64,000 bases of DNA from positions 58,574,020 to 58,638,019 of the forward strand of contig CM059567.1 of the NCBI GenBank assembly GCA_030386875.1. The letters are read 5' to 3'. The notes under the pieces are model-generated. The model was not told the DNA's origin. It did not search any database and worked only from the letters and a program-made list of their open reading frames with translations. This DNA comes from Morinoia aosen (taxonomy: Eukaryota; Arthropoda; Malacostraca; Amphipoda; Talitridae). Positions 1 to 64,000 of the stretch are shown here, in pieces. How positions within the stretch are numbered: position 1 is the first letter of the stretch; each line of letters starts with the position of its first letter. Both the position numbers and the translations under genes were made by a program.

Positions 1-1329
1 TTAGGGCTGTTACGAAGTAAAATTCACCTTGAGGATTGAAACTTGTAATTCGAGTTCACGTGTGTTTTCCATGCTTTGAAATTCACTTTCTTCGTCGATT
101 AGTTTTCTTTTGTAACATTTCATGTGAGTGGTGAGTTTTCGATAAGTTATATGAAGAAATTTTTTTTATCTTTCACAATATTATAGCGATTCTTATTAAA
201 GTTGACTCTTTTGCGTTGTTTTCTGAGTTAAACAATTTCCTTGAATTAAGTTTTGGAAGTGTTCTAGGCTTTTCCATTGACCGTAATATAGACTATAACA
301 AGAGCCGCGTCCGTATGTCTATCCGAAGCCAGCCTGCAGTGTGTGATGAGCGTATCTGTGATACACGCTCGGCCTCGTCAACTCCTGAGAGATTGAATTT
401 TTTTATTTCTTTCGGCCTTTATTTCATTTCGGCTTCTTTCTTACTTCAAATAAAGGGGGTGGACTAGTCTTACATAACATACGAAAGCATGCATGCACAT
501 ACGAGTATCTATCACGTTGTTGCGGATAGGGAGGCTTAAACTAACTAGTAATCTAATCTAATCTGTCACGCTCATATTAATATGGGTGCAGAAAATATTG
601 CGCCGGGCTTGTGATGGAGGACGATTGAATGAATAAAATAAGTTACGAAATTCTGTAAAAGCTTTAAATTTTTACTTTATTTGTCTCCACCTCGCGGAAA
701 TTTGCTGTAATGTCACTGACCGTATTATGCTACTTCGCAACTTATGGGCAGGAAAATGTTATTTCTGCACTGTTATTGTTATCTATTTTGATTAGCCGGC
801 AACAGCTGCAGGGTTCGTGTAATTTGACATCAGCTGGGGCTGCGTACACCTCGATATTTGGACGCAAAGTGCGTCATCATTACTTTTGAACCCTCATATG
901 TAGAATAGCGTACCCTGTTTGGGAGTTACACATATGAGTTTTGAAGTGGAACTGTTTGTCAGGAAAACAGGCCTCGAAGTGAGCTTTTTTCGTGAAAATA
1001 ATTTTTTATCTGAATTTGCATCACCTGTCCCAAAAATTTGGTGGTCGAACAAAGTCTCCCATTTTAACATGAAGCACAACTTGTGTGTAGCCTTTCTTCG
1101 CTATACCTCAGTTTTTTTAGAAGTAACGTTGGGCTTAGCTAAATGTTAGAGTTGCATTTTAGAGCATCAAATTTTGCACACACTAATTATGTTAATTGTT
1201 TATCGGATGTGAAATATCACTAGAAAAAACGAAAGTTTTGAGCTTTTATTCCCTGCGTTAATTTCTGTGCAAAATTTCGTGAAAAATGATAGTCTGCTCC
1301 TGAGTACTAAAATCACGAATACGATTTAT
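1..1329. other. Intergenic, no gene recognised
   Basis: AT-rich sequence with only short open frames and no recognisable domain, RNA gene or repeat. Nothing further can be supported here. Confidence 0.5.
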
Positions 1330-1473
1330 TTAAAAACAATTTAAAAACAATTTATTTACCACAGGAGATACAGAGGTAGAATGTTTCTTAAGTCTAATAC
1401 AATGGTCAGAGTTGAGTATAGCTACCTGTGGGCCCGAATAAGTTCAGCGACTTCTAGGGCATCCTACCATTTA
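1330..1473 (-). mobile_element. 3' end fragment of non-LTR retrotransposon
   Basis: Nearly identical to the last ~130 bp of the long retrotransposon at 39840-43233: shared blocks include the ACCACAGG, TACCTGTGGGCCCG and CTTCTAGGGCATCC stretches, in the same order. The poly-(AACAATTTAAA) side at 1330 is the element's 3' tail, so the copy is on the minus strand and severely 5' truncated. Homology is lost after about 1473. Confidence 0.8.
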
Positions 1474-3320
1474 TCATTCCTGGATATCATCAGTACGTTC
1501 ATTTGTAGAACGATTGAGTGATTAAGCTCCAAATTAACACCTGTAACTTGTCCTAGAGGTACCACACGCAGTTTCAACCTACCTTTCCTTTCTGCAGCCA
1601 CAGCTGGGATTTAGTAGCCCGCATTTATCACAAATCGATTGCCCGCGCAAAATTCGTTCGGTTGCCACTCGGGGAATGCCTGCGAGTTCTTTCCCTGGCG
1701 TCTGGTGATGCAAGAGACGAAGAGGACACGCGGGCTGCACGTACGCGCCTGCGCTGCACAACCAGTCAATCGTGCCAGCGGTGTGGTGGTGTGCGCGAGC
1801 TCGTGAAAACCGCGGACGCTGTATCTAGCTGTGCTACGCTAAAGCGGATAAATAAAGCATTACAGTGGCACCAACAAAGACGAAAAGCAGATAAATAAAA
1901 CATTGCAGTGACACCAAACGAGTTTTTAGAAAAGGTATTTGGTGCATTTTTTTAATGTTAGTGTTTCTTCAAGAAGTTTTCTATGTAGCTGCCATGGGCG
2001 ATAATCGAAATGAGCGATAATTATGGGCGATTACTGGAAATTATTTATGATCACGAAAACTCGTCGTCATTCTCTAGCGCCCATGAGTAATTTGAAGCCT
2101 ATTTTTGCGTTATTCTTTCACATCATATTGTTTATTGCGACTTCCCGGGTTATTTTGAGCGAATCGCGTGTTATGTAATAAGTCCACTGAGTTACGTGTC
2201 ATGCGGTGTTATTCGTAATTATTTATTTGGATTTACATCAGTGGCTGTGATGAAGGTTTTAATAATTTATTTTCTGATGCGTGATTTTGAAAAGGCTGTG
2301 CGTAACACGTGTATTATTAAACATATTACGTATTTATAACACAAGTTGATAGATTTTACCCTGAAGACATGGCACACTTAATGAATATGCGATTGATGGC
2401 CAAGCTATAATTACAAGAATTCATAGCGAACGTAAATTTGCCACAAAGGCTCCACTCAGGTTTTCATCTTTAGGATAAAAAATTGGATTTGTCGCATCTT
2501 ATTGAAAGAAAGTGACTTTGCGTTCTCTGTTAGTCACGTTTATTTTATCAGAGCGGTGTTGTGATGGACGTGTCAATTTGATGAGAAACCGAAACATCTG
2601 AATTTTTTACCCTGGATCTATTGATTTTTTAACGTTTGTCGTAGCAACCTTAAGTTTTTGTAAAATTATTTTTAATCTTGCACGAATTGAATTGCCTTAA
2701 TCAACGTCATCTTCGTGCTAGTATTTTTTTGAGAATTTACTCAGAAAACTTAGTTTCCATGAGAACTCATGACCAACTTTTTCCTCGAGTTTAAAATTTT
2801 CAAATCGAAAGCAGGACGTGCGCTTTGCTTTTTCTACAGTACGTTTGCTAACAGCAGCTGTGCTGTCGAGATTACTAATTTTTCTGCTATGGAATCATTA
2901 TATCAGGGAGACATTATTATGAATATGTAATGAAAAACTGACCCAAATGTTTGAACGATGCGTCCATTTCGTTGTGAATTAGAAAGGACGATAACCAACT
3001 TGGCTCGAAATTCTGCCTTTTGTAATACATTATTGGAAATATTTTCTTGTAAAGGCTCTGGCAAACGTTAGCAAAATATTCCGTTAAGATAGATAATGTC
3101 TTCTGTTTTCACATAGCGATTGAAGTAAATGTATCGTTTTTGCGTTGCTGCAGAATCGGCAGCGTCTTCGCGGTGAATCTCTGCTGAGATGTATGATGAT
3201 TTATGCTTGCAAAAAATCACAGATTTCCTTGTGTATTTTATTAATTCCTTGACAAATGTTCCAGCAACGTTTTCAGTGAGCGTGTTAGCTCATCTACGAA
3301 TATATTTATGTGTGTTATAA
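1474..3320. other. Intergenic with a small GC-rich, CpG-rich patch
   Basis: No gene is recognised. Bases ~1570-1830 are clearly GC- and CpG-richer than the surroundings. A minus-strand 60-residue frame there ends in a Cys-rich tail (CDKCGLLNPSCGC), but it has no identifiable family, so it is not called as a gene. The rest is AT-rich without structure. Confidence 0.4.
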
Positions 3321-3500
3321 CAGCAATTCATTTACTGAACGCTCCATAGTGGCGATTCATGCATTGACTGTTCTATAGCAGCGATTCATATACTGAACGC
3401 TCCATAGTAGCGCTTCATATACTGAACGCTCCATAGTAGCAATTCAAATACTGAATGTTTCATAACAGTACTTCATATAAGCCTTAAAGCAGCGTTTTAC
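3321..3500. repeat. Minisatellite, ~31-bp unit
   Basis: About five degenerate units around TACTGAACGCTCCATAGTAG, diverging toward the 3' side. Confidence 0.75.
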
Positions 3501-3744
3501 GTATTTAGCAGTACTATACTTTTCAGTAGATAACAATGGTCCATGCTATACTTTTTTCCATGCATGACATTCAATTTGCGAGTGGGATCATCTTTATTTA
3601 CACAAAAATTGAACTTGAGCCGCTCACGTCGGTTTTCTCTTAGCAGCTCCGAGCTCGCGCCTGTGACGCGCTTCAGGCGTTCGTCGTGGCGTTATCTCGG
3701 TTTTCACTCTCTTTCAAAAAACAACTGTGAAAATATAACCTGTT

Positions 3745-4480
3745 ATCTGGAAAGACACGAAAAAAGATGTGAGTAAACCACACATATTTTCAGAGAAACA
3801 CAAAGAGTGTGGGAGTAAGACAGTTATTTTGGGAAATACACAAAGAGTGTGAGTATGTAATAGACTCATTTATTTTGAGAGATACATAAAGGGTGTGTGC
3901 ACTAGACGCAGTTATTTTCAAAATACACAATGAGTGTGTGTACTAGAACCAGTTATCTTGAGACATACATAAGGGTGTGTGTACTAGATCCAGGTATTTT
4001 CAAAATACACAATGAGTGTGTGTACTAGACCCAGTTATCTTGAGAGATACATAAAGGGTGTGTGTACTAGATCCAGTTATTTTCAAAATACACAATGAGT
4101 GTGTGTACTAGACCCAGTTATCTTGAGAGATACATAAAGGGTGTGTGCACTAGACGCAGTTATTTTCAAAATACACAATGAGTGTGTGTACTAGACCAAG
4201 TTATCTTGAGAGATATATAAGGGTGTGTATACTAGACGCAGTTATTTTCAAAATACACAATGAGTGTGTGTTCTAGACCCATTTATCTTGAGAGATACAT
4301 AAAGGGTCTGTATACTAGACGCAGTTATTTTTAAAATACACAATAAGTGTGTGTACTACACCCAATTATTTTGAGAGATACATTAAGGGTGTGTGTAATT
4401 GACCTAGTTTTTTTCAGCGATGCACAGAGGGTGTGTGTACTAGACCCAGTTATTACGAGAAACACACAGAGAGTGTGTGT
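3745..4480. repeat. Minisatellite, alternating units forming ~115-bp higher-order repeat
   Basis: Two related ~58-bp units alternate: one carries AGAGATACATAAAGGGTGTG, the other TTTTCAAAATACACAATGAG. Both are followed by GTGTGTACTAGACCCAGTTA. About a dozen units; the edges are the most diverged. Confidence 0.85.
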
Positions 4481-5404
4481 GCAAGGCCTGATGGAGATTT
4501 GAAAAAGTGCGGGGAAAATGACCTGATTCTTCCCTCAAGGAATTTCAATCGTCTCTAAAAAATATTGCGTAACGTTGCGATCGCGTCATCCTCATATGTT
4601 TAGGTAGGATGACTCGGAATTTAAGGTTGCCAGATTTTTTTTTTTTGTTTCGTTTGTGACCAGTGTTCTCGGATTTGACCTTTTCTGCTATAATATTTGA
4701 CCGTCGGAATAAATTCACGGTTTTCTAGCCAAATGCTTTGTGGCTTATGTCTCTATATTTCAGACAAGACAAGTTAAATTTGAAAGTTTCGATGAAAAAT
4801 GATACCGATCTCGCATCTCTGACGCAAACCACTGAGCTTCTGCAACTCATTCTCGTACATGTGGGAAATACTTCAGTGTTTCTTCAATTGCTCTACGTCT
4901 GGAGAAAATAGAGTTTCAAAATCTATGTAGTTCAATAATACTGTTGCGCAAAAGTATTCATTTCATCTTGAGCAGCCTACGAAATTCTTACGAAATCAAC
5001 AAGTAAAACTTATTTCCCTTATGTATAATTTTTGGTGATGACATCATGAATTCTTACAAAATTTGCATCATTCAGCGGCAAAAAAAGACCGCACTTGGCT
5101 ATATTCTGCAGTGAAACATGAACATTAGGTAATCCATGTAAATTTTACGAAATTGAACATTAATTTCTAGTTATTCCAAAAAGCATCATTTAAATTGATT
5201 TTGTAATGCTGTGAATAACATAAAGAATATAAAGCAAGTCAAGTTAATTTTATAAAGCTAACATTTACTTCGATTTACTTGACAGCTTATCGTTTTATAT
5301 ATACTGATAAATGCTCTAAAAACCGCCAAGAATACTAAGCAAGTGACGTAGATTTTTATACAACCAGCGTTAACTTCCAGTCATTTGATAGGGTATCATT
5401 TCAA
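4481..5404. other. Intergenic, no gene recognised
   Basis: AT-rich unique sequence with no long open frame and no array. Confidence 0.5.
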
Positions 5405-5832
5405 TTTACTGTGAAATGCACTAAACAACCAGCAGCAAGGCTCTGAGTCTGCTATGAAAAGACTCCACGATATAGAAGGGACGATCATTTTCAACAACCA
5501 GTAGCATGGCTCTAGCAAGACTCTGAGTCTGCTGTGAAAAGACTCCAAGATACGGACGCCACTCGGTCATTTTCACAAGTGAGACGTGGCTCTTGCAAGA
5601 CTCAGAGTCTGCCGTGAAGAGACTCCAGGACGCAAGAGTCACTCGGTCATTTTCACAAGTGTCACGTGGTCTACCAAGGCTCAAAGTCTGCTGTGAAAAG
5701 ACTCCAAGATACAGACGCCACTCGGTCATTTTCACAAGTGTGACGTGGCTCTAGCAAGACTCAGAGTCTACCGTAAAGAGACTCACGAGACGCAGAAGTC
5801 ACTCGGTCATTTTCACAAGTGTGACGTTGCCG
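5405..5832. repeat. Minisatellite, 80-bp unit
   Basis: CACTCGGTCATTTTCACAAG recurs at about 5560, 5640, 5720 and 5800, giving an 80-bp period. Each unit also holds AAGACTCAGAGTCTGC. The 104-codon minus-strand frame here is a by-product of the repeat. Confidence 0.85.
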
Positions 5833-5934
5833 CGAGAACACAGGCCCAGTTTCCGGCGCTGGACTTTCACTCGAGGTCTTCCAGTTTCATAGCGCAGGCT
5901 TCAGCTCCTGCCACTCATGCTCGTACTTTCCCTC

Positions 5935-6270
5935 TGTAACGTCACCTTTTGTTGCGTAACGTTGCAATTTTCCCTCTGGCCGGGACGCCGCCCTGAGTTG
6001 TGCAGTGTTTGCAATTTTTCCCTGGAGCGTCGCCCTTTACTATGAAACGTTTGCAATTTTCGCTCTGGAACGTCGGCCTTTACTGAGAAACGTTTACAAT
6101 TTTCGCTCTGGAACGTCGTCCATTGTTGCGTAATGTTATCAATTTTCCCTGGAACGCCGCCCATTGTCGCGTAACGTTCGTAATTTTCCCTGGAACATCG
6201 GCCTTTAGAGTGAAACGTTTGCAGTTTCTCCCGGGAACGTCGCCTTTTATTGCAAAACTTTTGCAATTTT
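5935..6270. repeat. Minisatellite, ~60-bp unit
   Basis: Five to six units with GGAACGTCG, a TGCGTAACG or TGAAACG block, then TTTGCAATTTTCCCTCTGG. The open minus-strand frame is repeat-derived and resembles no family. Confidence 0.8.
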
Positions 6271-7109
6271 AGGACTGCCGAATTAAGACTTTTAAACTAT
6301 GGGTTTTTAATAAAGGCTACTAAATTAAGGCTACTAAATTAAGGCTAAAGCTTTGAAATTGACGTATTTAAGTTAAAGTTACTAAATTAGGTCCTTCAAA
6401 TTAAAGGGTCTAATTCAAGTTTAATTTAAAGCTACTTAATTGAGTTCTTCCATCGGCTTGAGTTTAGCTGTAATACTACATTAGTTGGAAATAACTTGCA
6501 CCTGACGTATCTTTGTGGCATGCAAGTTAAGTAAAATGTGAATAATGAATTATCTGCTTTCTTTCGTCATTTTCCCACCGCGAGTTTACTTAAGCCAACT
6601 TTTTATTTTCACGCCGAGGTTCTACGTACTAGTGTAAAGAATATTACGACTTTTTGCATGACATCACGTCAGTTTCTATTTAGAAACCGCGATTTTTTAT
6701 AACTTGTAGCTTCTTTTTATCATTTGTTGTTCTTTCTCTTATCTTTGCATCCGCCATACTTCATTAACAGACTTGTTATCCCCTTCTTTACTCTATCTAT
6801 TTGTTGTTATACTTACGATCATTTCCTTCCTTTCTGCTTAACAAATATTTTACTTAAGCAACAAAGGACTGTTTGTGAGATTTAGTAAGCGGTTTCAGGC
6901 ACGGAGTTTCATGCTTCATGATCTTCGTTTCCGTCGAAAATTTTCCGGAAATATCAAGCCTGATGCACCACGATGTACCACCAATGACCGTTAAAGATGT
7001 TTTTCTAAATTTTGAGCTTAATGCGCTGCGATTTCAGAAAAAAAGAAAGCAGTAATGAGATTTTCCTTTGCATTTTGCGCTTGACGCGGTACGATTCAAG
7101 TCGTAAATG
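6271..7109. other. Intergenic, no gene recognised
   Basis: Starts with short degenerate TACTAAATTAAGGCT repeats to ~6440, then unique AT-rich DNA. Confidence 0.45.
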
Positions 7110-7470
7110 TACAATAAACGTTATTTCTGCTGGCATGTATGTGCGATACGGAGACACTGTGAGCTTTTTTTAATCATTACAATTATCGTTGTTTCTCTTG
7201 GCATGCATCTGAGATACGAAGACACTGTATGCTTTCTTAAATCATTATGTATAAAATTAAGATTAGCATTGTTTCTGGAGGCATGAATGTGTGAATCAGA
7301 GATGTATCGGGAGATTTCTTCAATCATTACGATTAAAGTTACGATTAACGTTGCTTCTGCTGGAATGTATCAGTGATACGGAAATTCCGTGAAATTTCTT
7401 TAATCATTGCGATGAAAATTATGATTAACGTTGCTTCTACTGGAATGAATCTGAGATACGAATATACCGG
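7110..7470. repeat. Minisatellite, ~75-80-bp unit
   Basis: About five units with GATTAACGTTGCTTCTGCTG, a GAGATACG block and TTTCTTTAATCATT. Confidence 0.75.
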
Positions 7471-8440
7471 AAGCTTCTTGCGGCTTCCATAGAGTTGATC
7501 CGAAGCCTCCGGCCATAATGCACCTAACCGCTCGTGTTGCATTCTCGTGACGAAATCCATGACCCAAAACGGGGCTTGTACCTCCATGTTGTGGTAATGT
7601 ATGCTTAAAATTCAGGCCGGTGAGTGGTAGGTGCGCATGCGCAATTGTACATCTTATGTAAGGAACCATCATGGAACAGTTGGTGCAATAGTAAAAGACG
7701 TTTGGAAGTCAACGCGCTCATATATCATTACTATACTATACTATACTATATCATTTCAGTCAGCTCATACTTTCTTAAATCAATTTGGTTGAACTGAACA
7801 TTTTTGAATGAAAACGATCTAGAAACAGGACTAGATGAGAATAATCAAATCTAAATGGGCTTTTTAAACGCTCTCAAATCATAAAGCCACATTTTCAAGT
7901 CTTAGAAGCGTATAAACATCGTCCGACTGATCAAGTTAAAAAAAATTAATTTAATTTACACAAATTGTAATGCCATGAATATTTTGTAAGTATTTGGATT
8001 TTGATACATACTTTGCTGAATAAGTTGTGTATTTTGATTTTTATTCTGTGAACAAGTAATTTATGACGTTTTAACGGACAGCGCTCATTATCATTTGAGC
8101 TTGGATGCACGATAGCATTAACCGATCACAATCATAAGCTTTTCATTGTAATATTTATGTCAGAATACATCGCTGAATGCATAATTAAAATAACGCTCTG
8201 AGTCAATAGTTGTGTGTAAGTTTTAAGGATAGGAACTACCCAACCTAAAATGAAGGCGTCAACAGGGCTATAAAAAAAATTGGCCAACAGTTTACGTTTT
8301 AAATGTCTCAAGTTGAAAAATGAAACTTACCAAGCCTATCGAGTAACTGTTTTTAGGAATAGGGGGACGCAACTCGCGAAAATAGTCGGTCTACATAATT
8401 ATTGTCTCCACAAAAAATAAAAGCAGTGAAATACACACGA
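7471..8440. other. Intergenic, no gene recognised
   Basis: 7490-7680 is less AT-rich and contains GCGCATGCGCA at about 7631, a sequence like an NRF-1 site. No coding family is recognised. A short TACTATACTATACTATA run lies near 7730. The remainder is AT-rich and unique. Confidence 0.35.
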
Positions 8441-8548
8441 CCCAGTCAAACTTTTTCGCCGGAGCAGGCATGTTTTTCGCCGCCTAAGCGATTTAATTAC
8501 TTGGGCGGCGAAAAATATACATGCAGATGGCCAAAGAGTTAGACTGGG
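8441..8548. mobile_element. Hairpin MITE-like element, copy 1
   Basis: A ~108-bp foldback: it begins CCCAGTC...CTTTTTCGCC and ends with the complementary AAGAGTTAGACTGGG. The centre CGCCGCCTAAGCGATTTAAT/TACTTGGGCGGCG is itself palindromic. There is no coding capacity. Other copies lie at 11514, 14246, 22500, 36557 and 46400. Confidence 0.85.
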
Positions 8549-9589
8549 GAGACGTACTGTTCTTGGGGCAGAAATTTAAAACACTTCACCTCGTTATAGC
8601 GTACAACTGAGAGCGTAAGTTCTTTTTCAGCAGACTTGGCTACGCTGCGTGCTGTAACACGCATCGTAGGTAAGCCACTTAAAATTTCTTACGCTGGAAA
8701 CTCTAAGAAGACCTCAATCGGTCGATAATCCATCGTCTCTACGATAAATGGGGGAAAGCAGCGGAGCAGCTGGTTATACAGGGATAATACCTAATTGCTA
8801 GCAGCAATGGCGTTTATCGTATTCTTCCTGTGAAAGAAAACTTCCTCAACGACGTACGGACGCCCAAACTCATCCTTAGATGCAAGTGCGATAATTCCGA
8901 CAAGTGACAATGCGACAATGGTTCTTCTTTGTTCTTCTTCCGCAGGAGCCGAGGTTCTTCTAGGCTGTAATCCTTGTGTCCTGTCATAGTTGTGTTTCTT
9001 TCCTCGTTGTATTGCTAAGAAGTACAGCATCATTTTACTAATGAATTTATCCACTTAAGTTGCGTTGTTTTGAAATTTTTGGTTGTTTGAACAACTCTCA
9101 CCAGAAGGGTAGGTTGTGTGTTCGTTATTAAAGTTTGTTTGTTTTAGAGCTCGTGATTACATTTCCTTCAGAAGTTATACCATGTGTATGGCCGAACGTT
9201 GTAGGATATTTGCTGCTGCTTCGTGAATTACAAACTATAGGAGTGTACTCTTAACATCATGTTTTTAATAATGAAGCTTGAAGAAGTCGTTCTAAATAGT
9301 CGTTAGGAAAAAAGTCAAGCTCCTAATATGCTTCAGTGATACGTCATCATACGGTCGATTCTAAATTTCTATGACTTCGTATGGGAATTTTAATAAACAC
9401 AAATAGAAATAATACCCTTTATTGTTAGAATTTCATAACTCGAATCAAGGGTCATATTAGTTGAAAAACTGAGTCTATTATAATCGTTATAAGTTGAGAT
9501 TCACGTAAGATAGGAAAGGAAAAGGAAAGAAAGAAAAACCGTATATTTCCAAGAAATTGATACATTAAACGCATTAAATATTGGATTTT
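8549..9589. other. Intergenic, no gene recognised
   Basis: A minus-strand 87-residue open frame (9054-8791) has no recognisable motif and is not called. Otherwise AT-rich unique sequence. Confidence 0.4.
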
Positions 9590-9735
9590 AAAGATACTAA
9601 AATGTCTTATTATTGAAGATAAAATGATGCCTTATCATTAGAGAAGAGATGATATCTTATCATTGAAGACTAGATGATGCCTTATAATTAGAAATAATAT
9701 TGTCTTATCACTAAAGATAACATGATGTCATGTAA
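9590..9735. repeat. Minisatellite, ~34-bp unit
   Basis: About four units around GATGATGCCTTATCATTAGA. Confidence 0.75.
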
Positions 9736-9944
9736 TTCAACGACCTACAGCCTTCATCCCCTGCATTACCAACGCAGCATTTCCCTTCCCTATTTTTAAA
9801 GGCTCGTACAACTTTCGCTTCCTTGGAGCTCGGAAGAAAGAAGCTTCGTTGCGCAAGCCCTCATCAGGAAAATATCGGTGGCCATTGAGGCGTGGGAGGC
9901 CCATTTGTAGTACAGGAGTTCACGTAACAAGAGACATGCCTGTA

Positions 9945-10290
9945 GATAGATAAATGGAATGATGGATGATAAATGGAATGATGGATAACAAGTGGAATAA
10001 TGGACGATAAATGGAATGGTGGATCATAAATGAAATGATGGATGTTAAATGGGGATAGATGATAAATAGAATGATGGTTATAAATGGAATGATGGATGAT
10101 AAAGGGGGATAGATAAATAGAATGATGGTTATAAATGTAATGATGGATGATAAATTGGAATAGATGATAAATGAAATGATGGATGATGAATGGGGATAGA
10201 TGATAAATGGGGATAGATAATAAATGGAGGTAGATGATAAATGGAATGATGGATGATAAATAATGATCGATGATAGATGTTATATGGTGA
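9945..10290. repeat. Short-unit satellite (GGATGATAAATGGAAT)n
   Basis: Roughly twenty units of 16-18 bp, with GGGGATAGATGATAAATG variants toward the 3' half. Confidence 0.85.
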
Positions 10291-10767
10291 GAATGTTTTC
10301 TATTTCATTATCTATGTATTTTCAACATGAAGATGTTACGAGGAGATATACTGAGGAGAAACTTTGTGTTTAATGGATATATGCAGTACGTGTGGCTTCT
10401 ATGGCGAGCTAAGGCATGTGCTGTTCATAATTGAAAAAAGGCTTTCACTGAATGTTGATACAATTATTTTAGCAGAACGTGAATCAAATATCACATGTTT
10501 AGATGTGTTTTATTTTGCTTAGGTCCATCCTATTTACAATTTAACGTAGAGAAACTACCGCTCAGTTTTTGTTTTGCGTGTTCCATTGTTCTGATTGAAA
10601 AATAACTTATTCTCATTTTTTTAGTGGCCTAGGTCATTTCACATGAAATCCTGGGGTTAAGACTACCCAATTTTCAAAAAGTGGCCTGCAACTTCGTCGC
10701 TGATGCTCTCCGTTAACTGTTATATGAGGGAAAGTTTATCACCATACGCTGCTCGTCTTTGTTGTCA

Positions 10768-11369
10768 AAGTAATAGTGATTTTCGTGTATTATACTACGA
10801 TTCCCTATCACTAAGCAATAGTGATTTTCGTGTATTATACTACGATTCGCTATCACTAAGTAATAGTGATTTTCGTGTATTATACTACGATTCCCTATCA
10901 CTAAGTAATAGTGATTTTCGTGTATTATGCTACGATTCACTATCACTAAGTAATAGTGATTTTCGTGTATTATGGTACGATTCACTATCACTAAGTAATA
11001 GTGATTTTCGTGTATTATGCTACGATTCCCTATCACTAAGTAATAGTGATTTTCGTGTATTATGCTGCGATTCACTATCACTAAGTAATAGTGATTTTCG
11101 TGTATTATACTACGATTCCCTATCACTAAGTAATAGTGATTTTCGTGTATTATGCTACGATTCAGTATCACTAAGTAATAGTGATTTTCGTGTATTATGG
11201 TACGATTCACTATCACTAAGTAATAGTGATTTTCGTGTATTATGCTACGATTCACTATCACTAAGTAATAGTGATTTTCGTGTATTATGCTACGATTCAC
11301 TATCACTAAGTAATAGTGATTTTCGTGTATTATGCTACGATTCACTATCACTAAGTATTAGTGATTTTC
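10768..11369. repeat. Minisatellite, 45-bp unit, ~13 copies, each with a hairpin
   Basis: A highly homogeneous array built on TAATAGTGATTTTCGTGTAT plus a TACGATTCMCTATCACTAAG half. Each junction ATCACTA-agtaa-TAGTGAT is a perfect 7-bp inverted repeat. Because 45 is a multiple of three, both strands are open (235 and 212 codons), but the product is a pure 15-residue repeat with no start context or family. Confidence 0.95.
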
Positions 11370-11513
11370 TCATGTACTACAGTATGATTCACAAATTTAC
11401 GAATTTATGATCATGAAGGAGTCCTAAAAAATAGCGAACTTTCATCGCGCATTAGTTTATTTTTCATGACACCTAAAGTACTACTATATTTATAATCATA
11501 ACTACCCAGTCTA

Positions 11514-11595
11514 ACTTTTTCACTGGAGCAGGCATTTTTTCGCCGCCTAGGTGGCGAAAAACATGCATTCAGGCGGCGAAAAAGTTGGACTGGGT
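11514..11595. mobile_element. Hairpin MITE-like element, copy 2
   Basis: An 82-bp shorter copy with ends ACCCAGTCTAACTTTTTC and GAAAAAGTTGGACTGGGT. The central loop is partly deleted compared with the 110-bp copy at 14246. Confidence 0.9.
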
Positions 11596-14245
11596 ACATA
11601 GGTGTATATGTGCGGATGCTGAGAACACAGATTCGAGTCATTTATGACCCCTGATGTAACTCTGACTGCATCCATGATGCCTGAGGCAATTTTCAGGGTA
11701 ACCATGATATACAATGCAATCATCAATGGTGGCTTCTATCCTATTGATGTTCAGTGATTCCCTGCATAACTACACAAACATTGAAGTTATTAACAGCCGT
11801 CTGTGTTAAATCATCGCTCAGTGATTCCTGTATCACTTCATAAACGTTGAAATTATCAATGGCCGTCAGTGTTACATTATTGCTCAGTGTCTCCCGGCAT
11901 CACTACGCACACGCTCAAAATGACTACAAAGATATTGTATCTTCAGTGACTGCTTCGTCCTGAGTAGCTCTTTTGTGCTGATGTTGTTCAACGGACAGAA
12001 TGCCAGGTTGTCCTTCATAGGTCTTAAGATAGTTTTATTATGTTATAGTCTTTGTTTTCGTTCGTTAATACAGCCAAGGTTGAAAAAATAGTTGTTCAAG
12101 TCGTTTAACTTGAAATGGGCAGTAATTAGTACTTATTAAAGAGAACAAATTGGCTCATTAATACCAGTATGTTCGAGACAGAGCTGCTGCACGCAATTGA
12201 AAAGACTGAACTAATATTTGCACGATGCAGCAGCGTCTGTTTGTAACGCAGTGTTCGTTTTGAAAGATGAGTGGCAAGTAATAATTTAAAATAATTTTGG
12301 TAATACAACTACTGAAATTGAAGCTTCCCTATCACCTTTCGTTTCAGTCTGATTTAAAGCTGTTTTTTTTCGGGATAAAAAATTTTGGAATGCATTATAA
12401 AATTCACTAAATAAGACTCCAACAAACATGCAGTCCGACCTCAAAACCAAAATGGCCGAGCAGGCTACAACCAGACTGAAACAACCAGCCTACGATGTGT
12501 ATTTTTACCTTTACGTCTTCACAACATTAATAGGTTGACTTCATTTGCATGGTTGCTCCGGTTGGTTTTTGGTTACGTTGGAAGTAGTTGAATTGAAAAA
12601 CAGGCTTTACTGCTTAATTACCTTTCCATCCATTTTAAGAAACGGGAAAAAATATAATTATACGATAATATTTTAACATGTGCGCTATAGTCTATTTTAA
12701 ATAAAGGTAGTGAAATAATTGAAATACTATTCGTTTATATCGTCACGTAAACGAGCAATTTACCTAGTGGTACATAAATGCACCAATACACTTTCAAATT
12801 CTTAAATCCAAAACTCCGTTCTTTTCTTTCTTGGAACAAACGTCCGTAAGCGACAACTCGTGAGCTCTCACTCGCCAACCTCTTGACCGAAGACTTGCCC
12901 TTGGCCTCCGCTTTGTCCTTGCGGGAACCCCGTGCTGTGGGAAGGATAGTGTGGTATTGTGTTGCATAATGTGCGTAAGTTCATGTCCCTGCCCGATGTA
13001 TTAACTTCTGGCCCAGTCCGATCTCTTAACTTTTGTCCTGCCCGATGTCTTAACTTGTGACCCCGTTGATATTTTTGAACATCTTCCGAAACAAACAATT
13101 CTAATATTATTTCCTGGCGTCAAGAATTGCGAAGTTTTATATCATGTATATGTAAATTGTCAAAAGTGTTCTAAGCCCACAATGAAAATGCATCGTGCAT
13201 GAAATTGTGTTGTCTCTTATAATTATCATTACATGTATCATCAAATGTAGATTAACTAGGGAGCACGTAATAATTATCATTACATGTATTATCAAATGTA
13301 GATTAAGCAAGATTAGGAGAACATTGCCATCAATCATTTATTTTCGACTAGTGACATGAGTATCACAATACCTGTGTGTGTGTTTCATCTAAGTGAATTA
13401 ACTTTAGGATATTTTAAAAACCAATGATAACACTTTTGTACTATCGCTATTGGAAATATAGTATTTTTCTTTTTTTTTCTTTCTTTTCTTTTAAACGTTG
13501 TACATTGAGTAGGAGTCAAACCTAATACCCATCACGATGTTTAATATGACCAACGGGGAAATAGAGATGACAAAGATGGCGCGATTGGAGGTGACTGGCA
13601 ACTGTAAATCTGTTCGTTGTAACAATTTTGTAATTTGTTAACTTTCATCTACGTTTTTTAACTGTCTCCTCTGGTTTCTAATTATCTGCTCTGTTTTTTA
13701 AATATCTTCGCTGTTTTTAAACTGTCTTCTTCGTTTATTTAACTGTGTTCACTGTTTTTAACTGTCTCCGTATTTTAACTGTCTTTTATATTTATGGCTG
13801 TCGTTTCTATTTTTTAACTATTCTTTCGGTGATTCGCAGATGAAATGACATGAACTTTAAAATTACTCGACGCGCCGCACTAACCTCGTAACCAAAGTTT
13901 TAATTTTTTGCCTTCACTTATATTGAACAGCCCGCCCGTGCCATTGCCTATTAGCGATGTTTTTCACCATTGTTGAATTTTGAAGTAGTGCTGCGCAACC
14001 ATGAAATCAATCATGACCGCTGAACGTGGAAGAACGTACGTACATTCCTACAGCAATATTGCTTCGTGATGCGCAGTGCACCTCTTTTTTTGCTGCACCT
14101 CTTTCTTCGCATAGTTTCATCTTAAATTTCTCCCATAAGGACATTTGACCTAAACGCTTCTGTCTGTCCTGCTAAAGGGTGCGTGTTGAGCGAGTGTATT
14201 TTGTGCTTGGGTGTGTGCTCCACGTGCGTGTGTTTGTATTGCATG
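11596..14245. other. Intergenic with several small tandem repeats
   Basis: No gene. 11740-11940 has two to three ~78-bp units (AACATTGAAGTTATTAACAG). 12975-13065 has three ~31-bp units (GCCCGATGTCTTAACTTGTG). 13215-13310 holds two copies of TAATTATCATTACATGTATC plus AAATGTAGATTAA. 13620-13815 holds degenerate TTTTTAACTGTCTYC units. Confidence 0.5.
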
Positions 14246-14355
14246 ACCCAGTCTAACCTTTTCGCCGGAGCATGCATGTTTTTTGCCTCCTAAGCGATTT
14301 AATTACTTGGGGGGCGAAAAACATGCATGCAAGCGGCGAAAAAGTTAGACTGGGT
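14246..14355. mobile_element. Hairpin MITE-like element, copy 3 (best-preserved)
   Basis: 110 bp, starting ACCCAGTCTAACCTTTTCGC and ending GCGAAAAAGTTAGACTGGGT. The two halves are complementary almost throughout. I see no clear target-site duplication. A TG-rich patch follows to ~14500. Confidence 0.9.
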
Positions 14356-15490
14356 GTGGGTGTGTGGCACATGCATAATGCAGTGCTGTATGAGATGCCC
14401 ATGTTTGAATGAGAGCGAGTCTTTCATAAGCGTGGTGTGTATCTGTGTTGTGTGTATGTGTGGGTGTTGCGTATGTGTGGGATGTGTGGGACTTTTTATA
14501 AGGACGTGCTATATCACTAACAGGCTAGAAAAATTTTCTAACGTATGGGAAACAAGTTAAAACGACAATTTTTAACGCAATTGAGTTATTCTGTAGCTTG
14601 TTAGAAGATTCAACACGAAATCACGTTTAAGCTTACTTCTAAATAGTATTTCAACATTTCAACGCTGTAGTTCAACAAATTTTTAATGGCTTTTTAATTA
14701 TTGTTTGAAATATCGATGAAATGAAATTTACTTGCATTCAGTATATAATATAAATGTTTGTTCCCTTCCCGATTTTTTACGACTATTATCTCAGGCTGCA
14801 TAATTCTTTCCTGGGCATGTAGATTTGATACACGAATAAATATTTAGGTGTCGTAACGTTCCTGACTTTTCTCAACTTTTTCTAATTGCTCTATGCTTGT
14901 TCATTGTTCAGGCGATTACTTTCAGCATCTCGGGAGATTACTTTCAGCGTCTCGGGAGATCAGCGAAGGGAGCGACCGTCATGATCAGGAATCGGTCGCA
15001 ATGTATACGCCAGTCCGGAAGTTCAGTTGTGCGCATCTCACAATTTTTACGGTCCATTCCAGTGACCTGACTTGGTAACACGATTTACTAAGCCCTTCAC
15101 TCGCGAACATACAAAGCTACAGAATCTGTGTAATATTTTAAAATTTTTTTGAAGCATGTACGTCTCGCTCTCGGCCATACGTGGGGTAGAATTACAAATT
15201 GCGTAAGAGTTTTCTAAAATTTGCGTAGCGTATTTCGTCACTTTCATGGATTTCAACAGTGAGAAATTGGGTTGTATGAGCCAGTACATAAATCAAGTGA
15301 AAGCCGCCACATATTCCGACGGCACATGAGAACTGATATAGACAAAAATGAGTGGTTCACTAAAAGCCAGAGCTAAATTTGGGTATTGAGCGTTCCTGGT
15401 AACTTCGGTTTGTGTAATCTTATAGTCTGAGGTCTGGAAATTTAAAAATACTATATGTACTGATATATGTTTTTTGAGTGCACGTCATGC
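14356..15490. other. Intergenic, no gene recognised
   Basis: TG-rich simple sequence to ~14500, then AT-rich unique DNA. A short direct repeat (GATTACTTTCAGC[A/G]TCTCGGGAGAT) occurs at 14913-14960. Confidence 0.45.
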
Positions 15491-16106
15491 ACGTCATTCA
15501 TGTAAGTTTCTGGGCATCATAATAGATAAACATCTGACCTTCAAAGAGCACATCACTCATATTAGTTCTAAATTATCAAAATCCATCGGAATCCTAAATA
15601 AAGTTAAAAATTTTCTGCCTGAAACAGCTTTACAAATGCTCTACCGAACGCTCATTTCTCCATACTTGCAATACGGAATAGAAGCATGGCACGGAACTGA
15701 TAAAAATAAAACCAACAAAATTTTTACTCTGCAGAAAAGGGCTGTCAGAGCGGTAAAGAACCTAGAATATAATGCTCACACAAATGATTCTTTCAAAAAT
15801 TTACAAATACTTAAACTTTCGGATCTATACAAAATCTCCATCTGTAATTTCATTTACAAAACATTAAGAAATGATGGCGACAATAGCCTAAGACAATTAT
15901 TGACTGCGCAAACTGGTCATCACGACCATTTAACCCGAAATAGAAGTAAATTCATGCTTCCTTATTATTCAAAGGCCAGGTCGCAACACAGTATTCTCTT
16001 CGTTGGAACCAAAACTTGGAACTCTATACCTGCAGAGATCCGTGAATGTAATTCGTACAAAGTATTCAAAAGACATCTTGAGTCTCACTTCCTATCAGAA
16101 TACTAG
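15491..16106 (+). pseudogene. Truncated reverse-transcriptase ORF, C-terminal part
   Basis: An open frame of about 205 codons ends at TAG 16104-16106. It starts at the HSCKFLGIIIDKHL segment, downstream of the catalytic fingers and palm, so motifs such as FADD are absent. The C-terminal region (DHLTRNRSKFMLPYY, TKTWNSIPAEIRE) matches the long element with few substitutions, for example CHARG-type changes only at scattered sites. Such 5' truncation is typical of target-primed insertion. It cannot encode an active enzyme. Confidence 0.9.
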
Positions 16107-16500
16107 TAGTGTAAGATCACCGTGTCGAAATCTTGCCTCCTACATGTAACTAATGATAATGTCATAATGTAACTTGCCTTGTGTACCATAACCAATCTTC
16201 TCTCTGCTCTTGAATCGTTTTATCGAACATACTGTTAAATATAGCCGACTTGTAAAATATCGAGTTAATCATCTCAATGATCAGTCTAATGCGAAACTAG
16301 GTTAAGTGAACTAGGTTAAACTTTTGTACACCCTAGAATAGCGTGATGGTAGGATGCCCTAGAAGTCGCTGAACTTATTCGGGCCCACAGGTAGCTATAC
16401 TCAAATTTGACCATTGTACTAGACTTAAGTAAAACTCTACCTCTGTATCACCTACCTCTGTGTCTCCTGTGGTAAATAAATTGTTCTAAATTGTTCTAAA
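15491..16500 (+). mobile_element. 5'-truncated non-LTR retrotransposon copy
   Basis: Matches the 3' third of the long element at 39840-43233 over the end of its reverse-transcriptase ORF and the ~390-bp 3' untranslated region. It ends in AAATTGTTCTAAATTGTTCT, the same kind of short tandem 3' tail. A 31-bp minisatellite begins directly at that tail. The high identity to the long copy suggests a recent insertion. Confidence 0.92.
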
Positions 16501-16504
16501 ATGT

Positions 16505-16870
16505 ATAGCAATATTCTCTTATATGTACCTCATGTATAGCAATATTCTTTTGAGTGCACCTCATGCATAGCAATATTCTCTTGAGTGCACCTCATGTATA
16601 GCAATATTCTCTTAAGTGCACCTCATGTGTAGCAATATTCTCTTGAGTGCACCTCATGTATAGCAATATTCTCTTGAGTGCACCTCATGTATAGCAATAT
16701 TCTCTAGAGTGCACCTCATGTATAGCAATATTCTCTTGAGTGCACCTCATGTATAGCAATATTCTCTTGAGTGCACCTCACGTATGGCAATATTCTTTTG
16801 AGTGCACTTCATGTAAAGCAATATTCTCTTGAGTACATATCCTGTTCAGCAAGATTCTCTTGAATACACA
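16505..16870. repeat. Minisatellite, 31-bp unit, ~12 copies
   Basis: The unit contains TGTATAGCAATATTCTCTTG followed by AGTGCACCTCA. The array starts immediately at the 3' tail of the preceding retrotransposon copy. Confidence 0.9.
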
Positions 16871-17094
16871 TCAAGTTTAGCTCGTAACTTGTCTTCGACT
16901 GAGGAGATCAGAAAAAACACCCCGGTGCGGCCTTCGTTTCGTAACAGTTTGAACTTGAAGTGAAATCGAAATTAGAAAGCAACGCTCCTCTGCCGCTCCC
17001 CCGAATTCTTTGCTGGGACGCACCGGTTTTTCAGCTGCCGTAACTCGTCGTTCATGTGTCTCTCTGTGTGCTACATGATTTTTTATGCGAATAT

Positions 17095-17230
17095 TCAATG
17101 GGTACATTTGTTGGGAATGCTTGATGGGTGTACTTGATGGGTATATTTGATGGGTATGTTTGGTAGGTATACTTGATGGATATATTTGGTGGGTGCATTT
17201 GATGGGTATATTTGATGGGTATACTTCTTA
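17095..17230. repeat. Short-unit repeat (TTGATGGGTATA)n
   Basis: About eight degenerate units of ~16 bp (TGATGGGTATATT). A short open frame over it is repeat-derived. Confidence 0.8.
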
Positions 17231-17719
17231 CCGCGCATTGCTCAACCTTATTTGTTATGGACCAAATTTTTCATATACTTTACGTATCGGTACGATTAAT
17301 AAAATAAGTTCTGTTTTGTCGATTTGGTTGCACTATACACTACAACACGTAGCGCTGTCGAGTCATCTTAGATTTAAAATAACTCGCCCTGTCAGCTTTT
17401 TCGTTGCTACGATGTAAAATATTTAGGGACCGAACTTTCAATACAACACGTGATCTTAGCAGTACATTTGGTTACATAAGCTCTCTTTCATCGACTTGGT
17501 AACACTATATTCCACAACACAGAGCGTTGCCAAGTCCGCCTAGAACAACTCACGCTGCCAGCCATACCACTATGACATCCATTGCGCTGTTGGGCTCAGG
17601 TGTCTGCGTATGCATGCCAGCGAGCCCCGGGAGCTGCGTGAGCCGACACATTTCTGGCTACATCAAATGATAAATTCTTTAATAAGATTTGCGTAGCGCT
17701 ACGCTTTTAACCCGACGAT
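17231..17719. other. Intergenic, no gene recognised
   Basis: Unique sequence. Two diverged copies of a segment containing GGTTGCACTATACACTACAA / GGTAACACTATATTCCACAA lie at about 17325 and 17500. Confidence 0.4.
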
Positions 17720-18070
17720 AGAAGATAGCAAATTTACTTACTGAAACATCATTTTGTTGATCATTATATGAGGTACATTGTTCATGAAAGCGACATGACA
17801 GGGTTTCAACCCGACGATGAAAAATCACGAATTTACTCAATGAAACATCATTTTTTTGATCATTATATGAGGTACATTGTTCATGAAAGCGACATGACAG
17901 GGTTTCAACCCGACGATGAAAAATCACGAATTTACTCAATGAAACATCATTTTGTTGATCATTATATGAGGTACATTGTTCATGAAAGCGACATGACAGG
18001 GTTTCAACCCGACGATGAAAAATCACGAATTTACTCAATGAAACATAATTTTGTTGATCATTATATTTTC
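17720..18070. repeat. Minisatellite, 99-bp unit, ~3.5 copies
   Basis: GATCATTATATGAGGTACAT recurs at about 17759, 17858 and 17957, a 99-bp period. As 33 codons per unit, it leaves open frames on both strands (132 and 119 codons). I regard these as artefacts. Confidence 0.9.
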
Positions 18071-19159
18071 ACATCTGAGGGTACATTCGTTCATAAAGGC
18101 GACATGACAGGGCGTGCAATAATGAGGTGGCTGTCGCAACGTAACGAAAAGTCTCAGTTGTCGTAACTTATACGAAACGAGAAGTCACGGTAGTCGTTAC
18201 CTAACGAAGTTTGTATTTATCACATCACGAATCTCTAATTATTTTTCCAATGTGCTACAGTAAACGACCTTTCACACGCCCTGTGAACTTTGATTCATGA
18301 CGACCTTGCCAGAAACCAATGATTACGTTGTCGGCGTCTGGTCCTTTTTGCGAAATAACGAAGCTGTTATTTTGTCGAAAAAAAATATTGTGTTAGAGGT
18401 GACCGTGCCTGGTTGAACTCTTGCGCAACACTGCTGGAGATGTGCACCAATTTGGAAATATGGTTGCAAATGTTGAAAAAAAGTTTGCTTGAAACGTCAT
18501 ACGATGTAAACGAATAAATGAATTTTAGCACAAGAGACTTCAGTGCATCGACTATAGTAATTGTTGCTTGATGTCAAAGACAACATTTAATTTTTTTATC
18601 CTGATTCTACGTTCTATCGATGTAGAGATATTTGTAAACATCCTTGCAGTTCCAATCATGAGTGTGAGAGAAAGATTTTTCCGGTAAAATTAAAGCATTA
18701 ATATCAACATTCACACAGCGTAAACACCTGCATTTACATTAGCATAAACATTTACACTGTGCATTTCATAAGTTATACCTTTGTATCATACCTGAATACA
18801 TTTCGACAACCTAAAATTAATACATTAATATCACCATTTACACAAAGTAAGCACCAGCATTTACATTAGTATCAACATTTACATCCCTATGTATCATTCC
18901 CAAATACATTTCTATTGAATCCAAATAAGGATAAGCGAGCCCAAAAGCTCACACAATAATTGTTCTCGCAGCCAACATGTGGCAGGTGGCGTTCATGTCA
19001 AGGCCGTGTATAACTTTCTTCTCCCCGGTGTAGACAACAGGTCTTCACCCAGCTACAGGTTTTCCGGAGGTTGTGTTACCCAAACGTAACCCATCCGGCC
19101 CAACTTACGCTAGGTCAGTGTGACTCTCGCTTAGTTCTGGTTTTCATTTATTTGGATCA
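18071..19159. other. Intergenic with one ~115-bp direct repeat pair
   Basis: Two diverged copies (about 18690-18800 and 18815-18920) share CACCTGCATTTACATTAGCA-like and CATTAATATCAACATTCACA-like blocks. There is no gene signal. Confidence 0.45.
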
Positions 19160-19912
19160 AACGGAAAGGGTGCTTCGTTCGTTAGATATTTTCTTCGATT
19201 CGTTACCAGATCATTTCGTTCGTTGGATATTTTCTTCGCGAGGTACCAAGATTAATTTAATCGTTAGAGATTTTCTTCGTGAGGTACCAATAAAATTTCG
19301 TTCGTTGGATATTTTCTTCGCGAGGTACCAAGATTAATTTAATCGTTAGATATTTTCATCGCGAGGTACCAATAAAATTTCGTTCGTTGGATATTTTCTT
19401 CGCGAGGTACCAAGATTAATTTAATCGTTAGGTATTTTTTTCGCGTGGTATTAAGAGTATTTCGTTCGTTGGATATTTTCTTCGCGTGGTACCAATAAAA
19501 TTTCGTTCGTTGGATATTTTCTTCGTGTGGTACCTATAAAATTTCGTTCGTTGGATATTTTCTTCGTGTGGTACCTATAAAATTTCGTTCGTTGGATATT
19601 TTCTTCGCGTGGTACCAATAAAATTTCGTTCGTTGGATATTTTCTTCGTGTGGTACCTATAAAATTTCGTTCGTTGGATATTTTCTTCGTGTGGTACCTA
19701 TAAAATTTCGTTCGTTGGATATTTTCTTCGCGTGGTACCAATAAAATTTCGTTCGTTGGATATTTTCTTCGTGTGGTACCTATAAAATTTCGTTCGTTGG
19801 ATATTTTCTTCGTGTGGTACCTATAAAATTTCGTTCGTTGGATATTTTCTTCGTGTGGTACCTATAAAATTTCGTTCGTTGGATATTTTCTTCGTGTGGT
19901 ACCAAAATTATT
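19160..19912. repeat. Minisatellite, ~41-bp unit, ~17 copies
   Basis: The unit is TTTCGTTCGTTGGATATTTT plus CTTCGYGTGGTACCWATAAAA. The first third alternates with a diverged unit (AAGATTAATTTAATCGTTAG). The last two thirds are very homogeneous. KpnI-like GGTACC occurs in nearly every unit. Confidence 0.93.
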
Positions 19913-20149
19913 TCGCAGTTACTTTCGAAGTTCAATGCAGTGAAGCTTCCGCTTTCATTTGTTGGAATCGATCAAAAAGCGTGGATGTTTCGATTGATTT
20001 TCTTCTTATGATACCGAAGTTGATTTATAGTTATCTTCAAAATGCAACGCAGTGCGGTTTATTTACGTAAATTTTTTTATGCCATATCGAAATTGGAAAA
20101 TAAGTGCCTTCGAAGCACAATTCGGTACGTTGCGTAGTGAATGTGCATG

Positions 20150-20179
20150 AACCAGTTCCGTACATTTACGGAACTGGTT
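20150..20179. repeat. Perfect 13-bp hairpin
   Basis: AACCAGTTCCGTA - CATT loop - TACGGAACTGGTT is a perfect stem of 13 bp. It lies ~690 bp upstream of the P450-A start codon. Its function is unknown. Confidence 0.85.
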
Positions 20180-20633
20180 TGCATTTTTCATGAGCCATCG
20201 AGGAACAAAATATGTGAAGCTCTTTAAATTCATCCGTTTTTTGCTGATTGTCTGAAGCTTCTCGTCTTTGTGCAGTCGCATTTGTCACACCGCTGAGAAT
20301 TCAGAATTGTTTGCAAAAACTAACGTTCATCAGCACCAAATACTGGCATTGAAAATCAATAACATCAAAATCGTATTTAGCGCAGAAACAGTGACAAGAA
20401 ACAGGTGAGTGCGTTATACGTTGAACCCTGAAATATTTACGTTGTTCAGAAACATGTAGTTCAAATGGAAATTCAATTCTTCGTTTGATCTGCATTATCT
20501 AATTTCAAACATGACCTTACGTTGCACGCATTACATGAAAACATGTTTTTGAGGCTCCCAAAACTTTAATACTGTTTTTTTTTAGTTTATAGAGTTAACA
20601 TTGTAAAATGCATCTCGTTTGACCAAAAAAAAA

Positions 20634-20765
20634 ATTCATTGTCTCTACGATTTTACATTTTACGTAGAGTGAACGACCATGTTCGTTGTTGGTGCAGGCA
20701 ATATGACGTGGGTCACAGCAGTGCTGTTGGTGCTGCTGCTGTTGCTGCTGGTGCTGCTGCTGTAA
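20634..20765 (+). pseudogene. Truncated upstream copy of P450-A exon 1 (137-bp tandem duplication)
   Basis: TCTACGATTTTACATTTTAC through ATATGACGTGGGTCACAGC is repeated 137 bp later at the true first exon. This copy encodes only MTWVTAV followed by a Leu-rich stretch (20 codons from ATG 20703) and then stops at TAA 20763-20765, before the PPGP hinge. If transcribed in the 5' leader it would be an upstream ORF for a lone membrane anchor. Confidence 0.85.
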
Positions 20766-20839
20766 ATTTTTCATTGAGTTTCTACGATTTTACATTTTAC
20801 GTAGAGTGGATGACGGTGTTTGTTGTTTGTGCAGGCAAT

Positions 20840-21003
20840 ATGACGTGGGTCACAGCGGTGCTGTTGATGCTGCTGCTGTTGCTGCTGGTGCTGCTGCTGC
20901 TGCAGCCACAGCGTGCTCGGCTACCTCCCGGTCCGAAGGGCTTGCCACTTGTGGGGAACCTCTTCGATTTGCTCAAATACAACTCCATCGAGTACTTCAC
21001 CAT
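20840..21003 (+). CDS. P450-A exon 1 (anchor and PPGP hinge)
   Basis: Codons 1-54 plus two bases: Leu-rich membrane anchor, [17 protein letters not shown] hinge, then [12 protein letters not shown]. Donor AT|GTAAGA at 21004. A TTTGTGCAG just before the ATG could also be read as an acceptor, so a non-coding upstream exon is possible. Confidence 0.88.
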
Positions 21004-24000
21004 GTAAGAGCCCAGAGGCTTCGGATGACTTTTATAACTTTCCATTTATGAGATTTTATAACTTTTGATTTGTAAGATTTTATAATTTTTTATTTATCAG
21101 ATTTCATAACTTTAAACCTTTCGATTTATAAGAGAGATTTGATAACTTTGTAACTTTCGATTAATAGGATTCTATAAGCCTATACCTATCGATTTATAAG
21201 ATTTCATAACTTATAACTTCCGATTTATTTGATTTTGTAACTTTATAACTTTCGATTTATATGGTTTTGTACCTTCATAACTTTCAATTTATAAGACTTT
21301 ATAACTTTCGATGCAATTATTTTTTTTGAAAAAAACATGGTTTTGATGTTCTCTTAGCAGTTACTCTTAACACATGGTGGCACTTAATTACGGTAAATCC
21401 GCTAAGAATTCAGTTCTCGAATTTCCTTCTATCACGACTTTTAGAGTTCATGCACTTTTCCTACAATGCACGTTTTAGCTGTTCCGTCTATTCGCATGTA
21501 GAAAATTATACACGGATGTAATAAGTTATGTATTCCGAAGAATTCTGAAATTCCATAATATTTCGTTAATTAGAAGCATACTATTCCAACATATTTCGTT
21601 AATTGGAAGCATACTATTACAAGAGTACATAGTGCGAGGGTTTGACTTCTGGCCTGGCCAACAGTTTCTTTTCTAACTCGAATATTCCACAAGTAATTGA
21701 GTTTTCAATCTAACAAAGCAAATTAATTACCCTACCGAGGGCGTCGCTCTGTAGAGTTGGCGTGACAGAAAAACAATCATTAAGCGCCTATCAATGAGAG
21801 ATCTTACAAATATAACAGGAGCTTTCTTGTACTTTCTTTCGGCGTAGCTTACGATGGAGTGAAACTTACATGGTTTGGGTTTCATGGTTACGTTATTTTA
21901 AGCATCAATTATTCACATAAATGTTTTTGTGGCCTTCACGATTATTCACGGAAAACGGGTTTTGTGTATATGCGCACAAACTATCATATTTTGCTTAATA
22001 ATTAACGTAGAGTTTGCTCTCGCTTATATCACTACACCTTTTAAATATTGAAAAATATCACTCTTTTCTTAGACCGAATGATTTGCTGTTTGTTTGTACA
22101 TACACTGAAATGAGTATCTTTGTGTTTTGGCAAGAATAAAATGATTCATCGTACGTGTGGGCTTTGACTGGAACGAGTATCTTTATGTTTTGTCAAGAAT
22201 AAATTGTTCAACTGTGCGTGTGGATAAGGACTGAAACGAGTGATTGTATGTTGTGACGAGACTAAAATGGTTAGCAGTATGCTATTGCATTGACTGAAAC
22301 GGTGAGCAGTATGCTAATTGACTGAAAGCAGTATGTTAATGCAATGACTGAAACGAGTGATAGGATGTTGTGACGAGACTAAAATAATTTGCAGCACTTT
22401 AAAATGACTAAAATGATGAACAATATGTGTTAATGTATTAACTTAAATGATGAGCATTAATTATTTTAAATTCATTGACTAAAATGATGAGCAGAACCCA
22501 CCCACTCTAACTTTTTCGCCGCCTGCATACAAGTTTTTTGCCACCTAAGCGATTAAATCGCTCAGGCGGTGAAAAAGTTAGACTGGGTATGCTAGGACAT
22601 ACACTGAAAAGGTGATGTATGAAATTATTGACTTTTCATGACGTGCGCAGGCTGTCCAAAGAACACGGGCCGATCTACACGGTGCAGTTGGGGCTGCGTC
22701 CCGTGATCGTGCTGCAGTCGCGCCACTGGATGCAGCAGGCGTACGTCAGACGCGCCGACACCTTCACCGACCGGCCGCACGGCACCGTCCTGCACTTCAT
22801 CGCTGGTGGCAAAGGTAGTGCCAAGATCGTGAAACTTCTGCTCTAGTGGGGAATTAGTTTAAGCTGTGAATTTGTTGAGTTTCCCTCCAAAGTCTGAAGT
22901 GGTAGTGCAAAGGTAGTCTAATTCCTGCTCAAGTGGGGAGTTAGTTTTGCTAAAGTTAGTACTGGCAGTGCGAAAGTGGTGAAACTTCTACTCCAGTTGT
23001 AAATTATTTTTACTCGTTCCACAGCTAGTACTGGCAATTAGTGCTCTACTCAAAGTTAGTACAGGCAGAAACTCCTGCTCTAGCCGCGATTAGTGAATCA
23101 GTTTTGTTTGCTCTATAGTTAGTACTGGTAGTGCAAAAAATGATGAAACTCATACTCGTATTGTAGTTGCGATTTGAGTTTGATTCCCTTAAAGGTGATT
23201 TTCGTCTTAATTTTTTTGCTCTACGATTTATTTTTCGAGTTAATTTTACTTTACCCCACCTCATTTTCGACACAATTTTGTTACACTTCTCTCTTATTGA
23301 TGACTTAACTTGACTTTACTAACGCCTCACTCACTTTGCTTTACTAATGCCTCACAAACGACATAATCTTGCATTACTCTTATCTGGTTTGCAACTTAGC
23401 TTTGCTTCGCTCCGAACTCCTTTTAGGTAAATTTTTGCATCATACGTATTTCATCCTTACATCGAATAACATGGACTCAACAATTGTCACAACGCTACAG
23501 ACAAGAACTCTAACTTCACATCCTCGGGAGGCAGATTTTTTTCTTTTAGAATTTATAAAGCCTTTGAACGCTTCGGGACTCGTGTGGGCTTAGACTTCTT
23601 GTTTTTTTAATGCCGCCTATTCTTCACACTGCTGGTGCACTTTTGTGATACCCCTCAGATGTGGCGATGAGATGCCTAGGTGTAGTGATGTGGTGCCTAG
23701 GTGTGGTGATGTGATGTCCAGGTGTAATGATGTTATACCCAGATGTAGTGATGTAATACCCGGGTGTAATGATGTAATACCCAGGTGTAATGATGTGATG
23801 CCCAGGTGTGATATGATGCCCAGATGTAACGATGTAATACCCAGGTGTAGTGATGTGATGCCCAGGTGTGATGCGATGCCCGCAGGTGTGGTGATGTCAG
23901 AGGGCCAGACGTGGCGCGAGTCACGGCGGCTCCTGGCGCAGGTGCTCAAGGAGTTCGGGATGGGCAGCTCCAAAATTGAGGACTACATCGCGCTCGAGCT

Positions 24001-27000
24001 CAACGACTTCATAGACGCCCTCAAGGTGACGGCTTCTCCACCGGGCATCTATGATTTTAGCCGCCCCAGAGTGTATTGTTTCTGTATTCGGCAGCTATCA
24101 GAGCGACAGCTTCAGTGTTTAACTTTCGCGCCGAAGATCCAAAATTTTAACCGCCCAAGTATGTCTGTATATGCAATGTGGGCGGCTCAAATCATAGGTA
24201 CATAGACGGAGAAGTTATATGGAGGTTTTTTACATGATCGTGACTGAAAATTTGAAAAAAGGGGGGCCGTAAAAATAAATGTTAATTTAAAAATGAGTGA
24301 ATGGTTTTCAAGACTATTATTAAAAGTTCTCAAGAAATGAACTATAACTTGTTCTCAAAAAACAGACTACTAATAGTTCTCAAAAAATAGATTCTTAATA
24401 GTTCTCAAGAAATACACTATTAATAGTTCTCAAGAAACAGACCATTAATGATTCTCAAAAATAGACTATCAATAGATCTCAAAAAATAGACCATTAATAG
24501 TTTTCAAAAAATAGACTATCAATAGTTTTCAAAAATTGACTATCAATAGCTCTCAAGAAATAGATAAGTTCGCTCATGAGCGTCATTGACTAGCTGAAGT
24601 TGTGGCAGCGATCCTCTTGAGGAAATTTCTTTGACTTAGCATGCGATGCAGGCATTACCTGCACTTGTGTATCTAGAAAATGATTATATTTATTAAGCTA
24701 GTTTAGCCTTCTAGTGAAAAGATCTTGAAATGATGAATTTATTTCAAATATTTTCTTTATATAAGGAGAGTTAAGGTCAATGCTGCTTCTCTTTTTTGGT
24801 CTTCATTGTTTCACTATTTGTGTGGTTTTCTTCACGCTGGGGGGGTTTTCTTCATATTTTGGTTTTTCATAATATTGCGTGGTTTTATTCATATTGTGAG
24901 TCTGACTCTCAATATCAGCGAATTCGTTTTGAAGTTGAATCTTTTGCAGATTTCTCCTCATGAAGACAGGTCCATTATTTCTCAAGTCTGTGAATCATGA
25001 AACCTGTAGTAAAACACAACCCAATCTGATGCGTTCAAACAATAATTCCTACGTTTCTTTCATACACCAGAAAACTAGGATTAGTCAACTCGCTTTTTCA
25101 TGAGACGAAAATATGCACCCAGAAAGAGGTAGGGAAGCCTTTGGAGATTCATCCTGGGCTGGCCACGTCGGTCCTGAACATCGTGTGGCACATGTTTGCT
25201 GGCGAGCATTTCGAGGCCGGGGATCCTTTCCTGAGATGGATGGTCACTTCCATCGAGAGGACAGCGAACCTCATCAACCAGGGAGGCTTCCTCAACTTCG
25301 TGCCTTTCATCCAGTAAGTAACTGAGCACCAGAGGGCGGTGTAAGGTCTGCATGGCTGCCTGAAGTTATCTTGGTATGACTACCAGAAGACGTTGTAATC
25401 TTGGTATGATTGCCAGAAAAGGTGTAATCTTGGTTTGGTTGCCAGAAGACGTTGTAATCTCTGCATGGGAGCCAGAAGACGTTAATAATCTCGGTATGAC
25501 TGTCAGAAGACGTTGTAATCTTGGTATGATTGCCAGAAAACGTTGAAATCTCTTTATAAATGCCTGACGACGGAGACGTTGACGAAGACGCTGGAATGAC
25601 GAAGACGTATGACGAAGACCTTGTAATTTCCATATGACTGTCAGAAGTCGTTGTAAGTCATGAGGATCTGAGAGTATGTCCTTTGCATATTGCGCATGAC
25701 TGCATACATGCGACTCTATTTCAACTCGGTACCCGTTGCCAGAAGAACACTAGTCGAGATGGTTTTAAGGTACTTGTTCGAAATTTATCGGAAATGGAAT
25801 TGACGTAAGTTTAAATTTTCCGTACTCGTATAGCGCTAAATTCTGCGAGCAGAAGCCGATGCTGTTTACTGTACAGAAATTCAAAGGTCTTGAGTTAATA
25901 TTCTCACTCACCTGGTCCGAAAAACTAGCATTTCTCGTTTCAATAATAAAGCGGTAAGTGATCACTGGTTTTGAAAACTTATTAAGCCCAATAAATTCAT
26001 TTACGGAGTTAGAACAACTACTTTTTCGTTATGCTATGACCTAGAGTTGATACTCAGCATTTTTTACTTTAGCAGAGGAAAATTAGCTTCTCTTATTCAA
26101 GAACTGACCAGATTTCCCCATAAATATTTGTTATCCATTGCATGTAAAAATCCTTTGCCAAAATTTTCTCTGCCAAAATACTCAACTTTTCACGACCCTT
26201 GATCCGTTGTCTTCGAGCATGATAAACAAACTTCTTCGTAGACTAATAAACTCATTCCATCCTTCAAGGCGAAAGTAACCTTACTTTCTGATGATAAACT
26301 CAATCATTTCATCACGGCAAAAGTAACCTAAAGTTCCGATGATGAACGCAATCAATTCTTCACGGCAAAAGTGAATTAAATTTCTGATGATAAACGCATT
26401 TAATTCATCAGGGCGAAAGTACCCTAAATTTCTGACAATAAACGCAATCATTTCTTCACCTCTTAGGTCACCTGATTTTTTAATTCATGGCAGGTTCATC
26501 GGCACGTTCCTGCGACCGCGGGCGTTCCAGGTGCTCTTCAGCCTGATATACCGCATGCTTTACTTCAACAAAATCATCCGGCAGCACCGCAAGCAGCTGC
26601 ACGACCCGACCAAAAGTTTGGATCTCGTGTACGCCTTCCTGCAGGAGCAGGAGAAGCTCAGGAGGGCCAACCAACCTGAGGGAATTTTTACCGGTATGCA
26701 GTAGAGTAAATTTCCGCAGCAGGAATGAGTCATGACGGAATTTTTACCAGTACGAAATAGAGTAACTACGGTAACAAGAATTTTACCGGTATGAAACAGC
26801 TAGAGTAACTACTGCAGCAGGAACGAGTCATGTGGGATTTTTACCGGAATGAAATAGAGTAAGTACGGTAACAGGAAAGAGTCATGAGAGATTTTTTACC
26901 TGTATGAAGTAGAGTAACTACGGCAACAGGAACGAGTCTTGTGGAAATTTTACCGGTATGAAATAGAATAAATTACTGCAACAGGAACTAGTAACGCATG

Positions 27001-30000
27001 AAATTTTACCGGTATGAAATAGAATAAATTACTGCAACAGGAACTAGTAACGCATGAATTTTTACCGGTATGAAATAGAATAAATTACTGCAACAGGAAC
27101 TAGTTACGCATGAATTTTTACCGGTATGAAATAGAATAAATTACTGCAACAGGAACTAGTAACGCATGAAATTTTACCGGTATGAAATAGAATAAATTAC
27201 TGCAACAGGAACTAGTAACGCATGAATTTTTACCGGTATGAAATAGAATAAATTACTGCAACAGGAACTAGTAACGCATGAATTTTTACCGGTATGAAAT
27301 AGAATAAATTACTGCAACAGGAACTAGTTACGCATGAATTTTTACCGGTATGAAATAGAATAAATTACTGCAACAGGAACTAGTTACGCATGAATTTTTA
27401 CCGGTATGAAATAGAATAAATTACTGCAACAGGAACGAGTCATGTGGAGCATTCGCGGGCTGGGAGCCAAGTTTCGTATGGTTTAACAACAATCACGTGC
27501 AACAGAGTAGAAATGAAATAAAAAAACAACAATCACATGCAACAGAGTAGAAATGAAATAAAAAACAACAATCACATGCAACAGAGTAGAAATGAAATAA
27601 AAAACAACAATCACATGCAACAGAGTAGAAATGAAATAAAAAACAACAATCACATGCAACAGAGTAGAAATGAAATAAAAAACAACAATCACATGCAACA
27701 GAGTAGAAATTAAATAAAAAACAACAATCACATGCAACAGAGTAGAAATGAAATAAAAAACAACAATCACATGCAACAGAGTAGAAATGAAATAAAAAAA
27801 CAACAATCACATGCAAGTTGCAACAGAGTAGAAATGAAATAAAAAATGAAGTCCATCAAATGAGAAGTTATAAATTTCAGAGGCTTCTTAGCGTGAACGT
27901 TTTGACCGTAATTAACCTGACATGCACTATGTTCGGCTGATCGTGAAATTAGTTAAATTAAAATTCACAAGTTTGAACAAATAAAAGGTTTAAAGGTTAT
28001 TAATCTTAGTGGTTAATCTCAATGAAGTGGTTGAACACATTTGTACGATTTTACTATGCTTTTTTGGTCAACAGTCAAACGAATATCTATCAATTATTTT
28101 GGAGCTGTTTTTTAGTTGTTTTTTTTATTAATCATTAACATGTTCACTAAAAGCACAAAGCTCATTTGTTACTCGGTTTTCGAGAAGATGACTTCCAGGG
28201 TCTCAAACTTCATGTTCGAGTACCCAAATTTACGATAGGACTCAGCCATTTCAAAACATTCCTCTGAACTGATTTGATCTCCATTTTTCATCTTTTCAAT
28301 ATTTTCATTTCTTTCTTTGGCCAGTATCGAGTATTGAAGGCAGAAAAAAGACAAATCTGGTAATCCCTGTCATGACTTTAGACAGACAGAGACAAATGTG
28401 GTGATTCCTGCCCAGATTTTAGACAGAATAGGGCAAATCTGGTGATCCCTGCCAAGATTTTAGACAGAAAAGGACAAATCTGGTGATCACTACCCAGATT
28501 TTAGACAGAAAGAGACAAATGTAGTGATCCCTGCCTAGATTTTAGACAGAAAAGGACAAATGCGGTGATCACTCCCCAGATTTTAGACAGAAAAGACTAA
28601 TCATGTGATCCCTGCCCAGATTCGCAGCTACGGTGGCTGCTCAGTGACCTCTTCGTGGCGGGTCTGGACACGAGCGTCTCTGCCATGCGCTGGGCTTTTT
28701 TGTTCATCGTGAAGCATCCTCCCGTCGCCGGCAGGCTCTCCGCTGAGATCATGGAGGTGGTTGGCCGCGAACGCAGGCCCTGGTAACTTTTCGGTTGTTA
28801 TCGTTGCTTTTGGACCACGGGTCGTTCCCTCTTGGTTAAGATCTGGAGAGAATGGGGTTGTTTAGATAGAGGTTGCTTAGAGTGGGATTGCTGAACGCAG
28901 GCTTGAGTAAATCCTTCGTTTTTGTCGTTGCTTATAGATGGGGGAGTAGCTGCTCCTCGGTGGAGATTTGAAGAGAATGGAGTTTTTTTTCAATTATCTG
29001 CCTATTATAGATGATAGAAAGATCTCTCAAAGCTCTTACTTGAACCAGTCACTTTCAACATCATAGGATATTAGATATTTCTCTGAGTTTGCAATATTTT
29101 TATTAATAATAGCATTGGTGGTTATTGTGTTTGCCGAAAAATTTCCAAAATCTGCAAATCTTCACTCGCCGCATCGTAGATTTATCCTCGAGCTCACATG
29201 GTAGATTCATTGTGAGTCAAATGCTCTCAATATACTTTATATTCAACTCAATTTGAACTCATTCGAGTTTACGTGTCCTAGATTCCTCGCAGTGGTAAAC
29301 CATAGATTTATATTAGTTTCCAGCCCTTAGGTTGTTCTTATCTTACCCCACGAAATTTACTCATATTAGATCTAAATGTATTATATCGTTCATCTATCAC
29401 ACGAAGCTACCAACAAGGAACCATTTTGTTGCGACATTTTTGAAAGTCATTATACTTATTTTGCATTCTTTTTCTTGGACTTTTCATTTTCATAGAATGA
29501 CCGTTTTCCTGTTTTTATTTCAAACGTACTTTATTTATTTTCGATTCAAACACCTTAATTTCAATTTTGCCCCACACGTCCTAATTTTCATCCTGGCTCA
29601 CCCGCTCTAATTTTTATTCCGACTCACACGCTCCTAAATTTGTTTCTAGTTCACAAGCTCTAATACTAATTCTGGGTCATATGCCTTATAATTCTAATCC
29701 TGGCCTTCAAGTCCCCATTTTTAGTTCTGGTTCCACGCTATAGTTCTAATTTTAGTTCATGCTTGTCAGTTTAAGTTTAGTTCATATACCTAAAGTAATC
29801 TGGTCCACTTTTCTTTGCTTTAATTCCTCATAAGTCCTAGCTTTAATTCCTCATAAGTCCTAGCTTTAATTCCTGTTCACAAGCGATAGCTTTAATTACA
29901 GTTCAGAAGACCTTGCTTTAATTTCTCACAAGTCCTAGCTTGAATCCGGTTCAAAAATGGTAGCTTTAATTCCAGTTCAGAAGTCCTAACTTTAGTTCTT

Positions 30001-33000
30001 CACAATTCCTAGCCTCAATTTCGGTTCACACGTTCTATACAGTTTCTATTCCAGGTAACAAATCCTAGCATTAATCTTGAATCTCACGCCTTAGCTTTAA
30101 CTCATGCCCTCACACCTTAGTTTTAACTCAGATTCTGTGCGCATAAATTCATCAGACTACTTCTATATTGAAATTGAGAACATATTCAAATTATAGATGC
30201 GTTACACATCTATAAACTTGAACCTGCTCTCAACAAAAACATAAAAAACTTTTTTGCTGTAAAATTATTCACTATAACCGCAACTTAGAGGTTTTACACT
30301 TATCTTGTTGATCTTCAACTCAAGAAACACTACGTCGCGACTTTTTTGCTGCAAAATTAATTACTAGAATTTAACAACTTAGAGCTTTTACACTTATCTT
30401 GTTGATCTTCAACTCAAGAAACACTGCGTCACGATTTTTTTGCTGTCCAATTATTTACTACAGCCGCAACTTAGATGTATTACACTTATCTCATCGGACT
30501 TTAACTCAAGAAACACAACGTCACATTTCAGTTTGAGTGACCGGGACCACATGCCGTACATGGAGGCGTTCATCAGCGAGACGCTGCGGTACGCCGCTGT
30601 GGTACCTGTCATCTCCCACGCTCCTGCTCACGATACCACCCTCGGACCGTACCATGTGCCCGCCGGTACCATGATCATCACTAACCTGCACGGTGCACTT
30701 CATGATCCTGATGTGAGATCCCGGAGTTTCTGTAACATGACTCGATTTCTTTTTTGAATTGTGATTGTTTTGTCGTGACCCTTGAGTTTCTATTTCCATG
30801 ATTCTACCTTTTTATCGAACTGGGATTGTTGTTGTCTTGATTCTATGCTTACGTTAAATACATTAAATTGTGATTATTTTGTCGTAAGCCTTATATGCCT
30901 TACTCTACATTTCACTACGTTGTGATTATTTTGTCGTTAGCCTTGTGTATCTATTGGCCTGATTCTACACTTCTCTATATTGCGATTATTTTTTCGTACT
31001 GAGCTTAACGATCTGTGTTATCGAGTGTGCCTTGCGATTTGTGTCTTTAGTTTTTGGGATCTATTTTCGCTAGAATACGTGGAAACGACTACGATAGAAT
31101 CGAAGTAAAGTAAGAAAACCTCAAGTGTTTCACATTAAACGCGTAATTTTTACAATTACGTGCTTAGTGATATTAATGTGTTTTGATAATAATCTGTAAA
31201 ATCAAGAATAAGTAAATTTGGAATGAGCACTCAAAAAAATTAAAAATACCTGTAGCCTGCAGATGAAATAATTCTGAAAGAACTCCATAATAAACTTTCA
31301 ATGAACACAAAATAACACAACTATAGGGATGAAATTAATAAATAGGCCGACTCCGTAAAAAAATATCAACACTGCAGCAGGTGTACAATAAAATAGATAT
31401 AAAAAGACTGAGAACATATCCGATAATACGACTGCTGGAGTAGAATAAAATAAGTATAAAATACACAGGTGTGACATATAAAATATAAATATAAAAAGAC
31501 GCAGTGCACACATGCAATAACACAACCGCAGGTGTGGGAGCAACCGGAGGAGTTCCGACCTGAGCGATTCCTGACTCCGGACGGACACGTGAAGCGAGAC
31601 GAAAACCTCGTGCCTTTCTCAGTCGGTAAGACAATAAGACAGAAGATTATCAATAGTATAAATATTAGTGTTCAACCGCAGTCACTCCTTAAAGTTGGTT
31701 ATAGAGTTATAACAGCACGTGAAGCGTTGTATAGAGTTTTAAACGTGAAACGTGGTGAAAACTTCATACCTTTCTCGGTAGGCAAGACAATAAAATAGGA
31801 GTTTATTAGCACTTTGACTGCGACGTGAGTCACCGGTGGCTCACGGATGCTATTTTTATATTGCTGCTGACCGATCAGTAGTCACAAACTCAATTTTCAT
31901 AAATACTTAATCAAACGAAATGAAGGCACGATCCAGTTAATATTTGCTATTTTCAAAGTGGCTTACTACAATTGATTTTAAATTTAAGTTGAATATTGAA
32001 CTTCAGTTTTACCTGCCGCAGTCAAAGTGTTTGTAAAATGTTTGTTCAGCCCCAGTCACAACATCATGGACTATAGAGATGGTGAAGGTTGGTTAAATCA
32101 CCATTTTCTGACACGTCTGGCTAGCTAATTTTGAGTGTGGAGTTATCTGGTTTTATAATTCTATGGCTAAAATTGTTTAGTTTTATGGCTGAAATTATTT
32201 AGTTCTATAGCTGAAATTGTCTGGTTTCATCGTTTAAGCCTAAAATTGTATGGTTGTATGGCTAAAATTACTTAGTTCTATGGCTGAAATCGTTAAAGAC
32301 TCTATGGAAATCTTTGATAAAAAATTTCATAGAGATATTTCGTAAAACGGAAAGATTTATGCGGTCTGATGGGAAAGCAGAGTATGAGATAGGAAAGGAA
32401 ATTGTCTATTTATTTACGTTAAATGTGATACTCCAAGTGTGTGCTAAAGTGTAAGTTTTTCTAAAAGTGAACGCAGCGCAAGTTGTTTGCCAACTTTTCC
32501 TTTGTTGTTGTGTTATGAAGAATCTTCGCTTCACAGAAAATTCTTCCATACGTGAAAAATTATTGCCAGATCCATCAAAATTTTTCTTTGGAATGTAAAT
32601 TTTTTTCGTTCGTAAAAATATTCCAAAATTTTAAAGCAAAACCTAAATGTTGAAAAAAAAGTTTTCATGTCGAGAAAAATGTTTCTACGTCATCAGCAAA
32701 AGGATCATGAAAAATTTTGTCAGATCGTATTGTCAGATCGTGAAAAATGTTTCCACATTTTTTAAAATTTCTTCATTTCTCCATGTCGCCAAAATATTCT
32801 TAACAAACGATAAAGTTTCTCTGTTCCTGGCATTACTTTCGCACTTCATGGAAAAATTTTTCATTGAGCAACACATTTTTACCAATCATAAAGATGTGTT
32901 GTATCATCAAAAGTTTTCGTAACTAGAGAACTATGTTCTTTTTCTGAGAAAAGTTTTCCAGTCGTGATGAAAAATGATGCCCTTCGCTACGTATTCATTC

Positions 33001-33890
33001 GTTAGTGACCAAAAATTTTCAAAAATTGTGGTAAATTTTCATAAATGGTAGTCAGTACTTCTCGTTAAAATTTTTTTCCACTCGTAAAAAACATTCATAT
33101 CGCAAAAACTCTTTCCACATTGCAGGTAAATTCCCTCTGTATCATGAAAAGTCGTTTCATGCAATGGAAACAACTTTTCCAAATCGTAAACAAAAACCCA
33201 TGACGAGGAAACTTCATCTACTGCGAAAAAAATTTTTACTCCACGTAAAATCTCTACATCGAGAAAACATCCCACATCGGGAGAAGAATTTCCCGTATTG
33301 TGATGAAAGTTTGCTCTACCGTGAAAAACGTTTGGCATATGTTGAAAAGTTTACCACACCGTGAAAATGCTCTCATCTCATGAAAAAGATTACAAAATCG
33401 TGAAAAAATTTGCAGCATCGGCAAAAAATTTTACTGTGTCGTAAGAAAAGTTTGCAGTGTTGTGAAATATGCTTGTCATATCGGGAAAAAAGTTTGCCAT
33501 GTCGTAAAAAAACTACCATATCGTGAAAAAGTTCCTATATCGTCAAAAATACGCCCAAAGGTCATCGCTGACTACCATATTGTGAAAACGTTCCTATATC
33601 GTAAAAAATACGTCCACAGGTCATCGCAGACTACCATATCGTGAAAAAATTTCTATATCGTAAAAAATATTCCCGCAGGTCGTCGCAGCTGTTTGGGCGA
33701 GTCGTTGGCGCGCGCCGAAATCTTCCTGTTCCTCGCTACGATTTTACAAACATTTGAAGTGCTGCCAGGCTGCGACCCTCTGCCTTCCATGGACTACGTG
33801 CACGGGCTCTTCCTGCACCCCAAGCCCTTCAAAATCAAACTTCAGTTTCGAGATTCCAATCGGAAAAATAGAGAGTCTGAAAAAGCTTAA
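20840..33890 (+). CDS. Cytochrome P450, clan-2-like, complete nine-exon gene (P450-A)
   Basis: Predicted membrane-anchored heme monooxygenase of the endoplasmic reticulum, receiving electrons from NADPH-P450 reductase; the substrate cannot be told from sequence. Exons: 20840-21003, 22651-22814, 23886-24025, 25123-25313, 26494-26693, 28620-28782, 30532-30712, 31532-31625, 33679-33890 (1509 nt, 502 residues, the normal family length). All introns are GT-AG and phases join without stops. Landmarks: Leu-rich anchor 2-21, PPGP 29-32, C-helix W119...R123, I-helix AGLDTS 300-305, K-helix E357-R360, PERF 411-414, heme loop FSVGRRSCLG with Cys ~437. ATG 20840 gives a standard anchor; an in-frame ATG at 20810 would add ten residues (MTVFVVCAGN). 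The family type (CYP2-like) is inferred from the [21 protein letters not shown] and MPYMEAFI blocks. A paralogue follows at 45500. No AATAAA is seen within 500 bp of the stop. Confidence 0.93.
21040..21320. repeat. Degenerate ~24-30-bp array just after the exon 1 donor
   Basis: About nine units of TTTTATAACTTTCGATTTAT plus AAGAT in intron 1 of P450-A, beginning ~35 bp after the splice donor. Confidence 0.75.
21321..22499. other. Rest of P450-A intron 1
   Basis: No gene. 22080-22490 has degenerate GACTGAAACGAGTGAT / TGTTGTGACGAGACTAAAAT repeats. A direct repeat of TATTTCGTTAATTRGAAGCA lies at ~21560-21610. Confidence 0.5.
22500..22588. mobile_element. Hairpin MITE-like element, copy 4 (P450-A intron 1)
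   Basis: ACCCACTCTAACTTTTTCGC to GGTGAAAAAGTTAGACTGGG. It carries the CGCCGCCTGCAT variant rather than the CGCCGGAGCATG of the copies at 8441, 14246 and 36557. It ends 62 bp before exon 2. Confidence 0.88.
22651..22814 (+). CDS. P450-A exon 2
   Basis: Acceptor GTGCGCAG|GCTG, donor AAAG|GTAGTG. Encodes [14 protein letters not shown]...[17 protein letters not shown]...[16 protein letters not shown], the A-helix/beta-1 to B-helix region. Length 164 nt, as in P450-B. Confidence 0.93.
22795..23170. repeat. Degenerate array derived from exon 2 end and donor
   Basis: The exon 2 end and donor (GGTGGCAAAG|GTAGTGCCAA, then GTGAAACTTCTGCTC) recur as GGTAGTGCAAAGGTAGT (~22902), GGCAGTGCGAAAGTGGTGAA (~22966) and GGTAGTGCAAAAAATGATGA (~23128). 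These are decayed copies of the exon-intron boundary. Confidence 0.7.
23655..23885. repeat. Acceptor-derived minisatellite before exon 3
   Basis: About eleven ~20-bp units of TGATGCCCAGGTGTRRTGAT run directly into the true acceptor GATGCCCGCAG|GTGTGGTGATGT. The first 12 exon bases are part of the repeated unit. Confidence 0.88.
23886..24025 (+). CDS. P450-A exon 3 (C-helix)
   Basis: Encodes [20 protein letters not shown]...[19 protein letters not shown]119 and R123 form the WxxxR that contacts a heme propionate in P450s. Donor CTCAAG|GTGACG. 140 nt, as in P450-B. Confidence 0.94.
24026..25122. other. P450-A intron 3 with a ~28-bp array
   Basis: Two diverged copies of a GACGGCTTCTCC...TTTTAGCCGCCC segment follow the donor. 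24300-24565 holds about nine units around AGACTATTAATAGTTCTCAA. The rest is unique AT-rich DNA. Confidence 0.6.
25123..25313 (+). CDS. P450-A exon 4
   Basis: Acceptor TGCACCCAG|AAAGAG, donor ATCCA|GTAAGT. Encodes [39 protein letters not shown], then [20 protein letters not shown]; the NIVWHMxxGExFExGDP block is shared with P450-B. 191 nt in both genes. Confidence 0.93.
25325..25640. repeat. Array beginning just after exon 4 donor, ~31-bp unit
   Basis: About eight degenerate units with GCCAGAAGACGTTGTAATCT and TTGGTATGA. The first recognisable unit (CACCAGAGGGCGGTGTAAGG) starts ~16 bp after the donor. Confidence 0.78.
25641..26264. other. P450-A intron 4, unique part
   Basis: AT-rich, no repeat or coding signal recognised. 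Confidence 0.45.
26265..26465. repeat. Array upstream of exon 5 acceptor, ~59-bp unit
   Basis: About four units of TTCATCACGGCAAAAGTAAC plus TCYGATGATAAACGCAAT. The acceptor itself (TTAATTCATGGCAG|GTTCATC) resembles the TTAATTCATCAGGGCG part of the unit. Confidence 0.75.
26494..26693 (+). CDS. P450-A exon 5
   Basis: Encodes [20 protein letters not shown]...[20 protein letters not shown] then [20 protein letters not shown]. Donor ACCG|GTATGC. 200 nt, as in P450-B. Confidence 0.94.
26680..27450. repeat. Donor-derived minisatellite, exon 5 end plus GTATG, 56-bp unit
   Basis: The exon end and donor GAATTTTTACCG|GTATG recur about 13 more times downstream (for example at about 26943, 26999, 27056 and 27113). 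They are separated by AAATAGAATAAATTACTGCA and ACAGGAACTAGTAACGCAT. The 5' copies are diverged; the 3' eight are nearly identical. Most copies keep a consensus-like donor. Confidence 0.95.
27483..27850. repeat. Minisatellite, ~39-bp unit, ~9 copies
   Basis: ACAACAATCACATGCAACAG then AGTAGAAATGAAATAAAAA, nearly perfect. The minus-strand frames over it (107 codons each) are artefacts. Confidence 0.93.
28350..28619. repeat. Acceptor-containing minisatellite before exon 6, 41-bp unit
   Basis: Six units of TGGTGATCCCTGCCCAGATT plus TTAGACAGAAAAGGACAAA. The final unit supplies the real acceptor CCTGCCCAG|ATTCGCAG, so every unit carries a decoy CCCAG|ATT. Confidence 0.92.
28620..28782 (+). CDS. P450-A exon 6 (I-helix, oxygen activation)
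   Basis: Encodes [40 protein letters not shown], then [20 protein letters not shown] (300-305) is the I-helix proton-relay signature. Donor CCCTG|GTAACT. 163 nt in both genes. Confidence 0.95.
28783..29619. other. P450-A intron 6, 5' part
   Basis: Two diverged copies of a GCTTGAGTAAATCC/GGTAACTTTTCGGTTGTTAT region at 28775-28970 (the second begins GAACGCAGGCTTGAGTAAAT, echoing exon-end GAACGCAGGCCCTGGTAACT). Then unique AT-rich DNA. Confidence 0.5.
29620..30130. repeat. Degenerate ~28-bp array (CCTAGCTTTAATTCC)n
   Basis: Many diverged units with AAGTCCTAGCTTTAATTCCT and GTTCACAAG variants in intron 6. Confidence 0.7.
30240..30531. repeat. Array ending in the exon 7 acceptor, ~93-bp unit
   Basis: Three units of TACACTTATCTTGTTGATCT then TCAACTCAAGAAACACTACG at about 30296, 30389 and 30481. 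The last unit mutates into the acceptor ACGTCACATTTCAG. Confidence 0.85.
30532..30712 (+). CDS. P450-A exon 7 (K-helix)
   Basis: Encodes [40 protein letters not shown], then [24 protein letters not shown] (357-360) is the ExxR that stabilises the core with the PERF arginine. Donor GAT|GTGAGA. 181 nt in both genes. Confidence 0.95.
30713..31010. repeat. ~75-bp array after exon 7 donor
   Basis: About four diverged units with GTGATTATTTTGTCGTAAGC and a GAGTTTCT/TGATTCTAC block. The first starts within the donor region (GATCCCGGAGTTTCTGTAAC). Confidence 0.7.
31011..31531. other. P450-A intron 7, 3' part, with acceptor-like repeats
   Basis: 31375-31530 holds three loose units of CAGGTGTACAATAAAATA / CAGGTGTGACATATAAAATA. 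The CAG|GTGT in them matches the true exon 8 acceptor CCGCAG|GTGTGGG. Confidence 0.6.
31532..31625 (+). CDS. P450-A exon 8 (PERF)
   Basis: Encodes [20 protein letters not shown] then [11 protein letters not shown] plus the first base of a Gly codon. PERF is at 411-414 and the start of the heme loop (PFSVG) is at the 3' end. Donor GTCG|GTAAGA. An in-frame second donor lies 156 nt downstream. Confidence 0.94.
31722..31798 (+). pseudogene. Decayed duplicate of exon 8 3' end with GC donor
   Basis: The sequence encodes [14 protein letters not shown] against the true [14 protein letters not shown], followed by GGCAAGACAATAA against GGTAAGACAATAA. It sits exactly 156 nt (52 codons) downstream of the true exon end, in the same frame, and no stop lies between. 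The donor has become GC. Confidence 0.85.
31810..32029 (-). mobile_element. Non-autonomous TTAA-type element, copy 1
   Basis: 220 bp with terminal inverted repeats CACTTTGACTGCG...CGCAGTCAAAGTG, flanked by TTAG and TTTG (decayed TTAA). It is the reverse complement of the copy at 34417. Internal landmarks are CACCGGTGGC and GCTGCTGACCGATCAG. It contains no ORF. The TTAA preference points to the piggyBac superfamily. Confidence 0.82.
32150..32300. repeat. ~23-bp array (TTATGGCTGAAATTGTTTAG)n
   Basis: About six degenerate units in intron 8 of P450-A. Confidence 0.8.
32480..33678. repeat. Long degenerate array (CATATCGTGAAAAAGTTT)n reaching exon 9
   Basis: About 1.2 kb of 18-30-bp irregular units. 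The last three become a 59-bp unit ending AAAG|GTCATCGCTG (33561), ACAG|GTCATCGCAG (33620) and the true GCAG|GTCGTCGCAG (33679). The exon 9 start is therefore part of the repeat. Confidence 0.85.
33679..33890 (+). CDS. P450-A exon 9 (heme cysteine, C-terminus)
   Basis: Encodes [20 protein letters not shown], then [20 protein letters not shown], then [20 protein letters not shown] and a short charged tail to TAA 33888-33890. Cys ~437 is the axial heme ligand. LARAEIFLF is the L-helix. Confidence 0.95.
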
Positions 33891-34416
33891 CGAAAATATT
33901 AGGTCATGTACAGTAAACCAATTTTATGCCATTATTCTCTGTGCATAGTTTCGTGTTTTGGGATTGGTGTCTTTAGCTCTTCCTGTGACTGACAAAATGA
34001 AGCTCCACTGTAGCTTGATTTTCAGAATATCGTTATATCATTCTTACGCACAAAAACAGCTTAATTGTACAATGGGAATGTTTTTTTTCTCCCGAATAGC
34101 TGATGACACAAATCTATAAAACACATTGAAAACATGTTGGAACACTGATTCCGTTCCTTGTTTGTTGCATTGTTGTTCACCTCATGTTTGGACGAATTTT
34201 GCTGATTTTTTGGTAATTAGAGTTTTCTTAAATGAAAGAAAAAGCAACTTGTATACTTAGTACATTTCAAAGCTGGAAAGCGGGTCACTACTATAGCGCT
34301 AAAAATAAGGGCTAATCTTGTTGAGTGGAATATTTAGTTTGAAATTCTTCAATATCTCTGCATCCTGCAAGAATACATGTAGGGAACCAATTGGAGACGT
34401 GGTGTTATTTGTTTAA
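33891..34416. other. Downstream of P450-A
   Basis: Presumed 3' untranslated and intergenic DNA. No canonical AATAAA is seen in this stretch, so the transcript end is unresolved. Confidence 0.4.
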
Positions 34417-34638
34417 CACTATGACTGCGACTACTAAATATTAAGTTCAACGCCGAACTCAAATTTAAAGTCAATTGCAGTAAACTATTTTGAAAAAACA
34501 AACATAAACTGGCTCGTGCCTTCATTTAACTTCGATTAAGTATTTAAGAAAATTATTGAGTTTGCGACTACTGGTCGGTCAGCAGCATAATGAAAATTAC
34601 TCCGTGTGCCACCGGTGGCGCACGTCGCTGTCAAAGTG
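34417..34638 (+). mobile_element. Non-autonomous TTAA-type element, copy 2
   Basis: 222 bp, CACTATGACTGCGA...TCGCTGTCAAAGTG, flanked on both sides by an intact TTAA (34413-34416 and 34639-34642). It is in inverse orientation to copy 1, 2.4 kb away. The TTAA duplication and ~16-bp inverted ends fit a piggyBac-type MITE. Confidence 0.88.
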
Positions 34639-34642
34639 TTAA

Positions 34643-35994
34643 TTCGCGTCCCCTTTCAAAATATGCTCCTTAATCTCAGCATAGGTCTCTTACTTCGTTA
34701 TTGAAACGAAAATGCCAAACAGATTTTTGCATAATACTGAAGGTTAAAGTTTCCTTAGTTTCGAGAACTTTTAAGGTTAGATAATGCTTAGGTCGAGTAA
34801 GTCCCAGAGCTGCCTTCAAGTAGAAGTTCATGAGTTTTTTACCTACTCATCATAAGCCAAATAAAAATTGAAGTGGCCAGACAGATTTTTGTACGATCGT
34901 TAAGCATGTGTACTTAATAAAAATAATAATATGTACCTAATATGATATAACTTCTCCTCTACCACTGTCCTATGGTTGTGTCACTGTCGAATGATTATAA
35001 AGTTATTCCTGAAAATCCAATCAATCTTCGACATTTAAGTCAGTTTTTCAAGAAGTACATAAGTAAGTGTTTTTCCAGCTATAAATGAAGAAACGAAAAA
35101 TTTCGGAGAACTAATTTTTTTCCGTCATGTCTTGAATAAATAATAGTTATTTTTGTACGTTTATGTACTAGATGAAACCACCGGCAATTTTACCGAGATA
35201 TACAGTCTCCCTCTTCTTGTCCTCTCCGTTTATCAAACCAGCTTCCTAAATTTTACCATGATCTGCTAAAAATTTTTGTTTATAATTATTTAGTTTACCT
35301 GACAGATTCTCAAATGACTTTGTACATACAGGTTAGTAAGATTTTTCTTTTGTTTTTACAAATATACCTTGATGATGACCTCAGTAGAAGGTCGAAACGT
35401 CGTTTTTTACTTAGCCTGCTCATACTTTTACTCTAGAGTTGCTCTATTTAAAATTTCCGATGAACTAAAATGTAATTTTAGAAAAGTGGAGAAATTTTTA
35501 AAAACCAGTTATTACGCAAGTAATGATTTAAATGAAACCTCCGCTAATTTAACCACGATGTGCAGTCTCTCTTGGCTGTGTTTTCAGGTGTAGCTGATTT
35601 TTTATTGACCCTATATCATCTCCCGTGACGATATCACACGGATGTTCCTATTTAACACACCAAAACTCTCCTGTGATGCATATTAAGTAACTGTTGTATG
35701 CATTCGTCTGTAAATATTCTTCTAGGTTACATGTAAAACATATACTCGGCCGTAGTTTACGTTGGAAAATGCCAAACGTATTTTTAGCGTACAAACTTAA
35801 GTTCCTGATAGAGGTTGTGTCTGGCAGTATTAATATGATGCACAGTCATTGCTAGTATTTTCCTCTCTTGTGTTGTTTAGTGGAATGATTTTATTTGTGA
35901 GTAAATAATTAAAATAATTCAACTGATGATCCTCTTCTGTATTTTTCTCGCAGGTGTGTTTCGTGTGTCCTGGGTATGCTAGTACAATGCTGTG
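34643..35994. other. Intergenic, no gene recognised
   Basis: A ~50-bp direct repeat pair (ATGAAACCACCGGCAATTTT at 35173, ATGAAACCTCCGCTAATTTA at ~35530) is the only structure found. Confidence 0.45.
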
Positions 35995-36530
35995 AATATA
36001 TTAGCACATTGTGCTAAATATACTAGAACGATTGCCCTAATTATACTAGTACAATTACACAAAGTATCTAAGTGTGGTGTCTTAAATATACTGGTTAATT
36101 GTTCTTAATATACTAGTACATTATATTTAATGTACTAGTACATTGTTCTTGATATACTATTATATCGTTCTTAATGAACAAGTATTATTTTTCTTGATAT
36201 ACGAGTACATTGTTCTTAATATACTAGTACATTGTTCTTAATATGTTGCTACATTTTTCTTGATAAACGAGTATATCTTTCTTAATATACTTGTAACTAT
36301 TCTTAATATACTAGTACATTATTCTTAATGTACTAGTACATTATTCTTAATGTGCTAGTACATTATTCTCAATATATTAGTACTTTATTCCTAGGATACT
36401 AGTACATTATTCTTAATATACTAGTACATTATTCTCAGTATACTAGTACATCATTTGCAATATACTAGTACATTATTCTTAGTATGCTAGTACATTATTT
36501 TTAACAAACAAGTACAGAGTGAATTTCGCT
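35995..36530. repeat. Minisatellite, 22-bp unit, ~24 copies
   Basis: AATATACTAGTACATTATTC plus TT. It is more diverged than the other 22-bp arrays at 49457 and 55790. Confidence 0.9.
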
Positions 36531-36556
36531 TCTCAAGTATACTGAGCGTGAGTTCA

Positions 36557-36674
36557 TACCCCATGCAGTGTGACTTTTTCGCCGGAGCATGCATGTTTTT
36601 CGCCGCCTGAGTGATTTAATTACTTAAGCGGCGGAAAACATGCATAAAGGCTGCGAAAAAGTATGACTAGGCAT
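36557..36674. mobile_element. Hairpin MITE-like element, copy 5 (diverged)
   Basis: CATGCAGTGTGACTTTTTCG...GCGAAAAAGTATGACTAGGC, with the central CGCCGCCTGAGTGATTTAAT hairpin. Its outer ends are more decayed than those of copies 2 and 3. Confidence 0.82.
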
Positions 36675-36854
36675 ACGCCAAAATGTTTACGCGAATGTAC
36701 TCAAATCATGTGTGTGTATGAATGTTATTGTGCGTGGGGTGCGTATGTGTGCACTCGTTCTTGCGCATGTGTATGCATTCGATCGTGTCTATGGGTGTGT
36801 ACATGTGTGAACGCGTTGACTTACGAATGTGTACATGCTTGAATCATTTTTGTG

Positions 36855-37140
36855 CGATGATAACCTTTATCATCAATTGAAACATTAATTTTACCATTCG
36901 TGGATTTGTGCGATGATAACCTTTGTGCGATGATAACCTTTATCATCAATTGAAACATTAATTTTACCATTCGTGTCTTTGTGCGATGATAACCTTTGTG
37001 CGATGATAACCTTTATCATCAATTGAAACACTAATTTTACCATTCGTGTATTTGTGCGATGATAACCTTTGTGCGATGATAACCTTTATCATCAATTGAA
37101 ACATTAATTTTACCATTCGTGTCTTTGAAAACTACTGAAG
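36855..37140. repeat. Minisatellite, ~72-bp unit, 4 copies
   Basis: TTTATCATCAATTGAAACAT then TAATTTTACCATTCGTG recurs at about 36868, 36940, 37014 and 37086. Each unit also has an internal doubling of TTTGTGCGATGATAACC. Confidence 0.9.
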
Positions 37141-37384
37141 TGAAACGCGTGTAAGTTTCAGAGTATATATTTTTATTTACTACATCAGACGTGTTACTGC
37201 GTTCGATTGTGAGATGAAATTCTTGTGGCTAGTAAAATTTATCATCTCACACATCATATTTCTAAAAGTATCCATTGATGTTTTAATATTGAAATGTTGA
37301 AACGCTCAAATTTACCGTTCTGCATTTTGTTTTTCCCCTTGTCAGTTGGTGAGCTCGTATTCTTCAGTACAATTTATTTTTATA

Positions 37385-37680
37385 TTTTACTCTGCGTTTT
37401 TGTGTCCTTGTGAAGGTTGAAAAATTTTATTTTTAACTCTAAATGAACAATTTATTTTTATATTTTACTCTACGTTTTCATATCCTCGTGAAGGTTGAAA
37501 AATTTTATTTTTAACTCTATATGAACAATTTATTTTTATATTTTACTCTACGTTTTCATACCCTCGTGAAGGTTGAAAAATTTTATTTTTAACTCTAAAT
37601 GAACAATTTATTTTTATATTTTACTCTACGTTTTCATACCCTCGTGAAGGTTGAAAAATTTTATTTTTAACTCTAAATGA
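37385..37680. repeat. Minisatellite, 79-bp unit, ~4 copies
   Basis: AAATGAACAATTTATTTTTA, CTCTACGTTTTCATA and GAAGGTTGAAAAATTTTATT blocks recur every 79 bp. Confidence 0.9.
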
Positions 37681-37872
37681 AGAAATAAGAAATTTGAAAG
37701 CACTGCTGCATTTCTCATCAATATTTGCTGCCACGCTGAAATGATAATAATTGTTTTTCACGCCACACGCAGAATGGAGTTTTGAATAGTTTTACTGTGA
37801 TTTGCGGTCATGGCTAACTTGTGTTTTAAAGCGCAAGGTCGTTCAGATAAATCAGTACCACTTGGTCATAGG

Positions 37873-38395
37873 TTCTCATAGATTCATAGGTTCTTGGAAA
37901 CAAATTATACCAACTCTGGTCCCTCAAAAAGTTAGCAACATCGAAGTGCATCATTTAATTAGTTTCATAGGTTCTTGGAAACAAATTATTCCAATTCTGG
38001 TCCCTCAAAAAGTTAGCAACATCGAAGTGCATCATTTAATTAGTTTCATAGGTTCTTGGAAACAAACTATTCCAATTCTGGTCCCTCAAAAAGTTGGCAA
38101 CATCGAAGTGCATCATTTAATTAGTTTCATAGGTTCTTGGAAACAAATTATTCCAATTCTGGTCCCTCAAAAAGTTGGCAACATCGAAGTGCATCATTTA
38201 ATTAGTTTCATAGGTTCTTGGAAACAAATTATTCCAATTCTGGTCCCTCAAAAAGTTGGCAACATCGAAGTGCATCATTTAATTAGTTTCATAGGTTCTT
38301 GGAAACAAATTATTCCAATTCTGGTCCCTCAAAAAGTTGGCAACATCGAAGTGCATCATTTAATTAGTTTCATAGGGTCTTGGAAACAAATTATT
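37873..38395. repeat. Minisatellite, 81-bp unit, ~6.5 copies
   Basis: TTCATAGGTTCTTGGAAACA, ATTCCAATTCTGGTCCCTCA and TGCATCATTTAATTAG blocks. 81 bp is 27 codons, so a 213-codon frame stays open (37802-38443, repeat FIGSWKQIIPILVPQKVGNI). No start context, splice signals or family support it as a gene. Confidence 0.93.
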
Positions 38396-38600
38396 CCACT
38401 TCAGCTTCCTGCGATAGAACTCGAGTGCTGCAAGAGAGCGTGAGGCGACGGTGAGGCGACGCAGCCCAGCAACGACGTCTAGTGGCCACAATGCGGGAGG
38501 TTTCATCAATGACGTCTTTGAAGCTGGGAGACCTTGCGGAATCAAGGACAGCACACTGCATATTTGCTTCTTCCTCAAACATCACTAGTACAAAATTAAG
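38396..38600 (-). other. Short GC-richer, possibly coding segment
   Basis: A 64-residue minus-strand frame (MMFEEEANMQCAVLDSARSP then SFKDVIDETSRIVATRRR) is less AT-rich than its surroundings and could be an exon relic. I recognise no family and no flanking splice pair can be fixed. Confidence 0.2.
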
Positions 38601-38971
38601 GACTTAAATAAATCTAAAACTGAATAACAAATTCCATAGAAAGTTTAAATGTTGAATTTTGAGTTATCAGCGAATAAAAGGATGCAATCATATGTGGAAC
38701 AATTGGAAATCTTCAGCGCTTACCCGTGCATAATTCACACGCTTTATACGCACTTGTTATCGCATCCTTTTTTAATCTTACGCACCAAGGTCGGCAGCTG
38801 CTAAAAGCGGATTTGATTTCGTTTGGTTGAGAAATGTAAAGAAAATCCTGTTCCGCAACAAAGCTCTCGATTGCCATAAGCTTTTGCTTACTAGTTTAAG
38901 CATCTTCATGGGCACAATTTTAATTTTTTCTGAAATACAGGAACATTGGCAACATATATTTTTGTTTCAGC

Positions 38972-39081
38972 ACTCGTATGACACTATTAAGTTAATACGA
39001 GTATACGAGTTAATAATATAATAATAAGTAATAATACGAGTTAATACGGGCTCCCGTATTAACTTACTAGTGTCATACGAG
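38972..39081. repeat. Inverted repeat with ~30-bp arms
   Basis: ACTCGTATGACACTATTAAG...AATACGA at 38972-39001 pairs with CCCGTATTAACTTACTAGTG...ACGAGT at 39050-39081. The AT-rich loop contains tandem ATACGAGTTAATA. Confidence 0.8.
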
Positions 39082-39839
39082 TTCATCGTTAGCCTCTGTA
39101 CCCTGAAGTGAGTGCATATAGAACATAAATCATAAGACTGTTTTAAACCATAATGACACTATCATGGTCATCTCCTCATTTGTTCAGAACATTTCCGCTC
39201 TCTGACCAACAAGAAATACCCTCGATTGTCAAAAACATAACATTTATGCAGTTAGGAAAATTAAAATTTGTCATTGTTCTGTAACCGTTTCTTCTCATCT
39301 AGTGAATTTTCTCTTCAGCAGTTACTCATTAAAATTAACATAAACTTTAAATGAATATTGAGTGATAATTATAAGGTGTGTAAAATTTAAAGACCTCACA
39401 TTGCAAGTGCCAATCTTTCCGGACAAAAAAATATGAAAAATTTCACTGATGAAAGAAAGTTTATGGAATATTAGAACGGCGCCTGTGACATAAAAAGACG
39501 TTAAAATCATTGGTAGGTCTAGATCTCAAATACAGACTACAATTTGAGAAGCAATCATTTCTATGCTCATAATGAAGGAAAAGCACTTGATCCTCTTTAA
39601 CATAGAACCAAACTCTAGCAGTGTGTTCTATTACAAGCATCGCGGTTAGAAGGGAGTGGATCGCTTATAAAGAACCATGAGTAATTTACCAGTACCGCTT
39701 ACAATTCCTTCAAATAACTGGAGCCACTTCTGGACTATGACCACCAAAATTTAAAAACATGAGCAAAACTAACTGTCACATGCAGCAACAAACGCTGCAA
39801 TACTGTTGACTGGTATATTTTAACGGCGGCTCATACTTT
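39082..39839. other. Intergenic, no gene recognised
   Basis: Unique AT-rich DNA up to the 3' end of the retrotransposon. Confidence 0.45.
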
Positions 39840-40229
39840 AAACAATTTAAACAATTTATTTACCACAGGTGATACAGAGATAAAATGTTTCTTAAGTCTA
39901 GTACAATGGTCAAATTTGAGTATAGCTACCTGTGGGCCCGAATAAGTTCAGTGACTTCTAGGGCATCCTACCATCAAGGTTAGTCTTAGGAGTACAATAA
40001 TGTTTAACCTAATTCACTTAAACTAGAGACGCATTAGACTGATCAATGAGATAATTAACTCGAAATTAGACACTTCATTTCACAATATAGTTCATATGGA
40101 CTTGATTTAACAGTATAGTCGACAAACGATTCATGAACAGACTGAAGATCGGCGAAATTAACCACGGCGAATTACATTATTAGGACCAGTTATGTAGGTG
40201 ACAAGGTTTGACTCTGTGATCTTACACGA

Positions 40230-41888
40230 CTAGTAATCTGATAGGAAGTGAGACTCAAGATTATTTTTGAATACCTTATAAGAATTACTTTCACGGATCT
40301 CCGCAGGTATTGAGTTCCAAGTTTTAGTTCCAACGAAGAGGATACTGTGTTGTGACCGAGCCTTTGAGTAATAAGGAAGCATGAATTTACTTCTATTTCG
40401 GGTTAAATGGTCGTGATGACCAGTTTGCGCAGTTAATAGTTGTTTTAGGCTATTGTCGCCATCATTTGTTAATGTTTTGTAAATGAAATTGCAAATGGAG
40501 ATTTTGTAGAGATCCGAGAGCTTAAGTATTCGTAAATTTTTGAATGAGTCATTTGTGTGAGCATTATATTCTAGATTCTTTACCGCTCTTATGGCTCTTT
40601 TTTGCAGGGTAAAAATTTTGTTGGTTTTATTTTTATCAGTTCCGTACCATGCTTCTATTCCGTATTGCAAGTATGGTGAAATGAGCGTTCGGTAGAGCAT
40701 TTGTAAGGCTGTTTCAGGCAGGAAATTTTTAACTTTATTTAGGATTCCGATAGATTTTGATAATTTAGAACTAATATGAGCGATGTGCTCTTTAAAGGTT
40801 AGATGTTTGTCTATTATGATGCCCAGGAATTTACTTGAGTGGGTTTCTTCGATTTCACCTTCGCCAATTTGAATGCGTGGGAGAGATATATTTTTCTTGT
40901 ATGAGAATGTAATATATTTTGTTTTATCGATATTAAGGCTTATTTTATTAGCTTTAAGCCACAATGAAACCTTATGAAGTTCATTATTTATACGCTCCGC
41001 CATCTTAGCGGGATTTTGGTCTGGAAGGACCGCAGAAAGGGTACTGTCATCGGCAAAGAGTATGAATTTGAAGAATGATGTAGATTTAATGATATCATTG
41101 ATAAAAATTAGAAATAGGAGAGGCCCAAGGACAGATCCTTGTGGAACTCCATGGCTAATTGTCTGTGGGTCTGATTCTGCGTCGTCAATGACAACGTATT
41201 GTTTCCGATTTGCTAAGTATGATCTGAACCAATCATGGGCAGCCCCTCGAATGCCATAACAGTGTAGTTTCGAGAGTAATACGTTATGGTCCACACAATC
41301 GAATGCTTTTCGAAAGTCAAGAAATACGGAGAAAACAAGCTTTCCTTCATCTATATTAGAATAAAGGTATTGCAAATGATTTAATACCGCTTGTGTCGTA
41401 GATTTCTTAGAACGAAAACCGTATTGTTTGTCGTAGAGGAAAGATTTTTGTTCAAAATACGAATACACTTTTTTATACACAATTTTCTCGAATATTTTGC
41501 TAATAATTGGTAGTACAGAGATAGGTCTATAATTGTTAATGCAGTTTTTATCACCATTTTTAAAAATAGGGGTGACTCTCGCAACTTTGAAAGAGTTGGG
41601 GAAGATACCTTGAGAAAGGGATTGGTTGATAATATAAGATATGCACGGTGCTATTATATCAGCTATAGCCTTAAGAACTTTAGCCGAAAAATTTTTCAAT
41701 CCACTTGATTTATTTTTCAAGTTGTTTATGCACGTAATTACATCGGAGGGATTAGTTGGCGTGAAAAAGAAAGAGTTAGGTTCACGGACATGGTCCATGT
41801 ATTGCAAGTGGTCTCTGGGTTCACTGAAGACACTATCGGCTATATTTTTTCCTATGTTTACAAAAAAAGTTGTTAAACACAGTTGCAA
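40230..41888 (-). CDS. Reverse transcriptase of the non-LTR element
   Basis: An uninterrupted 552-codon frame. RT palm and fingers motifs in order: VTPIFKNGDK (105-114) and NYRPISVLP (119-127), YGFRSKKST (156-164), catalytic block A FLDFRKAFD (189-197), block B HGVPQGSVLGPLLF (246-259), catalytic block C FADD (278-281), then the thumb and a C-terminal region (FLGIIIDKHLTFKEHI, TWNSIPAEIRES). All key aspartates are present, so the RT half looks functional. In the intact element it would be the downstream part of one polyprotein with the endonuclease. The first ~8 codons before FFVNIGKNIADS overlap the endonuclease frame, and the annotated Met is probably not a real start. Confidence 0.93.
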   Translation of the reverse strand: MQLCLTTFFVNIGKNIADSVFSEPRDHLQYMDHVREPNSFFFTPTNPSDVITCINNLKNKSSGLKNFSAKVLKAIADIIAPCISYIINQSLSQGIFPNSFKVARVTPIFKNGDKNCINNYRPISVLPIISKIFEKIVYKKVYSYFEQKSFLYDKQYGFRSKKSTTQAVLNHLQYLYSNIDEGKLVFSVFLDFRKAFDCVDHNVLLSKLHCYGIRGAAHDWFRSYLANRKQYVVIDDAESDPQTISHGVPQGSVLGPLLFLIFINDIIKSTSFFKFILFADDSTLSAVLPDQNPAKMAERINNELHKVSLWLKANKISLNIDKTKYITFSYKKNISLPRIQIGEGEIEETHSSKFLGIIIDKHLTFKEHIAHISSKLSKSIGILNKVKNFLPETALQMLYRTLISPYLQYGIEAWYGTDKNKTNKIFTLQKRAIRAVKNLEYNAHTNDSFKNLRILKLSDLYKISICNFIYKTLTNDGDNSLKQLLTAQTGHHDHLTRNRSKFMLPYYSKARSQHSILFVGTKTWNSIPAEIRESNSYKVFKNNLESHFLSDY

Positions 41889-43233
41889 TATCTTTTTTCT
41901 CGTGGTATTTTACATTTTCGTGAACGACGGACTCAATTGTTTTCGTAGTATTATTATTCGGTTTATAGCATGAATTAAGCAGGCGCCAAGTTTTTTTAAT
42001 ATCAGTTTTGTATTCAGTAAATTTGCGCGTGAAGTAGTCTCGTTTTGAGGTTCGTATTTGATTTGTCACATGATTCCTGAATCGGTTATACGTTACTTTA
42101 GATATTCGCCCTTCGTATAGTAAGGCTAGGTACGCTTGACGTTTCTTTATATTGATCACGATATCTTCAGTAATCCAGGGCTTATGTCTATTTTTCGGCG
42201 TAATTGTGCGGGTGATTATTGGGCAACACTGGTTATATGCGGTCGTTATAATTTCAGTTAAATTTAGTATTGCTTCATCAATGTTTATCGCATTATTGTC
42301 CCGTTCATAGATGTCTAATGATGGCATTAATTCTTCTAGAACAGTTCGCATTGTTCCCAAGTTGTATTCGTTTACACAACGAAATGAATAAGTATCAGCC
42401 TGTGGGCTGGGACAAGGATTATAGACATTTTTCTTGATGAGAAACACCGGGAAATGGTCAGATAAGTCAGAAGTTATTATTCCGGTAAGAAAATCAGTCG
42501 GATCTAACATAAAAATATTATCGAGTAACGTAGCCGATTCAGAAGCAACACGCGTAGGTTTCGTGATGATTGGAAGGAAGGAGCTAGACTGAAAAACATT
42601 TATGAAGTTTGAGGTTTGCTCACAGCTATCATATTGTAGAAGATCGTAGTTGAAATTCCCGCAGATTATTATGTCATTATATAGAGACTTGTTGAACTGA
42701 GATATTATGCTTTGAAGCTCGTTCAGGAAAGAGACGTTACAAGCTGTTGGGGGCTTATATACTGTCCCAAGCACAATCCGTTTATCATTTTTCGTTAGTT
42801 CTATAAATAAAGTCTCAATATGTTCACGATTCATAGTTGCACTTAAAATGACTTTCGAAGATATATGTTTAGATATGTACGTACTGATGCCACCACCACG
42901 TTTGTTACTACGGAGTGAATGATGGCTATAATAGTTTTGAATTTGAATCAGGTCTTTAGATGAGTCGTCTAGCCAACTTTCGGTGAAACTGAGAACATCA
43001 AAATTGCTGTTCAGCTCAGTGATAGTACAAGATATTTCATCTATTTTCGGGTAAATGGATCTACAGTTCCAACATAATAGAGAAAAATCGTTACAGGTCT
43101 TCCTCATCGATTCATTGAATTTTTTAATATTTAGGTATTTACAGTTTCCAGTTTCATTTAGGTTTGGGTGCAGTCTATTCAAATGATTGAGATCTGGATC
43201 AATATTGTCGAATACGTCAACATGGTCAGTCAT
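41833..43233 (-). pseudogene. APE-type endonuclease ORF of the non-LTR element, frameshifted and with a catalytic substitution
   Basis: 466 codons. The exonuclease/endonuclease fold is seen as SLLCWNCRSI (51-60), FTESW (83-87, catalytic Glu85), GGGISTYIS (113-121), GTVYKPP (156-162), CGNFN (191-195) and SDLSDHFPVF (255-264, catalytic Asp259/His260). The normally invariant GDFN reads GNFN (N193, codon 42655-42657), consistent with loss of nicking activity by one G-to-A change. The frame ends prematurely (KHRKKYSR) after a run of seven T (plus-strand A7, 41862-41868). A shift of one base there continues as FFVNIGKNIADS in the RT frame. Both lesions indicate a dead copy, unless the homopolymer is an assembly error. 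Confidence 0.88.
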
Positions 43234-45437
43234 TAGAATTAAGAGACAGTAAGTAAAATGTGACGTAAAAATAAAAATGATAAAAACTACAGGATCAAGG
43301 TAAAAATAAGGACATTCCTACTTATAATTAAATTAAAAAAAAAGAGAAACTAAAAACACACAGAGATTATTAGTCTAAATTGTCTGAAACCTAGTATGAT
43401 TTCATAAGGAGAGCGCAAATTCAGTCCATGAGCAGGAACATTAGGGATCATAAATGGCAAATAATGTAGTTACAAGGCTGTCGTACCAGGAGTACTTGAA
43501 TTAGAATAATATATGTTGCACTTTATCAGCAGTATAAGCTTAGTCATTTAGAAGTGTGAAGCATACAGAAATAGAAATCTTATCTTTGTTGTTTCATTAA
43601 CAGCCTGCATTTCGATAAGGCAAAGAATCATGAGCATCTGCATCTGCAGCCTTTATCTCACGGTCAGTGCACGCACCCCGCGTCCATGTGCATCAAGGTC
43701 GGTGGGCACGAGCGGGCACCCGCGTGCAGTCTCAGGTCTTCCATTGGCTGTTCACGTTGTGGGTGCCTCACTTCTCGACCAACGGCTGCAGTTTCTAACA
43801 TTCCACTCCACCACAATGGCTGTCCCACTGTTATGGGGTGGAATTCTTGAAAATGTGATGGGGTGGGATGTTAGGATTCATTCAAAATGTGTGATGGAGG
43901 AAATGTTAGGGTTCCTCTGTTGAAATGTCTGCCCAGTTTTTTTTTCTCGGTTAAAATTCTGAAGTCTGAACTTTTTCAAATGAATTTCAAGCATCTCTTA
44001 GTCTGTTACGAGTATCTCTAATTTATTTCTTGCAATATTTTTAGATAATTCCCAATTGGAATGGATCTATTTTCATACAGACGTACACATACTCTATTTT
44101 GTTGAGTCATTTGCTGATGCTATCTCATCATTTTTATTAGTAATTGCCTTGTTTTCACTATTTTATTTCCAAACCCATTTTCCCAGAAAAAATATTTCAT
44201 TGAGAGTTCTTGAATTTTGATAACGCACATAAATGAAAATAGTTAGATTAAATTCCGTTTCGATGAAATAAAAATATTGTTTCATGAACGAGCGTCAGCA
44301 TTTAGATAGATAGGGCAAAGTGCAATACATCGGCGCCGGCAGCGTGCATCTCACGGACTTCGCTCCCTCTGTCTATGTATGGCCAGGTCGTCACCATTGA
44401 CGAGATACGGTATAGAATTTTCCATTGGGACTTCATGCCGCTAAGTTATTTGTTTTGTAATGCATTTTCCGGTATTGAAGTACTTTCTATTAAAATACTA
44501 AAAAATTTCGCCACGCTCTTCGTGCCTGCACACCTTTGATAGGATGTAGAAAATAAGATAGGTATTTGGTTCGTCATCAACCGCGCAGGACTTCAATATT
44601 TGCTTTTCACTATGGAATATTATTCAGGTGGGGTTCAAAATATTATTCAGGTTACCAATCTGAATTAAGTATGTTTTGTTAAGGAATCAATTGGATTAAA
44701 CTATGGCCCACAAGTTTGTCATACAAGGCTCAAATTTTTCTGTTATTCCTGAATTTTCCCGACATTTGTCATTCAGGACTCTGACATTATTATTATTTGT
44801 AACCATTGGCGATCCCATGAATAACCGTTTCCATGTTGGACTCAAATATTTACAATTCAAGATTCAACATTTCTTTCGTATAGCCACAACATACACCAAA
44901 CATGACACAACATTCTCTTCCAGGAACTCAGCATGCATTCACCAACCAGCTCTCGGTGTGTTCTCAACATTCATCCTGCGCACACACGTCCAAAAAATGT
45001 CTACCGCTTATAGTCCTGAAAGCAGGAAATAGTGAATCTTGAATCATGTTTCTAATTTAGCTTTACTTAAATATTTTTGTAATAGAATATTTTTGCAAGA
45101 ATGTGTGATTTGATTCCAATTTGACGAGCACATTTGTGACCGTGTGGAATGAATGATTTGCTATTTTGGAAATTATGTATTGTACCTTATTTATTCATCC
45201 GCCGTCCAAGAGTACGCGCATGTGAGCGAAAAGAGTTGCACACTTTATCCAATTATGAATAAAAATTTTTTCTCTTCTAGCATATTTGAAACTAAAATTT
45301 TACCACTTTCTCTCAGAAAATATTTTTTATCTCAACAAGTCATGAGTTGATGATAGAGAGGGAACCAAACATGTAGCCGCATTTAAGCCGTGCTTTCAGT
45401 GAACAAACGACACGAGTTTATAATTTTTTCATTGAAT
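43234..45437. other. Intergenic between the retrotransposon and P450-B
   Basis: Possible 5' untranslated part of the element to ~43560 (A-rich, no ORF1). 43640-43800 is a small GC-rich patch with an unassignable 97-codon frame. The remainder is AT-rich and unique. Confidence 0.4.
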
Positions 45438-45438
45438 A

Positions 45439-45475
45439 TATAAAAAGCTAGTAATAAAGAGCGGCACGTGTCACA
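45439..45475 (+). promoter_or_regulatory. Candidate core promoter of P450-B (TATA box, E-box)
   Basis: TATAAAA at 45439-45445, then CACGTG at 45465-45470 and a TCACAA initiator-like site at ~45471, 29 bp before the ATG at 45500. The ~32-bp spacing from TATA to initiator fits a focused arthropod promoter. CACGTG is a general bHLH site; regulation by it is only a guess. Confidence 0.6.
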
Positions 45476-45499
45476 ACGTTACAAAGGTGATTTGAAACC

Positions 45500-45768
45500 A
45501 TGTTACACATAATCAGGAAATGGATTGTGATAGTGCTGTTGGTGACAGCATCTGTGTACGGTGTCCGATCTCAGTTAAGTCTGAGCCTTTTAGCTCATTA
45601 TGAAGTCTCTGCTCTGACCATCACGCTGAGTGTGGTGGTGACCTGCCTGGTGGTGATGCTGGTCTACCAACCTCCCCGTAAAGGCCTCCCTCCTGGCCCC
45701 GTAGGGCTACCTTTGGTGGGGAACCTCTTCGATCTCCTCTATGAAAACTCTACGGAATATTTCTTGAG
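45500..45768 (+). CDS. P450-B exon 1 (extended N-terminus)
   Basis: Encodes [20 protein letters not shown], a polar stretch, a second hydrophobic helix [19 protein letters not shown] and then [20 protein letters not shown]. Donor TTGAG|GTAATT. The second helix is in the position of the normal P450 anchor. Confidence 0.92.
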
Positions 45769-48700
45769 GTAATTGAAATCGCTTATGAGAGTCTTCGAAA
45801 TGCTGTCAGCTGCAGGCATTGTTTAAACGTAATGTTTTTTCCGTGGTATTTAATATTTAAATTTAGATATTATACTTTATTTAGGAAATATTTGAAATGA
45901 ATGAAAAGGCTGTTATTTGAATTATAAATGATAATGAAAACTACATATGCGAGTACATGGTTAATAAATGATAAAATTTGACTATTGATTGAACAGGCAT
46001 TATATCAGACTAATAAATAGAAACATAAGCTAAAAGAACAGTTATCAGACAATTAAAAAGTGCATTGACTTATGTTTCATTGTAAAATGATAAAGTATGA
46101 ATTTCTATTCCTTCAATTATCGCTTTTACGTTTTACTCGAAGTTTCGAACCCTATTTAGCAATAATAAATTCCCAGTTACTACAACTACTTACTCTCTCG
46201 CCAAGGTCATTATGCGATAACTTTTGCTTTTATCTGTAATTAGCCATTGCTTATTAAAATTATGACACTGTTCAGGTTTGTTCAAGATAAGGCAATTATG
46301 TTATAGATCGCACAATGTAGAAAGTTTCATTTTACCTGAGATACGGTACGCAAGATATCAGTCACACTTAAGGACCTAGCAAGATGTAGAATAACACCTA
46401 CCCAGTCTAACTTTTCGCCACCTGCATGCATGTTTTTCGCTGCCATTGTAATTAAATCTCTTGGGCGCCCACGTTATGATCCAAGCACCATTGTACATCA
46501 CTACACACGCACCAGCCCACACCACATCCACTAAGCACCAGCCCACATCACAGCCACTAAGCACCAGTCCATACCACAGCCACTGAGCGCCAGCCTACAC
46601 CACAGCCACTAAGCACCAGCCCACACCACACCCACTAAGCACCAGCCCACACCACAGCCACCAAGCACCAGCCCACACCACACCCACTAAGCACCAGCCC
46701 ACACCACAGCCACTAAGTAGCGCACGCTACACCCTCAGAGTGTCACAGCAGTACGGGCCGCTGTCGAGCTTGCAGCTGGGCACGCAGCGCGTGGTGTTGC
46801 TCAACTCGCAGGAGTGGCTGCACCAGGCCTTCGTCAGGCAGGGCGACATGTTCAACCACCGCCACCACAGCACCGTCATTTACTTCATCACCAACGGCAG
46901 AGGTGCTCGTGCTCATTTTTCCTGTTATGTTTGTTATGACACATCATCTCTATGTTAAAATAAATCTTGTTTCCTTCACCATGTGTTTTGAAAGCTGATT
47001 AATCTTATTTCCTCAATCCTTTATCCTAATATTTATTATGACAGATGAAAGGTGCTAAAATGTCTAAGCTTTTTCCCATGCTTAAAAATAAGCTGTGTTT
47101 CTTGAATTGTTGTCAGATTGGTTATATTTGGCTAAAATCTGACCAAGTTCTATTCAAAATAAGCCAAATTTAAATACCTTGACTAGGAAAGCTCTTGGAA
47201 GAATGTAAGAGAAGACTCTCCTCCAAGGCATTTTTCATCAGTGTTTACAATATTCAAGTGCTTTGAGTCATCGTGTCTGGAGTGAAATGTCAAAGAAAAT
47301 GGATTCTTATTTTATTTCTTCAATTAGCATTTTTAATCTCTGGCATGACGATTGTCTTTTTCTTAGGGCTTATCTATAAATCCGAAACCTTCACGTCAAA
47401 AAATATGTAAAATCCAATTACTCGCATGCCTATCGTGAGAATTTTTTTCTGAAAAAAAAATCCTGAAAAAACAACAAGATTGTCAGCCCCGAACTACTTG
47501 TATGCATTTCTTGAGCCGAATTTTTTTGAAACGAACGATTTTCTTTGGAAAATCGGTGAGTCTGTCAGCCCTGGAATTGTGAGCCTGTCTCTCTTGAACT
47601 GAACTTGAACTTGAACTTGAGGGCCGACAGCATCGGGGCTTTGGGGCTTTCTTTTGTAACGGCCTACAATTCCCTTTGCAATACTTACAATATTCACACA
47701 AAGGACTTCATCTCCCCAGGCATTGCGATGGCCGAAGGTCAGACCTGGAAGGACGCGCGCCGCATCACCGTCCAGGTGCTGCGGGACTTCGGCGTCGCCA
47801 AAACCAGCATCGAGAATTACGTGAATCTGGAAGTGCAGACGCTCATGGACACTCTGCATGTGCGTTCCTTTTTCTCTCGGCATTGATTTCTTTTCATATT
47901 GTATTTATTTGTTATTTTCTCAGGATTAACGTCTATTCTTTTAGCATGTGTTTGTTATTCGCTCGGTAATGAATTCTATTATTTTAGCATTTGTGTGTAA
48001 ATACCTTGGCAATAAATTTTCTCTTTTGGTATTTGTTCGTTAATATCTCAGCATATAATGCATTAAATTGAGCTCGTATTTCAGCTTCCAATACCTAATT
48101 TTTGGCTGAAAGCTTCTTAAAAATTTGATCCCTCTGGTTCATTATAGAATTTGAATTCTATCAAATTTTGACTAAACGTTTTCAACGCTCTCTTCAGCAT
48201 TTTTCTTCACATGCATATCGGAGTGAAAAAGTTGAGCAATTACAAATACAAGAATATTATGAAGTTGTCGCAGTAGTTTGGTAGCCGAGAGGAATTAGGC
48301 TGCAGCTAGAGGCCTAAAATCAATGTCAAGATTCATAGCAAATTGAGCACACAATTTCAAATCGTATCCTCTGACAAATCCGCGCATCCTGCAGAAAAGA
48401 TATACCCCTCTTTCATCGAAGATCATTTTATTTGTGCTCAAAAAAAATATGTGAGGTAAAAAAACATTCAACTCTTTTAACCAGCAATCATTTCTTTCTG
48501 CCAAACCAAGGTAAATAAGCTTTACGAGCCCCATTTCTTTGTGCACAGACAAAACACATTAGATAAAAAAACGCCAATCTCTTTTAACCATAAATAATTT
48601 CTTTGTACAACAGACATCCATCAAGTGAAAAGTATCCAACTCTTTCAACCATAAATCATTTCTTTATGCACACGACAAAGAGCGTCGGGTCAAAAAACAT

Positions 48701-51700
48701 CCAACTCTTAATCATTTCTTTGTGCACAGACATAGCTCGCCAGGTAAAAAATACCCAACTTCTTAAACCAATATTTTTGTGTGCACAGACGAAGGTAAAC
48801 AAACCATACGACCCCCATCACGACATCTCGACCGCCGTGCTGAACATCGTATGGCACATGCTGGTGGGGGAGCAGTTCGAGATGGGGGACCCAACCCTGC
48901 ACTGGATCATCGACTCCCTGGAGCAGAACCTCAACTTGGTGGAGCAAGGGGGCTTCCTCAACTTCACCCCGCTGTTGCAGTGCGTGCTGAGCGAGGTTGT
49001 GGTGTGTGTGTGGGCTGTGTGTTGTGTATTGGCTGTGTTGTGTGTTGGTTGTGTGATGTGTGTTGTTTGTTGGCCGTATGTGGTGTCATGGCGCTGTGTG
49101 TTGACTGTGTGTCGTGTCATTGTGCTGTGTGTTGACTGTGTGGTCATATAGTGAACACTCTCAGTGACATTCTACCTCCTATATGAAAAAAAAACACTGT
49201 AACACTGTATGATGATAAAAAATCAATTTCAGGCAAAATTTTCAATCAAGATGTAAAATCATTAAAAGCTTCCCTTACGCTGTTATACAAGCACACATAA
49301 ATGTTAAGTAACCTCACGTAATCTGATAATAGTAGTCAGTGAAGTGTTTGTTTTTATCAAAGAACATTTCACGGGTGCAGCCACGAATGAAATACTTGTG
49401 CGTTCACAGCGACAGTCAGGCGGAATTGATGCCTCTGACGTCGTTTTTCTTCACTGTTATGATCTGCAAAATTCACTGTTATGATCTGCAATATTCACTG
49501 TTATGATCTGCAATATTCACTGTTATGATCTGCAATATTCACTGTTATGATCTGCAATATTCACTGTTATGATCTGCAATATTCACTGTTATGATCTGCA
49601 ATATTCTCTGTTATGATCTGCAATATTCACTGTTATGATCTGCAAAATTCACTGTTATGATCTGCAATATTCACTGTTATGATCTGCAATATTCACTGTT
49701 ATGATCTGCAATATTCACTGTTATGATCTGCAATATTCACTGTTATGATCTGCAATATTCACTGTTATGATCTGGAATATTCACTGTTATGATCTGCAAT
49801 ATTCACTGTTATGATCTGCAATATTCACTGTTATGATCTGCAATATTCACTGTTATGATCTGCAATATTCACTGTTATGATCTGTAATATTTACTGTTAT
49901 GATCTGCAATATTCACTGTTATGATCTGCAATATTCACTGTTATGATCTTCAATATTCACTGTTATGATCTTCAATATTCACTGTTATGATCTGCAATAT
50001 TCACTGTTATGATCTGCAATATTCACTGTTATTATCTGCAATATTCACTGTTATGATCTGCAATATTCACTGTTATGATCTGTAATATTCACTGTTATGA
50101 TCTGAGATATTCACTGTTATGATCTGCAATATTCACTGTTATGATCTGCAATATTCACTGTTATGATCTGCAATATTCACTGTTATGATCTGCAATATTC
50201 ACTGTTATGATCTGCAATATTCACTGTTATGATCTGCAATATTCACTGTTATGATCTGTAATATTCACTGTTATGATCTGCAATATTTACTGTTATGATC
50301 TGCAGTATTCACTGTTATGATCTGTAATATTCACTGTTATGATCTGCAATATTTACTGTAATGATCTGCAATATTCACTGTTATGATCTGCAATATTCAC
50401 TGTTATGATCTGCAATATTTACTGTTATGATCTGCAATATTTACTGTTATGATCTGCAATATTCACTGTTATGATCTGCAATATTCACTGTTATGATCTG
50501 CAATATTTACTGTTATGATCTGCAATAGTCACTGTTATGATCTGCAATATTTACTGTTATAATCTGCAATATTCACTGTTATGATCTGTAATATTCACTG
50601 TTATGATCTGCAATATTTACTGTTATGATCTGCAATATTTACTGTTATGATCTGCAATATTCACTGTTATGATCTGCAATATTCACTGTTATGATCTGCA
50701 ATATTTACTGTCATGATCTGCAATATTCACTGTTATGATCTGCAATATTCACTGTTATGATCTGTAATATTCACTGTTATGATCTGCAATATTTACTGTT
50801 ATGATCTGCAATATTTACTGTTATGATCTGCAATATTCACTGTTATGATCTGTAATATTCACTGTTATGATCTGCAATATTTACTGTTATGATCTGCAAT
50901 ATTTACTGTTATGATCTGCAATATTTACTGTTATGATCTGCAATATATATTGCTATGATCTGCAATATTTACTGTTATGATCTGCAATATATACTGCTAT
51001 GATCTGCAATATTTACTGTTATGATCTGCAATATTTACTGTTATGATCTGCAATATATACTGCTATGATCTGCGATAACTTCTGAAAGTTTTATTTTTAG
51101 AACGTCAGCATCTAAGTTTCATGAAAGTTTTATTTATGATACATCTGCATCTAAGTCTCATGAAAGTTTTATTCATAAAAGTACTTAGATACAGACGTTT
51201 CTTCGGGGAAAATTTTATTAATGAATCGTCTGCATCTAAGTACTTGATAATTCATATTAAAACCTTTTTTCGCATGGAACGGTGATTTCCGAAGCTTGAT
51301 ACAGGTTCTTCATGTGGAGTACAATCCAACAGTTGTAATTTTCTATTCAAAATTTCAGTGTATGAATTATCTATTTGATGTTAGGGTATATGGCTTACTC
51401 GAGTGCATCATATAAAAACGACGCTCACATCCATCCTCACCAAAAGAATAACGCGCACTTCTAAGTGCGTTGCTCGATGTTTTTTAAATTTTAGACGAGA
51501 GCACCTAATTAAGTAATTGGTACTAATTATTTAATTATTTCCAGATTTTTCGATCTGCTTTCCTAAAAAGTAAACCCAGGTTATATTTAGACATTTTCTA
51601 ACAAACTACACCCAAGTTATTTTTAGACATTTCTAAGAAAGAAAATCCAAAATATTTTTATACACTTCTTAAAAAGTAAACCCAAATTATTTTCAGATTC

Positions 51701-54700
51701 TTAGGCACTTTCCTCCAACCGAAGGCCTTCAAGGTGCTGTTCAGCATGATCCACCGCATCAGGTACTTCTACAAGCTCATCAAGAAGCACAACGAGAAAC
51801 TAGACGACCCAACGCGTGGCCATGACCTCATCTTTGCCTTCTTGGAGGAGCAGAGAAAGCTGAAAAAACTCGGGCAACCAATCGAAAATTTCACAGGTAC
51901 CAAATCTATTTGTTTTTGCCTCAACTACCTTATCTAATCTAGTCCTTAGTCCACCATATGTGAGCCAATTATATGGTAATCTACTGATTGTAGCTTGTTC
52001 ATAGTGCATTCACCCGTATAATTATTATCTTGTTTTGACCGTGTTTATCATTTGCCTATATCAGTAGTGCGTCCATCAAATTAGCAGCGTATTTTTACCA
52101 TACGCTTATTGCCTTTTTATCAATGTTTTTTCAGAGCGTTGCTCAATAGCAGAACATAGCTGAATACTTTTATCTTTTTTAAAGTTACTTTACACGCTTA
52201 CACTGAATTGGTTTGTTAAGGCCTGCGAAAATTCCGCTGAACGCTTCTTGTATATCATTTGGTGAAGGATGCTGATGCATTTAAACCAAGTAATCAAGAG
52301 AAAGATTGTAAAATGAATACAGGAAATTTTTATTGGAGCTATAATTACACAGAAGTTCAATCAATTTATACCTCTCGGATATCATTTTGCTTAAGAATAG
52401 CTGACAATTTCGTATGCTCGAGCAAATACTGTATATTGTGATGTAAATCTACGAATACGAAGAAATATATGCACATCTTTTCCTCTATCGTGGAAGATTC
52501 ACATCAATTTAATTCACATTGATTGATATTCAGGGGATTTTAAATAACAAAATTAAGTTTTTCTAATTCATGTCTCTCGTCCAGCACATCGCAGCGAAAT
52601 TTGTAAAACGTAATGGTGGCCAAATGGGAGGTATCCTAACTCTTCCCCTAACAACTCATTAGAAACTCATCAAACAACTCATTAAATTATTCACTAAGCA
52701 ACTCTGAACAACTCAACAAATAACATGCCAAACAACTCACCAACCTACTCATTAAACAACTCACCAAATATCTCATTAACGGAGCTGATAAACGTATCTT
52801 GGGCCGTTTGCTCGGTCGAATGTGGTGAACATCGCGTCTTTTGGCGTTTGCCTAGTCGACAGGGGTGAGAAGTGCATCTTGGGCGGATTCCACGATCAAC
52901 GGAGCTGAAATACGCGTTTAACTCACCATACAACACGTTAAACTACTCACTATGCACCCCACAGACTCGCAACTGGTGTGGCTGCTGAGCGATCTGTTCA
53001 TCGTGGGCCTGGACACGACGGTCACCACGCTGCGCTGGAGCATCCTTTTCTTCGTCACCAGACCTAAGATTTGTGATAAACTTTTCGCCGAAATTGAGTC
53101 TGTCATTGGGACAGAGCGCAAGCCGTGGTGAGGTTTCTTGCTTCTAAATTACTGGTGATTATGATTTTAGGGTAAATTCAAGCATGAAAGTGAGCATTTA
53201 TATTTGATGCTGTTGATGTTAGGATTAATCGGGTATTTTTACATTGCCATTGATGATGAGGTTAAAGCACAGCGACGACGTGCTGAGAGAATTACGAGTT
53301 TTAGAAAATTTAGTAATTATAAATGATTTTGGTTCTAATGAAGCATAAATTTTTTGTGGAAATATGCTCTCTAATTTTTTAATCTGTTTTTGTGTTCCTA
53401 GGGAAAAAAGGGAGTTGGCATAAGCATTTTAATGACACCAGACGCTCTCACATAGCATTCAATCGTGCAAAGATTTATTACAATTTGATGTTACTAATAG
53501 ATCTTCACATACCATGGGAATTATTAACCAAGAGCTCGGTTAAACTTATGCAGTACATTACCAAGACCTGAATGAGTAATTTTAAACATGCCTACAAAAG
53601 AGGCATCGTATTATTCAACTATCAGTACATGTTTGTCCTCTCGCCATTGCAATATTCTCACATTTCTTTCAGGTTCATGAGTAGTGCCAGAATAAGATCG
53701 GCACTTTTTAGTACGACTGGAACTAAAACCTTTGCTATAGAAGTATCATTATCGATCACTTCGTTTATTCGAGTACGTTACACTTCCAATGGTTTTCAGC
53801 ATCTTAGTCTGAAAAAGCATATCAAGCGTGTTCATGAGATTGAAGCTTTTCTTTTGAGTTGTTACGTGTTCAGCTTGAACAACCGTGAGCTCGCTTCCTT
53901 TCTAATGAGTTATTATGTGTTCAGCTTGAACGACCGAGACAGCATGCCGTACATGGAGGCGTTCATAAACGAAGTGTTGCGGTTCTCCACCATCACGCCC
54001 CTCGCTGCCCACTCCACGCCTGAGGACACCAAGCTCGGCGACTATCTCATCCCCAAGCAGACTCTGATCATCGGCAACCTCTATGGCATCCATCACGACC
54101 CTAAGGTACTTCAGGGCAAAAGATAAAATCCTAAGGTACTTCAGGGTAAAAGATAAAACCCTTAGGTACTTCAGGGTGAAGGTAAAACCCTAAGGTACTT
54201 CTGAGTAAAAAGTAAAACACTTAGGTACTTCAGAGTAAAAGATAAAACCCTAAGGTACTTCAGGGTAAAAGATAAAACCCTAAGGTACATCAGGGTAAAA
54301 TATAAAACCCTTTGGCACCATTTCAGGGTAAAAGATAAACTCTTAGGCGGCATTTCAGTCAAAAAGATGACTTTATGAGGCTTTCCGTCTTTCAATTCGG
54401 CTCTGAAAGAAATGGTTTTCCGTATAAAAGATTTTTGCTGGATGAGTAAGCTTGATGAAGCTTTCCGTCTCTCAATCGGGTTCTGAAAAGAAAGTTTTCC
54501 AAATACGCGATTCTTGTAGGAAAAGTAAACTTTGTGAGGCTTTCCGTCTTTCAATTAGGTTCTGGAAAAATGGTTTTCCATAAAATAGATTCTTGCAGGA
54601 AAAGTAAACTTTATGAAGCTACAGTCTTTCAATCGGGCTCTGAAAAAAGGGTTGCCAAAAAACAATTCTTACAGGAAAAGTGAACTTCATCAGGTTTCTC

Positions 54701-57700
54701 GATTTGAAAGGCGCTTTAATAAGAAGGATTGTCATATAAGAGAATTTTTAGGAAAAGTAAACTTCAATAAGCATCCTGTCGTTCAATGGAGAACTGATAA
54801 GGTTTGCCAAATAAGAGAATCTTGCAGGTGGGACGGGAAAAAATGGTAAAACTTTGTTAGCTGAGGGAATCAGAAGTGATGAATTGATCTATCAACCTGG
54901 CATGTAATTAAGAGTGAAATTTGTAACTACGCAGTATGTGTTGTTCGCTAAAGAACAAACGGCGAGATGTAAAACAAATTTAGATAATGAAAAGGGCAAT
55001 TTAGGGTTTCTGGAATGTGATACGGGAATACGTCATATGTTCGAAGGCATTAGAAGTGACATCATTCGAAGTCTTCCTGCAACAACAATTAAGTATATAG
55101 GGGCTCAAAAATACAGAAAATATAGAGAATATCTGAAGTGTCGAGTGACAGGTAACAATAGAGTAAAATTCAACTGGTAATTTCAGTGAAAAAGGCTTAA
55201 ATCAAAGCAGGCAACTGAAATCCGCTGAAAAATCTCAATGTACACATGCACATTGAAAAAATTTAAATTCTCCATAAAAGTCATTTTTTTAGACCAAGCA
55301 GAAGCCACCATTTCTTGCCATACGGCTTAAAAATGAACTTCGTAAAAGCGATGTGTTACTGCACACTTTAGGGCTCGCTTTTTTACAAGTTATATTACTA
55401 TTAAGGTTCACTTCAGTTAAGAAATAACTTCATTAAATGTCGCTGAACTTATTGGGGCCCAGAAATAGCTATACTCAAATGCGTCACTTGTAATAGACTT
55501 AAGAAACAATCTACTGCTGTTTCGCTTGTGGTAAATAAATTGTTGAAATTGTTTAAATTGTATAAATTGTTTAAACTGCTTAAATTGCTTCTTTTATTTT
55601 TCTGATACTTTTTGTTTGATTGCAGGTGTGGGGAGACCCTGAGGAGTTCAGACCAGAGCGCTTCCTGGGAGATGACGGCAAAGCGATGCTCAAGCACTTG
55701 GTGCCGTTCTCAGTCGGTGGGTATTGCATGTTCAGTAGAATGGGGCAACGAGAATGAACAGAATAAATTATTCTCAGATTGTCATCCAAGTTTTACGCTG
55801 TGTCTACCCCTCAAGTTCCTTCCCGTTGCTACCCAAGTCTCATGCCGTAGCTACCCGAGTCTCATGCCGTAGCTACCCATGTCCCATGCCGTAGCTATTC
55901 AAGTCTCATGCCGTAGCTACCCAAGTCTCATGCCGTAGCTACCCAAGTCTCATGCCGTAGCTACCCATGTCCCATGCCGTAGCTACTCAAGTCTCATGCC
56001 GTAGCTACCCAAGTCTCATGACGTAGCTACCCAAGTCCCATACCGTAGCTACCCATGTCCCATGCCGTAGCTACCCAAGTCTCATGCCGTAGCTATTCAA
56101 GTCTCATGCCGTAGCTACCCATGTCCCATGCCGTAGCTACCCATGTCCCATGCCGTAGCTACCCATGTCCCACGCCGTAGCTACCCAAGTCTCATGCCGT
56201 TGCTACCCAAGTCTCATGCCTTAGCTACCCAAGTCTCACGCTGTAGCTACCCAAGTCTCATGCCGTAGCTACCCATGTCCCATGCCGCTGCTACTCAAGT
56301 CTCATGCCGTAGCTACCCAAGTCTCATGCCGTAGCTACCCAAGTCCCATACCGTAGCTACCCATGTCCCATGCCCTAGCTACCCAAGTCTCATGCCGTAG
56401 CTATTCAAGTCTCATGCCGTAGCTACCAATGTCCCATGCCGTTGGTACCCAAGTCTCATGCCGTAGCTACCCAAGCCTCATGCCGTAGCTACCCAGGTCT
56501 CATACCGTAGCTACCCACGTCTCATGCCGTAGCTACCCATGTCCCATGCCGTAGCTACTCAAGTCCCATGCCGTAGCTACCCAAGTCTCATGCCGTAGCT
56601 ACCCAAGTCTCATGCCGTAGCTACCCAAGTCTCATGCCGTAGCTACTCAAGTCTCATGCCGTAGCTACCCAAGTCTCATGCCGTAGCTACCCAAGTCTCA
56701 TGCCGTAGCTACCCAAGTCTCATGCCATTGCTACCCAAGTCTCATGCCGTAGCTACCCAAGTCTCATGCCATTGCTACCCAAGTCTCATGCCGTAGCTAC
56801 CCATGTCCGATGCCGTAGCTACCCAAGTCTCATGCCGTAGCTACCAATGTCCCATGCCGTAGCTACCCATGTCCGATGCCGTAGCTACCCAAGTCTCATG
56901 CCGTAGCTACCAATGTCCCATGCCGTAGCTACCCATGTCCCATGCCGTAGCTACCCAAGTCTCATGATGTAGCCACCCAAGTCTCATGCCGTAGCTACCC
57001 AAGTCTCATGCCGTAGCCACCCATATCCCATGCCGTTGCTACCCAAGTCTCATGCCGTAGCTACCCAAGTCATGCCGTAGCTACCCAAGTCATGCCGTAG
57101 CTACCCAAGTCTCATGTCGTAGCTACTCAAGTCTCATGACGTGGGTATCTTGTCTACTTGTATAACAAGTACCATGTCTACTTGTATAACAAATACCTTG
57201 TCTACTTGTGTAACGAGTATCGTGTTTACCTTGAGCCTAACGTCAGTATTATCTCTTTGTTAAGACTCTCCGCACCATGGAAGATAACTGCAAGTTTAAC
57301 CGACAATGCATTCGTAAAAATCAGTTTTAATTGAACTATTCAAATACGGATCCTTTCTGTAGTTCATTGTTTCGGTTTTTTTATTCTTTCTTTTATTCGG
57401 TTCTACGCATCCTGCCAGAATAATAAAACGCATCCTGGTTTTTATGCTCATTGTTCGGATTATTGAAATAAATCTCAGAATAACTTTCAAATAAATTTGA
57501 ATCAATATCAAAGAGCTGCAATTCAAAAGTAGTAATTTGAATTCTTTATATTAAGTGTTCAAGTATTTGGTTTGCATACAAGGTGTGAGTAAAGTTGGGC
57601 AAACCAACCGAGCAAGCAACTAACCGCGTATTACTATACTGAGAAATTTTGTGTTGCATCTTAGTTAAACTCATTATCTTCACGCACAAGTAGGATCAAT

Positions 57701-58479
57701 TACAGACAAGCAACATGCATTTCAAGTAACATGCCCTGCGGAGTCACTTCTCCAAAATTCATTCAAGAGAAAGCGATTTGATGAAAATTTCCAAATAATG
57801 TAGAAATTCAACGCAAAGGCTGTTTAATTCAGTGCTAAAGAGCTATATTCCAATTAGCAATCTGAACTTTCAGATATATTGTGAACTGATCAAATGAAAC
57901 GAACATGCATGATCAAATACCACATATTATCCGTAATCTAATACAACCTTTAATACATTTCTGAGAAATGTTTGAATTTATTTTCGCTTCCATTAATTAT
58001 TCAAATGACTTTAATGATTGTCTTTATCCCCTCCAAGACGTAGGAACTGCTTGGGAGACACGCTAGCTAGATTTCAACTTTAACAATTATCTTCATCACC
58101 TCCAGGTCGCAGGAACTGCTTGGAAGAAACGCTGGCTAGATTTCTGATTTTAAGATTGTCTACATCCTCTATACGTCACAGAAACTGTATGGGAAAAACG
58201 CTAGCTAGACTTCAACTTTAACAATTATCTTCATCACCTCCAGGTCGCAGAAACTGCTTGGGAGAAGCGCTAGCCAGGACGGAGATCTTCCTGTTCTTGA
58301 CATCCATTCTGCAGACGTTCAGTTTCGAGGCAGAGGGCGAGCTGCCGTCCGAGAAATGCAAACACGGAATTCTGCTGCACCCTGTCCACCACAACGTCGT
58401 GCTCAGGCGTCGCGGGGATGCTAAGCTAAACAAATCTTCATCTCTCAACGGTGTTCAGACGCCGGTTCAAGTTTCATAG
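45500..58479 (+). CDS. Cytochrome P450, clan-2-like, complete nine-exon gene (P450-B)
   Basis: Tandem paralogue of the gene at 20840, with the same predicted role of ER monooxygenase of unknown substrate. Exons: 45500-45768, 46739-46902, 47720-47859, 48789-48979, 51697-51896, 52965-53127, 53925-54105, 55626-55716, 58244-58479 (1635 nt, 544 residues). All junctions are GT-AG and the frame is unbroken. Landmarks: two hydrophobic segments (about 7-20 and 38-56), PPGP 64-67, C-helix W154...R158, I-helix VGLDTT 335-340, K-helix E392-R395, PERF 446-449, heme loop FSVGRRNCLG with Cys ~471. Exons 2-7 match P450-A in length and phase; exon 8 is one codon shorter. The N-terminus is ~35 residues longer than usual. 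AATAAA occurs 42 nt after the stop. Confidence 0.94.
45769..46399. other. P450-B intron 1, 5' part
   Basis: AT-rich unique sequence, no repeat or coding signal. Confidence 0.5.
46400..46470. mobile_element. Hairpin MITE-like element, copy 6 (truncated, P450-B intron 1)
   Basis: Starts ACCCAGTCTAACTTTTCGCC and has the CGCCACCTGCAT variant. It runs through the central hairpin (AATTAAATCTCTTGGGCGCC) and stops there; the distal inverted end is missing. It lies in the same intron as copy 4 in P450-A. Confidence 0.8.
46480..46735. repeat. ~24-bp array (CACCACAGCCACTAAGCACC)n before exon 2
   Basis: About ten units of CCAGCCCACACCACAGCCAC plus TAAGCA, running up to the exon 2 acceptor (CACTAAGTAGCGC...CCCTCAG). 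Confidence 0.9.
46739..46902 (+). CDS. P450-B exon 2
   Basis: Encodes [40 protein letters not shown], then [14 protein letters not shown]. Donor GCAGAG|GTGCTC. 164 nt. Confidence 0.94.
46903..47719. other. P450-B intron 2
   Basis: Unique AT-rich DNA with a short (AACTTG)n run near 47600. No array at either splice site. Confidence 0.5.
47720..47859 (+). CDS. P450-B exon 3 (C-helix)
   Basis: Encodes [40 protein letters not shown], then LMDTLH. Acceptor CTCCCCAG|GCATTG, donor CTGCAT|GTGCGT. WKDAR supplies the heme-propionate contacts. Confidence 0.95.
47860..48419. other. P450-B intron 3, 5' part
   Basis: Loose repeats of TTTAGCATTTGT/TTTTCTCGG to ~48060, then unique DNA. Confidence 0.45.
48420..48788. 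repeat. Acceptor/exon-4-derived array, ~58-bp unit
   Basis: Six units of ATTTCTTTGTGCACAG|ACA...GGTAAAAAA...CCAACTCTTTTAACCA end in the true acceptor GTGTGCACAG|ACGAAGGTAAAC. One early unit at 48505-48533 (CCAAGGTAAATAAGCTTTAC, GAGCCCCAT) copies ~28 bases of the exon 4 start (CGAAGGTAAACAAACCATAC, GACCCCCAT). Confidence 0.88.
48789..48979 (+). CDS. P450-B exon 4
   Basis: Encodes [40 protein letters not shown], then [20 protein letters not shown]. Donor TTGCA|GTGCGT. 191 nt. Confidence 0.94.
48980..49145. repeat. TG-rich simple repeat from the exon 4 donor
   Basis: (TGTGTTG/GGCTGTGTTG)n starts ~20 bp after the donor, with units such as TGTGTTGACTGTGTGTCGTG toward the 3' end. Confidence 0.8.
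49146..49445. other. P450-B intron 4, unique stretch
   Basis: No feature recognised. Confidence 0.5.
49446..51075. repeat. Large minisatellite, 22-bp unit, ~73 copies
   Basis: ATTCACTGTTATGATCTGCA plus AT, over 1.6 kb in intron 4 of P450-B. Units in the 5' half are nearly all ATTCACTG. ATTTACTG variants increase toward the 3' end and the terminal units become ATATACTGCTATGATCTGC, giving a polarity of divergence. Confidence 0.97.
51076..51535. other. P450-B intron 4, 3' unique stretch
   Basis: Three diverged copies of GAAAGTTTTATTTATRA...CATCTAAGT at 51085-51240, otherwise unique. Confidence 0.5.
51536..51696. repeat. Acceptor-derived array before exon 5
   Basis: Units CCAG|ATTTTTCGATCTGCTTTCCT (51542), TTTAG|ACATTTTCTAAC and TTTAG|ACATTTCTAAGAAAG are spaced by AAAAAGTAAACCCAAGTTAT. 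They precede the true TTTTCAG|ATTCTTAGGCACTTTCCT. The first unit copies about 18 bases of exon start. Confidence 0.83.
51697..51896 (+). CDS. P450-B exon 5
   Basis: Encodes [40 protein letters not shown], then [20 protein letters not shown]. Donor ACAG|GTACCA. 200 nt. Confidence 0.95.
51897..52620. other. P450-B intron 5, 5' part
   Basis: AT-rich unique sequence with no coding or repeat signal. Confidence 0.5.
52640..52962. repeat. Degenerate (CAACTCATTAAA)n array before exon 6
   Basis: Irregular CAACTCACCAAA-type units at 52660-52780 and 52918-52950, around three ~60-bp units with AACGGAGCTGATAAACGYRT and GGGCCGTTTGCTCGGTCGA. Confidence 0.7.
52965..53127 (+). CDS. P450-B exon 6 (I-helix)
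   Basis: Encodes [40 protein letters not shown], then [20 protein letters not shown] (335-340) has Val in place of the usual Ala but keeps Gly-x-Asp-Thr. Donor CCGTG|GTGAGG. Confidence 0.95.
53128..53850. other. P450-B intron 6
   Basis: Unique AT-rich DNA. The open frame from 53572 into exon 7 is carried by the duplicated acceptor region and is not an independent gene. Confidence 0.5.
53851..53924 (+). repeat. 51-bp tandem duplication of the exon 7 acceptor
   Basis: TTACGTGTTCAG|CTTGAACAACCG (junction at 53874) and the true TTATGTGTTCAG|CTTGAACGACCG (53925). They are 51 nt apart, i.e. 17 codons, and in frame without stops. Confidence 0.9.
53925..54105 (+). CDS. P450-B exon 7 (K-helix)
   Basis: Encodes [40 protein letters not shown], then [24 protein letters not shown] (392-395) is the ExxR motif. 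Donor CCCTAAG|GTACTT. 181 nt. Confidence 0.95.
54096..54345. repeat. Donor-derived minisatellite, exon 7 end plus GTACTT, ~31-bp unit
   Basis: CCCTAAG|GTACTTCAGGGTA plus AAAGATAAAA occurs at the true donor and about seven more times. The last seven exon bases are part of the unit. Variants include CCCTTAG|GTACTT and CCCTAAG|GTACATC. Confidence 0.95.
54346..54835. repeat. ~62-bp array in intron 7
   Basis: About seven degenerate units with GAGGCTTTCCGTCTTTCAAT, a GGTTCTGAAAA block and ATTCTTGCAGGAAAAGTAAA. Several carry a TTGCAG acceptor-like site. Confidence 0.85.
54836..55435. other. P450-B intron 7, unique part
   Basis: AT-rich, no feature recognised. Confidence 0.45.
55436..55560 (+). mobile_element. 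3' end fragment of the non-LTR family in P450-B intron 7
   Basis: GTCGCTGAACTTATTGGGGC, TAGCTATACTCAAATG and GTGGTAAATAAATTGTT align with the last ~125 bp of the element at 39840, plus strand. It is followed by an expanded (AAATTGTTT)n tail to ~55590, about 30 bp before exon 8. Confidence 0.85.
55626..55716 (+). CDS. P450-B exon 8 (PERF)
   Basis: Encodes [20 protein letters not shown] then [10 protein letters not shown] plus the first base of Gly. Acceptor GATTGCAG|GTGTGG, donor GTCG|GTGGGT. 91 nt. Confidence 0.94.
55790..57140. repeat. Large minisatellite, 22-bp unit, ~60 copies
   Basis: GCTACCCAAGTCTCATGCCG plus TA in intron 8 of P450-B. Two main variants, CCCAAGTCTCATG and CCCATGTCCCATG, are interspersed in short runs along the array. 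Confidence 0.97.
57141..58020. other. P450-B intron 8, rest
   Basis: 57145-57235 has three ~29-bp units with TTGTCTACTTGTATAACAA. The remainder is unique AT-rich DNA. Confidence 0.55.
58025..58243 (+). pseudogene. Three tandem copies of the exon 9 start (heme-loop), 69-bp period
   Basis: The heme-cysteine codon and its context recur at 58048, 58117 and 58186 before the true one at 58255, each exactly 69 nt (23 codons) apart. Copy 1 reads [10 protein letters not shown] with its acceptor AG lost. Copy 2 reads [11 protein letters not shown] with an intact CTCCAG acceptor at 58105, but the loop Gly has become Glu and a stop follows at ~58217. Copy 3 reads [11 protein letters not shown] with no AG. 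Confidence 0.92.
58244..58479 (+). CDS. P450-B exon 9 (heme cysteine, C-terminus)
   Basis: Encodes [40 protein letters not shown], then [18 protein letters not shown] and a Ser/Lys-rich tail ending TAG 58477-58479. Cys ~471 is the axial heme ligand. The tail is eight residues longer than in P450-A. Confidence 0.96.
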
Positions 58480-58520
58480 AAACTTCACTAGAGAAAGAAG
58501 AAAAAAGACAGTTCGTTTCT

Positions 58521-58526
58521 AATAAA
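58521..58526 (+). terminator. Polyadenylation signal of P450-B
   Basis: AATAAA 42 nt after the stop codon; a plausible 3' end signal giving a very short 3' untranslated region. Confidence 0.7.
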
Positions 58527-61500
58527 GTTCATACATGAAATGTATAACATAACTTTTTAAAATGTCTAAATATTAAAATCTTTAATTGATATTCACACGT
58601 GGGTATCGTAATTCTCATGTGATTTGTCGAAAAAAATGATTAGGAGAAAAGTGTGAAGTCGAATCAAGTTGGAGATCACGAGTGGAGTGTTCATGTAGAT
58701 GGAATCAAATCGACCGTCATAAACGTCGTATCACCGGCTGTGTTTCATGCTCACAATGATTAAATCTGTTTTGATATAAATAAGAAAAACGTATTAACGC
58801 CTCTTTCTTGAAGCACAACTCAATAAAAAAACCATCAAGAGGCATTATTGATTTTTGTTTAACGTTCGCAATTCGGTGAACATGTGGGGCGTCCACGCAG
58901 TAAATGAGAAGAAAAGAAACTTAAGCTCTCAATTGGTAATCCTTATATATAATTTTATCTGTTAAATTTAATCTATTAAAATAATTTTATAAAAAGAATC
59001 TGTTAACCACGTTGGTGAATTTAATCGGTTAACCTTGTTAAAGAATTTAATCTGTTAATCGTGCTGTGTGATGAAACCCAATCCCAAAAGCTTAGAAACA
59101 AAATGGTTGTCTTCAAAAATTGTTCTCTTTATTCTCCCGTCAAAAAATTAGAAAGTATGTATCTTTCATATAAACGGTTTTATCATGCATATTATCTCGT
59201 CAGGCTCAAAACGTTTGCATTTCGCTAGATTTTGGTTTGGTAATTATTTGTTGGTTTAGGTAACCTCAGCTATGATGAAGACTGGACAGTTCAACGCTAT
59301 AAAGTTAATGAAAATTATTTTAAACGAGAACGAAGAGCACAAAATTTTTTATTTTCTCTCACAATTTAACACGGCAGAACGGCAAAAGTATAATGAGAAT
59401 TTGAAATCTAAAACCCTGAAAATAACTCTGCAATTCGACGTTATATACACCGTTCGCAAATAATGTTGTCTATTACTGTAATGTGAATGGCATTAAACAT
59501 TTAAGGCACTTGACAAACGTTTGGCAGAATTAATATGTTCATAGAATTGCACTTTTAAAATGAGCACATCTGTGTGAAGTAATAATATATACAGGCATTT
59601 AAAAAAAATATATTTAATTCGACACACGTGTGGTTAAAGCTAGGTTCAAATGTATCTGTGAAGACCAGCTCTTCATGTGACCTGAAACAAATTTCTTGGC
59701 CGACAAATCGAAATGGAAGCAACCGATAGCAAGCGAAATGAGGTTCACCACTCATTAATGATGTGATGAAATTAGCGAAATCGACATGATTAAATTGTGA
59801 ACACGAGGTGCGGTTGATCGCTCGGTAAACCCCTGCCAAGGCTATAATATCCTCACAACTCAGTTGTGTGTTAAAAAATTTGTTCGTCGTTTTTGAGATG
59901 CGATTGCAACATCCTGTATTGGCAATAAAGTATTCTCAAAAGTTTTATGAGAACAAAATTACTCAATCAAATTTATGGGAAATTTTCATGATCGAAAATA
60001 ACATAATTATTATTTTGGCACGTATAGTTGACGATATTCTACCAAAATTCGACGTATATAAAGCTCTAGGTATAGGTTGAAGGTTTGTTTGGCTAGTGTG
60101 ATTCACACCAGGATACTGTAAAACATTTTCCTAAACCTAGAAACCAGTTCCTCCAGGAGATTGGTAGTTGGGACTAAGTGATATTTCCCTCATATAATTT
60201 CTGCTCGAACAAAGCATTGGGATTGTTAGAAAATAAACAAATCTAATGGCATCCACATTGCTTAAAAAACCCTCTGGAAATGACGCTTTGCGTATTAATT
60301 CTTATATTTTTTAAAACGGATTTATGTTTTTTGGTTCAAGTTAAAAGAATGAAGTGAAAACTATAAAGGATAGTTTTGTAATTGATGAATTATCTACCAT
60401 TTTTTCATTACGTCTGTGACCGCTGATTGACGTTGTATTAAACAATGGGCACTCTAGAAGAGGTATAAAATTGTTTATAAAGAGTGGATGTTATGCTATT
60501 CCTGAGCTCACTATAACCTTTTTGGGGGAAATGAAAAAGAAATTTGGACTATTTCTGTGATTGGGGGTTAAAACTATTGTACTTTCCTGAATGCTATTTG
60601 ATCTGTTTACTGATCTGCATAGCCTAGTATGTTTAGCTACTGATATGGAATACTTCACATCAATCAAGTACTTGAAAAATGATATTCAACGAGGACGAAG
60701 CATTAACTGAAAATTCGTGCATCAGTCGAGGTTTGAAGATAATTTCGTGTTTTTACGAGTAATTTTTTCCATTTGAAACAAATGAATTACGAAAATGCTA
60801 TTTTTCTTTGACATGACTCATTTAGAAATAGCGAAATTTAAAGAAAGTTTCCTTCAGCTCATTTTTATAGTCGTAAGAAAGTTCACAGGAAACCAACACA
60901 ACTCAAATAAAAACAAAGGAAAAATTGGAAAATAGAGAAAACGCTCTGCGTCCGACTATTGCACACATGTATATGCAAGCATTGTGTCAAAAAAGCAGAT
61001 GCCTTGGCCAGCAGTCGTCGTTCGCTGCTCATTTGTGACGTGGCAGGAACGCGCGTCATTCGAAGCCTACTGAGAAGTTCAGCTTGTACGTGGCACTTGA
61101 CAGACGACTCCTGGCAATGCCTCCTACTACTTTATAGGACGCATTACTATTGGGCTCTAGCGGTTTGCATTTGACACCTTCATGTGCTGCTGGAAAGGTC
61201 TCTCGGAAATTAAAAAACGTGGCAGTTACGTTTTCATTTTGCAGTCAATAAGGCCTTGCTATCAGTCATGTTCAGTGCTTTAACTTATTCTGCAGTGTTA
61301 AATATTATGTCATTGTTTTTCCTCTGTAATAATTTGATTTTCTGAGTTTTCTTTGACTGTCAAAATATTACCATGTATAGTGAATGAGTGACCTTAAATT
61401 CTGAGTTAGGCCCTATATCTGATGATGCAATTTGATAAATGGATATAATCTAAAGGTTGTATGGAACTGTGTTGAGCCCTAATAATGTAAAATATCTTGA

Positions 61501-61548
61501 AGATTTACTCAGTGTCACGCCAATAATAAGCAAAAATATTTTTATTTA
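58527..61548. other. Intergenic, no gene recognised
   Basis: About 3 kb of AT-rich DNA. Short open frames at 59272, 59555 (minus) and 60959 have no recognisable family and no supporting signals. The TTAATCTGTTAA-type repeats at 58950-59060 are minor. I see nothing else. Confidence 0.45.
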
Positions 61549-61770
61549 GGCTAGGGTAAGTTCCGTTATGTTGACCATTCCTCATTATTGTACAAAAAGC
61601 ATTTATATAGAAATAACACTACTAGTTGTTGAATGTCAGTAGAGTGTAACAAGGTTGACTCTTGTACTAGTTAGTTATTTACTACTGGTAGTGTTATTTC
61701 CATTTTAATGCTAGGTATCTATATGATAATGAGGAACAATTAAAATGACGGAACTTACCTTTATTGTAAA
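61549..61770. mobile_element. Foldback element, ~80-bp arms
   Basis: AGGGTAAGTTCCGTTATGTT... (61553) pairs with ...AAAATGACGGAACTTACC (61743-61759). The inner arms TAGAAATAACACTACTAG and CTGGTAGTGTTATTTCCATT also pair. Its ~55-bp centre has no coding capacity. Confidence 0.85.
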
Positions 61771-61846
61771 TTTATATTTTAGTTGAATCTCATGAGTAGA
61801 AATACAATTGGATATGTGCATACTTTTTCTTGCTTAACATTTTTTG

Positions 61847-62373
61847 GTCAATATTGAATATAATGTTGTCAACAAATTTCATAATTTTGTAGGTATAGAT
61901 AGGTAATATAGTCGATTTTAAGACGTTTTACACGAATGACAATGTGCCCGGAAATGCTTATTTTTAGAGATATTTAACTTTGAAGTTATAGGAACGTCGT
62001 TTATAAAATTGAACAAACGGAGAGGTAAATAAGCAGAAATTCGGTTCTGACGTAACGATAGGTAAGGTTAGGTTTGGTAAAGCTAATTTAGTTAAGTATC
62101 CTAACCTAAGTAAGCCTAAAATATCTTAATTAAACTCAACCGATGACTCCCGCCAAAAAACTTGGCGTGGTCCACGTCCGCAAAACGCCGGAAGAACCAT
62201 ATCGAAACTGCCGTTAATGCTATTCTTACCTGGCGTTATTCATCCTATATCTCCTAAACTAAGCATTTCCGGGCACATTGTCATTCATGTAAAACGTCTT
62301 AAAATGACTAAATTACCTATCTATACCAACGAAATTATGAAATTCGTTGACAACATTATATTCAATATTGACC
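61847..62373. mobile_element. Foldback element, ~115-bp arms
   Basis: GGTCAATATTGAATATAATG at 61847 pairs with CATTATATTCAATATTGACC at 62354-62373. The arms continue through AGATAGGTAATATAGTCGAT and GACAATGTGCCCGGAAATGC. The arm tip (CGTTTTACACGAATGACA ... AACTTTGAAGTT) resembles that of the larger foldback at 62480. Confidence 0.9.
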
Positions 62374-62390
62374 CATTTTTTTTATAATTG

Positions 62391-63640
62391 TCAAGAATTT
62401 AGGTAAATCTGAAGGATATGTCAGTTATCGATTTTCCACTTTTTGGTGCCTGAATCTAATTAATTGAATTAAAATAAGGTCAATGTGAAGTTTCATGCAA
62501 TCACGGAAATTAATAATGATATTGCAAACAATCAATAAAGGAACCCATTTAAGAACGTTTTTCAAGAACGACATTCTGCTCTCTGATGCGTTATTTTCGA
62601 GTTATTGAACTTTGAAGTTGGCCGTCGCGCGCCCAAGGAAGCGAGCGTAATTTAATTAAAAACGGAAGCTAACCCCCTATTACAAACGTAAAGAGGTTGG
62701 GTCGTGAGGGGTAGCCACAGTTCTTTTAGTGAAAAGTATAAATAAAGCTTCTAAACCACCCATTAGGGTGACGACCGCACGACGGCCAACTAACATGGCG
62801 ACCACCATGGGCGCCGCCATTTTGGACCCGATGTCAACAAGGTTGCGGTCGTCACCCTAATGGGTGGGTTAGAAGCTTTATTTATCATTTTCACTAGAAG
62901 AACTGTGCCTCCCCCTCACGACCCAACCTCTTTACGTTTGTAATAGGGGGTTAGCTTCCGTTTTTAATTAAATTACGCTCGCTTCCTTGGGCGCGCGACG
63001 GCCAACTTCAAAGTTCAATAATTCGAAAATAACGCATCAGAGAGCAGAATGTCATTCATGTAAAACGTTCTGAAATGTGTTCCTTTAGTGATTCCTGGGG
63101 TCGGCATTATTATTTTCCGTGATTGCATGAAACTTCACATTGACCTAAAATAAGCAAGTAATCTTTATGCACTTTCCGTCTCAAATGAGTATTTTACGAT
63201 TTATAGCGGTAGGGTTAGTTTCGTCTTTGATGACGAATGCGCTCGAATAAACAGCTACTCATCAATGTTTGAATTTTTGTTGCTTGAATCATGGTAATAA
63301 CATTAAAATAAGCAACTTTTCTTCTATACACTTTTTTCGTCAAATGAGTATTTAACGAGGTATAGCGGTAGGTTTGGTTTTGTCTTTGATGACGATTGCA
63401 CTGGAAGCGAGTGCGCATTGCAGTGTTGCTGTCCGACCTGCTCCTTGAATTACTTGCCGCTTCAAACCCTGGTGTTGCGGTAAGTCATTTACCGCTTTAA
63501 CTAATAAAATACTCATTTGAGACGGAAAGTGCATAAAAGAAAACTTGTTTATTTTGATCTAATTAACTATGCTTTGGTATCAAAATTTACAAAATCGATA
63601 ACTGACATATCCTTCAGATTTACCAGAATTTATGACAGAG
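62391..63640. mobile_element. Large foldback element with nested insertion
   Basis: Outer arms: GGTAAATCTGAAGGATATGT (62404) pairs with ACATATCCTTCAGATTTACC (63605-63624). Inner arms of ~290 bp (62480-62779 and 62843-63133) include GTCAATGTGAAGTTTCATGC, TCTCTGATGCGTTATTTTCG, CGTCGCGCGCCCAAGGAAGC and AAACGTAAAGAGGTTGGGTC with their complements. The ~60-bp GC-rich centre is AACATGGCGACCACCATGGG, then CGCCGCCATTTTGG. The right arm is split by the element at 63134-63560. Confidence 0.9.
63134..63560. mobile_element. Foldback element inserted in the arm of the larger one
   Basis: TAAAATAAGCAAGTAATCTT plus TATGCACTTTCCGTCTCAAA pairs with TTTGAGACGGAAAGTGCATA and ...GAAAACTTGTTTATTTTGA at the other end. 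The left end is internally duplicated: ATAGCGGTAGGGTTAGTTTC-GTCTTTGATGACGA at ~63203 and ATAGCGGTAGGTTTGGTTTT-GTCTTTGATGACGA at ~63361. Confidence 0.82.
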
Positions 63641-63819
63641 TTTCTAAATATATGATAAAGTTGAAAACCCTACAAATATGGTTTTAGTTATACATGTGTT
63701 ATACGGGACTGTAGCAATTTTTCTGCTTATTTATCTTATGAATGATGAATCATTTGTAGTAGCTGTATATAAATTAGTAATTTTGGTGAATATTTATTTT
63801 AGGTGCTGCACGGAAATTA

Positions 63820-64000
63820 ATGATGTAGTTACGAATAATCAGTAAAGGAACACATTGAAAAACGTTTTACAAGAATGACATTCTGCTCGCTGATGCGTTA
63901 TTTTTGAATTATTGAACTTTGAAGTTTGCTGTCGCGCGCCAAAGGAAGTGACCGCGCCAAGCGTAATTTAATTAATAACGGAAGCTAACTCCCTATTACA
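63820..64000. mobile_element. Partial further copy of the large foldback arm
   Basis: From AATCAGTAAAGGAACACATT on, through GCTGATGCGTTATTTTTGAA, TTGAACTTTGAAGTTTGCTG and TCGCGCGCCAAAGGAAG, this repeats the left arm at 62530-62690 in the same orientation. It runs off the window, so its other arm is outside. Confidence 0.85.

Follow-up and report, generated by a model that had tools for sequence, protein, structure and literature searches.

Minisatellite arrays at and near exon-intron junctions in P450 genes of Morinoia aosen

Minisatellite arrays lie across and close to splice junctions in P450 genes of M. aosen: array edges occur in excess near junctions in ten genes, and one homologous donor has been occupied repeatedly. 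These results support the view that arrays favour exon edges in these P450 clusters. Two of the ten genes, P450-A and P450-B, lie in the window, i.e. the whole stretch of 64,000 nucleotides that was analysed; the other eight (G and H genes) lie on two other chromosomes. The findings touch on two open questions, the lengthening of introns and the choice of one splice site among similar neighbours.

Both window genes had been described in a first-pass annotation as nine-exon P450 genes, and this structure was confirmed. The coding sequences are open (1509 bp in A, 1635 bp in B), and spliced alignment of each gene with the protein of the other recovered the identical 16 internal splice sites (8 introns) per gene. 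Three exon matches in the window exceed the Pfam cut-off and place the genes in the cytochrome P450 family (PF00067).

20840..33890, + strand: P450-A (502 residues encoded by nine exons), with exons matching Pfam P450 at G000:C12:58604540 and 58607694
P450-A exons: 20840-21003, 22651-22814, 23886-24025, 25123-25313, 26494-26693, 28620-28782, 30532-30712, 31532-31625, 33679-33890
45500..58479, + strand: P450-B (544 residues encoded by nine exons), with an exon matching Pfam P450 at G000:C12:58627939
P450-B exons: 45500-45768, 46739-46902, 47720-47859, 48789-48979, 51697-51896, 52965-53127, 53925-54105, 55626-55716, 58244-58479

The eight intron positions and their phases agree between A and B, and the positions of splicing have therefore not moved. 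Open frames and conserved intron positions are compatible with splicing that would be undisturbed by the arrays described below.

Tandem arrays with the splice site and exon bases in their unit, as claimed in the first-pass annotation, are real. The clearest were found in A at the acceptors of exons 3 and 9 and the donor of exon 5, and in B at the donor of exon 7 and the acceptor of exon 9. The arrays and duplications at or near junctions, weak cases included, are as follows:

22814..23181, + strand: weak, diverged array from the A exon 2 donor, absent from TRF output
23666..23897, + strand: 21-bp array whose last unit takes in the A exon 3 acceptor along with 12 exon bases (TRF)
26686..27440, + strand: 56-bp array covering the last 8 bases of A exon 5 (12 if extended without gaps) as well as the donor (TRF)
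28345..28622, + strand: 41-bp array ending 3 bases into A exon 6 (TRF)
30248..30524, + strand: 94-bp array ending 7 bp short of the A exon 7 acceptor
31587..31806, + strand: A exon 8 donor region and its copy (39 exon and 25 intron bases; single copy, 156 bp downstream, 78% identity)
33512..33688, + strand: 59-bp array reaching 10 bases into A exon 9 (TRF)
48654..48766, + strand: 55-bp array ending 22 bp short of the B exon 4 acceptor
51565..51697, + strand: 35-bp array reaching one base into B exon 5
53848..53936, + strand: 51-bp duplication that takes in 12 exon bases and the acceptor of B exon 7; single duplication, 26/30 match
54098..54368, + strand: 30-bp array that takes in the last 8 bases of B exon 7 and the donor (TRF)
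58008..58274, + strand: 69-bp array reaching 31 bases into B exon 9 (TRF), or 75 exon bases at 79% by gapped alignment

Other junctions named by the annotation fared less well. Copies of the A exon 2 donor are 67-81% alike and hold 1 exon base in three of four copies and 5 in one; the acceptors of B exon 4 (diverged copy 254-335 bp upstream, 30 exon bases matched at 75%) and B exon 5 are also weak cases, and the B exon 7 acceptor carries one duplication and not an array. The exon 6 and 7 acceptors of A had been taken as the last units of their arrays; the exon 6 array reaches 3 bases into the exon, and the exon 7 array stops 7 bp short of the acceptor. The duplication at the A exon 8 donor had been overlooked. 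The arrays had further been called recent and independent; this agrees with the exon 9 acceptor, which A and B have in common, yet with unrelated array units (59 bp vs 69 bp). 'Recent' need not hold everywhere, as close paralogues among the G and H genes have junction arrays in common. Arrays fill much of their host introns, in keeping with the claim that they lengthen them.

A junction was scored as positive if a 30-mer with 10 exon bases was matched at 20/30 or more within 700 bp of the adjacent intron. In A and B, 11 of 32 junctions were positive, compared with 3.9 expected under blind seeding (12.3%, terminal-unit null; P 0.001); 6/32 remained at both >=22/30 (P 0.09) and >=24/30 (P 0.03). 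As blind seeding by itself predicts ~4/32, it was too strong to assert that exon edges would not turn up repeatedly in ordinary minisatellites. The eight further genes yielded 18 positives among 148 junctions (7.4 expected), and over all 180 junctions the excess over blind seeding was 2.1-2.6 fold at thresholds of 20-28 of 30, with no excess at 29/30 (3 seen, 3.9 expected; few cases). Positives at 20/30 comprised 13/90 acceptors and 16/90 donors. TRF arrays that span a junction and take in three or more exon bases numbered six in A/B and five in G/H. Exon interiors were nearly free of copies (2/167 windows at >=20/30), which matches the prediction that copies there are purged.

Array edges gave a similar picture. 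In the ten genes, 39 of 100 outermost edges lay at most 60 bp from a junction or within the exon, while rigid placement predicted 11.4 (0/1000 simulations reached the observed number). Blind seeding was exceeded by edges entering an exon (11 seen, 5.0 expected; P 0.013) and by edges at -3..60 bp (28 seen, 10.6 expected; 0/400 simulations). With the G and H genes alone (unit >=15), 19 edges were found within 60 bp (null: 6.6±2.0), and with a single gene per close pair 12 (null: 4.0±1.7); for G5 taken alone the edge excess was not significant. The claim that array edges touch junctions beyond shuffled expectation is thus borne out in ten P450 genes, including genes outside the window. K-gene counts excluded the K5 exon near 4485-4669 (both sites), site 836 of K5 and the first donor of K19; the doubtful K19 acceptor (placed by the aligner at 4571, within an array) was retained and is one of two positives among 39.

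The near edges were split equally between donor and acceptor sides (19 vs 20), and 24 of the 39 end 1-60 bp short of the junction, as reported by TRF, without an exon copy. The density of outermost copies is raised over ~100 bp of flanking intron and tapers off gradually in the exon; this profile shows no additional maximum at the junction. The excess is therefore a zone around the junction and not a spike at AG/GT, which supports an edge preference and leaves the proposed process starting at the splice site unsupported.

The donor following GYxIPK-type codons carries an array in seven of the eight G/H genes. In G1 (20-bp unit), G3 and G4 (30-bp unit), the exon part of the array consensus is identical to the end of the exon in that gene (ACACCATACCCAAG in G1, TACTCTATTCCCAAG in G3 and G4); in G2 the two differ at one base (CCTAAG vs CCCAAG), and H units are only loosely like their exon ends (identity outside GT: 0.59 in H2, 0.77 in H1). 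The exon-end identity fits arrays for which the living exon copy may have been a repeated source or a means of renewal. In the close pairs G1/G2, G3/G4 and H2/H3, both paralogues have one and the same array at a given junction; as judged from one assembly, its length differs within G1/G2 (259 and 458 bp) and within G3/G4 (537 and 1437 bp). The exon 2 and exon 3 acceptors of G5 and the exon 2 donor of H2/H3 have older duplications, which include 56-71 exon bases at identities of 70-84%.

We propose, tentatively and with slightly less than even confidence, that the arrays are 'mirages' like those of amphioxus, minisatellites that span a junction, produced by ordinary tandem duplication, tolerated, and kept alive by the preserved exon copy. 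Tandem duplications of ~20-150 bp would arise throughout the introns of a repeat-rich genome. One that straddles a junction would do almost no harm: the splice site furthest out, still attached to the intact exon, would give the same mRNA and the rest would become intron; here the anatomy is visible and the splicing we infer. The exon copy would then pair with decayed copies, duplicate again and renew the array, remaining recognisable and competent for pairing because selection preserves it. Intronic arrays free of junctions would have no such fixed template and would fade. Owing to the fixed template, junction arrays may be long-lived, accumulate at exon edges and lengthen introns. The edges short of the junction, the lack of excess at 29/30, the G2 mismatch, the loose H units and the array-poor genes mentioned below weigh against this explanation.

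A bolder version, in which exon edges are permanent templates for repeated minisatellite rebirth in this lineage, introns grow mainly at splice junctions and some junctions, e.g. the GYxIPK donor, have been occupied by successive arrays in the course of gene duplications, we consider unlikely. If exon edges were preferred birthplaces or refuges of arrays, introns would lengthen at their ends in a simple way that can be counted. Each array would also be a natural splicing experiment, the largest offering ~50 similar donors, of which only the first is expected to be used.

Instead of being a refuge, the exon-intron boundary could be a mutational hotspot for tandem duplication, through transcription or R-loops, the step in base composition, or short direct repeats between coding and splice-consensus sequence. 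We regard this as improbable, although an excess within ~60 bp on donor and acceptor sides, which includes arrays without exon bases, speaks for it. Direct repeats offer further examples: G1 has GGTAC in the exon (GGGGTAC) and across the GYxIPK donor (AAG/GTAC) and carries an array, and the GYxIPK donors of K5 (GAG/GTGGG) and G5 (AAG/GTTAC) are array-free. However, H genes have arrays at this donor with GTGTG donors, the G2 donor reads AAG/GTGCTT, and the direct-repeat cases are few and were noticed post hoc. A hotspot also sits poorly with a broad enrichment that lacks a peak at the junction, and with the absence of excess at 29/30 identity.

Chance combined with tolerance, whereby array-packed introns must include some junctions without any preference for exon edges, appears more doubtful still. 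It agrees with a null based on whole-array coverage (36.8%), under which 11.8 positives were expected in A and B (11/32 seen) and ~40 overall (29/180 seen). Coverage stays roughly constant along the intron (0.19-0.33) and drops to 0.13 at the junction, so that junctions are less covered than mid-intron bases, and four array-poor genes (three P450, one housekeeping) showed no significant excess. We report the coverage null but set it aside as too generous, and judge it wrong because arrays cannot fill exons; the blind-seeding and rigid-placement nulls were both exceeded.

That the arrays are under positive selection, with repeated splice sites serving as splicing backup or as a source of isoforms (e.g. 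in-frame 10-residue inserts in G3/G4), is very unlikely. GT is conserved among units at 0.97-1.00 in six of seven donor arrays (other positions: 0.89-0.93), and the reading frame stays open beyond the donor for 573 bp in G3 and 1239 bp in G4. However, the H1 donor array conserves GT at only 0.79, many non-GT positions are conserved like GT, and codon positions in the 30-bp in-frame G3/G4 arrays showed no consistent difference in constraint. Identity in pooled copies was 0.938 at GT/AG and 0.778 elsewhere, partly due to copy picking; in the array-consensus comparison the GT difference was small, and opposite in direction in H1. By eye, the unit length is a multiple of three in 5 of the 11 spanning TRF arrays and is not in the other 6. 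Insertion of mobile or introner-like elements at splice sites is hardly credible: a G1 array probe matches other genomic arrays at ~67-76% identity, but matches of ~70% may reflect periodicity alone, the examined units are junction-specific (bar close paralogues) and carry the local exon end, A and B share their intron positions, and no sequence common to many introns was found among the junction arrays examined.

In the open literature searched, we recognised no genome-wide comparison of array edges with splice sites; PMC6823432 and PMC7536079 were rejected as precedents. According to the review PMC3443670, intron gain by AGGT tandem duplication likewise copies splice-site sequence, and the coding sequence stays as it was provided that the additional copy is taken out by the spliceosome. 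In contrast, existing introns enlarge here and none is new: no intron of A or B is missing in the other. Human genes in segmental duplications have variable internal tandem repeats at exon-intron boundaries (PMC2812944). These resemble our arrays in having ~30-bp units, some of them at such boundaries, in recently duplicated genes; unlike ours, which are known from DNA with intron positions conserved, they alter exons or give rise to introns, with support from transcripts.

The closest counterparts are the amphioxus 'mirages', known in Adh3, troponin C, globins and PGBD5 (PMC3087553 and PMC3902484). Those papers describe minisatellite-like repeats across 5' and 3' exon-intron boundaries in several genes of one genome, with units of ~10-160 bp and AG/GT intact in many copies, as in M. 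aosen. They also cite variation in length, by haplotype or somatic, as well as RT-PCR and Adh3 data which suggest that splicing is normal. Our arrays likewise join exon and intron bases of one junction in the unit (six TRF arrays in A/B, five in G/H) and occupy donor and acceptor sides at several junctions (16/90 and 13/90). They differ from what is described there in belonging to an arthropod P450 family and in that the excess was measured against placement nulls. If exon edges are preferred birthplaces or refuges of arrays, amphioxus 'mirages' would be a wider feature of repeat-rich animal genomes.

The gene models of P450-A and P450-B, the two nine-exon genes of the window, were built by hand, after which a spliced protein-to-DNA aligner was applied; aligning P450-A via the protein of P450-B and P450-B via that of P450-A returned, in each gene, the 16 internal splice sites of its model. 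We located arrays with TRF and with an ungapped search for copies of the 30-base window around each exon-intron junction. Six TRF arrays of the two genes contained a splice junction together with 3-31 exon bases, the best examples being the exon 9 acceptor (69-bp unit) and the exon 7 donor (30-bp unit CCTAAG|GTACTTCAGGG...) of P450-B. Of the 32 junctions, 11 had a copy in the 30-mer test that matched at 20/30 bases or more, 10 exon bases included. The first-pass annotation had placed exon bases within the repeat unit at nine junctions; at three of these, the exon 2 donor of P450-A and the exon 4 and exon 5 acceptors of P450-B, the signal was weak. It had also described two P450-A acceptors as the last unit of their arrays. 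This held for exon 6 (3 exon bases), while the exon 7 array ended 7 bp before its acceptor. The exon 8 donor of P450-A is an additional case. Other features of the window are:

20644-20899: 137-bp duplication (1.9 copies, 93% matches) spanning the 5' flank of P450-A exon 1 and the start-codon region, which creates a second similar ATG context upstream
40230-43317, minus strand, between P450-A and P450-B: pair of long open frames of 559 and 494 residues, by eye putatively of non-LTR retrotransposon type
49450-51077, P450-B intron 4: long 22-bp array, 74 copies
55823-57142, P450-B intron 8: long 22-bp array, 60 copies

The genome comprises 1.99 Gb in 29 contigs, the window belonging to contig C12 (58574020-58638019). 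Among 17 hemocyanin-domain matches, 14 were full-length and lay in two clusters, which suggests an arthropod, perhaps a crustacean. Outside the window, we modelled eight P450 genes in 200 kb of sequence, G1-G5 on C4 and H1-H3 on C15. Their internal sites were all GT and AG save a single GC donor, that of a GC-AG intron (GAG|GCGAGT) at G2 exon 7 (L012:9582, equal to C4:4869582); in the modelled paralogues this donor is GT. We also included three P450 genes poor in arrays (60 kb, 39 retained junctions) and one chaperonin gene of the T-complex zeta type (18 junctions). The sample represents one gene family, with some genes related, plus one chaperonin gene, in a single assembly whose array lengths may be imperfect; exon ends are homology-based. 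Near-full-length single-frame TCP1/Cpn60-type matches were also seen, six on C27 (56.8-71.8 Mb) and one at C26:20.82 Mb, besides multi-exon chaperonin genes elsewhere in the genome.

Arrays made up 0.24 of the window's bases (TRF), and 0.37 of the intron 30-mers of P450-A and P450-B had a copy on a given side. A coverage null would place 11.8 of the 32 junctions inside an array. Because arrays cannot run through exons, we instead used a terminal-unit null, which takes those intron windows that lack a copy on one side and asks what fraction has a copy on the other. Under this null, 3.9 of 32 junctions were expected at 20/30 and 11 were seen (P 0.001); stricter thresholds gave 6 at 22/30 (P 0.09) and 6 at 24/30 (P 0.03), all P values being nominal and from several tests. 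In the G and H genes, 18 of 148 junctions were positive (7.4 expected, P 0.0005). Over all 180 junctions the ratio of seen to expected was 2.6, 2.5, 2.5 and 2.5 at thresholds 20, 22, 24 and 26, then 2.2, 2.1 and 0.8 at 27, 28 and 29. The array-poor P450 genes yielded 2 positives among 39 junctions (1.4 expected), one of them (gene K19) dependent on an acceptor whose position in the spliced alignment falls within an array, and the chaperonin gene none among 18. At a CYP4-like exon of K19 (clan by eye), a 15-bp array (L031:4506-4634) reaches or overruns the acceptor; this was scored at 4571, and comparison with the gene K6 suggests an exon start near 4624.

Array edges, too, showed an excess. 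TRF arrays were present in 50 of the 90 introns of the ten genes, giving 100 outermost edges, of which 11 entered an exon by at least 3 bp (seed simulation: 5.0±2.1, P 0.013) and 28 lay from -3 to 60 bp (10.6±2.7; reached in 0 of 400 simulations). Against rigid random placement, 39 edges fell within 60 bp (11.4±2.7 expected; 0 of 1000), 19 on the donor and 20 on the acceptor side; only 2 lay at 60-100 bp. The excess persisted for units of at least 15 bp (34 vs 10.3), for such units in the G and H genes only (19 vs 6.6) and with one gene per close pair (12 vs 4.0). It was not significant in G5 alone (1 vs 0.6), the array-poor P450 genes (2 vs 1.3) or the chaperonin gene (1 vs 0.2). Both ends were near a junction in 8 array-bearing introns, one end in 23 and neither in 19. 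Farther than 130 bp from the junction, outermost copies mostly had a density of 2-6%, with 9% at 200 bp; the density was 11-20% in the final 60 bp of the intron, 13% at the junction, and inside the exon 6% at 20 bp and <2% at 30 bp. Array coverage was about level along the intron (0.19-0.33); it stood at 0.13 at the junction and at 0.20 between 5 and 30 bp away. Together, these profiles describe an enriched zone rather than a peak at the splice site.

One donor recurred: in seven of the eight G and H genes an array starts at the donor following GYxIPK-type codons. The unit is 20 bp in G1 and G2 (14-15 exon bases), 30 bp in G3 and G4 (15 exon bases), and 20 bp with loose resemblance to the exon end in the H genes. 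Where the consensus of the array covers exon sequence, it is identical to the end of that gene's own exon in G1, G3 and G4, and one base off in G2. Either arrays arose there on several occasions, or the exon repeatedly renewed a single array lineage. The unit of G3 and G4 (30 bp) keeps the reading frame, which stays open for 573 and 1239 bp beyond the donor, respectively; a codon-position signal was looked for in these arrays and not found. At the G4 exon 8 donor (L018:2094-3530), ~46 copies of the 30-bp unit would, if read through, encode VRAVWYSIPK-like repeats.

The excess may stem from preservation of the exon copy, from exon edges being hotspots of mutation, or from the two combined; we prefer the preserved exon copy. 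An excess that extends from 20/30 to 28/30 but is absent at 29/30 leans toward persistence, as does the occupation of one donor in divergent paralogues. The excess of arrays ending short of the exon leans to mutation, and so does a short direct repeat in G1 (GGTAC, in the codons and across the donor), although direct repeats of this kind are few and were noticed post hoc. A junction-straddling duplication would be harmless if splicing takes the outermost site, which would explain why such duplications are tolerated but not why they are in excess. In amphioxus, the published data suggest that splicing is undisturbed (PMC3087553, PMC3902484).
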